From: Streptomyces sp. WM6386
GTDB lineage: Bacteria; Actinomycetota; Actinomycetes; Streptomycetales; Streptomycetaceae
Length of the DNA: 64,000 nt
Reading direction: 5' to 3'
NCBI RefSeq assembly: GCF_000972385.1
Contig: NZ_JXTE01000046.1
Coordinates: 1-64,000 of the forward strand
The notes beneath the pieces are model-generated. The model was not told where the DNA came from and ran no database searches. It saw only the letters and a list, made by a program, of their open reading frames with translations. A program made the translations under genes and the position numbers. Shown here piece after piece: positions 1 to 64,000 of this stretch (positions are counted from its first letter, which is position 1; every line of letters starts with the position of its first letter).

Positions 1-1
1 C

Positions 2-406
2 CCCCCGGCCGGTCCCGCCCCCTACGCCCAGGACAGTCACGTCCCCCCGCCGCCCATCGCCCCCGACGGCCCGGGCCAGGTGCCCTACGGCTATCCGGGC
101 GGCGGCTACGGCTACCCGGGTGCCGCACCGCAGGGCTACTACGGCTGGCCCGGCATGCAGCCCCTGCCCAGCAACGGCATGGGCACCGCCGGACTCGTGC
201 TCGGTATCCTCTCGGCCCTCGTGTTCTGCCTCTGGCCGCTGGCGATCGTCCTGGGCATCCTTGGTGTGATCTTCGGCGCGATCGGTCGCGGCAAGGCCCG
301 CAGGGGCGTGGCCACCAACCCCGGTCAGGCCCTGGCCGGGATCATCTGCGGAGCCGCGGGCATCGCACTGGGCATCGGCATGGTCGTACTGCTGGTCGCG
401 ACGTAG
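2..406 (+). CDS. DUF4190-like membrane protein (5' end outside window)
   Basis: The frame is open from the window edge, so the start lies upstream; the GTG at 80 is internal-looking. The visible N-terminal part is rich in Pro, Gly and Tyr (GYGYPG-type repeats), typical of actinobacterial proteins with a disordered cytoplasmic head. Two hydrophobic stretches follow, separated by a short basic loop (GRGKARRG), the arrangement of DUF4190 proteins. The last residues run straight into the second membrane segment, as is usual for the family. Function is unknown. Family assignment rests on overall pattern only. Confidence 0.75.
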   Translation, partial: PPAGPAPYAQDSHVPPPPIAPDGPGQVPYGYPGGGYGYPGAAPQGYYGWPGMQPLPSNGMGTAGLVLGILSALVFCLWPLAIVLGILGVIFGAIGRGKARRGVATNPGQALAGIICGAAGIALGIGMVVLLVAT

Positions 407-608
407 GCAAGAAGCGCGATCTGTGGGGACCCGGGGTCGTGCCGGCTTACGGCTCCGCGGCGTGGGCGCGACCGGCCTGTAGGCGCCCGCGCCTCCATCA
501 ACGCGGACCCCCGCGGATTCGCCACCGTCACCGCCACGTGCCCGATTCCCCGCAGGCCTCACCCGTCCCTGTCGGTCTCACCGGCCGCAGACACCCAATC
601 CGCCCCGC

Positions 609-1205
609 CTAGGCGCCGTCGGCCCCCCGCAACCGATCCCGAGCCTCCATCAACGCGAAGCCCAGCAGATTCGGGCCCCGCCACCGCTCCGGATCCAGCG
701 CCCCCTCGTCCGCGGCCGCGAGTCCGATCCCCCATACCCGGTCCAGCGGGCTCGCCTCCACCAGCACCCGCTCCCCGGTGCCCAGGAGGAACGACCGCAG
801 TCCGTCGTCCGCGCCGAACTTGTGCACGCTGCCCTCGACGACGATCCCGAAGCGCTCGCGCTCCCAGGTCGCCTCGTCGAAGCCCCGGACCAGCCGCCCT
901 TCCTTCTTCGCCACCGAAGGATGTCCCGCGGCCAGCACCCGCCGTTCCGCCTCCGCGTCGTCGAACAGTCGCGCCTTGCCCGCCATCATCCAGTGCTCGG
1001 CGGTCGGATAAGTGACTCCGTCCACCACGAACGGTGACGGCCACCACTGGCTCAGACAGCTCGCCCCGATCCGGCCGTCCGGCAGCGGGCGGTGTCCCCA
1101 GAAGTGGAGGTACTTGACCCTCGCCCCCGTCCGGACCGCCCTGACCAGGGTGTCCCGAGAATCGATCTTCATCATGCATGCGAGTCTGGCAGGCACCACT
1201 GACAC
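609..1205 (-). CDS. NADAR-family protein (YbiA/RibX-like)
   Basis: A 198-residue protein of the NADAR fold, a family linked to N-glycosidase activity on ADP-ribose or riboflavin-pathway intermediates. Visible family marks are the FWGHRP start of the fold, TAEHWMMAGKARLF in the middle, SPLDRVWGIGL, and a C-terminal NLLGFALMEARD. The GTG at 1205 has an AGGACGGA sequence just upstream; ATG codons at 1175 and 1172 are alternatives without a clear ribosome site. It is divergent from the aldehyde dehydrogenase gene. The true substrate cannot be read from sequence. Confidence 0.85.
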   Translation of the reverse strand: MSVVPARLACMMKIDSRDTLVRAVRTGARVKYLHFWGHRPLPDGRIGASCLSQWWPSPFVVDGVTYPTAEHWMMAGKARLFDDAEAERRVLAAGHPSVAKKEGRLVRGFDEATWERERFGIVVEGSVHKFGADDGLRSFLLGTGERVLVEASPLDRVWGIGLAAADEGALDPERWRGPNLLGFALMEARDRLRGADGA

Positions 1206-1272
1206 TCCGTCCTGGCTTTCCCATGCCGACTCGACACCTGGTCGACAGATTTCGTCGCGTAACTAAAAGGCA

Positions 1273-1289
1273 ACAACGGAATCCCTTGT
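1273..1289. promoter_or_regulatory. Candidate operator (imperfect palindrome)
   Basis: ACAACGGA-A-TCCCTTGT has arms matching at 7 of 8 positions and lies in the divergent gap between the NADAR gene and the aldehyde dehydrogenase gene. It could bind a regulator of the polyamine genes. The only support is symmetry and position; no second full copy was seen. Confidence 0.3.
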
Positions 1290-1383
1290 CGGACGCCACT
1301 TGCTCTGTCAGGATCGGCACTCAAATCGAGCTGGAGCTACGCCCCGCCTGCGGGAACGTGGGCCGACGGCGGAGGAGAGCGAC

Positions 1384-2922
1384 ATGCACAACCCGGGCAA
1401 CGCCACCCCGGACCGATTCCCCGCGCAGGAGCGCTTCGCGGACGGTGCGCAGTACATCGCGGGCCGCCTCACGAAGGGCACCTCGGGACGGACGCACGCG
1501 GTCGTCGACCCCGCGACCGGCGAGGAGGTCTGCACCTACGAGCTGGCGAGCACCGCCGACGTGGACGCAGCCGTCGCCGCGGCCCGGGAGGCGTTCCCCG
1601 GCTGGGCCGCCACCACCCCCGGCGAGCGCTCGGACGCGCTGCACCGCTTCGCCGCCGTGCTGGCCGACCGCGCCGAGGATTTCGCCCGCGCCGAGTCCCT
1701 CCAGTGCGGCAAGCCGCTGAAGCTGACGCGTGAGTTCGACGTGCCGGGGACCATCGACAACATCGCCTTCTTCGCGGGCGCGGCCCGGCATCTCCAGGGG
1801 CAGTCGGCCGGTGAGTACTCCGGCGACCACACCTCGTACGTCCGACGTGAGCCCATCGGTGTCGTCGGCTCCATCGCGCCCTGGAACTACCCGCTCCAGA
1901 TGGCCGCCTGGAAGGTCCTCCCGGCGATCGCCGCGGGCAACACGATCGTGCTCAAGCCCGCCGAGCTCACCCCCCTGACCTCGCTGCTGTTCGCGCAGGC
2001 CGCCACCGACGCGGGGATCCCCGACGGTGTCATCAACATCGTCACCGGAACCGGGAAGGAAGCGGGCGAGCATCTCGTCGGGCATCCCGATGTCGCCATG
2101 ACCTCCTTCACCGGGTCCACCGCCGTCGGCAAGCGGGTCGCCGAGATCGCCACCGCCACCGTCAAGCGCATCCACCTGGAGCTCGGCGGCAAGGCGCCCT
2201 TCGTGGTCTTCGACGACGCCGACCTGGACGCCGCCGTCAACGGCGCCGTCGCGGGCTCGCTCATCAACACCGGCCAGGACTGCACGGCCGCCACGCGCGC
2301 GTACGTGCAACGCCCGCTCTACGAGGCGTTCGTGGAGAGGACGGCCGAGCTCATGGCTCAGGTCCGGCTCGGCGACCCCTTCGCCCCCGGTACCGATCTC
2401 GGCCCCCTCATCTCGCACGTCCAGCGGGACCGGGTCGCCGCCTTCGTCGACCGTGCGCGTGGCTACGCGCGCGTGGTGACCGGCGGGGAGGCTCCTCAGG
2501 GAGAACTCAAGAACGGCGCGTACTATCGCCCCACCCTGGTCGCGGACGCCGCCCAGGACAGCGAGATCGTCCAGTCCGAGCTCTTCGGACCCGTCCTCGT
2601 GGTGCTGCCCTTCGACAGTGACGACGAGGGGATCCGGCTCGCCAACGACACCCCGTACGGGCTCGCCGCCTCCGCCTGGAGCCGCGACGTCTACCGGGCG
2701 AACCGCGCCACCCGTGAGATCAAGGCGGGCTGTGTGTGGGTCAACGACCACATCCCGATCATCAGCGAGATGCCCCACGGCGGGTACAAGGCGTCCGGCT
2801 TCGGCAAGGACATGTCCTCGTACTCGTTCGAGGAGTACACCCAGATCAAGCACGTCATGTTCGACAACACGGCGGTCGTCAGGAAGGACTGGCACCGCAC
2901 GATCTTCGGGGACCGGCTGTAA
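1384..2922 (+). CDS. Aldehyde dehydrogenase, probably gamma-aminobutyraldehyde dehydrogenase
   Basis: A 512-residue NAD(P)-dependent aldehyde dehydrogenase. The general base is E266 in HLELGGK and the catalytic cysteine is C300 in NTGQDCTA; SFTGSTAVGKRV is the cofactor-loop region. ATG 1384 was chosen because GGAGGAG precedes it at good spacing, although the frame stays open upstream. It is followed after 77 bp by a putrescine/spermidine-type importer and, further on, a PuuB-like oxidase, so 4-aminobutanal made from putrescine is the likely substrate, yielding GABA. The ALDH fold is certain; the substrate is inferred from neighbours. Confidence 0.88.
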   Translation: MHNPGNATPDRFPAQERFADGAQYIAGRLTKGTSGRTHAVVDPATGEEVCTYELASTADVDAAVAAAREAFPGWAATTPGERSDALHRFAAVLADRAEDFARAESLQCGKPLKLTREFDVPGTIDNIAFFAGAARHLQGQSAGEYSGDHTSYVRREPIGVVGSIAPWNYPLQMAAWKVLPAIAAGNTIVLKPAELTPLTSLLFAQAATDAGIPDGVINIVTGTGKEAGEHLVGHPDVAMTSFTGSTAVGKRVAEIATATVKRIHLELGGKAPFVVFDDADLDAAVNGAVAGSLINTGQDCTAATRAYVQRPLYEAFVERTAELMAQVRLGDPFAPGTDLGPLISHVQRDRVAAFVDRARGYARVVTGGEAPQGELKNGAYYRPTLVADAAQDSEIVQSELFGPVLVVLPFDSDDEGIRLANDTPYGLAASAWSRDVYRANRATREIKAGCVWVNDHIPIISEMPHGGYKASGFGKDMSSYSFEEYTQIKHVMFDNTAVVRKDWHRTIFGDRL

Positions 2923-2999
2923 CCATTTCCGGCTACCGCCGGGTGACGTATCCAGGCCGCCCGACCCGCGGCCGACCCTCCCGAAAGGGCACCACGCGC

Positions 3000-4247
3000 A
3001 TGGAGCAGTACGAGCCCGACCGCCTGAGCCCGGCCCAAGTGGCCGCCATGCGGCGCAGCTTCCGCAATGGCCGGGCCGCCATGACCCGGCGGTCCCTGTT
3101 GCGCGCCTCCGCGGGCGGCGCGCTCGCGGCCGGCGGCCTCGGGGCGCTGACCGGCTGCGGTATCCCCGCGGCGGGCAACACCAAGGGCGGAGTCTCCGCG
3201 GAGGACCACTCGGCGAAGGAGAAGGTCGTCAACTTCTCCAACTGGACCGAGTACATCGACGTGGACGAGAGCGAGAAGCACCACCCCACGCTCGACCAGT
3301 TCAAGCAGCGGACCGGCATCACGGTCAAGTACACCGAGGACATCAACGACAACGTCGAGTTCTTCGGCAAGATCAAGCCGCAGCTCGCCGCCGGTCAGGA
3401 CACCGGCCGCGACATCATCGTCCTCACCGACTGGCTCGCGGCCCGGCTGATCCGCCTCGGGTGGGTCCAGAAACTGGACCAGGCGAACCTGCCCCATGCG
3501 TACACCAACCTGTCGGCGCAGTTCCGCAACCCCGACTGGGACCCCGGCCGTGCCTATTCGTACGTGTGGCAGGGCATCTCGACCGTCATCGCGTACAACA
3601 AGAAGGCCCTCGACGGCGTCGAGGTGAAGTCACTCTCCGACCTGCTCGACAACCCCAAGCTCAAGGGCAAGGTCGGCTTTCTGTCGGAGATGCGCGACAG
3701 CATCGGCATGACCCTGCTCGACATGGGCAAGGACCCGGCGAACTTCACCGCCGACGACTACGACGCGGCCGTCGCCCGCATCCAGAAGGCCGTCGACAAG
3801 GGCCAGATCCGCCGCTTCACCGGCAACGACTACACCTCCGACCTGACCAGCGGCGACTTCGCGGCCTGTATCGCCTGGGCCGGTGACGTCGTCCAGCTGA
3901 AGGCGGACAGCCCGGACATCGACTTCCTGATCCCGGACAGCGGGTACATCACGTCGACCGACAACTTCCTGATCCCCAACAAGGCCCGTCACAAGACGAA
4001 CGCCGAACGGCTCATCGACTACTACTACGAGCCGAAGCCGGCCGCCGAGCTCGCCGCGTACATCAACTACGTGACGCCCGTCGACGGGGTGAAGGCCGAG
4101 CTGGAGAAGCTCGACCCGGATGCGGCGAACAACCCGCTGATCATCCCGGACAAGGCCATGGCCGCGAAGTCCCACGCCTTCCGCTCGCTGAGCTCGAAGG
4201 AAGAGACCGAGTTCGAAGAGAAGTTCGCGAAGCTGACTGGGGCGTGA
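3000..4247 (+). CDS. potD: Polyamine ABC transporter, substrate-binding lipoprotein
   Basis: A 415-residue extracellular binding protein of the PotD/PotF type. A twin-arginine motif (TRRSLL, residues 29-34) is followed by a hydrophobic stretch and a lipobox ending LTGC with C53, so it is probably Tat-exported and lipid-anchored. The mature part has the family pattern NFSNWTEYID near its start and the GYITSTDNFLIP region. ATG 3000 has GAAAGGG upstream. Its stop overlaps the GTG of the ATPase gene by 4 bp, so the four transporter genes are translated as one operon. Putrescine/spermidine specificity is family inference supported by the catabolic genes on both sides. Confidence 0.9.
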   Translation: MEQYEPDRLSPAQVAAMRRSFRNGRAAMTRRSLLRASAGGALAAGGLGALTGCGIPAAGNTKGGVSAEDHSAKEKVVNFSNWTEYIDVDESEKHHPTLDQFKQRTGITVKYTEDINDNVEFFGKIKPQLAAGQDTGRDIIVLTDWLAARLIRLGWVQKLDQANLPHAYTNLSAQFRNPDWDPGRAYSYVWQGISTVIAYNKKALDGVEVKSLSDLLDNPKLKGKVGFLSEMRDSIGMTLLDMGKDPANFTADDYDAAVARIQKAVDKGQIRRFTGNDYTSDLTSGDFAACIAWAGDVVQLKADSPDIDFLIPDSGYITSTDNFLIPNKARHKTNAERLIDYYYEPKPAAELAAYINYVTPVDGVKAELEKLDPDAANNPLIIPDKAMAAKSHAFRSLSSKEETEFEEKFAKLTGA

Positions 4248-5407
4248 CCACCGTGACGAACAAGACAGACAACACCGGCGACGTCCGCCTCTCGGGCATC
4301 AGCAAGACGTACGACAACGGCTTCACCGCCGTACAGCCGCTGGACCTGACCGTGCCGCAGGGCTCCTTCTTCGCCCTGCTCGGCGCCTCCGGCTGCGGCA
4401 AGACCACCACCCTGCGGATGATCGCCGGCCTGGAGGAGCCCACCACGGGCACCGTCTCGCTCGGCGAGCAGGACGTGACCAACCTGCCGCCCTACAAGCG
4501 GCCGGTGAACACCGTCTTCCAGTCCTACGCCCTCTTCCCGCACCTCGACATCTTCGAGAACGTCGCCTTCGGCCTGCGCCGGCGTGGCATCAAGTCGGTG
4601 AAGAAGCAGGTCGAGGACATGCTGGAGCTCGTCCAGCTCGGTGAGCAGGCGCGCAAGAAGCCGCACCAGCTCTCCGGCGGCCAGCAGCAGCGTGTCGCCG
4701 TGGCCCGTGCGCTGATCAACACCCCCAAGGTGCTCCTCCTCGACGAGCCCCTGGGCGCCCTGGACCTCAAGCTGCGCCGCCAGATGCAGCTGGAGCTCAA
4801 GCGCATCCAGACCGAGGTCGGCATCACGTTCGTCCACGTCACGCACGACCAGGAGGAGGCCATGACCATGGCCGACACGGTCGCCGTGATGAACGCGGGC
4901 CGCGTCGAGCAGCTCGGCTCGCCGACCGACCTGTACGAGAACCCCAACACCACCTTCGTCGCCAACTTCCTGGGCACGTCGAACCTGATCGAGGCCGAGG
5001 TCGACTCCAAGAGCGGCGACGACATCGTCCTGAAGGCAGGCGGCGGCAAGCTCGTCCTGCCCGAGTCGCGATGTTCGGCGCCCACGCAGACCGGCGGCAA
5101 GGTGCTGGTCGGCGTCCGCCCGGAGAAGATCTCCCTCACCCACGCCGACGACGCGGGCGAGATCCCCGAGGGCCGCAACCGCATCACCGGCAAGATCGCC
5201 AACGGCAGTTTCATCGGCGTCTCCACCCAGTACGTCATCGACAGCGCGGTCTGCCCCGAGTTCGAGGTCTACGTCCAGAACATCGAGCGCGACTCCCGGC
5301 TGGTGCCCGGCGCCGACGTCGTCCTGCACTGGAGCCCGGCGCACACCTTCGGCCTCGACGCCGCTCAGGACATCGACGCCGGCCTCGACGAAGCGGTGGC
5401 GGTCTGA
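4244..5407 (+). CDS. potA: Polyamine ABC transporter, ATPase subunit
   Basis: A 387-residue ATPase of the PotA/MalK-like class. The Walker A motif GASGCGKT is at residues 47-54, the [10 protein letters not shown] signature is near 143, and Walker B ends in D167-E168 ([11 protein letters not shown]); the H-loop follows in VTHDQEEAM. The C-terminal third after about residue 240 has the TOBE-type beta domain used for regulation. GTG 4244 overlaps the stop of the binding-protein gene, and the gene's own stop shares one base with the next ATG, indicating strict translational coupling. Confidence 0.93.
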
Positions 5408-6336
5408 TGACGACCCTCACCGAGGCGCCGCCGCCTCTCTCCCCGACCGCGCCCGAGAAGAAGCCCCCGCGCAAGCGCGGCCGGCTCGTGCCGTACTGGC
5501 TGCTGCTGCCCGGCATCCTGTGGCTGCTGATCTTCTTCGCGCTGCCGATGATCTACCAGGCCTCCACGTCCGTGCAGACGGGCTCTCTGGAGGAGGGCTA
5601 CAAGGTCACCTGGCACGTCGCCACGTACTGGGACGCGCTGTCCGAGTACTGGCCGCAGTACCTGCGCTCGATCCTGTACGCGGGCTCGGCGACCATCCTG
5701 TGTCTGATCCTCGGCTACCCGCTGGCCTACCTGATCGCGTTCCGCGCGGGCCGCTGGCGGAACCTGATCATGATCCTGGTGATCGCGCCGTTCTTCACCA
5801 GCTTCCTGATCCGCACCCTCGCCTGGAAGACGATCCTCGCGGACGGCGGCCCGGTCGTCGGCGCCCTCAACACCCTGCACGTCCTGGACGTCACCAGCTG
5901 GCTCGGCTGGACCTCGGGCGACCGAGTGCTGGCCACGCCGCTGGCGGTGGTGTGCGGTCTGACGTACAACTTCCTGCCGTTCATGATCCTGCCGCTCTAC
6001 ACCTCACTGGAGCGCATCGACACCCGCCTCCACGAGGCCGCGGGCGACCTGTACGCCAAGCCGGTCACGACCTTCCGGAAGGTCACCTTCCCGCTGTCGA
6101 TGCCGGGTGTCGTCTCCGGCACGCTGCTGACCTTCATCCCGGCCGCCGGTGACTACGTCAACGCGGACCTGCTCGGCTCGACGGACACCCGCATGGTCGG
6201 AAACGTCATCCAGTCCCAGTTCCTGCGGATTCTGGACTACCCGACGGCCGCGGCACTCTCCTTCATCCTGATGGCCGCCATCCTCGTCATGGTCACGGTC
6301 TACATCCGCAGGTCCGGAACGGAGGATCTGGTTTAA
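5407..6336 (+). CDS. potB: Polyamine ABC transporter, permease 1
   Basis: A 309-residue inner-membrane permease with about six membrane segments, the first at WLLLPGILWLLIFFALP. The cytoplasmic coupling (EAA) loop is seen as LHEAAGDLYAKP followed by PLSMPGVVSG, the usual contact with the ATPase. It matches the PotB/PotH class in length. The ATG overlaps the potA stop by one base and the next gene begins directly after its TAA. Confidence 0.9.
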   Translation: MTTLTEAPPPLSPTAPEKKPPRKRGRLVPYWLLLPGILWLLIFFALPMIYQASTSVQTGSLEEGYKVTWHVATYWDALSEYWPQYLRSILYAGSATILCLILGYPLAYLIAFRAGRWRNLIMILVIAPFFTSFLIRTLAWKTILADGGPVVGALNTLHVLDVTSWLGWTSGDRVLATPLAVVCGLTYNFLPFMILPLYTSLERIDTRLHEAAGDLYAKPVTTFRKVTFPLSMPGVVSGTLLTFIPAAGDYVNADLLGSTDTRMVGNVIQSQFLRILDYPTAAALSFILMAAILVMVTVYIRRSGTEDLV

Positions 6337-7137
6337 ATGGCCTTCGTCAACTGGCTCAAGCGCAAATTCGTCGTCATCGCGGGACTGCTGACCCTCGGAT
6401 ATCTCCTGCTGCCGAACGTCGTCGTGACGGTGTTCTCCTTCAACAATCCGAAGGGGCGCTTCAACTACGAATGGCAGCAGTTCTCCCTGGACGCCTGGAA
6501 GGACCCGTGCGGCGTCGCCGGCATGTGCGGCTCGCTGTCGATCAGCCTCCAGATCGCGTTCTTCGCGACGATCGGCGCCACCGTCCTCGGCACGATGATC
6601 GCCTTCGCGCTGGTCCGCTACCGCTTCCGGGCGCGCGGTGCCGTGAACTCGCTGATCTTCCTGCCGATGGCGATGCCCGAGGTCGTCATGGCCGCCTCGC
6701 TGCTCACCCTGTTCCTCAACATGGGCGCGCAGTTGGGCTTTTGGACGATCCTCATCGCCCACATCATGTTCTGCCTGAGCTTCGTCGTCACCGCCGTCAA
6801 GGCGCGGGTGATGTCGATGGACCCGAGGCTGGAGCAGGCCGCCCAGGACCTCTACGCCGGCCCGTTCCAGACCTTCATCAGGGTCACCCTGCCGATCGCC
6901 GCCCCCGGAATCGCGGCGGGTGCGCTGCTCGCCTTCGCGCTCTCCTTCGACGATTTCATCATCACCAATTTCAACGCGGGTTCGACCGTCACCTTCCCCA
7001 TGTTCGTCTGGGGTTCGGCACAGCGCGGCACACCCGTTCAGATCAATGTGATCGGTACGGCCATGTTCCTGGTCGCCGTACTGCTCGTCCTGACCTCTAT
7101 GGTCATCAGTAATCGCCGCAACAAGCAAAAGGCATGA
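6337..7137 (+). CDS. potC: Polyamine ABC transporter, permease 2
   Basis: A 266-residue permease of the PotC/PotI class, partner of the preceding permease. It has about six membrane segments and an EAA loop (LEQAAQDLYAGP, then ITLPIAAPGI-like sequence). The FDDFIITNF motif, conserved in PotC-type proteins, is present. The ATG abuts the potB stop codon. The FAD oxidase gene follows after 29 bp. Confidence 0.9.
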   Translation: MAFVNWLKRKFVVIAGLLTLGYLLLPNVVVTVFSFNNPKGRFNYEWQQFSLDAWKDPCGVAGMCGSLSISLQIAFFATIGATVLGTMIAFALVRYRFRARGAVNSLIFLPMAMPEVVMAASLLTLFLNMGAQLGFWTILIAHIMFCLSFVVTAVKARVMSMDPRLEQAAQDLYAGPFQTFIRVTLPIAAPGIAAGALLAFALSFDDFIITNFNAGSTVTFPMFVWGSAQRGTPVQINVIGTAMFLVAVLLVLTSMVISNRRNKQKA

Positions 7138-7166
7138 CCGAAAAACCCTTGTAGGGAGTTGAAATC

Positions 7167-8594
7167 ATGGCCCCAAGCGCCATGAGTCGTGGCAGTGACC
7201 GGATGAAATCCCTTTCCGACGCCCAGCCGGTCCCGTACTGGCTGGACGACCCCGGCAAGCCCCACCCCGAACCCGCCCTCACCGGCGCCGAGACCTGCGA
7301 CCTGCTGGTCGTCGGCGGTGGCTACAGCGGACTGTGGACCGCGCTCCTCGCCAAGGAGCGCGACCCGCAGCGGGACGTGGTCCTGCTGGAGGGCCGTGAG
7401 GTGGGCTGGGCCGCCTCCGGCCGCAACGGCGGCTTCTGCGCCGCCTCCCTCACCCACGGTCTGGGCAACGGGCTGACCCGCTGGCCGGACGAGATCCACC
7501 GGCTGGAGGAGCTGGGCGCCCGCAATCTCGACGAGATCGAGAAGGCGGTCGCCCGCTACTCCCTCGACTGCGACTTCGAGCGCACCGGCGAGATCGACGT
7601 CGCGACCGAGACGTACCAGGCGCGCGAACTGCGCGACTGGTACGAGGAGATGAAGCGCGCGGGCCTCGCCGAGGGCGTGGAGTTCCTGGACGCCGAGGCG
7701 GTACGGGAACAAGTCGACTCACCGACGTTCCAGGCGGGCCTGTACGACCGCCGGGGCGTCGCCATGCTCAACCCGGCGAAGCTCGCCTGGGGCCTGAAGC
7801 GGGCCTGTGTGCAACTCGGCGTCCGCGTCCACGAGCACACCCCCGCCCTGACACTGAAGCCGTACGGCGCCGGGATGGCCGTACGCACCCCCTACGGCTC
7901 GGTCCGGGCCCGCAAGGTCGCGCTCGGCACCAACATCTTCCCGAACCTGGTCAAGCGGGTCCGCTCGTACACCGTCCCGGTCTACGACTACGCGCTGATG
8001 ACCGAGCCGCTGAGCGGCGAGCAGCTCGCGGCGATCGGCTGGAAGAACCGCCAGGGCCTCGGGGACAGCGCCAACCAGTTCCACTACTTCCGGCTGAGCG
8101 CCGACAACCGCATCCTGTGGGGCGGCTACGACGCGGTCCACCACTACGGCGGCCGGGTGCGCGCCGAGTACGACGACCGCCCGGAGACGTACGCCAAGCT
8201 CGCCGAGCACTTCTTCAGCTGCTTCCCGCAGCTCGAAGGCGTCCGCTTCACGCACGCGTGGGGCGGCGCGATCGACACCTGCTCGCGCTTCTCGGCGTTC
8301 TTCGGCACCGCACACCACGGGAACGTGGCCTACGCGGCCGGCTACACCGGACTCGGCGTCGGCGCGACCCGGTTCGGCGCGGACGTGATGCTGGACCTGC
8401 TGGACGGCGAGACCACGGAGCGGACCTCGCTGGAGATGGTCCGCAAGAAGCCACTGCCGTTCCCGCCCGAGCCGTTCGCGTGGACCGGCATCGCGCTGAC
8501 CAAGTGGTCGCTGGCACGGGCGGACGCGCACGGCGGGCGGCGCAATCTGTGGCTGAAGACGATGGACAGGCTGGGACTCGGCTTCGACAGCTGA
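7167..8594 (+). CDS. FAD-dependent amine/amino-acid oxidoreductase (PuuB-like)
   Basis: A 475-residue DAO-family flavoprotein. The FAD Rossmann motif GGGYSG is at about residues 50-55 and is followed by the acidic residue of strand 2 (LLEG). A conserved GRNGGFC segment comes next, and a late GYTGLGVG motif closes the fold, as in gamma-glutamylputrescine oxidase and related enzymes. ATG 7167 has AGGGAG at good spacing. Its place directly after potDABC suggests oxidation of putrescine or gamma-glutamylputrescine to the aldehyde used by the dehydrogenase at 1384. No gamma-glutamylputrescine synthetase was seen nearby, so the exact substrate is open. Confidence 0.82.
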   Translation: MAPSAMSRGSDRMKSLSDAQPVPYWLDDPGKPHPEPALTGAETCDLLVVGGGYSGLWTALLAKERDPQRDVVLLEGREVGWAASGRNGGFCAASLTHGLGNGLTRWPDEIHRLEELGARNLDEIEKAVARYSLDCDFERTGEIDVATETYQARELRDWYEEMKRAGLAEGVEFLDAEAVREQVDSPTFQAGLYDRRGVAMLNPAKLAWGLKRACVQLGVRVHEHTPALTLKPYGAGMAVRTPYGSVRARKVALGTNIFPNLVKRVRSYTVPVYDYALMTEPLSGEQLAAIGWKNRQGLGDSANQFHYFRLSADNRILWGGYDAVHHYGGRVRAEYDDRPETYAKLAEHFFSCFPQLEGVRFTHAWGGAIDTCSRFSAFFGTAHHGNVAYAAGYTGLGVGATRFGADVMLDLLDGETTERTSLEMVRKKPLPFPPEPFAWTGIALTKWSLARADAHGGRRNLWLKTMDRLGLGFDS

Positions 8595-8819
8595 TCATTC
8601 GGAGGTCCGGCCCCGCTCGCTCGCCGGCGGGGCCGGCGGCTCCGGCTCCTGCCGTCCCGGCGACGCATCCTGACGCTGCCACGCGGCGTACAGCGTGGAC
8701 AGCCCGATCGCCACGGTGGACACCGCCTCCGGCTCGATCCCGGACAGGACAAGAACGACTCCGGTCACCAGGACCGCGAGGAAGACCACCAGGTCGGTTC
8801 GTCGTCGTGGGGTGTGCAT
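8595..8819 (-). CDS. Small two-helix membrane protein, unknown function
   Basis: A 74-residue protein starting at ATG 8819 with AGAGAGGG upstream. After a basic head (HTPRRRT) come two hydrophobic segments (VVFLAVLVTGVVLVLSG and a shorter STVAIGLSTLYAAW), then a proline-rich, charged tail. The stop codon abuts the stop of the convergent oxidase gene. No family is recognised. Confidence 0.6.
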   Translation of the reverse strand: MHTPRRRTDLVVFLAVLVTGVVLVLSGIEPEAVSTVAIGLSTLYAAWQRQDASPGRQEPEPPAPPASERGRTSE

Positions 8820-8963
8820 TGCTGCCCTCTCTGATCTGATCTCGTGCGAAGCTGCTCCCGTGGGGGAGGGACAACAGGCTGCGCCGGACGCGAAGTGTTG
8901 CGCCACGCGTCACAGTTGCCAGTTGTCGCAACGCTCGGTACGAGGGAGATCAGGGGGATCGGC

Positions 8964-10802
8964 ATGGGCAGTCTCGTGCCCTTGGCAGGCGATCTGCCGG
9001 ACGAGGGGCGAGCGCTCGCGGAGGCGTTGCGCGGCCTGTTCGGCGGACTGGGCCTCAGCGTCCGCAGATACGCCACCCGGCGGCACCGGGATGCCGGTTC
9101 GGTGTCCCGGTTCCTCAACGGCAGCCGCGTACCGCCCTGGGAGTTCGTCAACGACCTGATCAGCGACGTGACCGAGCAGCAGGGTCAGCCGCCCACCCCC
9201 GAAGCCATGGAGCTGCTGCGCCGACTGCACCGCGAGGCCCTCGCCGAGAGCGGCTCCGCGTACGGCAGGGTCCAGCTCCTCGAGGACCAACTCGCCGACG
9301 CCGACCGCCAGTCCATGGAGTCCACCAACCTGGTGCGAGCCCTGGAGAGGGCGTTGGTGAACGCGCAACACCGCGCCGCCGACCTGGAGTTGCAGCTCCG
9401 TCAGCTGCACGGCCGCCAGGACGACCGGATCGCCGAGAAGGACAAGTCCCTTCAGCTGTACGAGGATCAGGTGACCGCGCTGCTCAGGGAGCGGCAGAAC
9501 CTGCTGCGGGAGGTGGAGGCGCTCGGCGAGCAACTCCAGGACGCGCACGCCCGGCGGGCGCGGGCCGAGCACCGCTGCGAGGAACTGGAGCGGCAGCTGG
9601 TCGTGGCCGAGGAGCTGTGGGAGGAGGAGAGCGACGAGGCCGACGACCACTCGCCCACCCCCGGTGTCGGCACACCGGCGCAGGACGACGGCCCCGCCAC
9701 CGAGAACGGGCTCGACCCCCGGTACCGTCTCGAGGCCTTCGTCGCGGGTGACGCCAACCGCTTCGCGCACTCGGCCGCCACCGCCGTGGCAGAGGCCCCC
9801 GCCAAGCTGTACAACCCGCTGTTCGTCTACGGCACTTCGGCCATCGGCAAGACGCATCTGCTGCACGCGGTCGGGCAGCGTACGCGCCGTCTGCACCCGG
9901 ACAAGCGCGTGTGTTACGTGACCGCGGAGGAGTTCGGCGACGAGTTCGCCCGGGCGGGCCAGGGCCGCGGCCTCGACCGATTCCGCCGTCGGTACCGGGG
10001 CGTGGACGTCCTCCTGCTCGACGACATCCAGTTCCTCGCGGACCGGCAGCCGTTGCGCGAGGAGTTCCTCCACACCTTCGACGCGCTGCACGCCGCGAAC
10101 AAGCAGATCGTGCTGTCCTCGGACCGTCCGCCCAAGCAGCTCACCGAACTAGGGGACCGGCTGCGCAACCGGCTGGAATCGGGGCTGATCACCCATGTCC
10201 AGGCCCCCGACCAGGAGGCGCGGATCGCGCTGCTGCGACACAAGGCGGAACGGGACGGGCTCGTCGCCGCGCCGGAGGTCCTGGAGTACATCGCCTCGCA
10301 GATCCAGCGCAACGTCCGCGAGCTCGAGGGCGCGTTGATCCGCGTGAGCGCCTTCGCGTCCCTGAACCGGCAGCCGATGGACGTGCCGTTGGCGGAGAAG
10401 GTCCTCAAGGACCTGGTCCCGGACCGCGTGCCGACACGGGAGGAGGACGTCGTGCACCTGATCATCGACGAGACCGCCCACTACTTCGGTGTCACCTCCG
10501 ACGACCTGTGCGGAAGGAACCGCGGTCGTGCCATCGTGACGGCCCGCCAGATCGCCATGTACCTGTGTCGTGAGCTCACCGACGTGTCGACACCGAGGAT
10601 CGCCACCGTCTTCGGAGGGCGTGACCCGGGGACGGTCGAGCACGCGGATCGCAAGATCCGCCACCTGATGGCCCAGCGTCGCTCCGTCTACAACCAGATG
10701 ACGGAACTCACCACGCGTATCAAGGACGCCGGCGGCCTGAGTGTCGACCGGCCCGCCCTTCCCGCCCCCCATGTGATCCGGTTCACTCCAACGGGGTCGT
10801 GA
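8964..10802 (+). CDS. DnaA paralogue with HTH-like N-terminus and coiled coil
   Basis: A 612-residue protein. Residues 1-80 resemble the HTH-like head common in actinobacterial regulators (LSVRRYATRRHRDAGSVSRF). Residues about 102-227 form a long coiled coil rich in Glu, Leu and Arg. From about 245 on it is a DnaA AAA+ module: Walker A GTSAIGKT (290-297), Walker B LLLDDIQF with D353-D354, and an arginine-finger-like GDRLRNRLESGL. The DnaA domain IV helix-turn-helix (VTARQIAMYLCRELTD) follows. The DnaA-box signature, normally GGRDHTTVMHADRKI, reads GGRDPGTVEHADRKI (551-565), so base-reading residues differ. DnaA domain I is absent. ATG 8964 has AGGGGGA upstream; the frame is open further upstream. 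It is not the canonical dnaA: no dnaN or oriC-like box cluster is nearby. Its role is unknown. Confidence 0.85.
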   Translation: MGSLVPLAGDLPDEGRALAEALRGLFGGLGLSVRRYATRRHRDAGSVSRFLNGSRVPPWEFVNDLISDVTEQQGQPPTPEAMELLRRLHREALAESGSAYGRVQLLEDQLADADRQSMESTNLVRALERALVNAQHRAADLELQLRQLHGRQDDRIAEKDKSLQLYEDQVTALLRERQNLLREVEALGEQLQDAHARRARAEHRCEELERQLVVAEELWEEESDEADDHSPTPGVGTPAQDDGPATENGLDPRYRLEAFVAGDANRFAHSAATAVAEAPAKLYNPLFVYGTSAIGKTHLLHAVGQRTRRLHPDKRVCYVTAEEFGDEFARAGQGRGLDRFRRRYRGVDVLLLDDIQFLADRQPLREEFLHTFDALHAANKQIVLSSDRPPKQLTELGDRLRNRLESGLITHVQAPDQEARIALLRHKAERDGLVAAPEVLEYIASQIQRNVRELEGALIRVSAFASLNRQPMDVPLAEKVLKDLVPDRVPTREEDVVHLIIDETAHYFGVTSDDLCGRNRGRAIVTARQIAMYLCRELTDVSTPRIATVFGGRDPGTVEHADRKIRHLMAQRRSVYNQMTELTTRIKDAGGLSVDRPALPAPHVIRFTPTGS

Positions 10803-10883
10803 AACCCGCGTAATGCCTGCCCGGAACCCCCCTCTCCCTGGTGGACGCGATCCGCGTCCGCGAAGGAACAGGGAGGTCTTCTC

Positions 10884-11336
10884 ATGACTGGGGCGAAGAC
10901 GGCGGTCGAGTGGCTGGCATCGGTGGCACCGGATCCCGAAGCCTGCCGCTGGGAGTGGGAGCGCAATCCCCTCGGGGTCGCGCTGCTGCCCGCCGGCAAG
11001 GCCTGGGACGTACTCATCCTGCCGGGTGAGCTCGGTTATCCCACGCTCGACGTCCTCACCCGCATCATCGACCAGCCCGGCCCGGTGCTGGTCGACTTCG
11101 GCGACGCCCGGATGGGCTTCCTCGTGCCGCCCGGTACCGCCGCACGCTGGGTCGGCACGGGCATCCGCACGGCTGGCGCCGGCACCTGGATCGTGGTGCC
11201 GTACCCGGGACGCTCCACCGGTGGCGTCCGCTGGCTGGTCCCCCCGGACGGTTCCGGCACCCTCACCGACCCGGCACTCCTCGAACTGGCGATGCACGAG
11301 GCGGCGGCGGGTCTGGCCACGGAGAGGGACGGGTAG
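10884..11336 (+). CDS. Conserved hypothetical protein, possible relic of the primase/polymerase fold
   Basis: A 150-residue protein starting at ATG 10884 behind GGGAGG. The order of patterns recalls the N-terminal domain of actinobacterial bifunctional primase/polymerases: WERNPLGVAL, then a strand with WDVLILPG, then GPVLVDFGDARMGFLVPP, then GTWIVVPYPG...GGVRWLVPP. The catalytic DxD and the GGxH histidine of active enzymes are not visible, so if related it is probably inactive. It lies 81 bp after the DnaA paralogue on the same strand. The relationship is inference only. Confidence 0.6.
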   Translation: MTGAKTAVEWLASVAPDPEACRWEWERNPLGVALLPAGKAWDVLILPGELGYPTLDVLTRIIDQPGPVLVDFGDARMGFLVPPGTAARWVGTGIRTAGAGTWIVVPYPGRSTGGVRWLVPPDGSGTLTDPALLELAMHEAAAGLATERDG

Positions 11337-11446
11337 CCGGCCGTGGGAGGCCTGGACAACTGAATTGATCTGGACCACGTAGGGCGCGCTCCACCCCTCC
11401 GATTCCCCCAGTTCCGGAGGCACTCGTGGATCGCTCCAGACCTTTC

Positions 11447-11468
11447 GTCGGCCGCCCGTGCGGCCGAC
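11447..11468. terminator. Hairpin between convergent genes
   Basis: GTCGGCCG and CGGCCGAC form a perfect 8-bp stem with a 6-nt loop in the 200-bp gap between the hypothetical gene and the PAP2 gene. No T-run follows, as is common in Streptomyces. Confidence 0.35.
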
Positions 11469-11536
11469 TGCACGCATGCCCGGTACGTGCCGCGCCCGAG
11501 ACGGGCAAGGTCATCGGGATCGACCGGGCGTGACCA

Positions 11537-12379
11537 TCACAGCCGCTCTGTCCGACGGCTGCCTCGACTGACCGCCAGGACGTAACCGGTGAGCAGGACC
11601 GTGGAGAGGCACCAACTGGCCACGACGTCCAGTGGCCAGTGGTAGCCGCGGCGGATCAGTCCGTAGGAGACGCCGAGGACGAGGGCGCCGTAGAGGAACA
11701 CGATCGTGCGGCGAACCCAGATGGTGCGCGGCCAGGGGAGCAGGAGCAGGGTCGCGGCGCCGTAGGCGACGGCCGCCGTGGCCGTGTGGCCGGACGGGTA
11801 GTAGCCGGTGGCCGGTGGTACGACCGGGGTGCCAGGGCGGTCGGTCAGTTCCTTGATCGGGACGATCAGGGCGGGGACCAGGGCCATCAGCAGTGCGGCA
11901 CCGGCGGACGGCTGCCACCAGCGGTCTGTACCGATGCGCCGGGCCCGCCAGGCCGCGTATCCGAGCGCAAGGGCCAGGACCGGGACCGCGACCTGGACAT
12001 TGCCGAGGTCGGCGAGGAGTTCCGAGGTGCGGTCGGGGTGGACCAGGGCGCGGCTGACGCGTTCGTCCAGGCGCACCAAAGGGCCGCCCTCGACGATCTG
12101 CCAGGTGATCAGCGCGAAGAGGACGGCCGGAAAGCCGAGAAGAAGGAAGAGAAAGAAGGAGGTCGGCCACCCCGGAACAGGGGGGGTGGTTCCGGGGTGG
12201 CCGTCCGGACCGGATCGTCGCGCGCCCCGGGGGGTTTGGGGCGGGCGACCGTCCGATCGGTGAGGAGATCCGGAGCCGGAGGCTCCGGTTGTGTGCGCGA
12301 GGGCACGACCAGGTCGAAGCTGGGGAGGCCCCGGCCTGATGTCGCCCACAGTCCCCTGTGGGCGGGGTGTATCTCTCAT
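11537..12379 (-). CDS. PAP2-family phosphatase, membrane-bound
   Basis: A 280-residue integral membrane phosphatase, probably acting on a lipid phosphate or undecaprenyl pyrophosphate. The three PAP2 signatures are present: KELTDRPGTP, the central PSGHTATA, and RRGYHWPLDV with the catalytic His and Asp. About six membrane segments begin at FFLFLLLGFPAVLFAL. The first 75 residues are Pro/Gly/Arg-rich and probably disordered. The chosen ATG at 12379 lacks a good ribosome site, and a perfect 9-bp hairpin (12343-12364) lies just inside it, so a downstream start is possible. It lies 190 bp after gabT on the same strand. Confidence 0.8.
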   Translation of the reverse strand: MRDTPRPQGTVGDIRPGPPQLRPGRALAHTTGASGSGSPHRSDGRPPQTPRGARRSGPDGHPGTTPPVPGWPTSFFLFLLLGFPAVLFALITWQIVEGGPLVRLDERVSRALVHPDRTSELLADLGNVQVAVPVLALALGYAAWRARRIGTDRWWQPSAGAALLMALVPALIVPIKELTDRPGTPVVPPATGYYPSGHTATAAVAYGAATLLLLPWPRTIWVRRTIVFLYGALVLGVSYGLIRRGYHWPLDVVASWCLSTVLLTGYVLAVSRGSRRTERL

Positions 12380-12540
12380 CTGGGTAGAACCTACGACAGC
12401 CGGTGGGGCTGCGACAGCCGGAATCGCGTCCTGACAGAGACCCCGCACACGTTCTTCACACGCTCTGACGGCGGCCGCCCCAGACCCGGAATCCGCTGTG
12501 GATCCGGGGCTGGGGCGGGTGTGACGGGTGTGACCTGGGG

Positions 12541-12554
12541 CGGGGCGCGCCCCG
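12541..12554. terminator. GC-rich palindrome after gabT
   Basis: CGGGGCGCGCCCCG is a perfect 14-bp palindrome 16 bp beyond the gabT stop, in the position of a terminator for that minus-strand gene. A true hairpin would need an unpaired loop, so the call is tentative. Confidence 0.35.
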
Positions 12555-12570
12555 TGTTCTTCCTGGGGCG

Positions 12571-13905
12571 TCAGACGCGTGCGAAGGCCTGCTCGATGAT
12601 GTCGAGGCCCTCGTTGAGGAGGTCCTCGCCGATGACCAGGGGCGGCAGGAAACGCAGCACGTTGCCGTAGGTGCCACAGGTCAGGACCAGCAGGCCCTCC
12701 TGGTGGCAGGCCTTGGCGAGGGCGGCGGTCGCCTCCGGGTTGGGCTCCTTGGTGGCGCGGTCCTTGACGAGCTCGATGGCGATCATCGCGCCCCGGCCGC
12801 GGACGTCGCCGATGATGTCGAACTTCTCGGCCATCGCGGTGAGACGGGCCTTCATCGTGGCCTCGATGTTCTTCGCCCTGGCGTTGAGGTCGAGCTCCTT
12901 CATCGTCTCGATCGAGCCGAGCGCACCGGCACACGCCACCGGGTTGCCGCCGTAGGTACCGCCCAGGCCACCGGAGTGCGCGGCGTCCATGATCTCGGCG
13001 CGGCCGGTCACGGCGGCGAGCGGCAGACCGCCCGCGATGCCCTTGGCGGTGGTGATCAGGTCCGGGACGATGCCCTCGTCCTCGCACGCGAACCACTGGC
13101 CGGTACGGCAGAAGCCGGACTGGATCTCGTCGGCGACGAAGACGATGCCGTTGTCCTTCGCGAACTTGCTGAGCGCCGGCAGGAAGCCCTTGGCCGGCTC
13201 GATGAAGCCGCCCTCGCCGAGCACGGGCTCGATGATGATCGCGGCGACGTTGTCCGGCCCGACCTGCTTGGTGATCTGGTCGATGGCCTGCGCGGCGGCC
13301 TCGGGACCGGCGTTCTCCGGACCGGTCGGCCAGCGGTAGCCGTAGGCGACCGGAACGCGGTAGACCTCGGGCGCGAAGGGGCCGAAGCCGTGCTTGTACG
13401 GCATGTTCTTCGCGGTCAGCGCCATCGTGAGGTTCGTACGGCCGTGATAGCCGTGGTCGAAGACGACGACCGCCTGCCGCTTGGTGTACGCGCGGGCGAT
13501 CTTGACGGCGTTCTCGACGGCCTCGGCACCGCTGTTGAACAGCGCGGACTTTTTGGCGTGGTCACCCGGCGTGAGCTCGGCGAGGGCCTCGGCGACCTCG
13601 ACGTAGCCCTCGTACGGCGTGACCATGAAACAGGTGTGGGTGAAGTCGGCGAGCTGGGCTGCGGCCCGGCGTACGACGGCCTCGGCGGAGGCGCCGACGC
13701 TCGTCACGGCGATGCCGGAACCGAAGTCGATCAGGCGGTTGCCGTCGACGTCCTCGATGATGCCGCCGCCCGCCCGCGCGGTGAACACGGGCAGCACCGA
13801 GCCCACGCCCTGCGCGACCGCGGCGACGCGGCGGGCCTGCAGCTCCTGCGACTTCGGGCCGGGGATGGCGGTGACGATCCGGCGCTCCTGCGGAAGTGCG
13901 CTCAT
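12571..13905 (-). CDS. gabT: 4-aminobutyrate aminotransferase
   Basis: A 444-residue class III PLP aminotransferase that moves the amino group of GABA to 2-oxoglutarate, giving succinate semialdehyde. Family motifs are FNSGAEAVENAVKIAR for phosphate binding, VFDHGYHGRTN, VADEIQSGFCRTG with the PLP-ring aspartate, and TTAKGIAGGLPL in which K288 is the Schiff-base lysine. Length is standard. It is the second step after the aldehyde dehydrogenase at 1384. The PucR-type regulator and second dehydrogenase downstream on the other strand fit the same pathway. It is divergent from the ATPase gene at 14172. Confidence 0.93.
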   Translation of the reverse strand: MSALPQERRIVTAIPGPKSQELQARRVAAVAQGVGSVLPVFTARAGGGIIEDVDGNRLIDFGSGIAVTSVGASAEAVVRRAAAQLADFTHTCFMVTPYEGYVEVAEALAELTPGDHAKKSALFNSGAEAVENAVKIARAYTKRQAVVVFDHGYHGRTNLTMALTAKNMPYKHGFGPFAPEVYRVPVAYGYRWPTGPENAGPEAAAQAIDQITKQVGPDNVAAIIIEPVLGEGGFIEPAKGFLPALSKFAKDNGIVFVADEIQSGFCRTGQWFACEDEGIVPDLITTAKGIAGGLPLAAVTGRAEIMDAAHSGGLGGTYGGNPVACAGALGSIETMKELDLNARAKNIEATMKARLTAMAEKFDIIGDVRGRGAMIAIELVKDRATKEPNPEATAALAKACHQEGLLVLTCGTYGNVLRFLPPLVIGEDLLNEGLDIIEQAFARV

Positions 13906-14171
13906 GAGGGGCTCCTGGGGGTGTTGCGAACGGGGTCTTTGCGGACGCTTCTCTTCTTTTCTCGCAGGCTAGGACGGAGGACGGGGGGTGGGCATGCTCC
14001 ATGTGGGCGTTGTCCGGGGGGCGGGTTTGTCCGTGGTGGACATAGCGAGGGTGCGCGGACCCCGTACGTCCGCTCCTCGGACGTCGGCCGCGTAAGCGGT
14101 GAACTCCCCTTGCGGGGGCGTTAGATTGACGGCTGACGGTGGACGGAACGGCTGGTCAGGGAACGAGGGCG

Positions 14172-16586
14172 ATGGACAGGGACGGGACGCAGGACGCGCG
14201 GGGTACGCATGCGAATCCTGTGCCGCGTCCGGCGGGGCCGCCGGACGTACCGAAGGCACCGCCGCGACCGGCCCGTACGCCGGGGATGTCCGTGGTCGAC
14301 TGGCTCAACGAGGACCGGCCCGAGACCGAGCCCGGCGTCTGGCGCTTCGGATACCGGATGCCGAAGGCCGCGTCGAAGGCGGAGCGGCTCAATCCGCTGA
14401 CCGTCGCCGGCATGCTCATCCCGTTCGTCGTGGCGCTGGTGGTGTGGTCCTTCTGGCGGCGCGGCGGGCTCCCGTACCAGTTCACGCTGCTGCGGCTCTT
14501 CACCCCGGACGACTGGTGGTGGGGCGGCACGATGGCGTCACCGAAGCGGCTGGAGGGACAGTCGCTGGAGTACCCGGGCGTGGAGGCGCTGGAGGTCTAC
14601 AGCGGTCTCTTCTTCGCCGTGCTCGTCTACACGGTGGGCCGGCTGGGCAGCTGGCCGGCCGTCGTCCGGCACCTCGTGACCCGCAAGCCCCAGCCCGCCC
14701 GCGCCCTGCTGGCCGCCCTGGGCGCCCTGATCACCCTCAGCTTCGTCTTCCCGGACGCCTTCCCCGGCGTCGGCTGGGACGCCCTGCCCGTCGTGAACCC
14801 GCTGTTCTCCCTCATCGCCCTCATCAGCGGCGGATACGGCGTCTACACCTCGCCCTGGGCCACGGACGCGCTCTACGCCCTCGTCACCGCCCTCGTCCTG
14901 TGGCCCTTCGCCCGGATCGGCGGCTGGTGGTCCCTGGCCCGTACCTGGCTCGCCGCCCGGCGCCGGGCCCGACAGGGCCAGGACCCCGTACCCGTCACCG
15001 CACAGCCCCGCTCCCGCTGGCCCGAGCTGCGGGAGGCCGGGCAGCACCAGGCGGCCGATGTGCTCACCGCCGAAGTGCTGGCCGGGCGGATGAACGACGT
15101 GGACTGCGCCCGTGTCGAGCGCGGCTGGCAGCGGGCCCGCGGCCAGGGCCGGCTCACCGCCTTCACGGACACCGTGCTGCGCCAGGGCGCCGCCGCGCTC
15201 ACCCACCCCTCCGGCGCCCGCGACCTGGCAGGCCGCACCGCCCGGCACGACCTGCTCACCGGACAGGTCCGCATCGGACAGTGGGCCACCGCCGAGCGCA
15301 CCCCGCGGGCGTACCGCGGCGTGGGCGCGGCTCTCGGACCCGAGACCCTCGCCACCTCGCTGCTGGTCGTCGGGCCCTCGGGCGCCGGCAAGACCCGGCA
15401 GGTGATCGCTCCGGTGGTCGAGTCCCTCACCCTTCAGGCACTCACCGGCGGTTGTGCCGTCGTCGCGGTGTGCGGTGCGGGTACGCCGATCGGGGCGGAC
15501 TCGTCGTACGACGTCGTCGTACGCGTCGGCGACCCCGGCTCCGTGCACGACCTGGACCCGTACGCCGAGACCGACGACCCCGACGAGGCGGCCGCGCTCC
15601 TCGCCGAGGCGCTGGCCGGAGACCTCGACACGGTGAGCCCCGAGCGCGCGGCGCGGGCCCTCGCCCAGCTCCTCGGTCCCTACCGGACCGCGTACGGGCA
15701 CTTCCCGCCCCTGCCCGTCCTGCGCGAACTGCTGGAAGGGGACCCCGCGGTCCTCGCCGGGCTGCGCGAGCGGCTGGCGGACGAGCGGTTCGCGGTGATG
15801 CGTCGCGAGCTCGACGCCCGTGCGCGGCAGAGCGCCCACCCCGGCGACCCCGGTCCCGTCCTCGCCGACCGGCTGGCCCTGCTGGACCGGCCCGCGTTCG
15901 CCGGCTTCTTCGGAGCGGGCGGGTCGGACGGCTCCGGTGGGGACGGGCTCCGCCCGTTCTCGCTGCGCGCCCTCGTCCACCACCCCCTGCGCGTCCGGAT
16001 CGACCTGCCCGAGCGTGGCCACGCAGAGGCGTCCCGGCTGATCGCCCGGCTGGTGCTGGCCCAGTTCACCGGCGTCGTACGGGAAGGGGGACGCGATCAC
16101 TTCGCCGGTCTGGTCGTCGACGACGCCACCGGCACCGTGACCCCCGAGTCCGTACGGCGGATCCAGCGGCTGCGCTCGCAGAACGCGGGTGTCGTGCTCG
16201 CGCTGCGCACGGTCTCCGATGTTCCGGAGGCGCTGCACGGGCCCCTGTTCGGGGCGGTCGGCTGCCGGATGGCGCTGTCCGGGGTGACGACCTGGGACGG
16301 CAGCCGTTTCGCCGACGCCTGGGGCACCGAGTGGGTGGAGACCAAGGACGTCGCCCAGCACACGGTCTTCGCCGATCAGCCGATGACCCGGGCCATGCAC
16401 GCCCTGCGCAAACTGGTGACCGGCAAGGCGGTGACGACCGAGGCCGTCACTGTCCGCCAGGTCGAACGGGAGCGGTGGTCCGCCTCCGAGCTGGCGCACG
16501 CCGTGCCGCCGGGGCACGCGGTGCTGTCGCTGACCGGTGCGAAGGGGGAGCACGCGCCGCCGTTGCTGGTGGATCTACGGGGCTAG
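14172..16586 (+). CDS. Membrane-anchored TraG/VirD4-like ATPase
   Basis: An 804-residue protein. After a proline-rich head come several membrane segments between residues about 80 and 260 (for example MLIPFVVALVVWSFW), then a soluble ATPase half. Walker A is GPSGAGKT at 401-408 and the Walker B candidate is LVVDDA with D650-D651. The section after it (RRIQRLRSQNAGVVLALRTVSD) matches the layout of coupling-protein ATPases. No relaxase, pilus or secretion gene is near, so it is not an obvious conjugation gene. ATG 14172 has GAGG upstream; GTG 14139 is an alternative. Its stop codon overlaps the left end of a repeat element at 16585. Confidence 0.7.
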   Translation: MDRDGTQDARGTHANPVPRPAGPPDVPKAPPRPARTPGMSVVDWLNEDRPETEPGVWRFGYRMPKAASKAERLNPLTVAGMLIPFVVALVVWSFWRRGGLPYQFTLLRLFTPDDWWWGGTMASPKRLEGQSLEYPGVEALEVYSGLFFAVLVYTVGRLGSWPAVVRHLVTRKPQPARALLAALGALITLSFVFPDAFPGVGWDALPVVNPLFSLIALISGGYGVYTSPWATDALYALVTALVLWPFARIGGWWSLARTWLAARRRARQGQDPVPVTAQPRSRWPELREAGQHQAADVLTAEVLAGRMNDVDCARVERGWQRARGQGRLTAFTDTVLRQGAAALTHPSGARDLAGRTARHDLLTGQVRIGQWATAERTPRAYRGVGAALGPETLATSLLVVGPSGAGKTRQVIAPVVESLTLQALTGGCAVVAVCGAGTPIGADSSYDVVVRVGDPGSVHDLDPYAETDDPDEAAALLAEALAGDLDTVSPERAARALAQLLGPYRTAYGHFPPLPVLRELLEGDPAVLAGLRERLADERFAVMRRELDARARQSAHPGDPGPVLADRLALLDRPAFAGFFGAGGSDGSGGDGLRPFSLRALVHHPLRVRIDLPERGHAEASRLIARLVLAQFTGVVREGGRDHFAGLVVDDATGTVTPESVRRIQRLRSQNAGVVLALRTVSDVPEALHGPLFGAVGCRMALSGVTTWDGSRFADAWGTEWVETKDVAQHTVFADQPMTRAMHALRKLVTGKAVTTEAVTVRQVERERWSASELAHAVPPGHAVLSLTGAKGEHAPPLLVDLRG

Positions 16587-16718
16587 GGCCCTTCTGACGG
16601 ATCAGCGTGGGCCGAGGAGCGGCGTCCGGTGCGGCTGGGGGTCCCCCCACGCCCTTCAGGCAGTGGGGGAGTGCGTGCCGGGCGTCGCGACGCCGCGATG
16701 ATCCGTCAGAAGGGCCCT
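16585..16718. mobile_element. MITE-like element, 134 bp, perfect 20-bp inverted ends
   Basis: AGGGCCCTTCTGACGGATCA at 16585-16604 is exactly repeated in inverted form at 16699-16718. The 94-bp interior has no reading frame of note but contains a copy of the dispersed repeat at 16636-16669 and a palindrome GGCGTCGCGACGCC (16681-16694). Its left end supplies two bases of the upstream stop codon. It may be a non-autonomous transposon remnant, or simply a long hairpin terminator for the upstream gene. Confidence 0.6.
16636..16669. repeat. Dispersed palindromic repeat, copy 1 (34 bp)
   Basis: This sequence matches 34476-34510 apart from one missing base and two substitutions. It holds two imperfect palindromes, the second around CCCTTCAGGC (CCCTTAAGGC in copy 2), flanked by CCCAC and GTGGG. 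Such units are common in Streptomyces intergenic DNA. Confidence 0.75.
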
Positions 16719-16852
16719 GGGCCGGGGCTTGCGGTGCCGGGACTTCCGGTGACCGGGTGACCGTACGGTGAGGCAGAATCGGCACAGGCCGTTCATACAG
16801 GACGGCCAAGTGATCACCGGGCACGTCCGATCCCCGTAGACCTGAAGGCCTC

Positions 16853-18439
16853 ATGCCACCCACGCTCGCCTCGCTCGTCCATCACTCCGCGCTCAAGCTG
16901 ACCGTGCGGGCGGGCGAGGACCGGCTCGACGTCCCCGTGCGCTGGGCGCATGTCAGCGAGCTCGCCGATCCCGTGCCGTACATGGAGGGCGGGGAGCTGC
17001 TGCTGATCACCGCGCTGAAGCTGGACGCGGAGGATCCGCAGGCGATGCGGCGGTATGTGAAGCGGCTGGTCGGGGCGGGGGTCGTGGGGCTCGGGTTCGC
17101 GGTCGGGGTCAACTACGAGGACATTCCCGAGGCGCTCGTCGACGCGGCCGCGGGCGAGGGGCTCCCGCTGCTCGAAGTGCCTAGGCGCACGCCTTTCCTC
17201 GCCATCAGCAAGGCCGTCTCCGCGGCCATCGCCGCGGATCAGTACCGGGCGGTGACGGCCGGGTTCGCCGCGCAGCGGGAGCTGACCAAACAGGCGTTGA
17301 CGGACGGCCCCGAGGGGCTGTTGTCCGCGCTCGCCTCGCAGGTGGACGGGTGGGCCGCGCTGTACGACGCGTCCGGCGCCGTCGTCGCCACCGCGCCGGA
17401 GTGGGCGGGGCGGCGGGCCGCACGGCTCACGGCGGACGTGGAGCGACTGAGGGAGCGGCCCGCGCCGGCCTCCTCCGTGGTCGGCGGCCCCGACAACGAG
17501 GACCGCGTCGAGCTGCACTCCCTGGGCACCGGGCGGCGGCCGCGGGCCGCGCTCGCGGTGGGGACGGCGGCGGCGCCGGGGACGGCGGAGCGGTACGCCG
17601 TCCACTCGGCGATCGCCCTGCTGACCCTGACCACCGAGCGGTCCCGGTCCCTGCGCGCCGCCGAGCAGCGGCTCGGGGCGGCGGTGCTGCGGATGCTGCT
17701 GGCGGGGGAGCCGGACCATGCGCGGGCGGTCGCCGGGGATCTGTACGGGTCGCTGCTGGACGCGCCGTTCCGGATGGTCGTCGCGGAGGAGGGGCGTGCT
17801 CCGGCGGAGGGCGACCTTCTGGGTGCCCTCGCCGAGGTCGTGGAGTCCGCCGCCGCGCGGGCCGGGGAGGCCGTGCTGGTCGTTCCGGAGGGGGAGCGGC
17901 TGGTGGTGCTGGCCGTGGACGGGGGTGCGGCGGTCGGGGCGTGCGGGGAGTACACCGCCGGGCTGGAGGCCGGGCGGGCGGTGGGGGAGCAGGGCGGTCC
18001 GGGGGGCGAGGACGAGCTGGTCGTGGGGGTGTCGGCGCCGGTCGGGCCGGTCGGGGCCGCGGCCGCCTACAGGCAGGCCGAGCAGGCGTTGTCCGTCGCG
18101 CGGCGGCGGGGGCGGGTGTGTGTGGAGCATGAGCAGCTGGCGGCGGGGTCGGTGGTGCCGCTGCTGGCCGACGACGCGGTGAGGGCTTTCGCGGACGGGT
18201 TGCTGCGGCCGCTGAACGAGCATGACGCGACCGGGCGGGGGGATCTGGCAGCCTCGCTGCGGGCGTGGTTGTCGCGGCACGGACAGTGGGACGCGGCGGC
18301 CGCGGACCTCGGCGTGCACCGGCACACCTTGCGGTATCGGATGCGGCGCGTGGAGGAGATCCTCGGGCGGTCGCTGGACGATCCGGACGTACGGATGGAG
18401 CTGTGGCTGGCACTGAAGGCGACGTCGACGGAACAGTGA
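16853..18439 (+). CDS. PucR-family transcriptional regulator
   Basis: A 528-residue regulator. The N-terminal PucR domain is visible (LASLVHHSALKLTVRAG, then VRWAHVSELADPVPYMEGGE). The middle is a GGDEF-like spacer region, and the C-terminus is the PucR-type HTH (LRAWLSRHGQWDAAAADLGV, then HRHTLRYRMRRVEEILGR). ATG 16853 follows a weak GAAGG. It lies between gabT and the second aldehyde dehydrogenase, both likely targets, and members of this family control purine, amine and GABA catabolism. No inducer can be read from the sequence. Confidence 0.88.
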   Translation: MPPTLASLVHHSALKLTVRAGEDRLDVPVRWAHVSELADPVPYMEGGELLLITALKLDAEDPQAMRRYVKRLVGAGVVGLGFAVGVNYEDIPEALVDAAAGEGLPLLEVPRRTPFLAISKAVSAAIAADQYRAVTAGFAAQRELTKQALTDGPEGLLSALASQVDGWAALYDASGAVVATAPEWAGRRAARLTADVERLRERPAPASSVVGGPDNEDRVELHSLGTGRRPRAALAVGTAAAPGTAERYAVHSAIALLTLTTERSRSLRAAEQRLGAAVLRMLLAGEPDHARAVAGDLYGSLLDAPFRMVVAEEGRAPAEGDLLGALAEVVESAAARAGEAVLVVPEGERLVVLAVDGGAAVGACGEYTAGLEAGRAVGEQGGPGGEDELVVGVSAPVGPVGAAAAYRQAEQALSVARRRGRVCVEHEQLAAGSVVPLLADDAVRAFADGLLRPLNEHDATGRGDLAASLRAWLSRHGQWDAAAADLGVHRHTLRYRMRRVEEILGRSLDDPDVRMELWLALKATSTEQ

Positions 18440-18597
18440 CCGCGGGGGCGAGAACGGCTTGGCGCCCACCCCTACTCCGCCAAACCGGCGCACCGCCATC
18501 CCTCACCACTCCGCCCCGGACAAACGCCCCTCCGCGCCCCCGCCCCTACCGTGGACCCGAAAGCCAACGCACACCCCCAACGCGGAAGGGCCGGGAC

Positions 18598-20043
18598 ATG
18601 ACTGCCACCCACGCCTTCTGGCTCGCCGGGCGCCAGGTCGCCGGCGAGGTCAGCTTCGATGTCAGCTCGCCGTGGGACGGGCGGATCGTCGGCAAGGTCA
18701 GCGTGCCGAGCGACGCCCAGACCGAGGAGGCGGTCGCCGCCGCGTACGCCGTACGGGACGAGTTCGCCGCCACGCCCGCCCACACCCGCGCCGCCGCCCT
18801 CGACCACGTGAGCCGCCGCCTCGTCGAGCGCACCGAGGAGATCGCCCAGCTGATCTCCGCCGAGAACGGCAAGCCCGTCAAGTGGGCCCGAGGCGAGGTC
18901 GGCCGCGCCGTCTCCGTGTTCCGGTTCGCCGCCGAAGAGGCCCGCCGGTTCAACGGCGGCGAGGCCCAGCGCCTCGACACCGACCTCGGCGGCCAGGGCC
19001 GGCTCGCGCTCACCCGCCGCTTCCCGAAGGGCGTCGTCCTCGGCATCGCGCCCTTCAACTTCCCGCTCAACCTGTGCGCCCACAAGATCGCTCCGGCGAT
19101 CGCGGCCGGCGTGCCGATCATCCTGAAGCCCGCCCCGGCCACCCCGCTCTCCGGGCTCGTCATCGGCGAACTCCTCGCCGAGACCGAGCTGCCGGCCGGT
19201 TCCTGGAGCATCCTTCCCGTCCCGAACGACCGGATGCCCGCCCTGGTGCAGGACGAGCGGCTGCCCGTCATCTCCTTCACCGGTTCCGAGAAGGTCGGCT
19301 ACGCGATCATGGACTCGGTGCCGCGCAAGCACTGCACCCTGGAGCTGGGCGGCAACGGCGCGGCGGTCGTGCTCGGCGACTTCGCCTCCGACGCCGACCT
19401 CGACTGGGCCGCGACCCGTATCGCCACCTTCTCCAACTACCAGGGCGGCCAGTCCTGCATCTCCGTGCAGCGGGTCATCGCCGACGCGTCGGTGTACGAC
19501 CGGCTGCTTCCCCGGATCGTCGCCGCCGTCGAGGCCCAGGTCACCGGCGACCCGTCCGACGACAAGACCGACGTCGGCCCGCTGGTCAGCGAGGACGCCG
19601 CCAAGCGTGTCGAGACGTGGGTGGACGAGGCCGTGGCCGCCGGCGCCAACCTCCTCGCCGGTGGCAAGCGCGACGGCGCCTCCTACGCGCCGACCGTCCT
19701 GACCGACGTACCGGCCGACACGACGATCTCCTGCGAGGAGGTCTTCGGACCCGTCCTGACCGTGCAGAAGGTGGACGGCGAGGCCGAGGCCTTCGCGGCC
19801 GCCAACGACTCCAAGTACGGCCTCCAGGCAGGCGTGTTCACCCACGACCTCCAGGCCGCCTTCCGCGCCCACCGTGCGCTCGAGGTCGGCGGTGTCGTCA
19901 TCGGCGACGTGCCCTCCTACCGCGCCGACCAGATGCCGTACGGCGGCGCCAAGCAGTCCGGTGTGGGCCGCGAGGGCGTGAAGTTCGCGATGGACGACTA
20001 CACCTACGAGCGGGTGCTCGTCCTCACGGGGCTCGCCCTGTAG
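18598..20043 (+). CDS. Aldehyde dehydrogenase, possibly succinate-semialdehyde dehydrogenase
   Basis: A 481-residue aldehyde dehydrogenase. The catalytic base is E249 (TLELGGN) and the nucleophile is C287 (GGQSCIS); FNFPLNLCAHKIAPAIAAG and SFTGSEKVGY are family segments. ATG 18598 follows GGAAGGG. It lies 158 bp after the PucR gene on the same strand. Given gabT nearby, oxidation of succinate semialdehyde is the simplest role, but its sequence looks closer to broad aldehyde dehydrogenases than to classical GabD, so this is inference. A strong terminator follows. Confidence 0.85.
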   Translation: MTATHAFWLAGRQVAGEVSFDVSSPWDGRIVGKVSVPSDAQTEEAVAAAYAVRDEFAATPAHTRAAALDHVSRRLVERTEEIAQLISAENGKPVKWARGEVGRAVSVFRFAAEEARRFNGGEAQRLDTDLGGQGRLALTRRFPKGVVLGIAPFNFPLNLCAHKIAPAIAAGVPIILKPAPATPLSGLVIGELLAETELPAGSWSILPVPNDRMPALVQDERLPVISFTGSEKVGYAIMDSVPRKHCTLELGGNGAAVVLGDFASDADLDWAATRIATFSNYQGGQSCISVQRVIADASVYDRLLPRIVAAVEAQVTGDPSDDKTDVGPLVSEDAAKRVETWVDEAVAAGANLLAGGKRDGASYAPTVLTDVPADTTISCEEVFGPVLTVQKVDGEAEAFAAANDSKYGLQAGVFTHDLQAAFRAHRALEVGGVVIGDVPSYRADQMPYGGAKQSGVGREGVKFAMDDYTYERVLVLTGLAL

Positions 20044-20076
20044 TCGCCGCGAGAGTCACCGAGAGCAGCCTCTAGC

Positions 20077-20098
20077 TAATGGGAACCATTTTCAGATA
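20077..20098. promoter_or_regulatory. Zur-box-like palindrome
   Basis: TGGGAACCATTTTCA with TAA before it and TA after it resembles the actinobacterial zinc-repressor box (TGrrAA, 3 bp, TTyyCA). It lies between two converging genes, just before a terminator, with no gene to control. It may be chance or may mark a short transcript. Confidence 0.35.
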
Positions 20099-20107
20099 GG
20101 CTCCCGA

Positions 20108-20147
20108 AAGGGGCCCGGCACCGATGCCTTCCGGTGCCGGGCCCCTT
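20108..20147. terminator. Strong hairpin terminator
   Basis: A perfect 16-bp stem, starting AAGGGGCCCGGCACCG, with an 8-nt loop, followed by CTTTGT. It lies between the converging aldehyde dehydrogenase and GH3 genes and could serve both. Confidence 0.85.
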
Positions 20148-20172
20148 CTTTGTGCCGATCTCCTCCGGACCC

Positions 20173-23025
20173 TCAACCGGAGAAGCCGGCATGCGCGAGC
20201 CGCAGCGGGCCGCGCAGCCTGAGGTGGACGTCGTGCACACCGGACGCCGTGAGCGCGGTGCGGAGCGTGACATGGTCGTACGGCCCTGATGTGGGCGTCT
20301 TCGGTGACAGCGTCGCGAGCGCCGGGCCGCCGTCGAGCGAGATCTCCACCGTGCCCTCACCCGCCACGGCCACCGTCACCTCCGTGACCCCCGCCCCGAA
20401 GTCGCAGGAACGGTAGACCAGTTCGGCCGCCACGCCGTTCGCCGGCGTCACCGCGTCGCCCACCGTCTTCGTCCGGTCGACGATCGCGACACCGCTCTGC
20501 TCGTCGAAGTCGGCCCCGTCCAGGCCCCGTTCGACGACGGGGCGTGGTCCGCCCGGCTCACCGTCCAGGAGAACCGTCGTGCGCAGCCGCACGTCCTCGC
20601 TGGAGGCGGCCGCCATCAGGTCGTACGGCCCCGGCTCCAGGCGCCACCGGCCGTGCGCCACGTCCCAGAACTCAAGGGCCGGCAGCGGGACTTCGAAGGA
20701 CAGCTCCGCCTTCTCGCCGGGTGCGAGCGTGACCCTGCGGTGTGCCACCAGCTCACGGCGCGGGCGCGGGACCGAGGGGTTCACGGCGCGGGTGTAGAGC
20801 TGGGCGACCTCGTCGGCCGTCACGTCCCCCGTGTTCGTGACCGTGAAGGAGACGTGCAACGCCCCTTCCTCCGTACGGGACTTGAGATCCCCGTAGGAGA
20901 AGGGCGCGTACGACAGGCCGTGTCCGAAGGGGAACAGCGGGGTGCCCTCGTAGTACAGGTACGTCTGGCGGCCGCCGAGCACGTCGTAGTCCAGCAGGTC
21001 GGGCAGGTCGGCGTCGTCGGCGTACCAGGTCTGCGGGAGGCGGCCCGCGGGGGAGACGTCGCCCGCCAGGACCCGGGCCAGCGCGGTGCCCGCGGCCTGG
21101 CCGCCGTGGGACATCCAGAGCGCGGCCCGCAGCGGACCCGGCTGAAACGTGTACGGGTAGGCGGAGACCAGGGCCAGCACCGTGTTCGGGTTGGCGGCGC
21201 GGGCCGCCCGCAGCAGGCGGTCCTGGTGGGCGGGGAGGGCGAGGGTCCTGCGGTCCTCCGTCTCGCGGCCGTCGATGTGCGGGTCGTTGCCCGCGACCAC
21301 CAGCACGACATCGGCCTCGGCGGCGGCCCTGGCGACCGCGTCCCTTCCGTGCTCGGTGATGATCAGCGTGAAGATTTCGGGCTGATCGTCGAGTTCCGCG
21401 TTTTCATCGGCAACCTTTACTCCGGCGGCGCCGACAGAGACGTGCCGACCCGTGCCGACGTGCCTGAGGAGGTGTCCGTTCTCATGGGGTTCCAGCCGGA
21501 ATGTCTCCTGGACGACCCAGCCTCCGGGCTGGTCGGCGGAGGCCCGCACACAGCCGTCCTCGGCGACCGAGAGATAGCGGCCGTCGGGAGCGCGCAGGGT
21601 CAGGACGCCCTCGCCCCAGTCGACCAGGGCGAGCTCGGTGCCGACCGCGTGGGTGGTGAGCGGCGGGAGGTCCGTGCGGCCCGCGAGCAGTGCCGGGTCG
21701 AGGGCACCCTCGGCGCCGCGCACCGTGTCGTCGGCGTTCGCTTCGGGCACGTGGAGGAAGGCTCCGTCGGACGCCTGCAGCAGGACCCGGTCCACGCCCT
21801 CCGCGAACTCGATCCGGTCGGCGCCGAACCGCTCGTACAGGCCCTCCAGCGGGGTGGAGCGATGGATCAGCGTGCCGCTGTACCAGTCGAGCTTGCACTC
21901 GTCGGCGAGCAGGCCGACCACGGCGAGCCGGGTGTCCGGGGCGAGCGGCAGCACACCGTCGTTGCGCAGCAGGACGACCGACTGCTCGGCCGCCTCCTGC
22001 GCCAGGGCGCGGTGGGCCGGCGTGTCGAAGTCCCTCGTAAGGGCATGCGGGTCGTACTCCGGGTCGAACTCGCCGAGGCGGAAGCGGACCGAGAGCTGGC
22101 GGCGGACCGCCGTGTCGATGTCGGCCTCGGTCAACAGGCCCTGTTCGTACGCCTTCTTGACCCGTCCGGTGATCTGCGTGCTGTCCGTGCCGTGGTCGGT
22201 GAAGCTGTCGACGCCGGCCAGGAGCGAGGCCGCGGTGGCCTCCTCGTGCGTGTCGTAGTAGTGCTCGTGGTCGACCAGGTTGGAGGGCGCGCCCGCGTCC
22301 GAGCAGACCAGCAGATCCTCGTCCGTCCAGGTGCGCAGGTGCTCGCGCAGATACGGACTCACATGGTTCGGGCGGCCGTTGACCAGGTTGTACGCGGGCA
22401 TCACCCCGGCCACCGCGCCCGCCTCGACGGTCTCGCGGAAGGCGCGCAGGTCGTACTCGTGCAGCACGCGAGGGCGGACCGAGCTGGACGAAGTGGCCCG
22501 GTCCGTCTCGTTGTTGTGGGCCAGCCAGTGCTTGAGGACGGGGGCGGTGCGCCAGTACGTCGGATGGTCGCCGCGCAGCCCGCGGGTGTACGCGACGGCG
22601 ATCGCCGAGGTGAGCTTCGGGTCCTCCGAGTAGCCCTCCTCGTTGCGGCCCCACAGGGGGTGGCGAAGGAGGTTCACCGTCGGGGACCAGACGTTGAGGC
22701 CGATGCGGTCGTCGCGGGCCCGCATCGCGCGGACCTCCTTGGAGACGGCCTCGCCGACCCGTCGTACGAGATCGGTGTTCCAGGTCGCGCCCAGGCCCAC
22801 CGCCTGCGGGAACACCGTCGCCGGGCCCATCCAGGCGACCCCGTGCAGGGCCTCCTGGCCGGTGCGGAAGGCGTCGACGCCGAGCCGCTCGACGGCCGGG
22901 GCGAACTGGTGCAGGAACCCGATCTTCTCGTCGAGGGCGAGCCGCGACAGCAGATCGTCGATGCGCTTCGCGAACGGCAGATGCGGATCGCGGAAAGGCG
23001 GCGTGGGCGGCGGCTGTGCGGTCAC
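20173..23025 (-). CDS. GH3 beta-glucosidase with a trefoil-like insertion and CBM6-like tail
   Basis: A 950-residue family 3 glycosidase without a signal peptide, so probably intracellular. The TIM-barrel part ends around the nucleophile D243 (LLVCSDAGAP). At about 455-560 a beta-rich insertion (LTLRAPDGRYLSVAEDG, later GRHVSVG) looks like a fascin-type beta-trefoil. The second GH3 domain resumes at about 560 (VVLVVAGNDPHIDGRE). An Fn3-like domain lies near 725-812, and the last 80 residues resemble CBM6 (CDFGAGVTEVTVAVAG). GTG 23025 was chosen because AAGGGGA precedes it; a longer frame to 23082 would run through the LacI operator. In this locus it would remove backbone glucose from stripped xyloglucan oligosaccharides. 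Confidence 0.87.
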   Translation of the reverse strand: MTAQPPPTPPFRDPHLPFAKRIDDLLSRLALDEKIGFLHQFAPAVERLGVDAFRTGQEALHGVAWMGPATVFPQAVGLGATWNTDLVRRVGEAVSKEVRAMRARDDRIGLNVWSPTVNLLRHPLWGRNEEGYSEDPKLTSAIAVAYTRGLRGDHPTYWRTAPVLKHWLAHNNETDRATSSSSVRPRVLHEYDLRAFRETVEAGAVAGVMPAYNLVNGRPNHVSPYLREHLRTWTDEDLLVCSDAGAPSNLVDHEHYYDTHEEATAASLLAGVDSFTDHGTDSTQITGRVKKAYEQGLLTEADIDTAVRRQLSVRFRLGEFDPEYDPHALTRDFDTPAHRALAQEAAEQSVVLLRNDGVLPLAPDTRLAVVGLLADECKLDWYSGTLIHRSTPLEGLYERFGADRIEFAEGVDRVLLQASDGAFLHVPEANADDTVRGAEGALDPALLAGRTDLPPLTTHAVGTELALVDWGEGVLTLRAPDGRYLSVAEDGCVRASADQPGGWVVQETFRLEPHENGHLLRHVGTGRHVSVGAAGVKVADENAELDDQPEIFTLIITEHGRDAVARAAAEADVVLVVAGNDPHIDGRETEDRRTLALPAHQDRLLRAARAANPNTVLALVSAYPYTFQPGPLRAALWMSHGGQAAGTALARVLAGDVSPAGRLPQTWYADDADLPDLLDYDVLGGRQTYLYYEGTPLFPFGHGLSYAPFSYGDLKSRTEEGALHVSFTVTNTGDVTADEVAQLYTRAVNPSVPRPRRELVAHRRVTLAPGEKAELSFEVPLPALEFWDVAHGRWRLEPGPYDLMAAASSEDVRLRTTVLLDGEPGGPRPVVERGLDGADFDEQSGVAIVDRTKTVGDAVTPANGVAAELVYRSCDFGAGVTEVTVAVAGEGTVEISLDGGPALATLSPKTPTSGPYDHVTLRTALTASGVHDVHLRLRGPLRLAHAGFSG

Positions 23026-23061
23026 GTGGGGTTCCCCTTGGAGTGGAGCGGTCGAGCCCTT

Positions 23062-23075
23062 TCGAAGCGCTTCGA
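23062..23075. promoter_or_regulatory. LacI-type operator O1
   Basis: TCGAAGCGCTTCGA, a perfect 14-bp palindrome upstream of the GH3 gene start. It shares its core with 23222-23235 and both sites before the LacI gene. Confidence 0.85.
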
Positions 23076-23221
23076 TGCTCATTCGACACCAGGGCGGGTG
23101 TCAAGGGAGCGGCGCCATCACTTCAAGCGGTGCATAAGAAAAGGTCGCCTCCCATACCTCGGAGGAATATTGGGAGCGACTCTTGTGCACCCACAGGGCT
23201 TCACTTAACCTCACAGCAACA

Positions 23222-23235
23222 TCGAAGCGCTTCGA
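23222..23235. promoter_or_regulatory. LacI-type operator O2
   Basis: The same palindrome TCGAAGCGCTTCGA, 117 bp before the binding-protein start and exactly 160 bp centre to centre from O1. The 326-bp gap 23026-23351 thus holds divergent promoters with one operator each, and nothing else was recognised in it. Confidence 0.85.
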
Positions 23236-23351
23236 CTACACGGTGCCCGTAGAAGTCGAAGGAGCGCTTCAGCTCAGCCAGTTCCACTCAAGACACCGCA
23301 GCCGACGGCTCCTCCGCCGGGTGTCCTGGTGCGCCATGAAGGGTTGACGCA

Positions 23352-25055
23352 ATGACGCCGAACGCCGCTGCCCCCTCCTCTGGTCCTTCCGGTCCCAGCC
23401 GGAGAAGCTTCCTCGCCTCCACCGCGGTGGCCACCGCAGCGGTGGCGGGCGGGGTGCCGCTGCTCTCCGCCTGCGGCGGCTCGGACAGTGGCTCGCGTGA
23501 CGGCACCACGTCGGGCAAGGACGCGAAGAAGATCCTGCCGACCTATGTGGCGAGCAACGTGGTGAAGCCGGACATCCCGTCCAAGAACGGCTCGTCGATG
23601 GGCTTCACCGCCAAGCTCGACGTCGCCACGCTCAAGACGTCGGTGCCCAAGAAGCTCGGCAGCGGCGGCGAGGTCACCATCATGTCGCCGTTCTGGGGCT
23701 CGCCCCCGAAGGGGAACAACCCCTACTACACGTCGATGAACGACCTGATCGGCGTCGACGTCCAGTGGCGGAACCAGGACGGCAACACCTACGACCAGAA
23801 GCTCGGCGCGGTCCTCGCCTCCAGTGACGTCCCGGACGTGGTGGTCATCCCCGGCTGGAACATGATGGGCAAGATACCCAGCGCCATCGCCGGCAAGATG
23901 GCCGACCTCGGCCCGTACCTGTCCGGCGACAAGATCAAGAAATACCCGAACCTCGCGGCCATCCCCAGCGGCGCCTGGCAGCGCTCCATCTTCGGCGGCA
24001 AGCTGATGGGCCTGCCGATGCCCGCCTCGGAGATCCAGAACATCGTCCCCCTGTACCGCCGGGACATCTTCGACAACGAGGGCTACGAAGTCCCGCGGTC
24101 CGCCGACGAGTTCATGGCCCTGTGCAAGGACATCACCAACGCCCGGGCCAAGGTGTGGGCCTGCGGCGACATGAAGTGGACCGCGATGAACACCTTCGGA
24201 GTGTTCAGCGGCGGGGAGAAGCCGCTCTGGTGGGACATGGTCGACGGCAAGCTGGTCAACCGCATCGAAACCCAGGAGTACCTCGAAGCCATCGAGTGGA
24301 CGCGCAAGCTGTTCGCCGCCGGAGTCGTCCACCCCGACTTCAAGCTCGGCAAGAGCCAGGCGGTCGACCCCGCCCCCAAGTTCGCCGCCGGCGAGTTCCT
24401 GATCTGGAACAACAACGTCGTCAACTGGTACGGCCAGCAGGCCTCCCTGGCCACCCAGAACCCCGACGTCAAGGTCTGGGGCATGGACGTCTGGGGCCAC
24501 GACGGCGGTAACCCGACGCTGTACGCCGCGAACCCCGCCGGCATCTTCGCCTTCGTCAGCAAGAAGGCCTCCGAGTCCGTCATCCACGACGTGCTGGCGG
24601 TCGCCAACGTCACCGCGGCGCCGTACGGCACCAAGGAGTGGATGATGACCAACTACGGCGTCGAGGGCACGCACTACACCGTGAAGGACGGCGTGGCCGT
24701 CAAGAACGACAAGGGCAACAACGAAGTCGTCAACGCCTATGTCATGGTGGCCAGTCCCGCCCCGACCACGGCGCACCCGGACCTGCCGGACTACACCAAG
24801 GCCATGGTCGAGTGGGAGCAGCGGATGGGTGCCTTCACCAAGAAGTCGTCCTTCTGGGGCCTTCAGGTCACCGAGCCCTCCCGCTACACCAACCTCGCCA
24901 ACAACTTCGAGCAGCTCGAGGACGACATCATCCGCGGGCACAAGAAGATCAGCGACATGCAGCAGGCCGTGTCCGACTGGAAGGGCCAGGGCGGCGACAA
25001 GCTGCGCGACTGGTACAAGAAGCTGCTCGACGAGAACGGCACGGCGGCGAGCTGA
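23352..25055 (+). CDS. Sugar ABC transporter, oligosaccharide-binding lipoprotein
   Basis: A 567-residue extracellular binding protein. SRRSFL (residues 16-21) is a twin-arginine motif, and the lipobox LLSAC puts the lipid on C41. Its large size and partner permeases fit the LplA/YtcQ-type proteins that capture long oligosaccharides. ATG 23352 has GAAGGG upstream. It heads the plus-strand operon behind operator O2. From the enzymes around it the cargo is probably xyloglucan oligosaccharides; that specificity is inferred. Confidence 0.88.
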   Translation: MTPNAAAPSSGPSGPSRRSFLASTAVATAAVAGGVPLLSACGGSDSGSRDGTTSGKDAKKILPTYVASNVVKPDIPSKNGSSMGFTAKLDVATLKTSVPKKLGSGGEVTIMSPFWGSPPKGNNPYYTSMNDLIGVDVQWRNQDGNTYDQKLGAVLASSDVPDVVVIPGWNMMGKIPSAIAGKMADLGPYLSGDKIKKYPNLAAIPSGAWQRSIFGGKLMGLPMPASEIQNIVPLYRRDIFDNEGYEVPRSADEFMALCKDITNARAKVWACGDMKWTAMNTFGVFSGGEKPLWWDMVDGKLVNRIETQEYLEAIEWTRKLFAAGVVHPDFKLGKSQAVDPAPKFAAGEFLIWNNNVVNWYGQQASLATQNPDVKVWGMDVWGHDGGNPTLYAANPAGIFAFVSKKASESVIHDVLAVANVTAAPYGTKEWMMTNYGVEGTHYTVKDGVAVKNDKGNNEVVNAYVMVASPAPTTAHPDLPDYTKAMVEWEQRMGAFTKKSSFWGLQVTEPSRYTNLANNFEQLEDDIIRGHKKISDMQQAVSDWKGQGGDKLRDWYKKLLDENGTAAS

Positions 25056-25082
25056 CCGGGCTCTGAGGCAAGGAGAACAGCC

Positions 25083-26117
25083 GTGTCCCACAGCACGGTG
25101 CCTCGGAGCAGCGCCGAGGCCGGCACACCGGTGAAGACCCCGGTGGCGTCCGAGGACGCCACCGGCGCCCGCAAGAAACAGGGCTCGGGCAGGCTGAGCC
25201 TCAAGCTCAGGTTCAGACGCGACCGCACCCTGATCCTCATGACGCTGCCGGCCGTCGTGCTGGTCCTGGTCTTCAACTACCTGCCGATCCTCGGCAATGT
25301 CGTCGCCTTCCAGGACTACGACCCCTACATCAGCGACAACGGCATCGTCTCCATCCTGCACAGCCCCTTCGTGGGCCTGGAGAACTTCCAGCGGATGTTC
25401 GAGGACTCGGCCTTCTGGAACGCGGTCCAGAACACCCTGGTCCTGTTCTTCGTCCAGCTGGTGCTGTTCTTCCCGATCCCGGTCCTGCTGGCGCTGCTCA
25501 TCAACAGCGTGGTCCGGCCCCGGGTCCGAGCCGTCGCGCAGGCGGTCCTCTACCTGCCGCACTTCTTCTCCTGGGTCCTGGTCATCGCCGTCTTCCAGCA
25601 GATGTTCGGCGGCGCGGGCATGCTCTCCCAACTGCTCAGGCAGAACGGGTACGACGGCCTCAACATCATGACCAACCCGGACACCTTCGCCTTCCTGATC
25701 ACCGCGCAGAGCGTGTGGAAGGACGCCGGGTGGGGGATCATCGTCTTCCTCGCCGCGCTGTCCTCGGTCTCCCCGGACCTGTACGAGGCCGCCGCGATGG
25801 ACGGAGCCGGGCGCTGGCGCCGCATGTGGCACGTCACGCTGCCCGCCCTGCGCCCGGTGATCGCCCTCCTCCTCGTGCTGCGCGTCGGTGACGCCCTGAC
25901 CGTCGGGTTCGAACAGATCCTGCTGCAACGTGACGGCGTCGGCACGGGCGCGGGAGAGGTCCTCGACACCTTCGTGTGGTGGAACGGTGTGCGCAACCAG
26001 GACTTCGGCTACGCGGCCGCCGCCGGTCTCGTCAAGGGCGTGGTCAGCATCGGTCTGGTCCTCGCCGCGAACAAAGTGGCCCATCTCATGGGCGAGCAGG
26101 GGGTGTACAAGAAGTGA
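25083..26117 (+). CDS. Sugar ABC transporter permease (LplB-like)
   Basis: A 344-residue permease starting at GTG 25083 behind AAGGAG. A polar head of about 55 residues precedes six membrane segments (first TLPAVVLVLVFNYLPIL). The EAA loop is LYEAAAMDGAGRWRRMWHVT followed by LPALRP. Its stop overlaps the GTG of the next permease by 4 bp. Confidence 0.9.
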   Translation: MSHSTVPRSSAEAGTPVKTPVASEDATGARKKQGSGRLSLKLRFRRDRTLILMTLPAVVLVLVFNYLPILGNVVAFQDYDPYISDNGIVSILHSPFVGLENFQRMFEDSAFWNAVQNTLVLFFVQLVLFFPIPVLLALLINSVVRPRVRAVAQAVLYLPHFFSWVLVIAVFQQMFGGAGMLSQLLRQNGYDGLNIMTNPDTFAFLITAQSVWKDAGWGIIVFLAALSSVSPDLYEAAAMDGAGRWRRMWHVTLPALRPVIALLLVLRVGDALTVGFEQILLQRDGVGTGAGEVLDTFVWWNGVRNQDFGYAAAAGLVKGVVSIGLVLAANKVAHLMGEQGVYKK

Positions 26118-27049
26118 CCACCGTCATCGACAAGCCGGCGAGCAAGCCGCGCCCGTGGGCCGCACCTCCGCGTCCGGCATGGGAGGAAGAGCCCTCGAAG
26201 GCCGGCCTCGCGAGCAAGGGCCTCGTCCTGGCACTCGCCTGCCTGGCGGTCCTCTTCCCGCTGTGGATCGTGGTCGTCACCAGCCTCTCCTCACGGAAGA
26301 CCATCGACGAGGCGGGGGGCCTCGTGATGGTGCCCAAGGACATCACCTTCATCGCCTACCAGGAACTGCTCAGCGGCGGCCAGGTCACCCGTGCCACGCT
26401 CGTCAGCATCTTCGTCACCCTGGTCGGCACGCTGTTCTCGATGACGGTGTCCGTCCTGTGCGCCTATGGCCTGTCCCGCAGCGGATCCCTCGCCCACCGC
26501 GGGATCCTGATGACACTGCTGGCGACCATGTTCTTCAGCGCCGGACTCATCCCCACCTACCTGCTGGTGCAGTCCCTCGGCCTGACGGACAGCTATCTCG
26601 CGCTGATCCTGCCGAGTGCGCTGAGCGTCTTCAACATCCTCGTGCTGCGCGGCTTCTTCATGGGGATCTCGCAGGAACTCATCGACAGCGCGCGCATCGA
26701 CGGCGCCGGGGACTTCCGGGTCCTGTGGCAGATCGTCATGCCGCTGTCGCGGGCGGTCCTCGCGGTGATCACCCTGTTCTACGCCGTCGGGTACTGGAGC
26801 GCCTGGTTCAACGCGTCGCTGTACCTGAACGACCAGGACAAGATGCCGTTGCAGAACGTCATGATCCAGCTGGTGCAGAAGCAGGAGGCACCGGTGGGGC
26901 TCAGCCAGGCCATCAGGACCGGGCAGCTGTCGGGGCTGGCGATTCAGATGGCGGTCATGGTGATGGCGCTGCTGCCGGTGGCTGTGCTGTCGCCCTTCGT
27001 CCAGAAGCACTTCAGGAAGGGCATGCTCACGGGTGCGGTGAAGGGCTGA
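26114..27049 (+). CDS. Sugar ABC transporter permease (YtcP/LplC-like)
   Basis: A 311-residue partner permease with six membrane segments and an EAA loop, LIDSARIDGAGDFRVLWQIV. GTG 26114 overlaps the upstream stop (GTGA). No ATPase gene follows. In Streptomyces such sugar importers commonly use the shared ATPase MsiK encoded elsewhere, and that is the likely arrangement here. Confidence 0.9.
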   Translation: MTTVIDKPASKPRPWAAPPRPAWEEEPSKAGLASKGLVLALACLAVLFPLWIVVVTSLSSRKTIDEAGGLVMVPKDITFIAYQELLSGGQVTRATLVSIFVTLVGTLFSMTVSVLCAYGLSRSGSLAHRGILMTLLATMFFSAGLIPTYLLVQSLGLTDSYLALILPSALSVFNILVLRGFFMGISQELIDSARIDGAGDFRVLWQIVMPLSRAVLAVITLFYAVGYWSAWFNASLYLNDQDKMPLQNVMIQLVQKQEAPVGLSQAIRTGQLSGLAIQMAVMVMALLPVAVLSPFVQKHFRKGMLTGAVKG

Positions 27050-27075
27050 CCGGTCGCCCTCTCGGAGGGGTGGTT

Positions 27076-27132
27076 CTGCGCGTCGGCGGCTGCTGGTTCG
27101 TTGTGGCTGGTCGCGCAGTTCCTCGCGCCCCT
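27076..27132 (-). repeat. Dispersed intergenic repeat, copy A
   Basis: Read on the minus strand it shares GCGCGAGGAACTGCGCGACC-type sequence and a CAGCCGCCGACGC block with 46799-46860. It fills most of the gap between the permease and GH74 genes. Confidence 0.65.
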
Positions 27133-27174
27133 AGGTAGGTCCAACTCCCCTCATCCCTCAGAGCGAGGCTTGTC

Positions 27175-29385
27175 ATGCGTACGTTCAACCTGAGCCGTCG
27201 TGCCGTTCTTGCCGGGTCCGCTGGCGCGGCCGCGCTCACCGCTCTTCCCGTCGGGCAGGTGCGGGCGCACGCTGCCGAGGGTGCCGCCTCCTCCTATCGG
27301 TGGCGCAACGTGTTCATCGGGGGCACCGGGTTTGTCACCGGGGTGCTCTTCCATCCCTCCGTCCGTGGGCTCGCCTACGCCCGTACGGACATCGGTGGGG
27401 CCTACAGATGGGACAGCGGGGCCGCCGCCTGGATCCCGCTCACCGACCACCTGGGCTGGGACGACTGGAACCTTCTCGGCGTCGAGGCCATCGCCGTCGA
27501 CCCGGCCCACCCCGACCGGGTCTATCTGGCCCTCGGGACCTATGCGCAGTCCTGGGCGTCCAACGGAGCCGTGCTGCGGTCCGACGACCGTGGTGCCACC
27601 TGGGCCCGAACCGACCTCACCGTGAAGCTCGGGGGCAACGAGGACGGGCGGGGGACCGGCGAGCGGCTGCTCGTCGATCCGCGCGACAGTGACACCCTGT
27701 GGCTGGGGACCCGGCACGACGGGCTGCTCAAGTCCACCGACCGGGGCGCCACTTGGGCCGCCGCCACCGGCTTCCCGGGCACGCCGAGCGCCTCCGGGCA
27801 GGGCGTCACCCTCCTCGTCGCCGTCGGGCGCACCCTCTACGCCGGCTGGGGGGACTCCGACGGGAGCGCCGCCAACCTGTTCCGCACCGCCGACGGGACG
27901 ATTTGGCAGGCCGTGCCCGGACAGCCTTCCGGTGCGGTCGCCAAGGTGCCGATCCGGGCCGCGTACGACCGCTTCACCCGGGAGCTGTACGTGACGTACG
28001 CCAACGCCCCCGGGCCCAACGGGCAGTCCGACGGCAGCGTGCACAAGCTGTGCACCGCCGACGGGAAGTGGACCGACGTGACCCCGGTGAAGCCCGGCGG
28101 GACCACGAGCGACGGTTCCGCCGACAGCTTCGGCTACGGCGGGGTCGCCGTGGACGCCCGACGGCCCGGCACCCTCGTCGTCTCCACCAACAACCGGTGG
28201 GCCGCCGTCGACACCGTGTTCCGGTCCACCGACGGCGGTCGCCACTGGACGTCCCTCAAGGACTCCGCCGTCCTCGACGTGTCGGAGACCCCCTATCTCA
28301 AGTGGGGCGCGGACGCCCCCAAGTTCGGCTGGTGGATCCAGGCACTCGCCCTCGACCCGTACGACTCCCGGCACGTCGTCTACGGCACCGGCGCCACCCT
28401 CTACGGCACCCGGGACCTGAAGCACTGGGCGCCGCAGATCCGGGGCATGGAGGAGACGTCCGTGCGGCAGCTGATCTCGCCCCCGGCCGGGGAGGCGCAT
28501 CTGATCAGCGGGTCCGGGGACATCGGCGTGATGTACCACGAGCGGCTCACCGCCTCGCCCTCGCGCGGCATGGCCACGAACCCCGTGTTCGGGACGGCGA
28601 CGGGACTCGCACAGGCCGCGCGGAAGCCTGCGTACGTCGTCCGCAGCGGGTGGGGCGACCACGGCAACGGTGCCTACTCGAACGACGGCGGACAGACCTG
28701 GGCGCCCTTCGCGGCCCAGCCCTCCCTCGCCAAGGACGCACCGGGGCCGATCGCCACCAACGCCGACGGCAGCGTGCTGCTGTGGGTCTTCGCGCACTGG
28801 GACGGCACGAAGTACCCGGCCCACCGCTCCACGGACGACGGGGCCACCTGGACCGAGATCTCCTCCTTCCCGAAGGGCGCCACGCCGGTCGCCGACCCGG
28901 CCGACCCGACGCTCTTCTACGCGTACGACACCGACACAGGAACGCTACTCGCCAGCACTGACAGTGGCCTCACCTTCACCGAGCGTGCGACGGGGCTGCC
29001 CTCCGGCGACGCCCAGTTCGAGCTCGTCGCCGCGCCCGGGCGCTCCGGCGACCTGTGGCTGAGCGTGAAGGGGAACGGGCTGTACCGGTCCACCGACGGG
29101 GGCGCCACGTTCTCCAAGGTCGCCAGCTGCTGGGCCTCGTACACCCTCGGCTTCGGCAAGGCCGCCGACGGGGCCGACTACCCGGCGATCTACCTGGTCG
29201 GCTCCACCGAGAGCATCACCGCCGTGTACAGGTCGGACGACGAGGCGAAGACCTGGGTGCGGATCAACGACGACCGGCACCAGTGGGGATGGACCGGCGA
29301 GGTCATCACCGGAGACCCGCGGGTGTACGGGCGCGTCTACCTCGCCACCAACGGGCGCGGCATCCAGTACGGGGAGCCGGTCTGA
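27175..29385 (+). CDS. Secreted GH74 xyloglucanase
   Basis: A 736-residue single-module protein. LSRRAVLAG is a Tat signal, with cleavage probably after the AHA region. The mature part is the GH74 double beta-propeller: ARTDIGGAYRWD near its start carries the probable catalytic base, KLGGNEDGRGTGERL is a hallmark, and many TDRGATW/TDGG-type repeats mark propeller blades. No carbohydrate-binding module is attached. Family 74 enzymes are essentially endo-xyloglucanases, so this gene defines the substrate of the locus. Its stop shares one base with the next ATG. Confidence 0.92.
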   Translation: MRTFNLSRRAVLAGSAGAAALTALPVGQVRAHAAEGAASSYRWRNVFIGGTGFVTGVLFHPSVRGLAYARTDIGGAYRWDSGAAAWIPLTDHLGWDDWNLLGVEAIAVDPAHPDRVYLALGTYAQSWASNGAVLRSDDRGATWARTDLTVKLGGNEDGRGTGERLLVDPRDSDTLWLGTRHDGLLKSTDRGATWAAATGFPGTPSASGQGVTLLVAVGRTLYAGWGDSDGSAANLFRTADGTIWQAVPGQPSGAVAKVPIRAAYDRFTRELYVTYANAPGPNGQSDGSVHKLCTADGKWTDVTPVKPGGTTSDGSADSFGYGGVAVDARRPGTLVVSTNNRWAAVDTVFRSTDGGRHWTSLKDSAVLDVSETPYLKWGADAPKFGWWIQALALDPYDSRHVVYGTGATLYGTRDLKHWAPQIRGMEETSVRQLISPPAGEAHLISGSGDIGVMYHERLTASPSRGMATNPVFGTATGLAQAARKPAYVVRSGWGDHGNGAYSNDGGQTWAPFAAQPSLAKDAPGPIATNADGSVLLWVFAHWDGTKYPAHRSTDDGATWTEISSFPKGATPVADPADPTLFYAYDTDTGTLLASTDSGLTFTERATGLPSGDAQFELVAAPGRSGDLWLSVKGNGLYRSTDGGATFSKVASCWASYTLGFGKAADGADYPAIYLVGSTESITAVYRSDDEAKTWVRINDDRHQWGWTGEVITGDPRVYGRVYLATNGRGIQYGEPV

Positions 29386-31352
29386 TGCCCGACCTCGGTG
29401 ATGTGACGCGCGGTCGCATCCTCTTCGGCGGCGACTACAACCCCGAGCAGTGGCCCGAGGAGACGTGGCACGAAGACGTCCGGCTCATGAAGGACGCCGG
29501 CGTCAACTCCGTCACCCTCGGTGTCTTCTCCTGGGCCAGGCTCGAACCCCGCCCGGGAGAGCGGGACTTCGGCTGGCTCGACCGGCTGATGGACCTGATG
29601 CACGACCACGGCATCGGCGTCGTCCTCGCCACCCCGACCTCCTCGCCCCCGCCCTGGCTGGGCCATCTGCACCCCGACACCCTGCCCGTCGACCAGGACG
29701 GCCGCACCGAGTGGTGGGGCGGCCGACAGCACTTCTCGCACTCCAGTGCCGTCTACCGCCGCTGCGCCGCCGCCATCACCGAGGATCTCGCCGCCCGCTA
29801 CGGCAGCCACCCCGCCCTCACCATGTGGCACATCAACAACGAGTACTGCACCTACGACTGGGGCCCCGAGGCCGCCGTCCGCTTCCGCCGCTGGCTCCAG
29901 AACAGATACGGCACCCTCGCGGAACTCAACGACGCCTGGGGCACCGCCTTCTGGAGCCAGGGCTACGGCGACTGGGCCGAGGTGCACACGCCCCGGCACG
30001 CCCACTACCTCAAGAACCCCGCCCAGGTGCTGGACTTCAAGCGGTTCACCTCCGACATGCTCCTGGAGTGCTATGTCGCCGAGCGGGACATCGTGCGCCG
30101 GCACACCCCGCACGTCCCGGTCACGTCCAACTTCATGCCGCTCTGGTCCGGGCAGGACGCCTGGCGGTGGGCCGAGGAGGAGGACGTCGTCTCCGTCGAC
30201 CTGTACCCCGATCCGCGCAACCCCTTCGGCGCCCAGGCCGGTGCTCTCGTACAGGACATGACCCGTTCGCAGGCCCGCGGGCCCTGGATGCTGATGGAGC
30301 AGGCCGCGGGGCCGGTCAACTGGCGGGGCGTCAACCACCCCAAGCCGCGTGGCCTCAACCGCCTCTGGTCCCTCCAGGCCGTCGCCCGCGGCGCCGACGC
30401 CGTCTGCTACTTCCAGTGGCGGCAGTCGCGGCAGGGCGCGGAGAAGTTCCACTCCGGGATGGTCAGTCACGCGGGGGAGCGGGGACGGACGTACCAGGAG
30501 GTCAAGCGGCTCGGCGCCGAACTCGCCCGGATCTCCGGCGAGGTGACGGGTAGTCACACCGCCAACGACATCGCCGTCCTGCACGACTGGCACTCCTGGT
30601 GGGCCGGCGCCCACGAGGGCCGCCTCTCCACCCAGGTCGACTACGCCCAGGTCCTCACCACCTGGCACCGAGCCCTGTGGGAGGCCCACCTCGCCACCGA
30701 CTTCGCCCACCCCGAGCACGACCTGAGCGCGTACAAGCTCGTCGTCGTCCCTCAGCTGTACTCCCTGAGCGACGCGGCGATCGACAACCTCATCGCGTAC
30801 ACCCGGCAGGGCGGCACCCTCGTCTCCGGCTTCCTCACCGGCATCGCCGACGAGGACGACCGGGTGCGACCCGGCGGTATGGACGGACGGCTGCGTGAGC
30901 TGTTCGGCATCCGCACCCTGCACGAGTGGTGGCCGCTGGACGAGGGCGAGAACGTCGAGTGCGACGGGTTCCGCGGGACGCTGTGGTCGGAGGAGATCGA
31001 GAAGGACGCGGACGCTGTCGCCGAGGCCGTCTTCAAGGGCGGCGAACTCGACGGGCTGCCGGCGGTGCTCCGCAAGGGGCGGGCGCGGTATCTCGCGACG
31101 CTTCCCGAAGCGGACCGACTACGCGCTCTCCTCGCACAGTTCGCGTCCGAGGCGGACATCCGACCGGTGCTCGACCGGCTTCCCGCGGGCGTCGAGGCCG
31201 TACGACGCGGTGACCTGCTCTTCGTGCTCAACCACTCCCGCGAGTCCGTGACCGTCGAGGTCCCCGGCACCCACCACGACCTGCTCACGGGGACGACCGT
31301 CTCGGACGTGTTGACCTTGGACCGGTACGGCGTGGTGGTGTTGCGCCCATGA
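29385..31352 (+). CDS. GH42 beta-galactosidase, intracellular
   Basis: A 655-residue family 42 enzyme without a signal peptide. FGGDYNPEQWPEE opens the TIM barrel. The acid/base is E153 in MWHINNEYC and the nucleophile is E305 in LMEQAAGPVNW. A trimerisation (Rossmann-like) domain follows at about 395-600, then a small beta domain. It is joined to GH74 by a one-base overlap and to GH95 by a 4-bp overlap. It would remove galactose from xyloglucan side chains after defucosylation. Confidence 0.9.
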   Translation: MPDLGDVTRGRILFGGDYNPEQWPEETWHEDVRLMKDAGVNSVTLGVFSWARLEPRPGERDFGWLDRLMDLMHDHGIGVVLATPTSSPPPWLGHLHPDTLPVDQDGRTEWWGGRQHFSHSSAVYRRCAAAITEDLAARYGSHPALTMWHINNEYCTYDWGPEAAVRFRRWLQNRYGTLAELNDAWGTAFWSQGYGDWAEVHTPRHAHYLKNPAQVLDFKRFTSDMLLECYVAERDIVRRHTPHVPVTSNFMPLWSGQDAWRWAEEEDVVSVDLYPDPRNPFGAQAGALVQDMTRSQARGPWMLMEQAAGPVNWRGVNHPKPRGLNRLWSLQAVARGADAVCYFQWRQSRQGAEKFHSGMVSHAGERGRTYQEVKRLGAELARISGEVTGSHTANDIAVLHDWHSWWAGAHEGRLSTQVDYAQVLTTWHRALWEAHLATDFAHPEHDLSAYKLVVVPQLYSLSDAAIDNLIAYTRQGGTLVSGFLTGIADEDDRVRPGGMDGRLRELFGIRTLHEWWPLDEGENVECDGFRGTLWSEEIEKDADAVAEAVFKGGELDGLPAVLRKGRARYLATLPEADRLRALLAQFASEADIRPVLDRLPAGVEAVRRGDLLFVLNHSRESVTVEVPGTHHDLLTGTTVSDVLTLDRYGVVVLRP

Positions 31353-33571
31353 ACGCGAACGAGGACGTGAACGCGGACACCGGCATCGTGCACGGCACCT
31401 GGGAACCTCATCCCGCCACTCGCTGGGAGGACGGCTTCCTGAGTGGCAACGGCCATCACGGCGCTCTTGTGTTCGGCGAGCCGAATGACGAGCGGGTCGT
31501 CGTCACCCATCACACCCTCGTCCGCCCCAACGGCGCCGAACAGGCCCGCCCGCCCGAGCTGGCCGCCGAACTGCCCGCACTCCAGGACCGGTTGCTCGCC
31601 GGAGAGCTCGATGCTGCGGAGAGCTTCACGGACGGGCGGAACCTCCAGTGGGTGCAGCCCTTCCACCCCGCCTTCCAGATACGGCTGCGCCGAGCGAATG
31701 GCGGCGCGCGCAGACACAGACGTTCCATCGACTTCACCACCGGTGTCGTCCACAGCGGGTACGAGGGCTGGGACAGCCGGGTCTTCGTCTCCCGCGCCGA
31801 CGACGTCATCGTCCAGCAGGTCATCGCGACCGAGCTCGACATCTCCCTGGACCACCGGCTCCCCGGCGCCCCGAAGGACCTCGGAGTCGGCCACGGCGCC
31901 GTCCTCACCCCCGACGGCGCCCTGCTCACCCTGCGGGCCCGCTACCCCGGCAGCGACCGCGCCTACACCGGCGTCACCCTGGTCCTCGTCACCGGCGGCA
32001 CCACCACGCTCACACCCCCCGGCCTGCGGATCGCCGGAGCCGGGTCCGTGCTGCTGCTGACCCGCGTACTGCGGCACACCGGCGAGCTCGACGCGCTGGA
32101 GCAGGCGCGCGCCCTGCGCGAACTCGCCGCGCACGAAGGGGACTCGTACGCCCTCCTCCTCGATCGCCACACCGCCCTCCACCGCACCGCCTACGAACGC
32201 GTCACCCTCGACCTCGACGCGGACCCCGACGAACGCGCCCTTCCCGGCTCGGAGTTGCTCCACCGCACCGAGAGCCCCGCCCTCCTGGAACGCCTCTTCG
32301 CCGCCGGCCGCTACCACCTGCTCTCCGCCAGCGGCCTCTTCCCGCCCCGCCTGACCGGCCTGTGGACCGGCGACTGGGACACGGCCTGGTCGGGGGCGTT
32401 CACCAACGACGCCAACGTCAACCTCCAGACCGCGTCCGCGGCCGCCGCCGCCCTGCCCGAAGTCACTGCGGCCCACGCCTCACTGATCCACCGTCAGCTC
32501 CACGACTGGCGGGAGAACGCACGCGCCGTCTTCGGCGCCCGGGGGGTCGTCGCCCCGCCGCACAGCGACGGCGAGTCCGGGCTGACGTACCACTTCAGCC
32601 GCGAATACCCGCTGCACCTGTGGACGGCCGGCGCCGACTGGCTGCTCAAGCCGCTCGTCGACCACGACGAGACCCGCGGCGAGCACGACCCGCGCACCGC
32701 CGCCGCGCTCGCCGAAGTCGCCCTGTTCCACGAGGACTTTCTGACCCGAACCGACACCGACGGGAATCTCGTCCTCGTCCCCTCCTACTCGCCCGAGAAC
32801 CGGCCCGCCAACGCCAGTTGGGGCGCGATCAACGCGGCGATGGACCTCTCGGCCGCCCGGCACGCGCTGCTGACAGCCGCCGCGTACCACCCCGGGACCC
32901 AGGAGGCCGATCGCTGGCTGACCCTCGCCGACCGGCTCCCACCCCACCGGATCAACGACGACGGCGCCCTCGCCGAATGGGCCTGGCCCGGCCTCGACGA
33001 CACCTACGACCACCGCCATCTCAGCCACCTCTACGGCGTCTGGCCGCTCGACGAGATCACCCCCTACGACACCCCGGACCTCGCCGCGGCCGCGTACCGC
33101 GCGCTCGAACTCCGGGGCGCCGAGAACGACTCGGCCCACGGCCACCTCCACCACGCCCTCGTCGCCGCCCGGCTGCGCGACGGCGAACGGGTCGCGCACG
33201 CCCTCGGCCAGGTCCTCAAGGGCGACTTCTTCCACGCCTCCCTGATGAGCGCGCACTACCCGAACCGCGACGTCTACAACGCGGACGCCGCACACACCCT
33301 CCCCGCCGTGCTCGTCGAGATGCTCGTGCAGTCCACGCCGGACCGGCTGGTCCTGCTGCCGGCCCTCCCGGCGGCATACCCGTCAGGCCGGCTCAAAGGG
33401 GTCCGCACCCGGTTCGGGGCGGAACTCGACCTCAGCTGGACCCCGCAAGAAGCGACCGCGGTGCTACGCCCCACCCGTACCCACCGCATCGAACTCCGGA
33501 CTTCCACCGGCGCAGAGCCGCTCGACCTCGTCGCCGGAGAAGACCACGTCCTCCCGCTTGGGACGTGGTGA
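31349..33571 (+). CDS. GH95 alpha-L-fucosidase-like, intracellular
   Basis: A 740-residue protein with the GH95 layout: N-terminal beta-sandwich (WEDGFLSGNGHHGALVFG) and an alpha/alpha barrel with LTGLWTGDW, TNDANVNLQ (matching the region of catalytic asparagines in characterised members) and HRHLSHLYGVWP. No signal peptide is present. ATG 31349 overlaps the GH42 stop (ATGA). Family 95 members mostly cut Fuc-alpha-1,2-Gal, the terminal unit of fucosylated xyloglucan; some act on alpha-L-galactose, which cannot be excluded. Confidence 0.88.
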   Translation: MNANEDVNADTGIVHGTWEPHPATRWEDGFLSGNGHHGALVFGEPNDERVVVTHHTLVRPNGAEQARPPELAAELPALQDRLLAGELDAAESFTDGRNLQWVQPFHPAFQIRLRRANGGARRHRRSIDFTTGVVHSGYEGWDSRVFVSRADDVIVQQVIATELDISLDHRLPGAPKDLGVGHGAVLTPDGALLTLRARYPGSDRAYTGVTLVLVTGGTTTLTPPGLRIAGAGSVLLLTRVLRHTGELDALEQARALRELAAHEGDSYALLLDRHTALHRTAYERVTLDLDADPDERALPGSELLHRTESPALLERLFAAGRYHLLSASGLFPPRLTGLWTGDWDTAWSGAFTNDANVNLQTASAAAAALPEVTAAHASLIHRQLHDWRENARAVFGARGVVAPPHSDGESGLTYHFSREYPLHLWTAGADWLLKPLVDHDETRGEHDPRTAAALAEVALFHEDFLTRTDTDGNLVLVPSYSPENRPANASWGAINAAMDLSAARHALLTAAAYHPGTQEADRWLTLADRLPPHRINDDGALAEWAWPGLDDTYDHRHLSHLYGVWPLDEITPYDTPDLAAAAYRALELRGAENDSAHGHLHHALVAARLRDGERVAHALGQVLKGDFFHASLMSAHYPNRDVYNADAAHTLPAVLVEMLVQSTPDRLVLLPALPAAYPSGRLKGVRTRFGAELDLSWTPQEATAVLRPTRTHRIELRTSTGAEPLDLVAGEDHVLPLGTW

Positions 33572-33610
33572 CCACCCCCGCAACTCCCCCCACCCATGGA
33601 AAGGGACCCC

Positions 33611-34327
33611 ATGGCAAAGAGCACACTGCGCAAGATCACCATGGCGATTCTGGCCCCGGCGATGGCCCTCGGCGCCACCGTCGGCCTCGCCTCCGCCCCC
33701 GCCTCCGCCGCCGTCTGGAACTCCTGCGACCAGTGGGGCAACACCAGCCTGAACGGCTACACGCTCTACAACAACATCTGGGGCTCCGGCGCCGGCAGCC
33801 AGTGCATATGGGCCAACTCCGGCACCAACTGGGGCGTCTGGGCCAACCACCCCAACACCGGCGGCATCAAGTCCTACCCGAACTCCAAGAAGGTGGTCAA
33901 CAAGACCATCGCCTCCCTGGGCACCCTCACCAGCAACTACAACGTCACGGTCCCGTCGTCCGGCGCGTACAACACGTCGTACGACATCTGGGACACGGAC
34001 TACGACTACGAGATCATGCTCTGGGTCAACTACAACGGGGCCGTCGGCCCGCTCGGCACCTCGCAGGGCAACGTGACCCTCGGCGGCCACACCTGGACCG
34101 TCTACAAGGGCAGCAACGGCGCCAACGAGGTCTTCTCGTTCCTGCGCACCTCGGACTCCAGCTCCGGCACCGTGAACATCAAGCCGATCCTCACCTGGAT
34201 CTCGGGCACCAAGGGCTGGATGTCGAGCAGCGAGACCATCGGCGACGTCCAGTTCGGCTACGAGATCACCAGCTCCTCCGGCGGTCTGGACTTCGTCACC
34301 AACAACCTGACAGTCAGCAGTAGTTGA
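33611..34327 (+). CDS. Secreted GH12 endoglucanase/xyloglucanase 1
   Basis: A 238-residue protein. ATG 33611 follows GGAAAGGG. Residues 1-33 form a Sec signal peptide ending ASAPASA. The mature part is a compact GH12 jelly roll: nucleophile E134 (DYEIMLWV) and acid/base E218 (FGYEITSS). There is no binding module. It follows GH95 after 39 bp in the same direction and would act outside the cell next to GH74. Confidence 0.9.
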   Translation: MAKSTLRKITMAILAPAMALGATVGLASAPASAAVWNSCDQWGNTSLNGYTLYNNIWGSGAGSQCIWANSGTNWGVWANHPNTGGIKSYPNSKKVVNKTIASLGTLTSNYNVTVPSSGAYNTSYDIWDTDYDYEIMLWVNYNGAVGPLGTSQGNVTLGGHTWTVYKGSNGANEVFSFLRTSDSSSGTVNIKPILTWISGTKGWMSSSETIGDVQFGYEITSSSGGLDFVTNNLTVSSS

Positions 34328-34355
34328 CCGGGCGGGGTGGGGTTACACGGACCCC

Positions 34356-34944
34356 ATGCGCAACTCCACCCCCCTCACCGTCACCCTGATCGCCGCCGCG
34401 CTGCTCGCCTCATCGGGCACCGCGGCGGCGACACCCCAGCCCTCGCAACTGCGACCCGTGGCCGAGCTCGCCGCCTGGGGGTACCTCCCACGCCCTTAAG
34501 GCAGTGGGGGAGCCTCGCCACCGCCGACCTTGTCGCGGCCGCGAAATGGGGCACCGACAGCCCCATCGACGACCCCGCCCGTGAGCAGCAGGTCCTCGAC
34601 ACCGTCGCCGCACAGGCCCAGCGGATCGGCGCCGACCCTGACGAGATCCGGCGGATCTTCCGCGACCAGATCGAGGCCAACAAGCTGGTCCAGCACGGCC
34701 TTTACCGGCGCTGGACCGGGCATCCCGACCAGGCCCCGACGACCAAGCCGGACCTGAACGTCGTACGGCAGCAGATCAACCGCGTCAACACCGACCTCGT
34801 CGACGCCCTCGCCGGCTCGACCGCGCCGCGCCCACCTGCGAACCCGAACTCGCCCTGACCGTCGTCGAGATCCACCACGAGCGGCCCCCCGACCTCCTGC
34901 ACACGGGTGCGCTGGTCCGCTCCCTCGCCTCCGTCTGCCGCTGA
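34356..34944 (+). pseudogene. Secreted chorismate mutase (AroQ-gamma type), broken
   Basis: The start ATG 34356 gives a signal peptide and reads to PVAELAA, then hits a stop inside a 35-bp repeat (34476-34510). Removing exactly those 35 bp restores the frame into SLATADLVAAAKWGTDSPID and DQIEANKLVQHGLYRRW, the core of secreted chorismate mutases such as the mycobacterial *MtCM. A second shift of one base near 34833 is needed to reach PTCEPELALTVV and the end LASVCR; the two cysteines match the disulfide pair of that family. Two lesions argue for a true pseudogene, not a single sequencing error. Confidence 0.8.
34476..34510. repeat. Dispersed palindromic repeat, copy 2 (35 bp), inside chorismate mutase
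   Basis: It begins TGGGGGTACCTCCCACG and ends GCAGTGGGGG. It nearly equals 16636-16669. It sits between the codons for Ala and Ser of the interrupted gene and adds 35 bp, shifting the frame by two. Confidence 0.85.
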
Positions 34945-34951
34945 CATGAGC

Positions 34952-34989
34952 GTGCGGCCGGTCCCCTCCCCTATCGGGACCGGCCGCAC
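34952..34989. terminator. Bidirectional hairpin terminator
   Basis: GTGCGGCCGGTCCC pairs perfectly with 34976-34989 (14-bp stem, 10-nt loop), between the converging chorismate mutase remnant and GH31 gene. Confidence 0.85.
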
Positions 34990-34997
34990 CGGCACGC

Positions 34998-37046
34998 CTA
35001 CTCCGCTACGGGCAGGCGCGCCCCGTCCCGCAGGAACAGCGGGATGCGGTCCAGGGGGGCGTCGACCGTCACGGTCGTGCCGCCCTCGTACGTCTCACCG
35101 GTCCACGCGTCCGTCCAGGTCGCGCCCGCCGGGAGATAGGTGGTGCGGGCCGTCGCGCCCGCGGTGAGCACCGGGGCCACCAGCAGGTCGCCGCCGAAGA
35201 GATAGGCGTCGTCGACGGACCAGGTCGCATGGTCCTCGGGGAACTCCAGGAACAGCGGCCGCATGGGCGGCAGGCCTTCCTCATGGGCCTCCCGCATGAC
35301 CTGGAGGACATACGGCTTCAGGCGCTCGCGCAGCCGCAGATACCGCTCCAGGATGGCGCCGGCCTCCTCGCCGTACGACCACACCTCGTTCGGACCGCCG
35401 GTCATCTCCGGGCCCAGCGGCATGCCCGGGTCACGGAAGCCGTGCAGGCGCATCAGCGGCGACAGGGCGCCGAACTGGAACCAGCGGACCATGACCTCGC
35501 GGTACGCCTCGTCGTCCGGGTCGCCGCCGTGGAAGCCGCCGATGTCGGTGTTCCACCAGGGGATGCCGGAGAGCGAGGTGTTGAGGCCGGCCGCGATCTG
35601 GCGGCGCAGGGTCGGGAAGTCGGTGCCGATGTCCCCGGACCACAGGGCGGCGCCGTAGCGCTGGCTGCCCGCCCACGCCGAGCGGTTGAGGGTGATGACC
35701 TCCTCGCCCTCGGCCGTGAGGCCCTCGTGGAAGGTACGGGCGTTCTCCGCCGGGTAGCTGTTGCCGACCTCCAGGCCCGGGCCCGCCCAGTAGCGCAGGT
35801 TCTCCGGGAAGCCCGGCTTCAGCTCCGGCTCGCAGGCGTCCAGCCAGAAGGCCGTGATGCCGTACGGGGTCAGGTAGTTGTCGCGGACGCGCGACCACAT
35901 GAACTCGCGGGCCTCGGGGTTCGTGGCGTCGTAGAACGCGACCTGGACGGTGGAGGCGACCTCCTTGTCCGGCCAGTCGGCGTGCGCCATCGGGCCGTAC
36001 TGGGTGCCGATGAAGTAGCCGCGCTGCTCCATGAGCTGGTGGTTCTCGCTCAACGGGGACACCGACGGCCAGACGGAGACGACGAGTTTGATTCCGAGCT
36101 CCTCCAGCTCCCGCACCATGGCGCCCGGGTCGGGCCACTCGTTCAGGTCGAACTTCCAGTCGCCCAGGTGCGTCCAGTGGAAGAAGTCGCAGACGATCGC
36201 GGAGATGGGCAGGCCGCGGCGCTTGTACTCCCGTGCCACGGCGAGGAGTTCGTCCTGGGTGCGGTAGCGCAGCTTGCACTGCCAGAAGCCCGCCGCCCAC
36301 TCCGGCATCATCGGGGTGCGGCCGGTCGCCGCGGAGTAGCGGCGCTGACCGTCGGCCGGGGCGCCCGCGGTGATCCAGTAGTCGATCTGACGGGCCGAGT
36401 CGGCGACCCAGCGGGTGCCGTTGTGCGCGAGCTCGACCCGGCCGATCGCCGGGTTGTTCCACAGCAGGGTGTAGCCGCGGCTGGAGCTCAGCACCGGGAT
36501 GCCGACCTCGGCGTTGCGCTGCACCAGGTCGAGGACCAGGCCCTTCTGGTCGAGCCGGCCGTGCTGATGCTGGCCGAGGCCGTACAGCTTCTCGTCGTCG
36601 TAGGCGGCGAAGCGCTGTTCCAGACGGTGGTGGCCGTTGCCGACGGCGGTGTAGAGGCGGGAGCCGGGCCACCAGAAGTGGGCGCGGGCCTCGGCGAGGA
36701 GCTCGGCGGAGTCCTCGGTGCGAAGGAAGCGGATCAGTCCCTCGGCGTCGACCTCGACGGTGAGAGTGCCCACGGTCAACTGGCCCCGGCCGTCCTCGAT
36801 CTTGACCGTGGACGAGGTGGCGGGCGGGCTCTCCAGCAACGCACCCGGCAGTCCCTCGAGGATCGGGCCACCGAGCCTCGCCCGGACCCGGACCGCGTCG
36901 GGGCCCCAGGGCTCGATACGGAGCGTCTCCTGGCGGCCGCTCCACTCCAGGCCGCCGTCCCGCTCACGGAACGTGCCGATGGTGGGAGACGACTGGGCGA
37001 GGCTGACAACGCCCTGCTGGGGCTGATTTTCGGCAGGCTGAGTCAC
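34998..37046 (-). CDS. GH31 alpha-xylosidase (probable), intracellular
   Basis: A 682-residue family 31 enzyme with no signal peptide. The nucleophile is D403 in FWLDACEPEL and the acid/base is D472 in LWSGDIGTDF. An N-terminal beta-sandwich precedes the barrel. GTG 37046 has AGGAGC upstream. The FWLDACEPE form occurs in bacterial alpha-xylosidases and alpha-glucosidases; the xyloglucan setting favours removal of alpha-1,6-xylose from oligosaccharide ends. It is co-directional with and 88 bp downstream of the LacI gene, so the two may be co-transcribed. Confidence 0.87.
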   Translation of the reverse strand: MTQPAENQPQQGVVSLAQSSPTIGTFRERDGGLEWSGRQETLRIEPWGPDAVRVRARLGGPILEGLPGALLESPPATSSTVKIEDGRGQLTVGTLTVEVDAEGLIRFLRTEDSAELLAEARAHFWWPGSRLYTAVGNGHHRLEQRFAAYDDEKLYGLGQHQHGRLDQKGLVLDLVQRNAEVGIPVLSSSRGYTLLWNNPAIGRVELAHNGTRWVADSARQIDYWITAGAPADGQRRYSAATGRTPMMPEWAAGFWQCKLRYRTQDELLAVAREYKRRGLPISAIVCDFFHWTHLGDWKFDLNEWPDPGAMVRELEELGIKLVVSVWPSVSPLSENHQLMEQRGYFIGTQYGPMAHADWPDKEVASTVQVAFYDATNPEAREFMWSRVRDNYLTPYGITAFWLDACEPELKPGFPENLRYWAGPGLEVGNSYPAENARTFHEGLTAEGEEVITLNRSAWAGSQRYGAALWSGDIGTDFPTLRRQIAAGLNTSLSGIPWWNTDIGGFHGGDPDDEAYREVMVRWFQFGALSPLMRLHGFRDPGMPLGPEMTGGPNEVWSYGEEAGAILERYLRLRERLKPYVLQVMREAHEEGLPPMRPLFLEFPEDHATWSVDDAYLFGGDLLVAPVLTAGATARTTYLPAGATWTDAWTGETYEGGTTVTVDAPLDRIPLFLRDGARLPVAE

Positions 37047-37134
37047 GAGGGGTGCTCCTGGAGGCGAGTGGAGACAGGTGGTGCCCCAGCGGGGCTGCTC
37101 GGGCTGCTCGGTGCGGAAGGAACAGAGAGGTTCG

Positions 37135-38148
37135 TCAGAGCGCCGTCGGCGCGGGTCCCGTGCTCGTGCGGACCGTCAACTCGGGTGCGATGAGCACGAC
37201 TTCGTCCTTGCCGCGGCCTTCGAGCTTGGCCACCAGACGCTCCACGGCGTGCCGGCCCATCTCCTGCGCGGGGATGGCGACCGAGGTGAGCCGCACGGAG
37301 GCCTGGGTGGCGACCTGGTCGGGGCAGACCGCGACGACCGACACGTCCTCGGGCACGGCGCGGCCCTGCTGGCGCAGCAGGGCGAGCAGCGGCTCGACGG
37401 CCGACTCGTTCTGCACGACGAAGCCCGTGGTGGCGGCGCGCTCGTCGAGGATGCGGGCGAGGGTCACGGCCATCGCGTCGTATCCGCCCTCGCACGGCCG
37501 GTGCAGCAGTCGTACGCCCAACTCCTGGGCCCGTGACCGGAGTCCGTCCAGGGTGCGCTCGGCGAAGCCGGTGTGCCGTTCATAGACCGCCGGGGCCTCG
37601 CCGATGACAGCGATGTCGCGGTGGCCGAGCTTCGCGAGGTGCTCGACGCACAGTGCGCCGGTGGCCCGGAAGTCGAGGTCGACGCAGGTCAGTCCGGAGA
37701 CGTCGGCGGGCAGACCGATGAGCACGGACGGCTGGTCGGTGCCGCGCAGCAACGGCAGCCGCTCGTCGTCGAGTTCGACGTCCATCAGGATCATCGCGTC
37801 GGCGAGCCCGCTGCCGGTGACGCGGCGCACGGCGTCGGGGCCCTCCTCGCCGGTGAGCAACAGGACGTCGTAGCCGTGGAGACGGGCCGTGGTGGCCACC
37901 GCGATGGCGATCTCCATCATCACCGGCACGTACATGTCGGTGCGCAACGGGACCATGAGCGCGATGATGTTCGACCTGTTGCTGGCCAGGGCGCGGGCGC
38001 CCGCGTTCGGGTGGTAGCCCAACTCGCGGATGCTCTGCTCCACCCGCTCCCGGGTGGCCCCGGAGATGGACCGCTTGCCGCTGAGGACATAGCTCACCGT
38101 GCTCGCCGAGACTCCGGCGTGCTGGGCGACCTCGGCGAGGGTGACCAT
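37135..38148 (-). CDS. LacI-family repressor of the xyloglucan locus
   Basis: A 337-residue regulator. The HTH is at residues about 3-24 (TLAEVAQHAGVSASTVSYVL), followed by the hinge helix (NAGARALASN) and a periplasmic-binding-protein-type sensor domain. ATG 38148 follows GGAGAG; the upstream open frame is not coding. One operator lies 16 bp and another 105 bp upstream, so it probably represses itself. The same core occurs in front of the GH3 and transporter genes. The inducer is presumably a xyloglucan breakdown product. Confidence 0.9.
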   Translation of the reverse strand: MVTLAEVAQHAGVSASTVSYVLSGKRSISGATRERVEQSIRELGYHPNAGARALASNRSNIIALMVPLRTDMYVPVMMEIAIAVATTARLHGYDVLLLTGEEGPDAVRRVTGSGLADAMILMDVELDDERLPLLRGTDQPSVLIGLPADVSGLTCVDLDFRATGALCVEHLAKLGHRDIAVIGEAPAVYERHTGFAERTLDGLRSRAQELGVRLLHRPCEGGYDAMAVTLARILDERAATTGFVVQNESAVEPLLALLRQQGRAVPEDVSVVAVCPDQVATQASVRLTSVAIPAQEMGRHAVERLVAKLEGRGKDEVVLIAPELTVRTSTGPAPTAL

Positions 38149-38163
38149 CCAGCTCTCCAAGCT

Positions 38164-38181
38164 TTGTGAAGCGCTTCGACA
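38164..38181. promoter_or_regulatory. LacI-type operator O3
   Basis: TTGTGAAGCGCTTCGACA holds the perfect 10-bp core GAAGCGCTTC (38168-38177) with one flank deviating. It is just upstream of the LacI start. Confidence 0.75.
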
Positions 38182-38252
38182 GTGCGCAGTGCGAATAAGG
38201 GCGGGTGAGGGTGGTTCGACAGTAGCTCCACCGGGGGTGGGTGTCCATAGGC

Positions 38253-38270
38253 TGTCGAAGCGCTTCGACA
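38253..38270. promoter_or_regulatory. LacI-type operator O4 (best site)
   Basis: TGTCGAAGCGCTTCGACA is a perfect 18-bp palindrome, the longest of the four sites, 89 bp centre to centre from O3. Confidence 0.88.
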
Positions 38271-38335
38271 TCGAGTTGGTACGGGCTCCCCTTCGGGCCT
38301 CCCGGCGGCTCTTCCGGGGTGTGGGGTTCCTCCCT

Positions 38336-38957
38336 ACCATGGCCGATCGCTGGGGGCCACGGAACGGAATCGGGGGAGCCCGGCCGGTGGATCGGCCCGC
38401 ACCGGGCCGTCGCGCTGCTCGACGAGGGCGGGGCGCAGGCGCTGCCGGGTTCGTCGACTTCGGCATCGTGCGACCCGAGTACGGACTGACGCTGACCCAG
38501 CCGGGAGGGAGAACGACGAGGTGACGGCGTACCGCGCCACCACCGGCGCCCCCTGTGGAGCCGCACCCTGTCCACCACCGCGCTCGACGTCCAGTACAAC
38601 GGCCCGACCCGGCGCACCGTCGCCGCCGCCGACGGCACCGCGGTCCTCGCCGGGCGCGGCGTCCTCCGCCTCGACCTGCGCACCGGCCGCACCCCGTGGA
38701 GCCTCGACCCCGAGGACACCGGCACCGGTTCGAAGGGCCGTGTGCTGCACGGCGGTACGACCATCGACGGCCCCACGGTCTACCTGACGGCCCTGGGCAA
38801 GGACCCGGCCGTCATCCGACGCGACGACCGCCTCCAGAGCTGGACCTGGAAGAGCAACCGCGCCCTCATCGACGAACCGGCCCCACCCCCGCTGCTCGCG
38901 GCCGGCTACGTCTTCCCCCGGACGGGCGGAGTCCTCCAGAGCGACGGCAACCTTTGA
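38336..38957 (+). pseudogene. Remnant of a Ser/Thr kinase with PQQ-type beta-propeller
   Basis: Pieces in shifting frames recall an actinobacterial kinase with a propeller sensor. WIGPHRAVALLDEGG looks like the start of the N-lobe. VDFGIVRPEYGLTLTQPGG looks like the DFG loop, without the catalytic loop between. Then VTAYRATTGAP and, after a one-base slip near 38552, LWSRTLSTTALDVQ and GVLRLDLRTGRTPWSLDPED give PQQ-repeat blades up to a stop at 38957. The propeller part is convincing; the kinase part is suggestive. Otherwise the 870 bp between the LacI and second GH12 genes hold only the operators. Confidence 0.5.
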
Positions 38958-39015
38958 CGCCCCGGCGCCCACTGAAGGGACGTAATCGATCACCCCCTTC
39001 GTGAGGACCCGCCCC

Positions 39016-39825
39016 ATGCAGCACCGCCGCCCCCGCTTCTCCAAGAAGGCGAAGACTCTCGTCTCCGGCACGGTCGCGCTTGCCGCGGCCGTCGGTGTGA
39101 CCGTCGCGCAGGCGGACGAGCCGAGCAAGAAGTGCACGGACTTCGACACGATCACGCTCGGCAAGTACTACGTGAACAACAACGTCTGGAACCGGGAGAA
39201 GGCCACCGGTACGCAGTGCGTCTGGGACAACTCCCGGTCGGGATCGACCATTTCGTGGGGTACGAACTACAGCCTGGCCAACAGCGGCAACGGCAAGGAC
39301 TACGACGTGAAGTCCTACGCGTCCAGCGTCCTCGGCTGGCACTGGGGCTGGAAGGTCGACAAGTCCTCCACCGGTCTGCCGATCCGCGTCGGCGACCGCA
39401 AACCGGTGAAGACCAGCTGGGAGTTCACGGTCAGCTCTAACCCCGGCGTCATGAACGTCGCCTACGACCTGTGGCTGCACAACAAGAACACCGCCGACTG
39501 GCAGGACCAGCCCACCGACGAGATCATGATCTGGCTCAACCGGCAGGGCGGCGCCGGACCCCTCGGCAGCAAGTACGGATCCGTCAGCCTCGGCGGCGCC
39601 ATGTGGGACATCTACCAGGGCGACATCGGCTGGAAGGTCTACTCCTTCGTCCGCCGCACCAACACCACCAAGGCCTCCCTCGACCTCGACGACTTCACCC
39701 AGGCCCTCGTCCGGCGCAAGCTCCTCAGCAACGACAAGTACGTCTCCGGCATCGAGTCCGGCACCGAGGTATTCAAGGGCACCGGACGCCTTGACACCAA
39801 GGCGTACTCCGTCAACATCGGCTGA
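39016..39825 (+). CDS. Secreted GH12 endoglucanase/xyloglucanase 2
   Basis: A 269-residue GH12 protein, only distantly like the first. ATG 39016 has GAGGA at 8-bp spacing; GTG 39001 is an alternative. A Sec signal runs to about residue 33 (VGVTVAQA). The nucleophile is E169 (DEIMIWL) and the acid/base is E251 (SGTEVFKGTGRL, the counterpart of the FGTEPF motif). No LacI operator core was found directly upstream, so control may differ from the rest of the locus. Confidence 0.88.
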   Translation: MQHRRPRFSKKAKTLVSGTVALAAAVGVTVAQADEPSKKCTDFDTITLGKYYVNNNVWNREKATGTQCVWDNSRSGSTISWGTNYSLANSGNGKDYDVKSYASSVLGWHWGWKVDKSSTGLPIRVGDRKPVKTSWEFTVSSNPGVMNVAYDLWLHNKNTADWQDQPTDEIMIWLNRQGGAGPLGSKYGSVSLGGAMWDIYQGDIGWKVYSFVRRTNTTKASLDLDDFTQALVRRKLLSNDKYVSGIESGTEVFKGTGRLDTKAYSVNIG

Positions 39826-39928
39826 ACGGCCGCGTCCCAGGGGTGGTGGCCACGCTCGGTATCGGGTACATACGATCGAGTAGCACCGGTCGGTAACCAT
39901 GATCCCGATTCGCGGTGAGGTGGCCCTC

Positions 39929-41860
39929 ATGTCCGCACCACAACAGAAGCCTGTCGTCACCGAGCGTGAGGCCCGTCAGGTGGCCGAAGCGGCCCGGGAG
40001 CAGGACTGGCGCAAGCCCAGCTTCGCCAAGGAACTGTTCCTCGGCCGTTTCCGGCTCGATCTCATCCATCCCCACCCCATGCCGCCCGACGAGGACGCCC
40101 AGCGCGGCGAGGAGTTCCTCGCCAAGCTCCGCGACTTCTGCGAGAGCAAGGTGGACGGCGCCCTCATCGAGCGCGAGGCCCAGATCCCCGACGAGGTCAT
40201 CGCCGGCCTCAAGGAGCTCGGCGCCCTCGGCATGAAGATCGACACCAAGTACGGCGGCCTCGGCCTCACCCAGGTGTACTACAACAAGGCACTGGCCCTC
40301 GCGGGCTCGGCCAGCCCCGCGATCGGCGTACTGCTCTCCGCCCACCAGTCCATCGGCGTCCCCCAACCGCTGAAGCTGTTCGGCACCCAGGAGCAGAAGG
40401 ACACCTTCCTGCCCCGCTGCGCCCGCACCGACATCAGCGCCTTCCTCCTCACCGAGCCGGACGTCGGCTCCGACCCGGCGCGGCTCGCCACGAGCGCGGT
40501 GCCGGACGGGGACGACTACGTCCTCGACGGAGTGAAGCTCTGGACCACCAACGGAGTCGTCGCCGACCTGCTCGTCGTGATGGCCCGGGTCCCCAAGAGC
40601 GAGGGCCACAAGGGCGGCATCACCGCCTTCGTCGTCGAGAGCAACTCACCCGGCGTCACCGTCGAGAACCGCAACGCCTTCATGGGCCTGCGCGGCATCG
40701 AGAACGGCGTCACCCGCTTCCACCAGGTCAGGGTCCCGGCGGCGAACCGCATCGGCCCGGAGGGCGCCGGCCTCAAGATCGCGCTGACCACCCTCAACAC
40801 CGGCCGCCTCTCACTGCCCGCCTCCTGTGTCGCGGCCGGCAAGTGGTGCCTGAAGATCGCCCGCGAATGGTCGGCGGCCCGTGAGCAGTGGGGCAAGCCG
40901 ATCGCCGACCACGAGGCCGTCGGCGCGAAGATCAGCTTCATCGCGGCGACGACCTTCGCCCTGGAGGCCGTACTGGACCTTTCCAGCCAGATGGCCGACG
41001 AGAACAGGAACGACATCCGCATCGAAGGCGCCCTGGCCAAGCTCTTCTCCTCCGAGATGGCCTGGCTCATGGCCGACGAACTGGTTCAGATCCGCGGCGG
41101 CCGCGGCTTCGAGACGGCGGCCTCCCTGGCGGCCCGCGGCGAACGTGCGGTCCCGGCCGAGCAGGTCCTGCGCGACCTCCGTATCAACCGCATCTTCGAA
41201 GGTTCGACGGAGATCATGCACCTCCTGATCGCCCGCGAGGCGGTCGACGCCCACCTCTCCGTCGCCGGCGACCTGATCGACCCGGAGAAGTCCCTGTCGG
41301 ACAAGGCGAAGGCAGGCGCGCAGGCAGGTGCCTTCTACGCCAAGTGGCTGCCGAAACTGGTGGCGGGCCAGGGTCAACTCCCGTACTCGTACAACGAATT
41401 CAAACGCGAGGTCGACCTCTCGGTCCATCTCCGCTACGTCGAACGCACGGCCCGCAAGCTCGCCCGCTCCACCTTCTACGCCATGTCCCGCTGGCAGGGC
41501 CGCATGGAGACCAAGCAGGGCTTCCTCGGCCGGATCGTCGACATCGGCGCGGAACTCTTCGCGATGAGCGCGGTCTGCGTACGCGCCGAGCTCCTGCGCA
41601 CCACCGAGGGCCACGGCCGCGAGGCCTACCAACTCGCCGACGCCTTCTGCCGGCAGTCCCGCATCCGCGTCGAGGAACTCTTCGGCCGCCTGTGGACCAA
41701 CACCGACGACCTGGACCGCAAGGTCGTCAAGGGCGTCATGTCCGGCACCTACGAATGGCTGGAGGAGGGCATCGTCGACCCGTCCGGCGAGGGCCCGTGG
41801 ATCGCCGACGCCACACCGGGAGCTTCGGAGAAGGAGAACGTCCACCGCCCGATCCGCTGA
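39929..41860 (+). CDS. Acyl-CoA dehydrogenase family protein
   Basis: A 643-residue flavoprotein, longer than the usual 380-400 residues because of an extra N-terminal segment and a C-terminal helical extension of the type found in large FadE-like enzymes. Core motifs are LTEPDVGSDPARLATSA and the ending RIFEGSTEIMHLL, where the catalytic glutamate is expected. ATG 39929 follows GGTGAGG. A likely -10 (TACGAT) lies near 39870. It stands alone between the GH12 gene and dxr, with its own terminator. Substrate chain length cannot be read. Confidence 0.88.
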   Translation: MSAPQQKPVVTEREARQVAEAAREQDWRKPSFAKELFLGRFRLDLIHPHPMPPDEDAQRGEEFLAKLRDFCESKVDGALIEREAQIPDEVIAGLKELGALGMKIDTKYGGLGLTQVYYNKALALAGSASPAIGVLLSAHQSIGVPQPLKLFGTQEQKDTFLPRCARTDISAFLLTEPDVGSDPARLATSAVPDGDDYVLDGVKLWTTNGVVADLLVVMARVPKSEGHKGGITAFVVESNSPGVTVENRNAFMGLRGIENGVTRFHQVRVPAANRIGPEGAGLKIALTTLNTGRLSLPASCVAAGKWCLKIAREWSAAREQWGKPIADHEAVGAKISFIAATTFALEAVLDLSSQMADENRNDIRIEGALAKLFSSEMAWLMADELVQIRGGRGFETAASLAARGERAVPAEQVLRDLRINRIFEGSTEIMHLLIAREAVDAHLSVAGDLIDPEKSLSDKAKAGAQAGAFYAKWLPKLVAGQGQLPYSYNEFKREVDLSVHLRYVERTARKLARSTFYAMSRWQGRMETKQGFLGRIVDIGAELFAMSAVCVRAELLRTTEGHGREAYQLADAFCRQSRIRVEELFGRLWTNTDDLDRKVVKGVMSGTYEWLEEGIVDPSGEGPWIADATPGASEKENVHRPIR

Positions 41861-41869
41861 CCGGCCCAT

Positions 41870-41913
41870 GACAGCGCGCCCCCCGGGAAACCTCCTTCGA
41901 GGGACGCGCTGTC
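41870..41913. terminator. Hairpin terminator after acyl-CoA dehydrogenase
   Basis: GACAGCGCG and CGCGCTGTC form a 9-bp stem around a 26-nt loop, 10 bp after the stop codon. Confidence 0.55.
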
Positions 41914-41946
41914 CTCACACACCGTCCTTACGGCGACAATGGGGGG

Positions 41947-43449
41947 ATGAGCGACAGTCCAGCCCCTCGAGGGCACGGGCCGGAAGCCCCGTCTGCCCCG
42001 CGACGCCATGCACGCGCCCCCATCCTCGAACCTGCTACGCACGGCTCGGACGGGGGGACCCCCTTCGCCGCACCGGGCGCTGACCCAAGTACATCCAGTA
42101 CGAGGGTCAACGCCCGGCACGCCGAGAGCACGCACCTACCGGCGACATCAGCCGCTCCGCGGCGGGCGCAGGGCCCGCCCTCCGGGCGGACGACGGGGCT
42201 TCCGGCCCGCGCCCTCGCCGACCCGCACCTCGTCTACGACCCCGTGGCGGGCGACGGCCCCAAGGACGTGGTGATCCTCGGCTCCACCGGGTCGATCGGG
42301 ACCCAGGCCATCGACCTCGTCCTGCGCAACCCGGACCGCTTCCGCGTCACCGCGCTCTCCGCCAACGGCGGCCGGGTCGCCCTCCTCGCCGAGCAGGCGC
42401 ACCGGCTCGGGGTGCGGACCGTCGCGGTCGCCCGCGAGGACGTCGTACCGCAGCTGCGCGAGGCCCTGACAAGCCTCTACGGCACGGGCGAGCCGCTCCC
42501 CGAGATCCTCGCCGGACCGGACGCGGCCACCCAGGTCGCCGCCTCCGACAGCCACACCGTGCTGAACGGCATCACGGGCTCCATCGGCCTCGCCCCGACC
42601 CTCGCCGCCCTGGAGGCGGGCCGCACCCTCGCGCTCGCCAACAAGGAGTCGCTCATCGTCGGCGGCCCGCTGGTCAAGGCCCTCGCCAAGCCCGGGCAGA
42701 TCATCCCGGTCGACTCCGAGCACGCGGCGCTGTTCCAGTCGCTGGCGTCCGGCACGCGGGCCGACGTACGCAAGCTGGTCGTGACCGCTTCCGGCGGCCC
42801 CTTCCGCGGCCGAACCAAAGCCGACCTCGCCCAGGTGACCGTCGAGGAGGCCCTCGCCCACCCCACCTGGGCCATGGGCCCGGTGATCACGATCAACTCC
42901 GCGACCCTCGTCAACAAGGGCCTGGAGGTCATCGAGGCACACCTCCTCTACGACATTCCCTTCGACCGCATTGAGGTGGTCGTGCATCCCCAGTCGTATG
43001 TCCACTCGATGGTTGAGTTCACGGACGGATCGACAATCGCCCAGGCGACGCCCCCCGACATGCGCGGGCCCATCGCCATCGGCCTCGGCTGGCCGGAACG
43101 CGTCCCCGACGCGGCCCCCGCGTTCGACTGGAGCAAGGCGTCGACGTGGGAGTTCTTCCCGCTCGACAACGACGCGTTTCCTTCGGTCAACCTTGCGAGG
43201 CACGTGGGGGAGCTCGCGGGCACGGCCCCGGCAGTGTTCAATGCCGCCAACGAGGAGTGCGTGGAGGCCTTCCGGGCCGGCGCGCTGCCGTTCAACGGGA
43301 TCATGGAGACCGTGACGCGCGTGGTGGACGAACACGGCACGCCGGCCACGGGAACCTCACTCACCGTGTCGGACGTCCTCGAAGCGGAGACCTGGGCGCG
43401 CACCCGGGCCCGGGAACTGGCAGCACAGACGGCGGAGGCCCGTGCATGA
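41947..43449 (+). CDS. dxr: 1-deoxy-D-xylulose 5-phosphate reductoisomerase with N-terminal insertion
   Basis: A 500-residue Dxr, about 100 longer than usual. It catalyses the NADPH-dependent committed step of the MEP isoprenoid pathway. The normal protein is seen from [10 protein letters not shown] on: [19 protein letters not shown] binds [14 protein letters not shown] and [10 protein letters not shown] line the active site, and [12 protein letters not shown] follows. The first seven residues (MSDSPAP) also look native. Between them 82 codons are supplied by an inserted element (41967-42212). If ATG 41947 is used, the insert is translated; GTG 42244 could give a short form but lacks a ribosome site. 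It overlaps the protease gene by 4 bp. Confidence 0.93.
41967..42212. mobile_element. MITE-like insertion in dxr, 26-bp inverted ends
   Basis: The repeats 41968-41993 and 42192-42217 are inverted copies with one mismatch in 26 (core GGGCCGGAAGCCCCGTC). The interior has smaller palindromes, such as TGACCC/GGGTCA around 42081-42107 and GGGGGGACCCCC. Joining MSDSPAP directly to LADPH removes 246 bp, exactly 82 codons. The exact target duplication is unclear; CCCTCG occurs at both edges. Confidence 0.75.
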
Positions 43450-44750
43450 CGACCCTGATGTTCATCCTCGGCATAGTGGTCTTCGCCTTCGGCCTGCTGG
43501 TGTCGATCGCGTGGCACGAGCTGGGGCACCTGTCCACGGCCAAGCTCTTCGGCATCCGGGTGCCGCAGTACATGGTCGGCTTCGGCCCGACCATCTGGTC
43601 GAGGAACAAGGGCGAGACCGAGTACGGGGTCAAGGCCATCCCGTTCGGCGGCTACATCCGCATGATCGGCATGTTCCCGCCGGGCGCCGACGGCAAGCTG
43701 GAGGCCCGCTCCACCTCGCCCTGGCGCGGCATGATCGAGGACGCCCGCTCGGCCGCGTACGAGGAACTCCAGCCGGGTGACGAGAAGCGGATGTTCTACA
43801 CCCGCAAGCCCTGGAAACGGGTCATCGTGATGTTCGCGGGCCCGTTCATGAACCTGATCCTCGCGGTCGCCCTGTTCCTGACGGTCCTGATGGGCTTCGG
43901 CATCCAGCAGCAGACCACCGACGTCGCCTCGGTCTCCCCCTGCGTGATCTCCCAGAGCGAGAACCGCGACACGTGCAAGAAGACCGACGCGGCCTCCCCG
44001 GCCGCGGCGGCCGGCATGAAGAAGGGCGACAGGATCGTCTCCTTCGCCGGCGTGCGGACCGACAACTGGGACACCCTCTCCGACCTCATCCGCGACAGCG
44101 CAGGCAAGACCGTGGCGATCGTCGTCGACCGGGACGGCAAGGAGGTCCCCCTCCAGGCGAAGATCGCCACCAACCTCGTCGCGAAGAAGGACTCCAACGG
44201 CACGTATGTCGAGGGCGAGTACGTCAAGGCGGGCTTCCTCGGCTTCAGCTCCGCCACCGGCGTCGTCAAGCAGGACTTCGGCGACTCGGTGGTCTGGATG
44301 ACGGACCGGGTGGGCGACGCCGTCGACTCCCTCGCCGCCCTGCCCTCCAAGATCCCGGCCCTGTGGGACGCCGCCTTCGGCGACGGCCAGCGCGAGCCGG
44401 ACTCCCCGATGGGCGTGGTCGGCGCGGCCCGGGTGGGCGGTGAGATCGCGACACTGGACATCCCGGCCTCGCAAGCGCTCGCGATGTTCGTGATGCTGCT
44501 GGCCGGCTTCAACCTCTCCCTGTTCCTCTTCAACATGCTCCCGCTACTGCCGCTCGACGGCGGCCATATCGCGGGCGCCCTGTGGGAGTCGCTGAGGCGG
44601 AACGTGGCCAAGGTGCTCCGCCGCCCGGACCCGGGGCCGTTCGACGTGGCGAAGCTGATGCCGGTGGCTTATGTGGTTGCGGGGATCTTTATTTGCTTTA
44701 CCCTGCTGGTCCTGGTGGCAGATGTCGTTAATCCGGTCAAAATCAGCTGA
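43446..44750 (+). CDS. rseP: RseP-type site-2 (intramembrane) metalloprotease
   Basis: A 434-residue membrane protease. The zinc motif HELGH has H24, E25 and H28 in the first membrane segment, and the third ligand is D371 in [12 protein letters not shown] domain lies at about 175-260 ([18 protein letters not shown]). Family members cut membrane anchors of anti-sigma factors or signal peptides. ATG 43446 overlaps the dxr stop. The last codons (from about 44670) are unusually AT-rich, with TTT, ATT and TTA-like runs. The C-terminus VVNPVKIS reappears at 45409-45435, see that entry. Confidence 0.9.
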
Positions 44751-44809
44751 GAATCTGTCATTTTCTGTCATCGCGGTAGTCGCGCCGCGCCCGTTCTTGC
44801 TGTTCATGG

Positions 44810-45408
44810 GTGACCCCAGCGGTGCGCCAACACCCTGGGGTTTTGGGAAGGGTTTTGGCCCATGCGCGGGACTGGTTGGCGGAGCTGAGGACCCGAGTCG
44901 ACACGGATGCCCGGCTGGCGGCTGTCATGGGGACGAGCGACCTGGACGTCCGGTCGCTCACAGCGGCTGAGCAGCGTTGCCTGTTCGACGCGCTCAAGGT
45001 GTGCGTCGACATCGTGGCCGCGGAGTTTCGGTACCGCGAGGGGACGAAGTGCTCGACCATGCAGTGGCATGAGCGCACCGGGACACTCGTTCCTGTTGAT
45101 CCCACGGACAGCCCGTGGGCTCGTATCGAAGAGCTGTTGCGTTCCAAGTACAGGGCGCACCATTTTCGGTCACCGCTGGACCTGCGGGCTGCCTTGGAGG
45201 GGATGCTCACCGTCTGCGCACGGGGATCCTGTGGCGCGATCTTCCGGCGCGGTTCGGTCCCTCGGGGAAGGTTCGTCCTCGGCAGCGGACCTGGTTGGCG
45301 GACGGCATGTGGACGGAGATCATGGAGCTGCTGAACGAGGCAGGCGGGGGCACCCCGGTGTTGGGCTACAGGAACGCTCCGGAGTTGAGGTTCCAAAGCG
45401 ATCCGGGC
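44810..45408 (+). pseudogene. IS5-like transposase remnant, frameshifted
   Basis: From GTG 44810 the frame gives a helical stretch of unknown origin, then SPWARIEELLRSKYRAHHF and LDLRAALEGML. After a frame change near 45205 it continues RLRTGILWRDLPARFGPSG and TWLADGMWTEIMELLNEAG, the DUF4096-type head of IS5-family transposases. The catalytic DDE domain is missing, so the element is dead. No ribosome site or inverted ends were recognised. The stretch 44751-45604 holds nothing else besides the rseP tail copy and a terminator. Confidence 0.6.
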
Positions 45409-45435
45409 GTGGTTAACCCGGTGAGAATCTCCTAG
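45409..45435 (+). repeat. Second copy of the rseP 3' end
   Basis: The codons read VVNPVRIS-stop against [12 protein letters not shown] at 44724-44750. Nine codons match at protein level but differ mainly at third positions (19 of 27 bases identical). A strong terminator follows 17 bp later, as expected for the original gene end. Confidence 0.55.
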
Positions 45436-45452
45436 CCACACGGCGTTCGTGG

Positions 45453-45479
45453 CGGCCCGGCACGCTGTGTGCCGGGCCG
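45453..45479. terminator. Hairpin terminator
   Basis: CGGCCCGGCAC pairs with GTGCCGGGCCG (11-bp stem, 5-nt loop). It probably ended the dxr-rseP transcript before the transposase remnant arrived. Confidence 0.85.
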
Positions 45480-45604
45480 TCCCCGTTCGTGTGGGTTGAT
45501 CGGCGGGATGTGCCGGGGCCTCGGCGCGTGCCGTAATCTCGAAGCCTGGAGCCCGCTGCGTACGGGAACCGGACCTTGATCCACGACTTGGGGTTGCACA
45601 GCAG

Positions 45605-46762
45605 ATGACTGCGATTTCTCTCGGCATGCCGTCCGTTCCGACCAGGGTTGCCGAGCGCCGTAAGAGCCGGCAGATCCAGGTCGGCTCCGTCGCGGTCGGT
45701 GGAGACGCCCCGGTGTCCGTGCAGTCGATGACCACGACCCGTACGTCGGACATCGGCGCGACCCTCCAGCAGATCGCCGAGCTGACGGCCTCCGGCTGCC
45801 AGATCGTCCGGGTGGCCTGCCCCACCCAGGACGACGCCGACGCCCTCTCCACCATCGCCCGCAAGTCCCAGCTCCCGGTCATCGCGGACATCCACTTCCA
45901 GCCCAAGTACGTCTTCGCGGCCATCGAGGCCGGCTGTGCCGCGGTCCGGGTGAACCCCGGCAACATCAAGCAGTTCGACGACAAGGTCAAGGAGATCGCG
46001 AAGGCGGCGAGGGACCACGGCACCCCGATCCGCATCGGCGTGAACGCGGGCTCTCTGGACCGCCGCCTCCTCCAGAAGTACGGCAAGGCGACCCCCGAGG
46101 CCCTGGTCGAGTCGGCCCTGTGGGAGGCGTCCCTCTTCGAGGAGCACGACTTCCGGGACATCAAGATCTCGGTGAAGCACAACGACCCGGTCGTGATGAT
46201 CGAGGCGTACAAGCAGCTCGCCGCCCAGTGCGACTACCCCCTCCACCTCGGCGTCACCGAGGCGGGCCCGGCGTTCCAGGGCACGATCAAGTCGGCGGTG
46301 GCGTTCGGCGCGCTGCTGTCCCAGGGCATCGGCGACACGATCCGGGTGTCGTTGAGCGCTCCTCCGGTCGAGGAGGTCAAGGTCGGCAACCAGATCCTGG
46401 AGTCCCTGAACCTCAGGCAGCGCGGCCTGGAGATCGTCTCCTGCCCGTCCTGCGGCCGCGCCCAGGTCGACGTCTACAAGCTGGCCGAAGAGGTCACGGC
46501 AGGCCTCACCGGCATGGAGGTCCCGCTGCGCGTCGCCGTCATGGGCTGTGTGGTGAACGGCCCCGGCGAGGCCCGAGAGGCCGACCTCGGCGTCGCCTCC
46601 GGCAACGGCAAGGGACAGATCTTCGTCAAGGGCGAGGTCATCAAGACCGTCCCCGAGTCCAAGATCGTCGAGACCCTCATCGAGGAAGCCATGAAGCTGG
46701 CCGAACAGATGGAAGCGGACGGCGTGGCATCGGGCGAGCCGTCGGTGGCGGTCGCGGGCTGA
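45605..46762 (+). CDS. ispG: 4-hydroxy-3-methylbut-2-en-1-yl diphosphate synthase
   Basis: A 385-residue iron-sulfur enzyme of the MEP pathway (GcpE). The 4Fe-4S cysteines are C280 and C283 (SCPSCGRA) and C315 ([10 protein letters not shown]), with the conserved glutamate after it. The N-terminal TIM barrel starts with [12 protein letters not shown] 45605 has no strong ribosome site. It follows dxr and rseP, so two MEP steps are clustered, although the insertion and terminator now separate them. Confidence 0.95.
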
Positions 46763-46798
46763 AGGCTGGAGGGCTGAGGGCCGCAGGCCCCAGCACTC

Positions 46799-46860
46799 CA
46801 GGGGCGCGGGGAACTGCGCGACCAGCCCGCACGACCCGCAGCCGCCGACGCACCGCAGCC
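46799..46860 (+). repeat. Dispersed intergenic repeat, copy B
   Basis: It contains GGGGCGCGGGGAACTGCGCG and CGCAGCCGCCGACGC, matching 27076-27132 on the other strand. A weaker relative lies at about 47880-47925. The rest of the 230-bp gap after ispG shows nothing clear. Confidence 0.65.
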
Positions 46861-46992
46861 CCCGAGCTCATAGGCGCCCGGCACCCCCCACGCCCCGCAC
46901 ATGAAAACAACGGCACCCTCCACTGGGCGGCATGGCTCAGCTTCCGCAGGTACAGTGCGGAGATCAGCAGTCCCCAGTGTGAGGCCCCGCCC

Positions 46993-47841
46993 GTGTTGAC
47001 CCAGACGACCTCCCGGGTCCTCGAACCGAGCGACCTGGACGCCGCGCTCGCCGTCCTCGACCGCGCCCCGGTCGCGAACGCCTTCGTGACATCCCGCGTA
47101 CAGGTCGCCGGCCTCGACCCCTGGCGGCTCGGCGGCGAGATGTGGGGCTGGTACGAGGACGGCATGCTGACGTCCCTCTGCTACGCCGGCGCCAACCTGG
47201 TCCCCATCTGCGCCACCCCCCGAGCCGTCCGCGCCTTCGCCGACCGCGCTCGCAGGGCGGGCCGCCGCTGCTCCTCGATCGTCGGCCCGGCCGAACCCAC
47301 CGCCGAACTCTGGCGCCTCCTCGAACCCAGCTGGGGCCCGGCCCGTGACGTCCGCCCGCGCCAGCCCCTCATGGTCACCGACCGTATGCCCACCGACATC
47401 GCCCCGGATCCCTACGTCCGCCGCGTCCGCAAGGACGAGATGGAAACGATCATGCCGGCGTGCGTGGCGATGTTCACCGAAGAGGTCGGCGTCTCCCCGC
47501 TGGCCGGCGACGGCGGCCTCCTCTACCAGGCGAGGGTCGCCGAACTCGTCGGCTCCGGCCGCTCGTTCGCCCGGCTCGACGCCGACGGCAAGGTCGTCTT
47601 CAAGGCCGAGATCGGCGCTGCCACGACCAAGGCCTGCCAGATCCAGGGCGTGTGGGTGGCCCCCGAGTACCGGGGGAGGGGCCTGGCGGCCCCGGGCATG
47701 GCGGCGGTCCTGCGCTACGCGCTGGCGGACGTGGCCCCGGTGGTGAGCCTGTACGTGAACGACTTCAACACGTCGGCGAGAAGGACGTACAGGAGGGTGG
47801 GCTTCCAGGAGGTCGGCGCCTTCATGAGCGTCCTGTTCTGA
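46993..47841 (+). CDS. GNAT acetyltransferase with DUF4081-like N-terminal domain
   Basis: A 282-residue protein with two GNAT-like halves. The first (residues 1-130) is the degenerate DUF4081-type domain. The second has the acetyl-CoA loop VWVAPEYRGRGLAAPGMAA and ends LYVNDFNTSARRTYRRVGFQ, a typical GNAT finish. GTG 46993 is chosen at the start of similarity; GTGAGG lies just upstream. Substrate unknown. It is a usual neighbour of ispG in Streptomyces. Confidence 0.85.
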   Translation: MLTQTTSRVLEPSDLDAALAVLDRAPVANAFVTSRVQVAGLDPWRLGGEMWGWYEDGMLTSLCYAGANLVPICATPRAVRAFADRARRAGRRCSSIVGPAEPTAELWRLLEPSWGPARDVRPRQPLMVTDRMPTDIAPDPYVRRVRKDEMETIMPACVAMFTEEVGVSPLAGDGGLLYQARVAELVGSGRSFARLDADGKVVFKAEIGAATTKACQIQGVWVAPEYRGRGLAAPGMAAVLRYALADVAPVVSLYVNDFNTSARRTYRRVGFQEVGAFMSVLF

Positions 47842-47947
47842 GAAACCCCCTTCCGGCAAACGCCCTTGGGGGCATCGGCCCCGGGGCGCGGGAAACCGCG
47901 CGGCCGACCACGGACAACCCGCACCCGACCAAGAACGCGCACCCCCC

Positions 47948-47955
47948 TATACGAT
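47948..47955 (+). promoter_or_regulatory. Candidate -10 box for a leaderless transcript
   Basis: TATACGAT ends 7 bp before the ATG at 47962, so transcription would begin at or next to the start codon. No ribosome site is present. Confidence 0.4.
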
Positions 47956-47961
47956 CCCCAC

Positions 47962-48531
47962 ATGCGCTTCCCCGGTCACGGACACCGCCGCCACCCCGAC
48001 GACGACGTAGTGATCGGCCCCCTCGACCTCTCCACCCACGTCGACGAAGCCCTCGCCGTCCAAGCCCTCGCCTTCGGACTCGGCCCCGACGAAGTAGCCG
48101 TACGCCGCCAGATCGTCCTCCGTCACATGACGTACCCCGGTGCGAGAGCGCTCGGCGCAACCGCCGGCCCCAGCCTCGTGGGCTTCGTCTACGGCATGCC
48201 CAACGACCGCACCCACTGGTGGTCCACGGTCGTGGAGCCCTACCTCCGCGCGCAGGGCCACGACATCTGGCTGGACGACTCCTTCGTGATCACGGAACTC
48301 CACGTCCACCCGCACTACCAGAACCGCGGCGTGGGCCGCTCCCTGATCACCACCATCACGGACGGCGCCCGCGAACCCCGCTCGATCCTCTCCGCGATCG
48401 ACACCGACAGCCCGGCCCGCGGCCTCTACCACTCCCTCGGCTACCAGGACCTGGCCCGCCAGGTCCTGTTCCCCAGCGCCCCCAAGCCGTACGCGGTGAT
48501 GGGCGCCCCCCTGCCGCTGCGCCGCCGTTAA
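47962..48531 (+). CDS. GNAT-family acetyltransferase
   Basis: A 189-residue acetyltransferase. The acetyl-CoA motif is ELHVHPHYQNRGVGRSLI, and DTDSPARGLYHSLGYQD closes the fold. A short basic, His-rich head (MRFPGHGHRRHPDDD) precedes the domain. ATG 47962 has a -10-like box 7 bp upstream and no ribosome site, pointing to a leaderless mRNA. Substrate unknown. Confidence 0.85.
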   Translation: MRFPGHGHRRHPDDDVVIGPLDLSTHVDEALAVQALAFGLGPDEVAVRRQIVLRHMTYPGARALGATAGPSLVGFVYGMPNDRTHWWSTVVEPYLRAQGHDIWLDDSFVITELHVHPHYQNRGVGRSLITTITDGAREPRSILSAIDTDSPARGLYHSLGYQDLARQVLFPSAPKPYAVMGAPLPLRRR

Positions 48532-48604
48532 CCGATTTCCGCCACAACCGGACCCCCGGCTAACCTCCTAGCCATCACCCTTATCCGGCAGGAGTACGAG
48601 AACC

Positions 48605-50308
48605 ATGGCCAACGCACCGGTCCAGCGCATGTCCCAGTTGATGGCGAAGACGCTGCGCGACGACCCGGCGGACGCCGAGGTCCTCAGCCACAAGCTCCTC
48701 GTCCGCGCCGGCTACGTCCGCCGCACCGCGGCCGGCATCTGGAGCTGGCTGCCCCTCGGCATGCGGGTTCTGCGCAATGTGGAACGGATCGTCCGTGAGG
48801 AGATGGACGCGATCGGCGCCCAGGAGGTGCTGCTTCCCGCCATTCTGCCGCGCGAGCCCTACGAGGCGACCGGCCGCTGGGAGGAGTACGGCCCCGAGCT
48901 GTTCCGCCTCCAGGACCGCAAGGGCGGCGACTACCTCCTCGGCCCGACCCACGAGGAGATCTTCACCCTGCTGGTGAAGGACCAGGCGTCCTCCTACAAG
49001 GACCTGCCGGTCATCCTCTACCAGATCCAGAACAAGTACCGGGACGAGGCCCGCCCGCGGGCCGGAGTCCTGCGCGGCCGCGAGTTCCTCATGAAGGACT
49101 CGTACTCCTTCGACACCGAGGACGAGGGCCTGGCCCAGTCCTACGCGCTGCACCGCGAGGCCTACCAGAAGATCTTCACGCGCCTCGGCCTCGACTACCG
49201 CATCTGCGCCGCCACCGCGGGCGCGATGGGCGGCTCCAAGTCCGAGGAGTTCCTCGCTCCGGCCGGCGCCGGCGAGGACACCTTCGCCGACTGCCCGAAC
49301 TGCGACTTCGCGGCCAACACCGAAGCGATCTCGTACGAGCTCCAGCCCGTGGACGCCACCGACGTCCCCGCCGCCGAGGACATCCCGACCCCCGACACCC
49401 CCACCATCGAGACCCTCGCCGCCCACCTCGGTGTCGAGGCCTCCGCCACCCTCAAGAACCTCCTGGTGAAGGTCGACGGCGAGATCGTGGCGGTCGGTGT
49501 CCCCGGCGACCGTGAGGTCGACATGGGCAAGGTCGAGGCGCACTTCGCCCCGGCGGTCGTCGAGATGGTCACCGAGGCCGACTTCGCGGGCCGCCCGGAC
49601 CTGGTCCGTGGCTACGTCGGCCCGCAGGGGCTGGGCGAGAAGGTCAAGTACATCGCCGACCCGCGCGTGGCCCCGGGCACCGCCTGGATCACGGGCGCCA
49701 ACAAGACGAACACGCACACCAGGAACGTCGTCGTGGGCCGTGACTTCGAGGTCGGTGAGTACGTCGACGTCGTGGTCGTCCAGGACGGCGACCCGTGCCC
49801 CAAGTGCGGCACCGGCCTCAAGCTGGACCGCGCCATCGAGATCGGCCACATCTTCCAGCTGGGCCGCAAGTACGCCGACGCCCTCAAGCTCGACGTCCTC
49901 GGCCAGCAGGGCAAGCCGGTCCGCGTGACCATGGGCTCCTACGGCATCGGCGTCACCCGCGCGGTCGCGGCCATCGCCGAGCAGAGCGCCGACGAGCAGG
50001 GCCTGTGCTGGCCGGCCGAGGTCGCCCCGGCCGACGTCCACGTCGTCGCCGCCGGCAAGGCCCTCCAGACCGAGCTGGCTCTCGACGTCTCCGAGAAGCT
50101 GCGCGCGGCCGGCCTGCGGGTCCTGGTCGACGACCGGGCCGGCGTCTCCCCGGGCGTGAAGTTCACGGACGCCGAGCTGATCGGCGTACCGAAGATCCTC
50201 GTCGCGGGCCGCCGCTCCGCCGAGGGCGTCCTGGAGCTCAAGGACCGCCGGACCGGCGAGCGCGAGGAACTGACGGTGGACGAGGCGATCGCCCGCCTCA
50301 GCGCCTGA
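48605..50308 (+). CDS. proS: Prolyl-tRNA synthetase
   Basis: A 567-residue class II synthetase of the bacterial type that charges tRNA-Pro. [17 protein letters not shown] is motif 1, and [20 protein letters not shown] spans motif 2. An editing (INS) domain lies at about 225-390 and includes [11 protein letters not shown]. Motif 3 is [13 protein letters not shown], followed by the anticodon-binding domain. ATG 48605 follows CAGGAG. A strong terminator follows the gene. Confidence 0.96.
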
Positions 50309-50325
50309 AGAAACTCCTCAGAAAC

Positions 50326-50356
50326 GTCTGTGAGTCCCCATAGGGGACTCACAGAC
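50326..50356. terminator. Bidirectional hairpin terminator
   Basis: GTCTGTGAGTCCCC pairs with GGGGACTCACAGAC (perfect 14-bp stem, 3-nt loop) between the converging proS and phosphotransferase-like genes. Confidence 0.9.
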
Positions 50357-50363
50357 GGGGTCC

Positions 50364-51269
50364 CTAAAGCCACCCGGCAAACTCCAGCAACAACTCAGCA
50401 TCCTGAAGCCGGCCGACCCGCCGCGCCCGAACCCCCGACTCCACGGCGCGGAAGAGCGTCCACCCCCGCAACCGCTCCTGATCCACATCCAAGGACTCGG
50501 CAAGCCGCTTGATCCGACGCCGAGTAATCGCCGCCCCCGACGGCTGGGCAATCAGATCCTCGACCCGATCCCTGACCAACCGAGCCAGATCGAACGCACA
50601 CTCACCGACCACCGGATCCGGCCCCACGGCCAGCCACGGAGACCGCTCACCCGCCAGCACCTTGCTCTGCCGAAACGTCCCATGCAGCAACCGCGACTCC
50701 GGCGGAGCCACCAGCAACTCCGAGCGAGCGGCCAGCGCCGCATCGACAAGCGGCGCTACCTCGGCCCGGCCCGACGCGGTCGCCCGCATCGCCTCGGCCT
50801 GCCGCCCGGTCCGCTCGGCCACCGTCTCGAAGACCTGGGCGTTCCCGTCGCCAGGTGGCTCCACCCACAACCGCCGCAACGTCCCCGCCGCCTCCAACAG
50901 CGCCTTCGCCTCCGGCAACGACCGCACCGACACATCGGGATGCAGCCGCTCCAGCAGCAGCACCCCCTCGGTCACCGGCTCGTCGAGCAACTGCACCGCA
51001 CCCAGCCCACCCCAGTGCGCCAGCGCCGCCCGCTCGGCCTCCGGCCGGCACCGCGGCGGGGCCAGCTTGAGCACGGCGGGGGTGCCGTCGAACCGCCGGA
51101 CCAGCACGACGAGGCTGCTGCGGCCGCCCGGCACCTGCACCCGCTCCACGGTCGACTCGCGTAGCGCGACGGCCTGCCGAGCCGCCTCGGGCAGCTTCTC
51201 CAACCAGCCGTCACCAGGTGCCGTCTCACCGAGCGCCCTCACCAGACGCTGTGGCGGTTCGAAAGCCAT
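50364..51269 (-). CDS. Aminoglycoside phosphotransferase-fold protein, probable pseudokinase
   Basis: A 301-residue protein resembling APH(6)/streptomycin kinases (VLKLAPPR, VLLLERLHPD). The catalytic loop, normally HGDxxxxN, reads HGTFRQSK: Asp is T198 and Asn is K203. The metal-binding Asp of the usual IDP motif is also changed (AVGPDPVVGE, G216). It therefore should not transfer phosphate and may bind a ligand or partner. ATG 51269 follows AAGGGA. It is last in a three-gene minus-strand operon with a DUF4439 protein and a lipoprotein. Confidence 0.8.
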   Translation of the reverse strand: MAFEPPQRLVRALGETAPGDGWLEKLPEAARQAVALRESTVERVQVPGGRSSLVVLVRRFDGTPAVLKLAPPRCRPEAERAALAHWGGLGAVQLLDEPVTEGVLLLERLHPDVSVRSLPEAKALLEAAGTLRRLWVEPPGDGNAQVFETVAERTGRQAEAMRATASGRAEVAPLVDAALAARSELLVAPPESRLLHGTFRQSKVLAGERSPWLAVGPDPVVGECAFDLARLVRDRVEDLIAQPSGAAITRRRIKRLAESLDVDQERLRGWTLFRAVESGVRARRVGRLQDAELLLEFAGWL

Positions 51270-51296
51270 ACGCGAGCAGTTCCCTTCCCGTACCCG

Positions 51297-51773
51297 TTAC
51301 GCCGTGGGTGTTGCCGCAGTCGGCGAGGCCGACGCGGTCGCCGCCCGTTCGGCGAGACCAGGGAAGGCTACGCTCTCCCCGCGCCAGCGCACCGCCCGCA
51401 CCGCCGCCTCCCGCAGCGCCTCGGCGCCCATGGAGCGCCGCCCGTCCACGGTTGCCCGCACCAGGTCGGAGTACACCCCGGCGACCCGGTCCTCCAGCTC
51501 GGCGGCCAGCCGTACGGCCGCGTCCGAGTCCAGCACCGGGAACGGCAGCGCGTACCCCGCCGCCGCTGCCGCCGGGGTGCCGCCCAGATCCCGCACCTCA
51601 CGGGCGAGTGCGTCGCGCCGGGCGCGATGGGCGTCGTAGGCCGACTTCGCCTCGCTACGCCGCCCCTCACGGATCCGCCCGCCGACGACCCCGTACCCGT
51701 ACACGGCGGCATGCTCGGCCGCCAGTGCCGACTGGAGCGCTGCCAGCTCACGCTTGTCCTGCTCGTCGCTCAC
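51297..51773 (-). CDS. DUF4439 ferritin-like protein
   Basis: A 158-residue helical protein. LQSALAAEHAAVYGYGVVGG is the typical first helix of this ferritin-like family, and LPFPVLDSDAAVRLAAELED follows. The last 20 residues are Ala/Thr/Ser-rich. GTG 51773 overlaps the stop of the lipoprotein gene by 4 bp. Biochemical role unknown. Confidence 0.82.
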   Translation of the reverse strand: MSDEQDKRELAALQSALAAEHAAVYGYGVVGGRIREGRRSEAKSAYDAHRARRDALAREVRDLGGTPAAAAAGYALPFPVLDSDAAVRLAAELEDRVAGVYSDLVRATVDGRRSMGAEALREAAVRAVRWRGESVAFPGLAERAATASASPTAATPTA

Positions 51774-52291
51774 TTCGCCGCCTCCGTCAGCAGATACGCG
51801 TGCGCCGCCCCGGCCGCCGCCACGGAGGCCAGCAGCCGGGCCAGCTCGCCCGGCACCTCGAGGAGCGACTTCGCCCGGGCGTCCGCGAGCGACCGCTCGG
51901 CGGTGGCGAGCCCGGCGAGGGCGTCCTTCTCGGTGCCGGGTACGACGGAGGGGGCGGGGGAGCCGACGGTGGGCGACGCCGAACCGGTCACCGCCGTCGT
52001 GCCGCCGAACGCCTCCACATGCCGCACGGCCTGCGCCCGCAGCACCCCCAGCCGCTCCGCGAGCCCCGGATACGCGGCGATCACCGCGTCGTACCGTTCG
52101 ACGATCCCCCGGCTGTCCCGCGCCGCACGCGTGCGTGCCCGCTCGGCGACCGAGGGACTGCCTCCGGTGCTCTCCTCGGTCTCATCGGAACCGGAGGAGC
52201 AGCCCACCAGCAGGGCGGCACCGGCGGCCGAGGCGAGGATTGTTCTTCGGCACGGCCCCGAGGGGGTGCGCGGCGGCGGGGGGTACGGCAC
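51770..52291 (-). CDS. Putative lipoprotein, helical
   Basis: A 173-residue protein. GTG 52291 was chosen because GAGG precedes it and it gives a compact signal: CRRTILASAAGAALLVGC with a twin-arginine pair and a lipobox cysteine. The mature part begins with an acidic Ser/Glu linker and then has long helices (RGIVERYDAVIAAYPGLAER). A longer frame to 52375 looks non-coding. It may work at the membrane with the ferritin-like protein, to which it is coupled. The gap to rimP (52292-52506) holds the divergent promoters. Confidence 0.65.
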   Translation of the reverse strand: MPYPPPPRTPSGPCRRTILASAAGAALLVGCSSGSDETEESTGGSPSVAERARTRAARDSRGIVERYDAVIAAYPGLAERLGVLRAQAVRHVEAFGGTTAVTGSASPTVGSPAPSVVPGTEKDALAGLATAERSLADARAKSLLEVPGELARLLASVAAAGAAHAYLLTEAAK

Positions 52292-52506
52292 GGCAGACGT
52301 CCTCGGGGGGCTCGTACGAACACATGGGCGGGAAGGCGGCCCGCCGGTGATCACGGTACCCGCGTCCCGGTCCACAACCCCTCATCGGCACCGCTGCGGA
52401 CCCCCGGTCGCCGCACGGTGGACGGCAACACACCTTTGGACCGGATACCCTTTGACCAGACACGCGACCTACCCACAACAGCACACGCGGCCGAGGAGTC
52501 ACCCGG

Positions 52507-53004
52507 ATGAGCACCACCCAGAGCGAGAGGCTGCGAGAGCTCCTGGAACCGCTCGTCAGCTCCCAGGGTCTGGATCTGGAAGAGATCTCAGTGGACTCCG
52601 TAGGACGGAAGCGGGTGCTCAGCGTCGTCGTCGACTCCGACACCGGGGCGGACCTGGACCAGATCGCCGATGTGAGCCGCGCGCTCTCGGCGAAGCTCGA
52701 CGAGACGAACGCGATGGGCGAGGGCGAGTACACCCTCGAGGTCGGCACCCCGGGCGCGGAGCGCCCCCTCAAGGAGCACCGCCACTATGTGCGCGCCGTG
52801 GACCGGCTGGTGAAGTTCCAGCTGACCGAGGGCGGCGAAGTGATCGCACGGATCCTTGAGGTCGACGACGAGGGTCTGGACGTCGAGGTGCCCGGAGTCA
52901 AGGGCCGCAAGGCCACCAGCCGCAGACTCGCCTTCTCCGACATCGACAAGGCGCGCGTGCAGGTCGAGTTCAACCGCAAGGACAAGAAGGAAGAGGAGGC
53001 GTAG
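52507..53004 (+). CDS. rimP: Ribosome maturation factor RimP
   Basis: A 165-residue protein for 30S subunit assembly. The N-terminal domain shows [15 protein letters not shown] and [20 protein letters not shown]. The family signature [12 protein letters not shown] is followed by the SH3-like C-terminal domain. ATG 52507 follows a GAGGAGT site. It opens the rimP-nusA-ylxR-infB operon; nusA begins 3 bp after its stop. Confidence 0.95.
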
Positions 53005-53006
53005 CC

Positions 53007-53993
53007 GTGGACATCGACATGAGTGCCCTGCGGGGCTTGGTACGGGAGAAGGAGATCTCCTTCCCCCTGCTGGTCGAGGCGATCGAGTCGGCCCTCCTCA
53101 TCGCCTATCACCGCACCGAGGGAAGCCGCCGCCACGCGCGCGTGGAGCTCAACCGGGAAACCGGCCACGTGACGGTGTGGGCGAAGGAGGACCCCGAGGA
53201 CCTCGAGGAGGGCCAGGAGGCCCGGGAGTTCGACGACACCCCGTCCGGCTTCGGCCGTATCGCCGCCACCACCGCCAAGCAGGTCATCCTGCAGCGGCTG
53301 CGCGACGCGGAGGACGACGCGACGCTCGGCGAGTACGCCGGCCGTGAGGGCGACATCGTCATGGGCGTGGTCCAGCAGGGCCGTGACCCGAAGAACGTGC
53401 TCGTCGACATCGGCAAGCTGGAGGCCATCCTGCCGGTGCAGGAGCAGGTCCCCGGTGAGACGTATCCGCACGGTCTGCGGCTTCGGTCGTACGTCGTACG
53501 GGTGGCGAGGGGTGTGCGCGGTCCGTCCGTCACGCTGTCGCGCACACATCCCAATCTGGTGAAGAAGCTCTTCGCCCTGGAGGTGCCGGAGATCGCCGAC
53601 GGTTCGGTGGAGATCTCCGCCATCGCGCGTGAGGCCGGTCACCGGACGAAGATCGCCGTACGGTCCACCCGTTCCGGACTGAACGCCAAGGGTGCCTGCA
53701 TCGGCCCCATGGGCGGGCGGGTGCGCAACGTCATGGGTGAGCTGAACGGCGAGAAGATCGACATCGTCGACTGGTCGGACGACCCGGCCGAGATGGTGGC
53801 GAACGCGCTCTCCCCGGCCCGGGTCTCCAAGGTGGAGGTCGTCGATCTCGCGGCCCGCTCCGCGCGCGTGACGGTGCCGGACTACCAGCTGTCGCTGGCG
53901 ATCGGCAAGGAAGGGCAGAATGCCCGGCTTGCGGCTCGTCTGACCGGCTGGCGGATCGACATCCGCCCGGACATCGAACAGCCGAGCGAATAG
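53007..53993 (+). CDS. nusA: Transcription termination/antitermination factor NusA
   Basis: A 328-residue NusA, the short actinobacterial form without C-terminal acidic repeats. The RNA-polymerase-binding head is at 1-120, an S1 domain follows ([21 protein letters not shown]), and two KH domains follow ([19 protein letters not shown] and [15 protein letters not shown]). GTG 53007 has GAGGAGG upstream, inside the end of rimP. Confidence 0.96.
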
Positions 53994-54107
53994 GTTCCGG
54001 ATCACGATCGGGAATAGATCTCGGCCCAACAGGGCTGAGATCACGACAACAACCGTTCGATCGCTACCCCAAAGGGGTGAGGTCGCTACGGGGAGGTAGA
54101 CTTAGCA

Positions 54108-54389
54108 GTGTCTGGCCGGACGCACGCCCGCGCATGCCCTGAACGCACCTGTGTGGGGTGCAGGCAGCGAGCGGCCAAGACCGATCTGCTGCGCACCGTG
54201 GCGATCAAGGACGCATGCGTCCCCGATCCTCGCGGTACGCTGCCCGGCCGGGGCGCCTATGTGCACCCCGCCCTGGTCTGTCTCGACCAGGCGGTACGCC
54301 GCCGGGCGTTCACGAGGGCGCTTCGCGCCCCGGGAGCGCTCGACGTAAAGGCGTTGCGCCAGTACGTCGAGCAGACAGACAGTTGCTGA
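54108..54389 (+). CDS. ylxR: YlxR/RnpM family RNA-binding protein
   Basis: A 93-residue DUF448 protein. ERTCVGCRQRAAKTDLLR and DPRGTLPGRGAYVHPA are the family signatures. Relatives modulate RNase P or affect transcription of neighbouring genes. GTG 54108 follows GGGGAGG at rather long spacing. It sits in its usual place between nusA and infB. Confidence 0.93.
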   Translation: MSGRTHARACPERTCVGCRQRAAKTDLLRTVAIKDACVPDPRGTLPGRGAYVHPALVCLDQAVRRRAFTRALRAPGALDVKALRQYVEQTDSC

Positions 54390-54470
54390 GCAGGCAACAC
54401 CGCAAGGAGCGTCGCACGGAACCCCCGTGCGGCCCTGGTACCCCGCGAGTTGGAAGTAGGTCGAGATTGC

Positions 54471-54503
54471 GATGAGCACTCGATGAGCACGCGATGAGTA
54501 CGC
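54471..54503. repeat. Three 11-bp direct repeats before infB
   Basis: GATGAGCACtc, GATGAGCACgc and GATGAGTACgc start at 54471, 54482 and 54493. They lie in the 163-bp ylxR-infB gap, in the infB leader. Confidence 0.7.
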
Positions 54504-54552
54504 CCATGAAGTAGCGACGGTCCGGACGCAACCCGGACCTAAAAGGAGCGAA

Positions 54553-57500
54553 GTGGCTAAGGTCCGGGTATACGAACTCGCCAAGGAGTTCGGGGTGGAG
54601 AGCAAGGTCGTCATGGCCAAGCTCCAAGAACTCGGTGAATTCGTCCGTTCGGCGTCTTCGACCATCGAAGCGCCCGTCGTCCGTAAGTTGACGGACGCCC
54701 TTCAGCAGGGCAACGGAGGCGGCAAGCCCGCCCCCGCCCGCAAGGCTGCCCCGGCCAAGCCGGGCGCCCCCTCTCCGGCGCAGGCTGCCCGTCCGGCCGC
54801 CCCGCGCCCGCCGGCCCCCAAGCCGGCCGTTGCCGAGACGCCCGCGGCTCCCGCCGCGTCGGCCGCTCCCGGCCCCCGTCCCACTCCGGGCCCGAAGCCC
54901 GCGCCGCGCCCCGCGCCGGCGTCCCCGGCTCCGACCACGCCCGAGTTCACGGCACCCCCGTCGGCCCCGGCTCCGGCCACGCCGCCGGCCTCCCAGGGCT
55001 CCGGTCAGGGCTCCGGTGCGCGTCCGGGCGCCCCGCGTCCGGCCGGCCAGCAGGCGCCGCGTCCGGGTGCTCCTCGTCCTGCCGGTGGCCCCGGTCAGGG
55101 TGGCGGCCAGGGTCGTGACCGTGGCGACCGCGGCGACCGTCCGGGCGCCCCGCGTCCGGGTGGACAGGCCTCGCGTCCCGGTGCCCGTCCGGCCGGTCCC
55201 CGTCCGGGCAACAATCCCTTCACCTCTGGTGGCTCCACCGGCATGGCGCGCCCGCAGGCGCCCCGTCCGGGCGGCGCCCCGCGTCCCGGCGGCCAGGGTG
55301 GCCCCGGTGACCGTCCCGGCGGCGCTCCGCGTCCGCAGGGCCAGGACCGTGGTCCCCGTCCCCAGGGCGCGGCGGGCGGTGCCCGTCCGCAGGCTCCGGG
55401 CGGCGCTCGTCCCTCCCCGGGCGGCATGCCCCGTCCGCAGGGCGGCGCTCCGCGTCCCGGCGGCGGCCCGCGTCCGAACCCCGGCATGATGCCGCAGCGT
55501 CCGGCTGCCGGCCCGCGTCCCGGTGGCGGTGGCCCCGGCGGCCGCGGTCCTGGTGGCGGTGGCGGCGGTCGTCCTGGTGGCGGTGGCGGCGGTCGTCCCG
55601 GTGGCGGCGGCGGCTTCGCCGGTCGTCCGGGCGGTCCCGGTGGCGGTGGCGGCGGCTTCGCCGGTCGTCCCGGCGGTCCCGGTGGCGGTGGCGGCGGCTT
55701 CGCCGGTCGTCCCGGTGGTCCGGGCGGTCCCGGCGGCGGCGGTCGTCCCGGCTTCGGCGGTCGTCCCGGTGGTCCCGGTGGCCGTGGTGGCACGCAGGGC
55801 GCCTTCGGTCGTCCCGGCGGTCCCGCGCGTCGTGGTCGCAAGTCGAAGCGGCAGAGGCGCCAGGAGTACGAGGCCATGCAGGCCCCGTCGGTCGGCGGCG
55901 TGATGCTGCCTCGCGGCAACGGACAGTCCGTCCGCCTGTCGCGCGGTGCGTCCCTCACCGACTTCGCGGAGAAGATCAACGCCAACCCGGCGTCGCTCGT
56001 CGGCGTGATGATGAACCTCGGCGAGATGGTCACTGCCACGCAGTCCGTCTCCGACGAGACGCTGAAGCTCCTCGCGGACGAGATGAACTTCATCCTCGAG
56101 ATCGTCAGCCCCGAGGAGGAGGACCGCGAGCTTCTCGAGTCCTTCGACATCGAGTTCGGCGAGGACGAGGGCGACGAGGAGGACCTGGTGGTCCGTCCGC
56201 CGGTCGTCACCGTCATGGGTCACGTCGACCACGGTAAGACCCGCCTCCTCGACACCATCCGCAAGACGAACGTCGTCGCGGGCGAGGCCGGCGGTATCAC
56301 GCAGCACATCGGTGCGTACCAGGTCGCGACCGAGGTCAACGGCGAAGAGCGCAGGATCACCTTCATCGACACCCCGGGTCACGAGGCGTTCACCGCCATG
56401 CGTGCCCGTGGTGCCAAGTCGACCGACATCGCGATCCTCGTGGTGGCGGCCAACGACGGTGTGATGCCCCAGACGATCGAAGCGTTGAACCACGCCAAGG
56501 CGGCCGACGTGCCGATCGTGGTCGCGGTCAACAAGATCGACGTCGAGGGCGCGGACCCGACCAAGGTGCGCGGTCAGCTCACCGAGTTCGGTCTGGTGGC
56601 CGAGGAGTACGGCGGCGACACCATGTTCGTCGACATCTCCGCCAAGCAGGGCCTCAACATCGAGAGCCTGCTGGAGGCCGTGGTCCTCACCGCGGACGCC
56701 TCGCTCGACCTGCGGGCCAACCCGGAGCAGGACGCGCAGGGTATTGCGATCGAGTCCCACCTCGACCGCGGCCGCGGTGCCGTCTCCACGGTCCTGGTCC
56801 AGCGCGGCACGCTGCGCATCGGCGACACCATGGTGGTCGGCGACGCGTACGGCCGAGTCCGGGCCATGCTCGACGACAACGGCAACAACGTCGAGGAAGC
56901 GGGTCCGTCGACCCCCGTCCTGGTCCTGGGTCTCACCAACGTCCCGGGCGCCGGCGACAACTTCCTGGTCGTCGACGAGGACCGCACGGCACGTCAGATC
57001 GCCGAGAAGCGCGCGGCGCGCGAGCGCAACGCCAACTTCGCCCGGCGTGGCGTCCGGTTCTCCCTGGAGAACCTGGACGAGGCCCTCAAGGCCGGTCTGG
57101 TGCAGGAACTCAACCTCATCATCAAGGGCGACGCGTCCGGTTCGGTGGAGGCTCTCGAGTCCTCGCTGCTCCAGCTCGACGTCGGCGACGAGGTCGACAT
57201 CCGTGTCCTGCACCGCGGTGTGGGTGCGGTCACCGAGTCCGACATCAACCTGGCGACCGGCTCCGACGCCATCGTCATCGGCTTCAACGTCCGCGCTGCG
57301 GGCCGCGCGGCGCAGATGGCGGAGCGCGAGGGCGTCGACGTCCGGTACTACTCGGTGATCTACCAGGCCATCGAGGAGATCGAGGCGGCCCTCAAGGGCA
57401 TGCTCAAGCCGGAGTACGAGGAGGTCGAGCTCGGCACGGCGGAGATCCGCGAGGTCTTCAAGTCGTCCAAGCTGGGCAACATCGCCGGTGTCCTGGTCCG

Positions 57501-57717
57501 CTCGGGCGAGGTCAAGCGCAACACGAAGGCTCGACTCGTCCGCGACGGCAAGGTCATCGCGGAGAACCTCAACATCTCCGGTCTGCGCCGCTTCAAGGAC
57601 GACGTCACCGAGATCCGCGAAGGGTTCGAGGGCGGTATCAACCTCGGCAACTTCAACGACATCAAGATCGACGACGTCATCGCGACGTACGAGATGCGCG
57701 AGAAGCCGCGCGGCTGA
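54553..57717 (+). CDS. infB: Translation initiation factor IF-2
   Basis: A 1054-residue IF-2, long because of a Pro/Ala/Gly/Arg-rich linker at about 55-430. The N-terminal [20 protein letters not shown] is the usual small head domain. The G domain begins with GHVDHGKT (556-563), followed by DTPGHEAF and NKID, and then domains II-IV. It places initiator tRNA on the 30S subunit. GTG 54553 follows AAAAGGAG. The linker has a short tandem repeat at 55615-55740. Confidence 0.97.
55615..55740 (+). repeat. 42-bp coding tandem repeat in infB
   Basis: Three units encode [18 protein letters not shown] sequence, the phenylalanine codons being at 55615, 55657 and 55699. Repeat number probably varies between strains. 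Confidence 0.85.
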
Positions 57718-57734
57718 TTGTCGTAGCACGCGAT

Positions 57735-57775
57735 CGGGGCCGATCGGCGGACGTAATATCCGTCGATCGGCCCCG
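57735..57775. terminator. Hairpin after infB
   Basis: CGGGGCCGATCG pairs with CGATCGGCCCCG; with inner pairs the stem reaches about 17 bp around a short AT loop. It may be partial, since the operon continues. Confidence 0.75.
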
Positions 57776-57852
57776 GCCGTTGCGTGTACGGTTCCTGTAT
57801 CGGCGTCGACGCGGCGCCCATACCCCGAACCGGCGGGACATCCGGAACACAC

Positions 57853-58146
57853 ATGTATGTGGGGACTCTGTCCTTCGATCTGCTCCTCGGCGACGTTCAC
57901 TCGCTCAAGGAGAAACGCTCTCTCGTCCGTCCGATCGTGGCCGAGCTCCAGCGCAAGTACGCGGTGAGCGCGGCGGAGACGGGCAACCAGGACCTCCATC
58001 GCAGGGCCGAGATCGGGCTGGCGATGGTCTCCGGGGACACCGGACACCTCACCGACGTACTGGACCGCTGTGAGCGGCTGGTCGCCGGGCGGCCCGAGGT
58101 GGAACTGCTCTCGGTTCGACGCAGACTCCACGGCGACGAAGACTGA
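57853..58146 (+). CDS. DUF503 family protein (YlxP-like)
   Basis: A 97-residue protein. MYVGTLSFDLLLGDVHSLKE and KRSLVRPIVAELQRKYAVSA are typical of DUF503, a small ferredoxin-like fold found between infB and rbfA in many Gram-positive bacteria and tied to ribosome maturation. ATG 57853 starts the conserved region; no clear ribosome site is seen. Confidence 0.9.
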   Translation: MYVGTLSFDLLLGDVHSLKEKRSLVRPIVAELQRKYAVSAAETGNQDLHRRAEIGLAMVSGDTGHLTDVLDRCERLVAGRPEVELLSVRRRLHGDED

Positions 58147-58193
58147 AGCGGCGAAGACTCAGCAAGAAGCAAGACACTTAAGGAGACGGACCA

Positions 58194-58640
58194 GTGGCCG
58201 ACAACGCGCGGGCGAAGAGGCTGGCGGACCTCATCCGGGAGGTGGTGGCCCAGAAGCTGCAGCGCGGGATCAAGGACCCGCGGCTCGGCTCGCACGTCAC
58301 CATCACGGACACCCGGGTCACGGGTGACCTCCGGGAGGCGACCGTCTTCTACACGGTGTACGGGGACGACGAGGAGCGCGCGGCCGCGGCCGCCGGTCTG
58401 GAGAGCGCCAAGGGCGTGCTGCGTTCCGCGGTGGGCGCGGCGGCGGGTGTGAAGTTCACGCCGACGCTGACCTTCATGGCGGACGCGCTTCCGGACACCG
58501 CCAAGACCATCGAGGACCTCCTCGACAAGGCGCGCCAGTCCGACGAGAAGGTGCGCGAGGTCTCGGCCGGTGCCGCCTACGCCGGTGAGGCGGACCCGTA
58601 CAAGAAGCCGGGTGAAGACGAGGACGACACCGCCGAATGA
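58194..58640 (+). CDS. rbfA: Ribosome-binding factor A
   Basis: A 148-residue KH-like protein for late 30S assembly. RLADLIREVVAQKLQRGIKD and the middle VTGDLREATVFYTVYG are family marks; the tail is acidic. GTG 58194 follows AAGGAGA. It overlaps truB by 4 bp (ATGA). Confidence 0.95.
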   Translation: MADNARAKRLADLIREVVAQKLQRGIKDPRLGSHVTITDTRVTGDLREATVFYTVYGDDEERAAAAAGLESAKGVLRSAVGAAAGVKFTPTLTFMADALPDTAKTIEDLLDKARQSDEKVREVSAGAAYAGEADPYKKPGEDEDDTAE

Positions 58641-59542
58641 CACAGAAGAACCAGACGCCCGACGGGCTTGTCATCGTCGACAAGCCGTCGGGCTTCACTT
58701 CGCACGACGTGGTCGCCAAGATGCGCGGGATCGCGAAGACCCGCCGCGTCGGACACGCCGGCACCCTCGACCCGATGGCGACCGGAGTGCTCGTCCTCGG
58801 CGTCGAGAAGGCGACCAAGCTCCTCGGGCACCTCGCGCTCACCGAGAAGGAATACCTGGGCACGATCCGCCTGGGTCAGACCACCCTGACCGATGACGCC
58901 GAGGGCGAGATCACGGGCTCGACAGACGCCTCGAAGGTCACCCGGGACGCCGTCGACGCGGGGATCGCCAAGCTGAGCGGCGACATCATGCAGGTGCCGT
59001 CCAAGGTCAGCGCCATCAAGATCAACGGTGTGCGCTCCTACAAGCGGGCACGTGACGGCGAGGAGTTCGAAATCCCCGCCCGGCCCGTGAAGATCTCGTC
59101 CTTCGCGGTGTACGACGTCCGGGACGCCCTCGCCGAGGACGGCACGCCCGTCCAGGACCTGGTCGTCTCGGTGGTCTGCTCGTCCGGTACGTACATCCGG
59201 GCGCTGGCCCGTGACCTGGGCGCGGACCTGGGCGTGGGCGGCCACCTCACCGCTCTGCGGCGCACGCGGGTCGGCCCGTACAAGCTGGACGCGGCCAAGA
59301 CCCTGGAGCAGCACCAGCAGGAGCTGACGGTGATGCCGATCGCCGACGCGGCCGCGGCCGCGTTCCCGCGCTGGGACGTGGACGAGAGGCGGGCCCGGCT
59401 GCTCACCAACGGCGTACGCCTGGAGATGCCCGACGAGTACACGGGCCGCGGCACCATCGCCGTCTTCGCCCCCGAGGGCCGGCTGCTGGCCCTCGTGGAG
59501 GAGCAGAAGGGCAAGGCGAAGAGCCTCGCCGTCTTCGGCTGA
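58637..59542 (+). CDS. truB: tRNA pseudouridine(55) synthase
   Basis: A 301-residue enzyme that makes pseudouridine 55 in tRNA. GLVIVDKPSGFTSHDVV opens the fold, and the catalytic aspartate is D45 in GHAGTLDPMATG. CSSGTYIRALARDLG is the third motif, and a PUA-like C-terminal part ends the protein. It is translationally coupled to rbfA. A strong hairpin follows the stop. Confidence 0.96.
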   Translation: MTQKNQTPDGLVIVDKPSGFTSHDVVAKMRGIAKTRRVGHAGTLDPMATGVLVLGVEKATKLLGHLALTEKEYLGTIRLGQTTLTDDAEGEITGSTDASKVTRDAVDAGIAKLSGDIMQVPSKVSAIKINGVRSYKRARDGEEFEIPARPVKISSFAVYDVRDALAEDGTPVQDLVVSVVCSSGTYIRALARDLGADLGVGGHLTALRRTRVGPYKLDAAKTLEQHQQELTVMPIADAAAAAFPRWDVDERRARLLTNGVRLEMPDEYTGRGTIAVFAPEGRLLALVEEQKGKAKSLAVFG

Positions 59543-59552
59543 GACGCTCTGC

Positions 59553-59592
59553 CCGTGGAGCGGCGGTCACGGAGTTGTCCGCCGCTCCACGG
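59553..59592. terminator. Strong hairpin terminator after truB
   Basis: CCGTGGAGCGGCGG pairs perfectly with 59579-59592 (14-bp stem, 12-nt loop), followed by TCCCCCC. It ends the nusA-truB operon. The rest of the gap to 59775 is presumably promoter DNA for the next gene. Confidence 0.88.
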
Positions 59593-59775
59593 TCCCCCCT
59601 CGGTTCCCCCACCCCTAGGGTGTATCCACCGATCCCCTCCCATTCACCCGTGCGGGCAGGCGCTCGGAGTGAAGCGGGGGAGCGGACGGGGGCGCGTTCA
59701 CCGCGCGGTCTGTCCCGCCGATCACCTGGTGCCTACCGTCGAAGACAGGGCAGGGCACGGCGGGGAGGTTCGACC

Positions 59776-62700
59776 ATGGCGGGACGGGGCCCGCGGACTG
59801 CGGGCGGCCGCCGACGCGCGGGTGAGAGCGAGCACTCCGCGTCCTGCGGCGCGACTTCCGGGCCGGGACACGCACGCGACGAATCCCTTGTCCGGATCCA
59901 CGACTTGGCCGGCCGCCCCCGGGGCACCGGTTTCATGGCCGACCACCACGGTACCGTGATCACCAGCCATGAGGCCGTCGACGGACTGCCGAGGCTTCTG
60001 CTCTACGCCACCGAGGACCGCCACTGCGTGGTGACCGCCGACGCGGTGACCGCCCTGCCCGAGCTGAACCTGGCCCTCGTACGGACCGAGGGGCTCGGCG
60101 TCGACCCGCTCCCCGTCACCGTGCGGGACCGGATCGAGACCGGTGCCTATGTGCGGATCGCCGCCGGGTGCTGGCGTGAGGCGAGGGTGCTCGGCGTGGC
60201 CGCCGTGACGTACACGGCGACGGATCGCTTCCATCTCCTAGACGGTGCACTGGAGTTGGCGATCGGCACGGCCGGGCGGGACGCGCTGCGGCTGGGCGGC
60301 GGGGCGGCCGGCGGACCGGTGCTCGACGCCGCGACCGGCGCGGTGGTCGGCGTCCTCGGCACCGCGCTGCAGGGCGGCGGCCGGGACGCCGGGTTCGCGG
60401 TACCCCTGCTCCCGGCACCGCCCGGCCCGCTCGCCGAGCTCCTCGCCGAGAACGCGGCGACCGTCCCCGCGTACGGCGTGGACCTCAACCTCGCGGGCGT
60501 ACTCGAACTGACGGCGACATCGGTGGGCCAGGACGGCCCGCCGGGTGCGCTCGCGGGTTACGTCGGCCGGACGAGCACCGGCACCCCCTGGTCGGTGACA
60601 CCGGTCCAACGGGCGGCCACGGCAACGGAGTTCGAGGCCTTCGCCGATGGCCCGGCCGCCGTCCTCGCCCTCGTCGGCCCACCCGGCAGCGGTCGTACGA
60701 CAGAACTCGTGTCCCTCGCCGCCCGCCGCAACCGGGGTGCCCGACCCGCCCCGACACTGTGGCTGCGCGGCGCGGACCTGGGGGACGACGACACCTCGGT
60801 CGCGGACGCGGCACGCAGGGCGCTGACCCGGGCGGCACGGATCGTAGCCGCGTCGCGCTCGGTGCACGTCGCGGACCTGGGCGACGTGACCCCTGAGCGC
60901 CTGGCCCGGCTCGCCCACACCGACGGCCGCCCCCTGCTCCTCCTCCTCGACGGCCCCGAGGAGATGCCACCCGTCCTGGCCCACCGCCTCACGGAGTGGA
61001 CCGACGGGACGGCGACCTGGCTGGAGGAGACGAGGGCACGGCTGGTGGTGGCGTGCCGGGAGGAGTACTGGGAGCGGGCGGGGGAGGGGTTCCCGGGAGG
61101 AACACTGCACAGCTCGGATGCTGAGCCACTTCCAGCCCGTCCGGCGTTCGAGGACGAGAAACCGCCCTGCGTGCACCTCGCCGACCTGCACGAGGACGAA
61201 GCCCGCCAAGCCCGGGCCCGCTACGGCATCCCCGAGGGCGCCCTCACGGACACCGACGCCCGCCACCCCCTCACCCTCCGCCTCCTCTCCGAGGTCCGAG
61301 CCGCCCTCCCTGACACCGACACCCCCGCCACCCGTGGCATCCCCGGCACCCGCGCGGACCGCCACGACGTCTTCGCCGCCCACCTCGACCTGATGTGCCT
61401 CCGCATCAGCGTCCGCCTCGCCGCCGAGAACGGGCTGCGCGGCACCGCCGTACGCCGCCTCGCCGCAAAGGTCTCCGGCCAGGTGCACGAGGCCGCCCGC
61501 CGCAGCCTCGGCCCGGGCCAGGGCGAGCTGGACCGCGAGTCGTTCGAGGCGGTGTTCCCCTGGGGCCAGGCCCCCGCCCGGCTCGGCGGCGGCACCGGCT
61601 GGGCGTCCGCCGTCCTCACCGAAGGCCTCCTGGTCCCCGCCGGCAACGGCTACCGCTTCGCCCACGAGGAACTCGCCGACTGGATCCAGGGCATGCACCT
61701 CGACCTGGACGAGGCCCTGCGCGCCCTGGTCCACCGCCACAGCCCGCACCCCTTCCCGGTGCCGCACCACCGCATCGGCCCGGTCGTCCAGGCACTGCTC
61801 CTCCAGTCCCGCCAGCACGGCACCCCCCGACTCGCCCTCCGCCTGGAGGAGTTGATCCAGGCGCTGGACACCGACCCCGACTCCTGGTGGGCGGCCCGTC
61901 TCCTCACCGAGTCCCTGCTCCGCGTACCCGACGCGACGCCGTACACGGGCGTACTGCGCCTGCTCGCGGACCGCGTGGTGCACTGGCGGCGCCAAGGACG
62001 CGACCAGGGGCACGGACAACACCCCGTCCGAGCCACCGAGTTCGCCCCCGACTTCTGGCTGGCCCTCCCGCTCCCCCCGATCACCCTCTTCGACCTGCTC
62101 CGCCGTCTCGTCCTCGCCGACGGCCCCGCGCACGACACCGCCCCCCGTTTCCTGGACGCGGCCTCCGGGCTGCTCGCCGCCGACCCCACCGCCGTATCAC
62201 CGCATCTGACGCGCTGGTTCGACGATGAGCGCCCGCTGCCCGCCACCCCGCACGCGACCGTCGCGAAGGCCGCGCAGGCGCTGCTGCACACCCACCGGCA
62301 GCTGGCCCTCGACGAGCTCACCGAGGTGCTCGTCGACTGCGCGCACCGGCGGGCCGACGAGCTGCTCGCCGTGCTCGCGGAGGACGAACCGTCGGCGGTG
62401 TGCCGGGCCGTGGACCGATGGGCGCACGACGAACGCCCTGACCGGCGGGTCGCGGCGGTGGCGTACGGCCTGCGCGCCGCCCCGCACGTGACGACGGAGG
62501 CCGACCGCGAGCTGCTGCGCTACGCCGCCCTCACCCTGCTGGCCCGCCCCGCCGACTGCACCCTGCACGGCGGCGCGCTCGCCCTCCTCGTCCGCGATCC
62601 ACGCACGCGTGCCCGTCATCTCCCGCAGGCCCTCGGCCACTTCATGGCCGGCGACCCGCAGTTCCCGCCGAGCGCGCTGGTCGCCGCCCTGGCCACCCAC

Positions 62701-63336
62701 CCGGAGCCGGTCCTCGACGCCTTCCGCGCCCGGCTGCGCCGCCCCGGTGGCGGAGCGGCCCTGCGCACCCTCGCCGACGTCACCACACCCACGCAGGCCC
62801 GCCGGATCGCCGTGCTCGTGCGGGAGGCGGTGGAGCGGCGCCCGGAGACCGCGGCGGACATGGCCGCGTACGTCGACCGGCGCCTCGACCAGGGGCCGGG
62901 TGCGCGGGCGGTGCTCCTCCCTCTGGTCACCGGCCTGCTGGACGGCGGCTCGGAGGAGGTGCGGGCTGCCCTCGCCGCCATACTGGCCACCCCCGGCGCC
63001 CCGGCCTCCCGCCCCCTCCGTCGCGAACTGCTCGAATTCCTGCTGAGCCACGAGCACGCGCCCGCCGTCCTGGACGCCCTCCTGCGCGCCGCCGCCCGCC
63101 ACGCCGACGACGGACTGCGTGAACTCGTCCACCGCACCGGCCTCCTCCTCGTCCGCACCCCGGAGGGCGCGGCCCGTTTCGACCGCGGCCTCGTCGATCT
63201 CGGCCGTCTGACGCCGGGCTTCGCCGCGCAGGTGGCGGGCTGGCTGACCGACGCTCCGCAGCAGTGGGCGGCGGTGGTCGGCCCCAGTACCCGCCGGATG
63301 ATCGAGAACCTGGCAGGCGTACGCGTCCCCGCCTGA
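59776..63336 (+). CDS. Trypsin-like pseudoprotease fused to a STAND/NACHT-like NTPase
   Basis: A 1186-residue protein, start ATG 59776 behind GGGGAGG. Residues about 35-215 have a trypsin-like fold (GTGFMADHHGTVITSHEAV, later GGAAGGPVLDAATGAVVG). The triad seems lost: Asp is N98 (NLALVR), Ser is A178 (GAAGGP instead of GDSGGP), and only a shifted His65 remains. A P-loop GPPGSGRT (301-308) and Walker B LLLLLDGPEE (D392) define an NTPase of the STAND class, followed by a winged-helix-like region and a long alpha-helical C-terminal half. There are no membrane segments. It could be a sensor or defence protein; its place between truB and ribF suggests vertical inheritance instead. Confidence 0.75.
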   Translation: MAGRGPRTAGGRRRAGESEHSASCGATSGPGHARDESLVRIHDLAGRPRGTGFMADHHGTVITSHEAVDGLPRLLLYATEDRHCVVTADAVTALPELNLALVRTEGLGVDPLPVTVRDRIETGAYVRIAAGCWREARVLGVAAVTYTATDRFHLLDGALELAIGTAGRDALRLGGGAAGGPVLDAATGAVVGVLGTALQGGGRDAGFAVPLLPAPPGPLAELLAENAATVPAYGVDLNLAGVLELTATSVGQDGPPGALAGYVGRTSTGTPWSVTPVQRAATATEFEAFADGPAAVLALVGPPGSGRTTELVSLAARRNRGARPAPTLWLRGADLGDDDTSVADAARRALTRAARIVAASRSVHVADLGDVTPERLARLAHTDGRPLLLLLDGPEEMPPVLAHRLTEWTDGTATWLEETRARLVVACREEYWERAGEGFPGGTLHSSDAEPLPARPAFEDEKPPCVHLADLHEDEARQARARYGIPEGALTDTDARHPLTLRLLSEVRAALPDTDTPATRGIPGTRADRHDVFAAHLDLMCLRISVRLAAENGLRGTAVRRLAAKVSGQVHEAARRSLGPGQGELDRESFEAVFPWGQAPARLGGGTGWASAVLTEGLLVPAGNGYRFAHEELADWIQGMHLDLDEALRALVHRHSPHPFPVPHHRIGPVVQALLLQSRQHGTPRLALRLEELIQALDTDPDSWWAARLLTESLLRVPDATPYTGVLRLLADRVVHWRRQGRDQGHGQHPVRATEFAPDFWLALPLPPITLFDLLRRLVLADGPAHDTAPRFLDAASGLLAADPTAVSPHLTRWFDDERPLPATPHATVAKAAQALLHTHRQLALDELTEVLVDCAHRRADELLAVLAEDEPSAVCRAVDRWAHDERPDRRVAAVAYGLRAAPHVTTEADRELLRYAALTLLARPADCTLHGGALALLVRDPRTRARHLPQALGHFMAGDPQFPPSALVAALATHPEPVLDAFRARLRRPGGGAALRTLADVTTPTQARRIAVLVREAVERRPETAADMAAYVDRRLDQGPGARAVLLPLVTGLLDGGSEEVRAALAAILATPGAPASRPLRRELLEFLLSHEHAPAVLDALLRAAARHADDGLRELVHRTGLLLVRTPEGAARFDRGLVDLGRLTPGFAAQVAGWLTDAPQQWAAVVGPSTRRMIENLAGVRVPA

Positions 63337-63468
63337 CCCGCCGTCCTACGTGCGTCGAGTCACAGCGCCCATGCCGATGCGGGCCGGAGCGACGCGGCAT
63401 GGCACCCTTAGACCTGCGTAAGAGATAAGCCGTACATACGGACACAGGTTCGACGAGGAGCGGTCACA

Positions 63469-64000
63469 GTGCAGCGCTGGCGTGGCTTGGAGGACATCCC
63501 CGAGGACTGGGGACGCAGCGTCGTCACCATCGGCTCCTACGACGGAGTCCACCGCGGACACCAGCTGATCATCCGGCATGCCGTGGAACGCGCCCGTGAG
63601 CTGGGCGTTCCCGCCGTCGTCGTCACCTTCGACCCGCACCCCAGCGAGGTCGTCCGCCCCGGCAGCCACCCGCCCCTGCTGGCCCCGCACCACCGTCGCG
63701 CCGAGCTGATGGCGGAGCTGGGCGTGGACGCGATTCTCATCCTGCCCTTCACGACGGAGTTCTCGAAGCTCTCGCCGGCCGAGTTCGTCGTCAAGGTCCT
63801 GGTCGACAAGCTGCACGCCAAGGCGGTCGTCGAGGGCCCCAACTTCCGCTTCGGCCACAAGGCCGCGGGGAACGTGGAGTTCCTCGCCGAGCAGGGCAAG
63901 ACGTACGACTTCGAGGTCGAGGTCATCGACCTGTTCGTGTCCGGCGAGGCGGGCGGCGGCGAGCCGTTCTCCTCCACCCTCACCCGCCGCCTGGTCGCCG
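63469..64000 (+). CDS. ribF: Bifunctional riboflavin kinase/FAD synthetase (3' end outside window)
   Basis: The first 177 codons are visible. GTG 63469 follows GAGGAG. TIGSYDGVHRGHQLIIRHA is the nucleotidyltransferase motif (Tyr in place of the more common Phe), followed by VVVTFDPHPSEVV and GPNFRFGHKAAGN, all of the FAD-synthetase domain. The riboflavin-kinase domain lies beyond the window. It makes FMN and FAD from riboflavin and ATP. Confidence 0.94.
   Translation, partial: MQRWRGLEDIPEDWGRSVVTIGSYDGVHRGHQLIIRHAVERARELGVPAVVVTFDPHPSEVVRPGSHPPLLAPHHRRAELMAELGVDAILILPFTTEFSKLSPAEFVVKVLVDKLHAKAVVEGPNFRFGHKAAGNVEFLAEQGKTYDFEVEVIDLFVSGEAGGGEPFSSTLTRRLVA

Follow-up and report, generated by a model that had tools for sequence, protein, structure and literature searches.

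The gene cluster between positions 20173 and 39825 of the window (the whole 64,000-nt stretch of Streptomyces sp. WM6386 DNA analysed here) very probably serves uptake and catabolism of xyloglucan oligosaccharides and forms the main half of a two-locus regulon with LacI-family control; xyloglucan uptake and catabolism as such is well supported. Among the hemicelluloses of primary cell walls xyloglucan is a main one, and Streptomyces rank with the major decomposers in soil. Of the literature matches listed, none described an importer or a regulator for xyloglucan in Streptomyces. All the genes that a sequence-only reading had named for the cluster were confirmed by Pfam or, for GH74, by PDB matches (Table 1). 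A chorismate mutase ORF, matched in 15 of 61 full-length relatives, is probably a passenger outside the system.

Table 1. Genes and regulatory features of the xyloglucan locus, in window coordinates.
Feature	Position	Strand	Basis and remarks
GH3 with Fn3-like and CBM6 domains	20173..23025	-	Pfam; no signal peptide (N-terminus)
Operator 1, TCGAAGCGCTTCGA	23062..23075		At GH3 promoter
Putative GH3 promoter	23076..23104	-	TTGACA (23099-23104), 17-nt spacer, TGAGCA (23076-23081); by eye
Putative SBP-operon promoter	23183..23210	+	TTGTGC (23183-23188), 16-nt spacer, TTAACC (23205-23210); by eye
Operator 2, TCGAAGCGCTTCGA	23222..23235		Just downstream of SBP-operon promoter
Solute-binding lipoprotein (SBP), AlgQ/FusA-like (Cluster G) fold	23352..25055	+	Pfam; model and fold comparison
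ABC permease 1	25083..26117	+	Pfam
ABC permease 2	26114..27049	+	Pfam (scan began at upstream start, 25976)
GH74 endo-xyloglucanase, probably secreted	27175..29385	+	PDB matches; N-terminus
GH42 beta-galactosidase	29385..31352	+	Pfam, PDB; no signal peptide (N-terminus)
GH95, probable alpha-L-fucosidase	31349..33571	+	Pfam, PDB, alignment, fold, survey; no signal peptide seen
GH12a endo-glucanase/xyloglucanase, probably secreted	33611..34327	+	Pfam, PDB, N-terminus; ORF opens at 33596
Gamma-class chorismate mutase ORF	34337..34858	+	Frame broken; between GH12a and GH31
GH31 alpha-xylosidase, MeXyl31 type	34998..37046	-	PDB 5zn6, E 2.7e-197; no signal peptide seen
LacI-family regulator, presumed repressor	37135..38148	-	Pfam; start picked from candidate starts
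Degenerate operator copy (2 mismatches)	38166..38179		Between operator 3 and lacI
Operator 3, TCGAAGCGCTTCGA	38255..38268		Before lacI
GH12b endo-glucanase/xyloglucanase, probably secreted, accessory	39001..39825	+	Pfam, PDB 2jem

Pfam scores for the glycosidases were 72 and 110 bits (GH12), 495 (GH42), 205 (GH95), 271 (GH31) and 159/123 (GH3). The GH74 gene matches BNR/sortilin repeats only in Pfam, and its assignment follows from PDB matches to chains named xyloglucanase or Gly74A; elsewhere in the genome a second GH74 gene lies next to GH48, with a box of the CebR type alongside. Four of the five best PDB matches to GH31 are the alpha-xylosidases 5zn6, 7kmp, 2xvg and 5jou. By sequence, GH31, GH74 and GH95 resemble xyloglucan enzymes. 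GH3 ties at equal PDB scores between a beta-glucosidase (8j9f) and a beta-xylosidase (7zb3), and passed no cut-off of the curated equivalog models; it is predicted to be an intracellular exo-beta-glycosidase, either a beta-glucosidase or isoprimeverose-releasing, and action on glucose is plausible. Its GTG start at 23025 is likelier than the ATG at 23082, with operator 1 falling between the two.

Signal-like N-termini, read from the sequence as a hydrophobic stretch after basic residues, are found on GH74, GH12a, GH12b and the SBP. GH74 and the SBP carry RR, which we take to be a Tat label, and the SBP also has LLSAC, presumably a lipobox. None was seen at the inspected N-termini of GH3, GH42, GH95 and GH31, in agreement with the earlier proposal that only the endo-enzymes and the binding lipoprotein have signal peptides.

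The importer consists of the SBP (SBP_bac_8, 29 bits against a cut-off of 27) and two BPD_transp_1 permeases. The SBP model has an AlgQ/FusA-like fold that places it in Cluster G; its ligands are predicted to be xyloglucan oligosaccharides. Pfam found no ATPase gene in 20173-39825; one in the left flank (4244-5407) lies alongside another transporter. The shared MsiK-type ATPase that had been proposed on this account has a candidate on another contig (C90:78075-79154), an orphan MsiK-like gene over the cut-off, with no permease or SBP among the five neighbours scanned; we take it to be MsiK.

Judged by their families, secreted GH74 and GH12 enzymes would cut xyloglucan into oligosaccharides, to be captured by the lipoprotein and imported through the two permeases, powered by the ATPase encoded elsewhere. 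Inside, GH95 would remove a terminal deoxy-sugar, most likely L-fucose, after which galactose would be taken off by GH42, the non-reducing alpha-xylose by GH31 and the glucose thereby exposed by GH3, one after another. While bound to TCGAAGCGCTTCGA, a LacI repressor would keep the two divergent promoters and lacI itself closed, an imported sugar would lift it, and a second locus probably handles small fragments such as isoprimeverose.

The shared operators noticed earlier are real: three of the four exact copies of TCGAAGCGCTTCGA in the 9.2-Mb genome are in the locus, and there are zero copies of the reversed string. Operators 1 and 2 sit at the divergent GH3 and SBP promoters, whose boxes were picked on conserved columns of 73 aligned sequences. 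This intergenic region, readable in 72 relatives, keeps exactly two operators in 72 of 72. The operator before lacI is kept in 68 of 69, and degenerate copies also precede lacI in L062, L014, L143 and L146 (two mismatches) and L147 (one mismatch). Across 101 Streptomyces genomes, at least two copies occur in 44/44 with the SBP versus 2/57 without (G032 and G081, with two and three copies). Some exact copies fall within unrelated coding sequence (L107, L113, L129 and others), and a function for every copy was rejected. Nor was helical phasing accepted as proof of looping: the spacings of operators 1 and 2 (155-206, modes 160 and 182) give p 0.005 against uniform spacings in a range chosen after the data were seen, and the best period is 11.65 bp, with R only 0.45 at 10.5 bp. 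The link between operator and LacI (66 bits in Pfam, start near 38148 chosen among possible starts) comes from comparative genomics; binding is predicted, and the repressor role presumed. The 20 of 27 papers listed for GAAGCGCTTC in print included at least two on Streptomyces; the two consulted do not describe this operator in the text available.

For comparison with relatives, 80 loci were used, the best 80 of 277 baited with GH95, and therefore close relatives. The main locus is also carried by S. canus DSM 40017 (L019) and S. coeruleorubidus ATCC 13740 (L063). Synteny across them rejects chance assembly of unrelated glycosidases. Among 61 full-length relatives, GH74 is absent from 5 and GH31 from 10, GH12b is present in 16, and two loci (L122 and L143) are without GH74, GH95 and GH31; the gene set is therefore modular. 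Of ten SBP stretches from other families, two (L207, L208) have neither operator nor enzyme matches, and one (L203) has only GH3 and a two-mismatch operator copy.

The fourth and last exact copy of TCGAAGCGCTTCGA lies before a second locus, on contig C379. This locus encodes a further importer, an alpha-xylosidase of the YicI type, a LacI with 54% identity to the window one, and a secreted GH3 (GH3-CBM6). Its GH31 is a full-length relative of YicI (PDB 1xsi/1xsj, E 1e-292) and exceeds the cut-off of the YicI equivalog NF007940 (1248 vs 606 bits); the window GH31 falls below it (237 bits), being of the MeXyl31 type instead. Because the control switch is seemingly common to this second gene set, the window locus is less self-contained than it had seemed. 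The sequence-only reading, which called it complete and self-contained, is supported for xyloglucan, cutting outside, import, dismantling inside and a shared ATPase, but not for self-containment: the candidate ATPase lies on a different contig, and the operator recurs before the C379 locus.

One possible arrangement, which we put forward tentatively, is of two import routes with one operator: large oligosaccharides would enter through the window importer, and isoprimeverose through the second importer, to be split by the YicI-type enzyme. Isoprimeverose might be released either outside, by the C379 GH3-CBM6, or inside, where the window GH3 would act, and each of the two pools would be read by one of the two LacI paralogues. 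Such a scheme, if true, would amount to a xyloglucan regulon with two importers, spread over several actinobacterial families. It is unlikely that the locus is self-contained except for its shared ATPase, with C379 an unrelated disaccharide system and the operator match chance or crosstalk. The window locus alone does hold every glycosidase family for fucogalactoxyloglucan oligosaccharides, its own GH31 included, and a YicI-type match is missing in 5 of the 44 genomes with the SBP. However, the C379 operator lies beside promoter-like boxes, its position kept in the relatives examined; a YicI-type GH31 occurs in 39/44 genomes with the SBP versus 14/57 without (p 9e-11, leaving out G088, at 40% identity), and joins the main locus in several; and in another actinobacterial family the genes of both importers share a single stretch that also has this operator. 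With its operator defined, and with two paralogues of LacI and two importers as candidates, the regulon is directly testable and offers annotators a marker for transporters with unknown substrate.

The identity of the sugar removed by GH95 bears on a second alternative, that the locus acts on xyloglucan but this enzyme does not release L-fucose, taking off L-galactose or some other sugar instead. One L-galactosidase of family GH95 has been described (4ufc; PMC4491172, consulted in part), and the window enzyme has unusual active-site residues. By fold comparison and alignment, the GH95 fold, the general acid Glu (in SPEN) and the activating Asp are present, but of the Asn pair that activates water (AfcA N421/N423) the first aligns with Asp; this column reads Asp in 87, Asn in 20 and is unread in one of 108 locus sequences. 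A shifted alignment keeping both Asn was rejected because orthologues L140 and L142 have Asn in the unshifted column. A His also replaces a pocket tryptophan (our own assignment). The model is weak (mean pLDDT 63), and residue-level reading was dropped at values <50 around the motif. The closest GH95 by sequence and fold is nevertheless a Xanthomonas enzyme, fucose-specific according to the portion of PMC8245568 consulted, with 4ufc within 1 Z unit, and a GH29 alpha-L-fucosidase adjoins the GH95-less locus L145, one of eight such stretches, whose other ORFs were partly scanned. L-galactose or another sugar is accordingly improbable, and the enzyme a probable alpha-L-fucosidase. A single PF05025 match (at C679; RbsD or FucU) was not accepted as proof of fucose catabolism. 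With its Asn/Asp toggle, this clade lends itself naturally to testing the unusual base mechanism of the family.

That GH12 and GH3 serve plain beta-glucan or cello-oligosaccharides, with xyloglucan incidental, is very improbable: these are broad families and GH12a is nearest NopAA and endoglucanases, but no role on plain glucan would be expected of GH74, the alpha-xylosidase, GH42 or GH95, and the operator is unlike the CebR box TGGGAGCGCTCCCA.

The locus belongs to a known kind of system. The CebR regulon of Streptomyces, for cellulose, likewise pairs a regulator of the LacI family with a palindrome of 14 bp, but its operator is TGGGAGCGCTCCCA rather than TCGAAGCGCTTCGA and its gene set is different (PMC4898821, in the part seen). 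CebR-type control here was rejected: TGGGAGCGCTCCCA has zero copies in the window and in L003, and one copy lies beside the GH48/second-GH74 locus. The Xanthomonas XyGUL also groups GH74, GH31 and GH95 genes, its GH95 and GH31 being among the closest solved relatives of the window enzymes, but as far as the accessible text goes it uses TonB-dependent outer-membrane transport, GH35 for GH42 and a CE20 acetyl esterase (PMC8245568), none of which is among the ORFs scanned here. Anaerocellum bescii Athe_2052-2057 shares, in the sections available of a preprint (PMC12710961), GH74 outside, an SBP with a large pocket that belongs to the AlgQ/FusA fold class, a GH31 gene within the locus, and GH42 plus a putative fucosidase acting on side chains; its GH42, GH74 and fucosidase genes are elsewhere, and the word LacI does not occur in the text of the preprint.

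Import and cytosolic breakdown of xyloglucan oligosaccharides have been shown experimentally in Ruminiclostridium cellulolyticum (SBP2458/TMD2456-2457, Xyl31A, Glu3A, Gal42A), on the portion of PMC4780118 consulted, and with sequence and conservation this precedent supports the earlier proposal of a polymer cut outside and dismantled inside. Shared features are endo-cleavage outside, import of whole oligosaccharides, an SBP and two permeases with no ATPase gene nearby, and GH42, GH31 and GH3 in the cytosol, a location predicted here. R. cellulolyticum differs in its two-component regulation (XygS/XygR) and cellulosomal endo-enzymes. Here the 12 ORFs scanned between 20173 and 39825 include no two-component gene; there is instead a regulator of the LacI family, the operator being defined, along with GH74 and GH12 with their own predicted signal peptides, GH95 in the operon, and a second importer locus.

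The proposed xyloglucan locus at 20173-39825 has a defined gene content, is associated with a shared operator, and is conserved among relatives. It lies in a 9.2 Mb genome of 856 contigs, the window being bases 1-64000 of contig C401. The genes named in the sequence-only reading were recovered by Pfam: GH3-Fn3-CBM6, a solute-binding lipoprotein (SBP), two permeases, a BNR-repeat protein, GH42, GH95, GH12 (GH12a), GH31, LacI, and a second GH12 (GH12b). The BNR-repeat protein is assigned to GH74 because of its PDB matches. The proposed division between exported and internal enzymes also held, as judged by hydropathy only: signal-like N-termini are present on GH74, both GH12s, and SBP, and absent from GH3, GH42, GH95, and GH31.

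Features of the window and of compared stretches (L numbers), with part counts in 61 full-length relatives from the best 80 of 277 loci found with GH95 as bait
Feature	Position	Relatives
Left flank (ordinary genes): aminotransferase, PucR, aldehyde dehydrogenase		
GH3		61/61
Operator 1	23062	
Operator 2	23222	
SBP		60/61
Permeases		61/61 and 60/61
GH74		56/61
GH42		61/61
GH95 (bait)	31349-33571	61/61
GH12a	33611-34327	60/61
Chorismate mutase ORF	34337-34858	15/61
GH31		51/61
Operator 3	38255	
LacI		54/61
GH12b	39001-39825	16/61
Right flank (ordinary genes): acyl-CoA dehydrogenase, DXP reductoisomerase, M50 peptidase, GcpE, class II tRNA synthetase		
APH(6)/hydroxyurea-type kinase family gene, right flank	50364-51269	
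Fourth operator	C379:27264	
CebR-type box	L004:14808	
GH29	L145:13168-15057	
Sulfotransferase-family genes	L014:13082-14269; L147:10076-11263	
Operator regions near GH74 matches	L120:8371-13332; L137:5123-8779	

By their low counts, GH12b and the chorismate mutase are accessories. The latter, between GH12a and GH31, is gamma-class (secreted type) and above the NCBI TIGR01806 cut-off; its frame is broken in the window, with longer open frames in several relatives. Outside the 61-relative sample the gene set can be smaller still, L122 and L143 being without GH74, GH95, and GH31. At the position of the first catalytic Asn of GH95, 87 of 108 locus sequences have Asp and 20 have Asn; a tree shows eight changes there. 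In L145, a relative without GH95, a possible stand-in lies beside GH3: a GH29 alpha-L-fucosidase that also carries a ricin-type lectin domain. In two relatives a sulfotransferase-family gene adjoins the MeXyl31-type GH31. A second GH74 in this genome (C13:107000-126000, stretch L004), 41-46% identical, is beside GH48-CBM2 and near a CebR-type box, so the GH74 genes may be under separate regulators.

The 14-nt operator TCGAAGCGCTTCGA is found in three exact copies in the window and one on contig C379, with no further copy in a whole-genome search. As the earlier reading had it, operators are common to several promoters of the locus, and they are kept in relatives (the best 80 of 277 GH95-bait loci, 79 titled Streptomyces and one “Actinobacteria bacterium”). 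Exactly two exact copies separate GH3 and SBP in all 72 of these with both matches and a readable intergenic region, and one precedes lacI in 68 of the 69 having lacI and 250 bases upstream; 5 of 217 copies, in 1.67 Mb of these relatives' DNA, lie elsewhere. With 73 regions (the 72 and the window) stacked on each operator, promoter-like hexamers, located by eye, adjoin both intergenic copies: the GH3 -10 box is followed directly by operator 1, and operator 2 is close downstream of the SBP promoter, a position that would be expected of a repressor. The spacing of operators 1 and 2 (23062-23235 in the window) clusters at 159-160, 180-183, and 194 in the 72 relatives, which might reflect looping, although the periodicity test was weak.

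Among 101 Streptomyces genomes drawn by tool, exact operators number 213, vs. 20 for the reversed string. SBP is found in 44, every one with at least two operators; of the 57 without it, two (G032, G081) have at least two and 15 at least one. Several exact copies fall within coding sequence, ruling out that all are functional. Copies in L120 and L137, near GH74 matches and short GH95- or GH3-like matches, look as if they marked decayed copies of the locus.

The C379 operator precedes a second SBP, two permeases, GH31, LacI, and a secreted GH3-CBM6; one permease and LacI were read from tblastn and translation, LacI being confirmed by Pfam. The two LacI proteins are identical at 182 of 337 aligned positions, and at 45 of the first 60. 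The GH31 is YicI-like (E 1e-292; 1248 bits vs. a cut-off of 606). In 9 of 9 stretches examined, including this genome, TTGAC and a TACCTT-like box are followed five or six nucleotides on by the operator, and in 5 of the 6 second-locus stretches that were scanned a two-mismatch copy lies 23 bp away from that operator. In the 101 genomes (G088, at 40% identity, left out), YicI-type GH31 accompanies SBP in 39 of 44, vs. 14 of 57 without SBP; by coordinates, the two are within 10 kb on one contig in 14 of the 39 having both. In 5 of 10 stretches, picked partly for such closeness, GH3 is immediately followed by the YicI-type gene, and no MeXyl31-type match is seen in the 20 kb of the stretch.

A wider draw took in 384 genomes from across the class; SBP occurs at E 1e-80 in 46, of which 29 do not belong to the genus. 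Of 10 SBP stretches fetched from such genomes beyond Streptomyces (L199-L208), five have exact operators (L200, L202, L204, L205, L206), L201 a one-mismatch copy, and L199 and L203 two-mismatch copies; none was found in L207 or L208. In L202 and L206 the first importer is adjoined by the second and its GH3; operators there precede GH3-like genes, the start of the second importer being outside or at the stretch edge. We take this adjacency as the strongest sign that the main and C379 loci may be one system.

In the mechanism we propose, secreted GH74 and GH12 would produce oligosaccharides, SBP and the permeases would import them with an MsiK-type ATPase, and GH95, GH42, GH31, and GH3 would dismantle them, with LacI repressing until induction. 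For the C379 locus we hypothesize a role in isoprimeverose uptake.

Neither the operator nor any xyloglucan regulon in Streptomyces was found described in the literature searched, which leaves out most subscription papers. In Ruminiclostridium cellulolyticum, biochemical work showed that GH42 begins the breakdown and that GH31 and GH3 then alternate; there, too, no ATPase gene is nearby (PMC4780118). The window locus would work like the Ruminiclostridium cluster and the A. bescii genes; we rate the system as following this known plan, but set apart from both by its regulator, GH95 within the operon, and the second importer.
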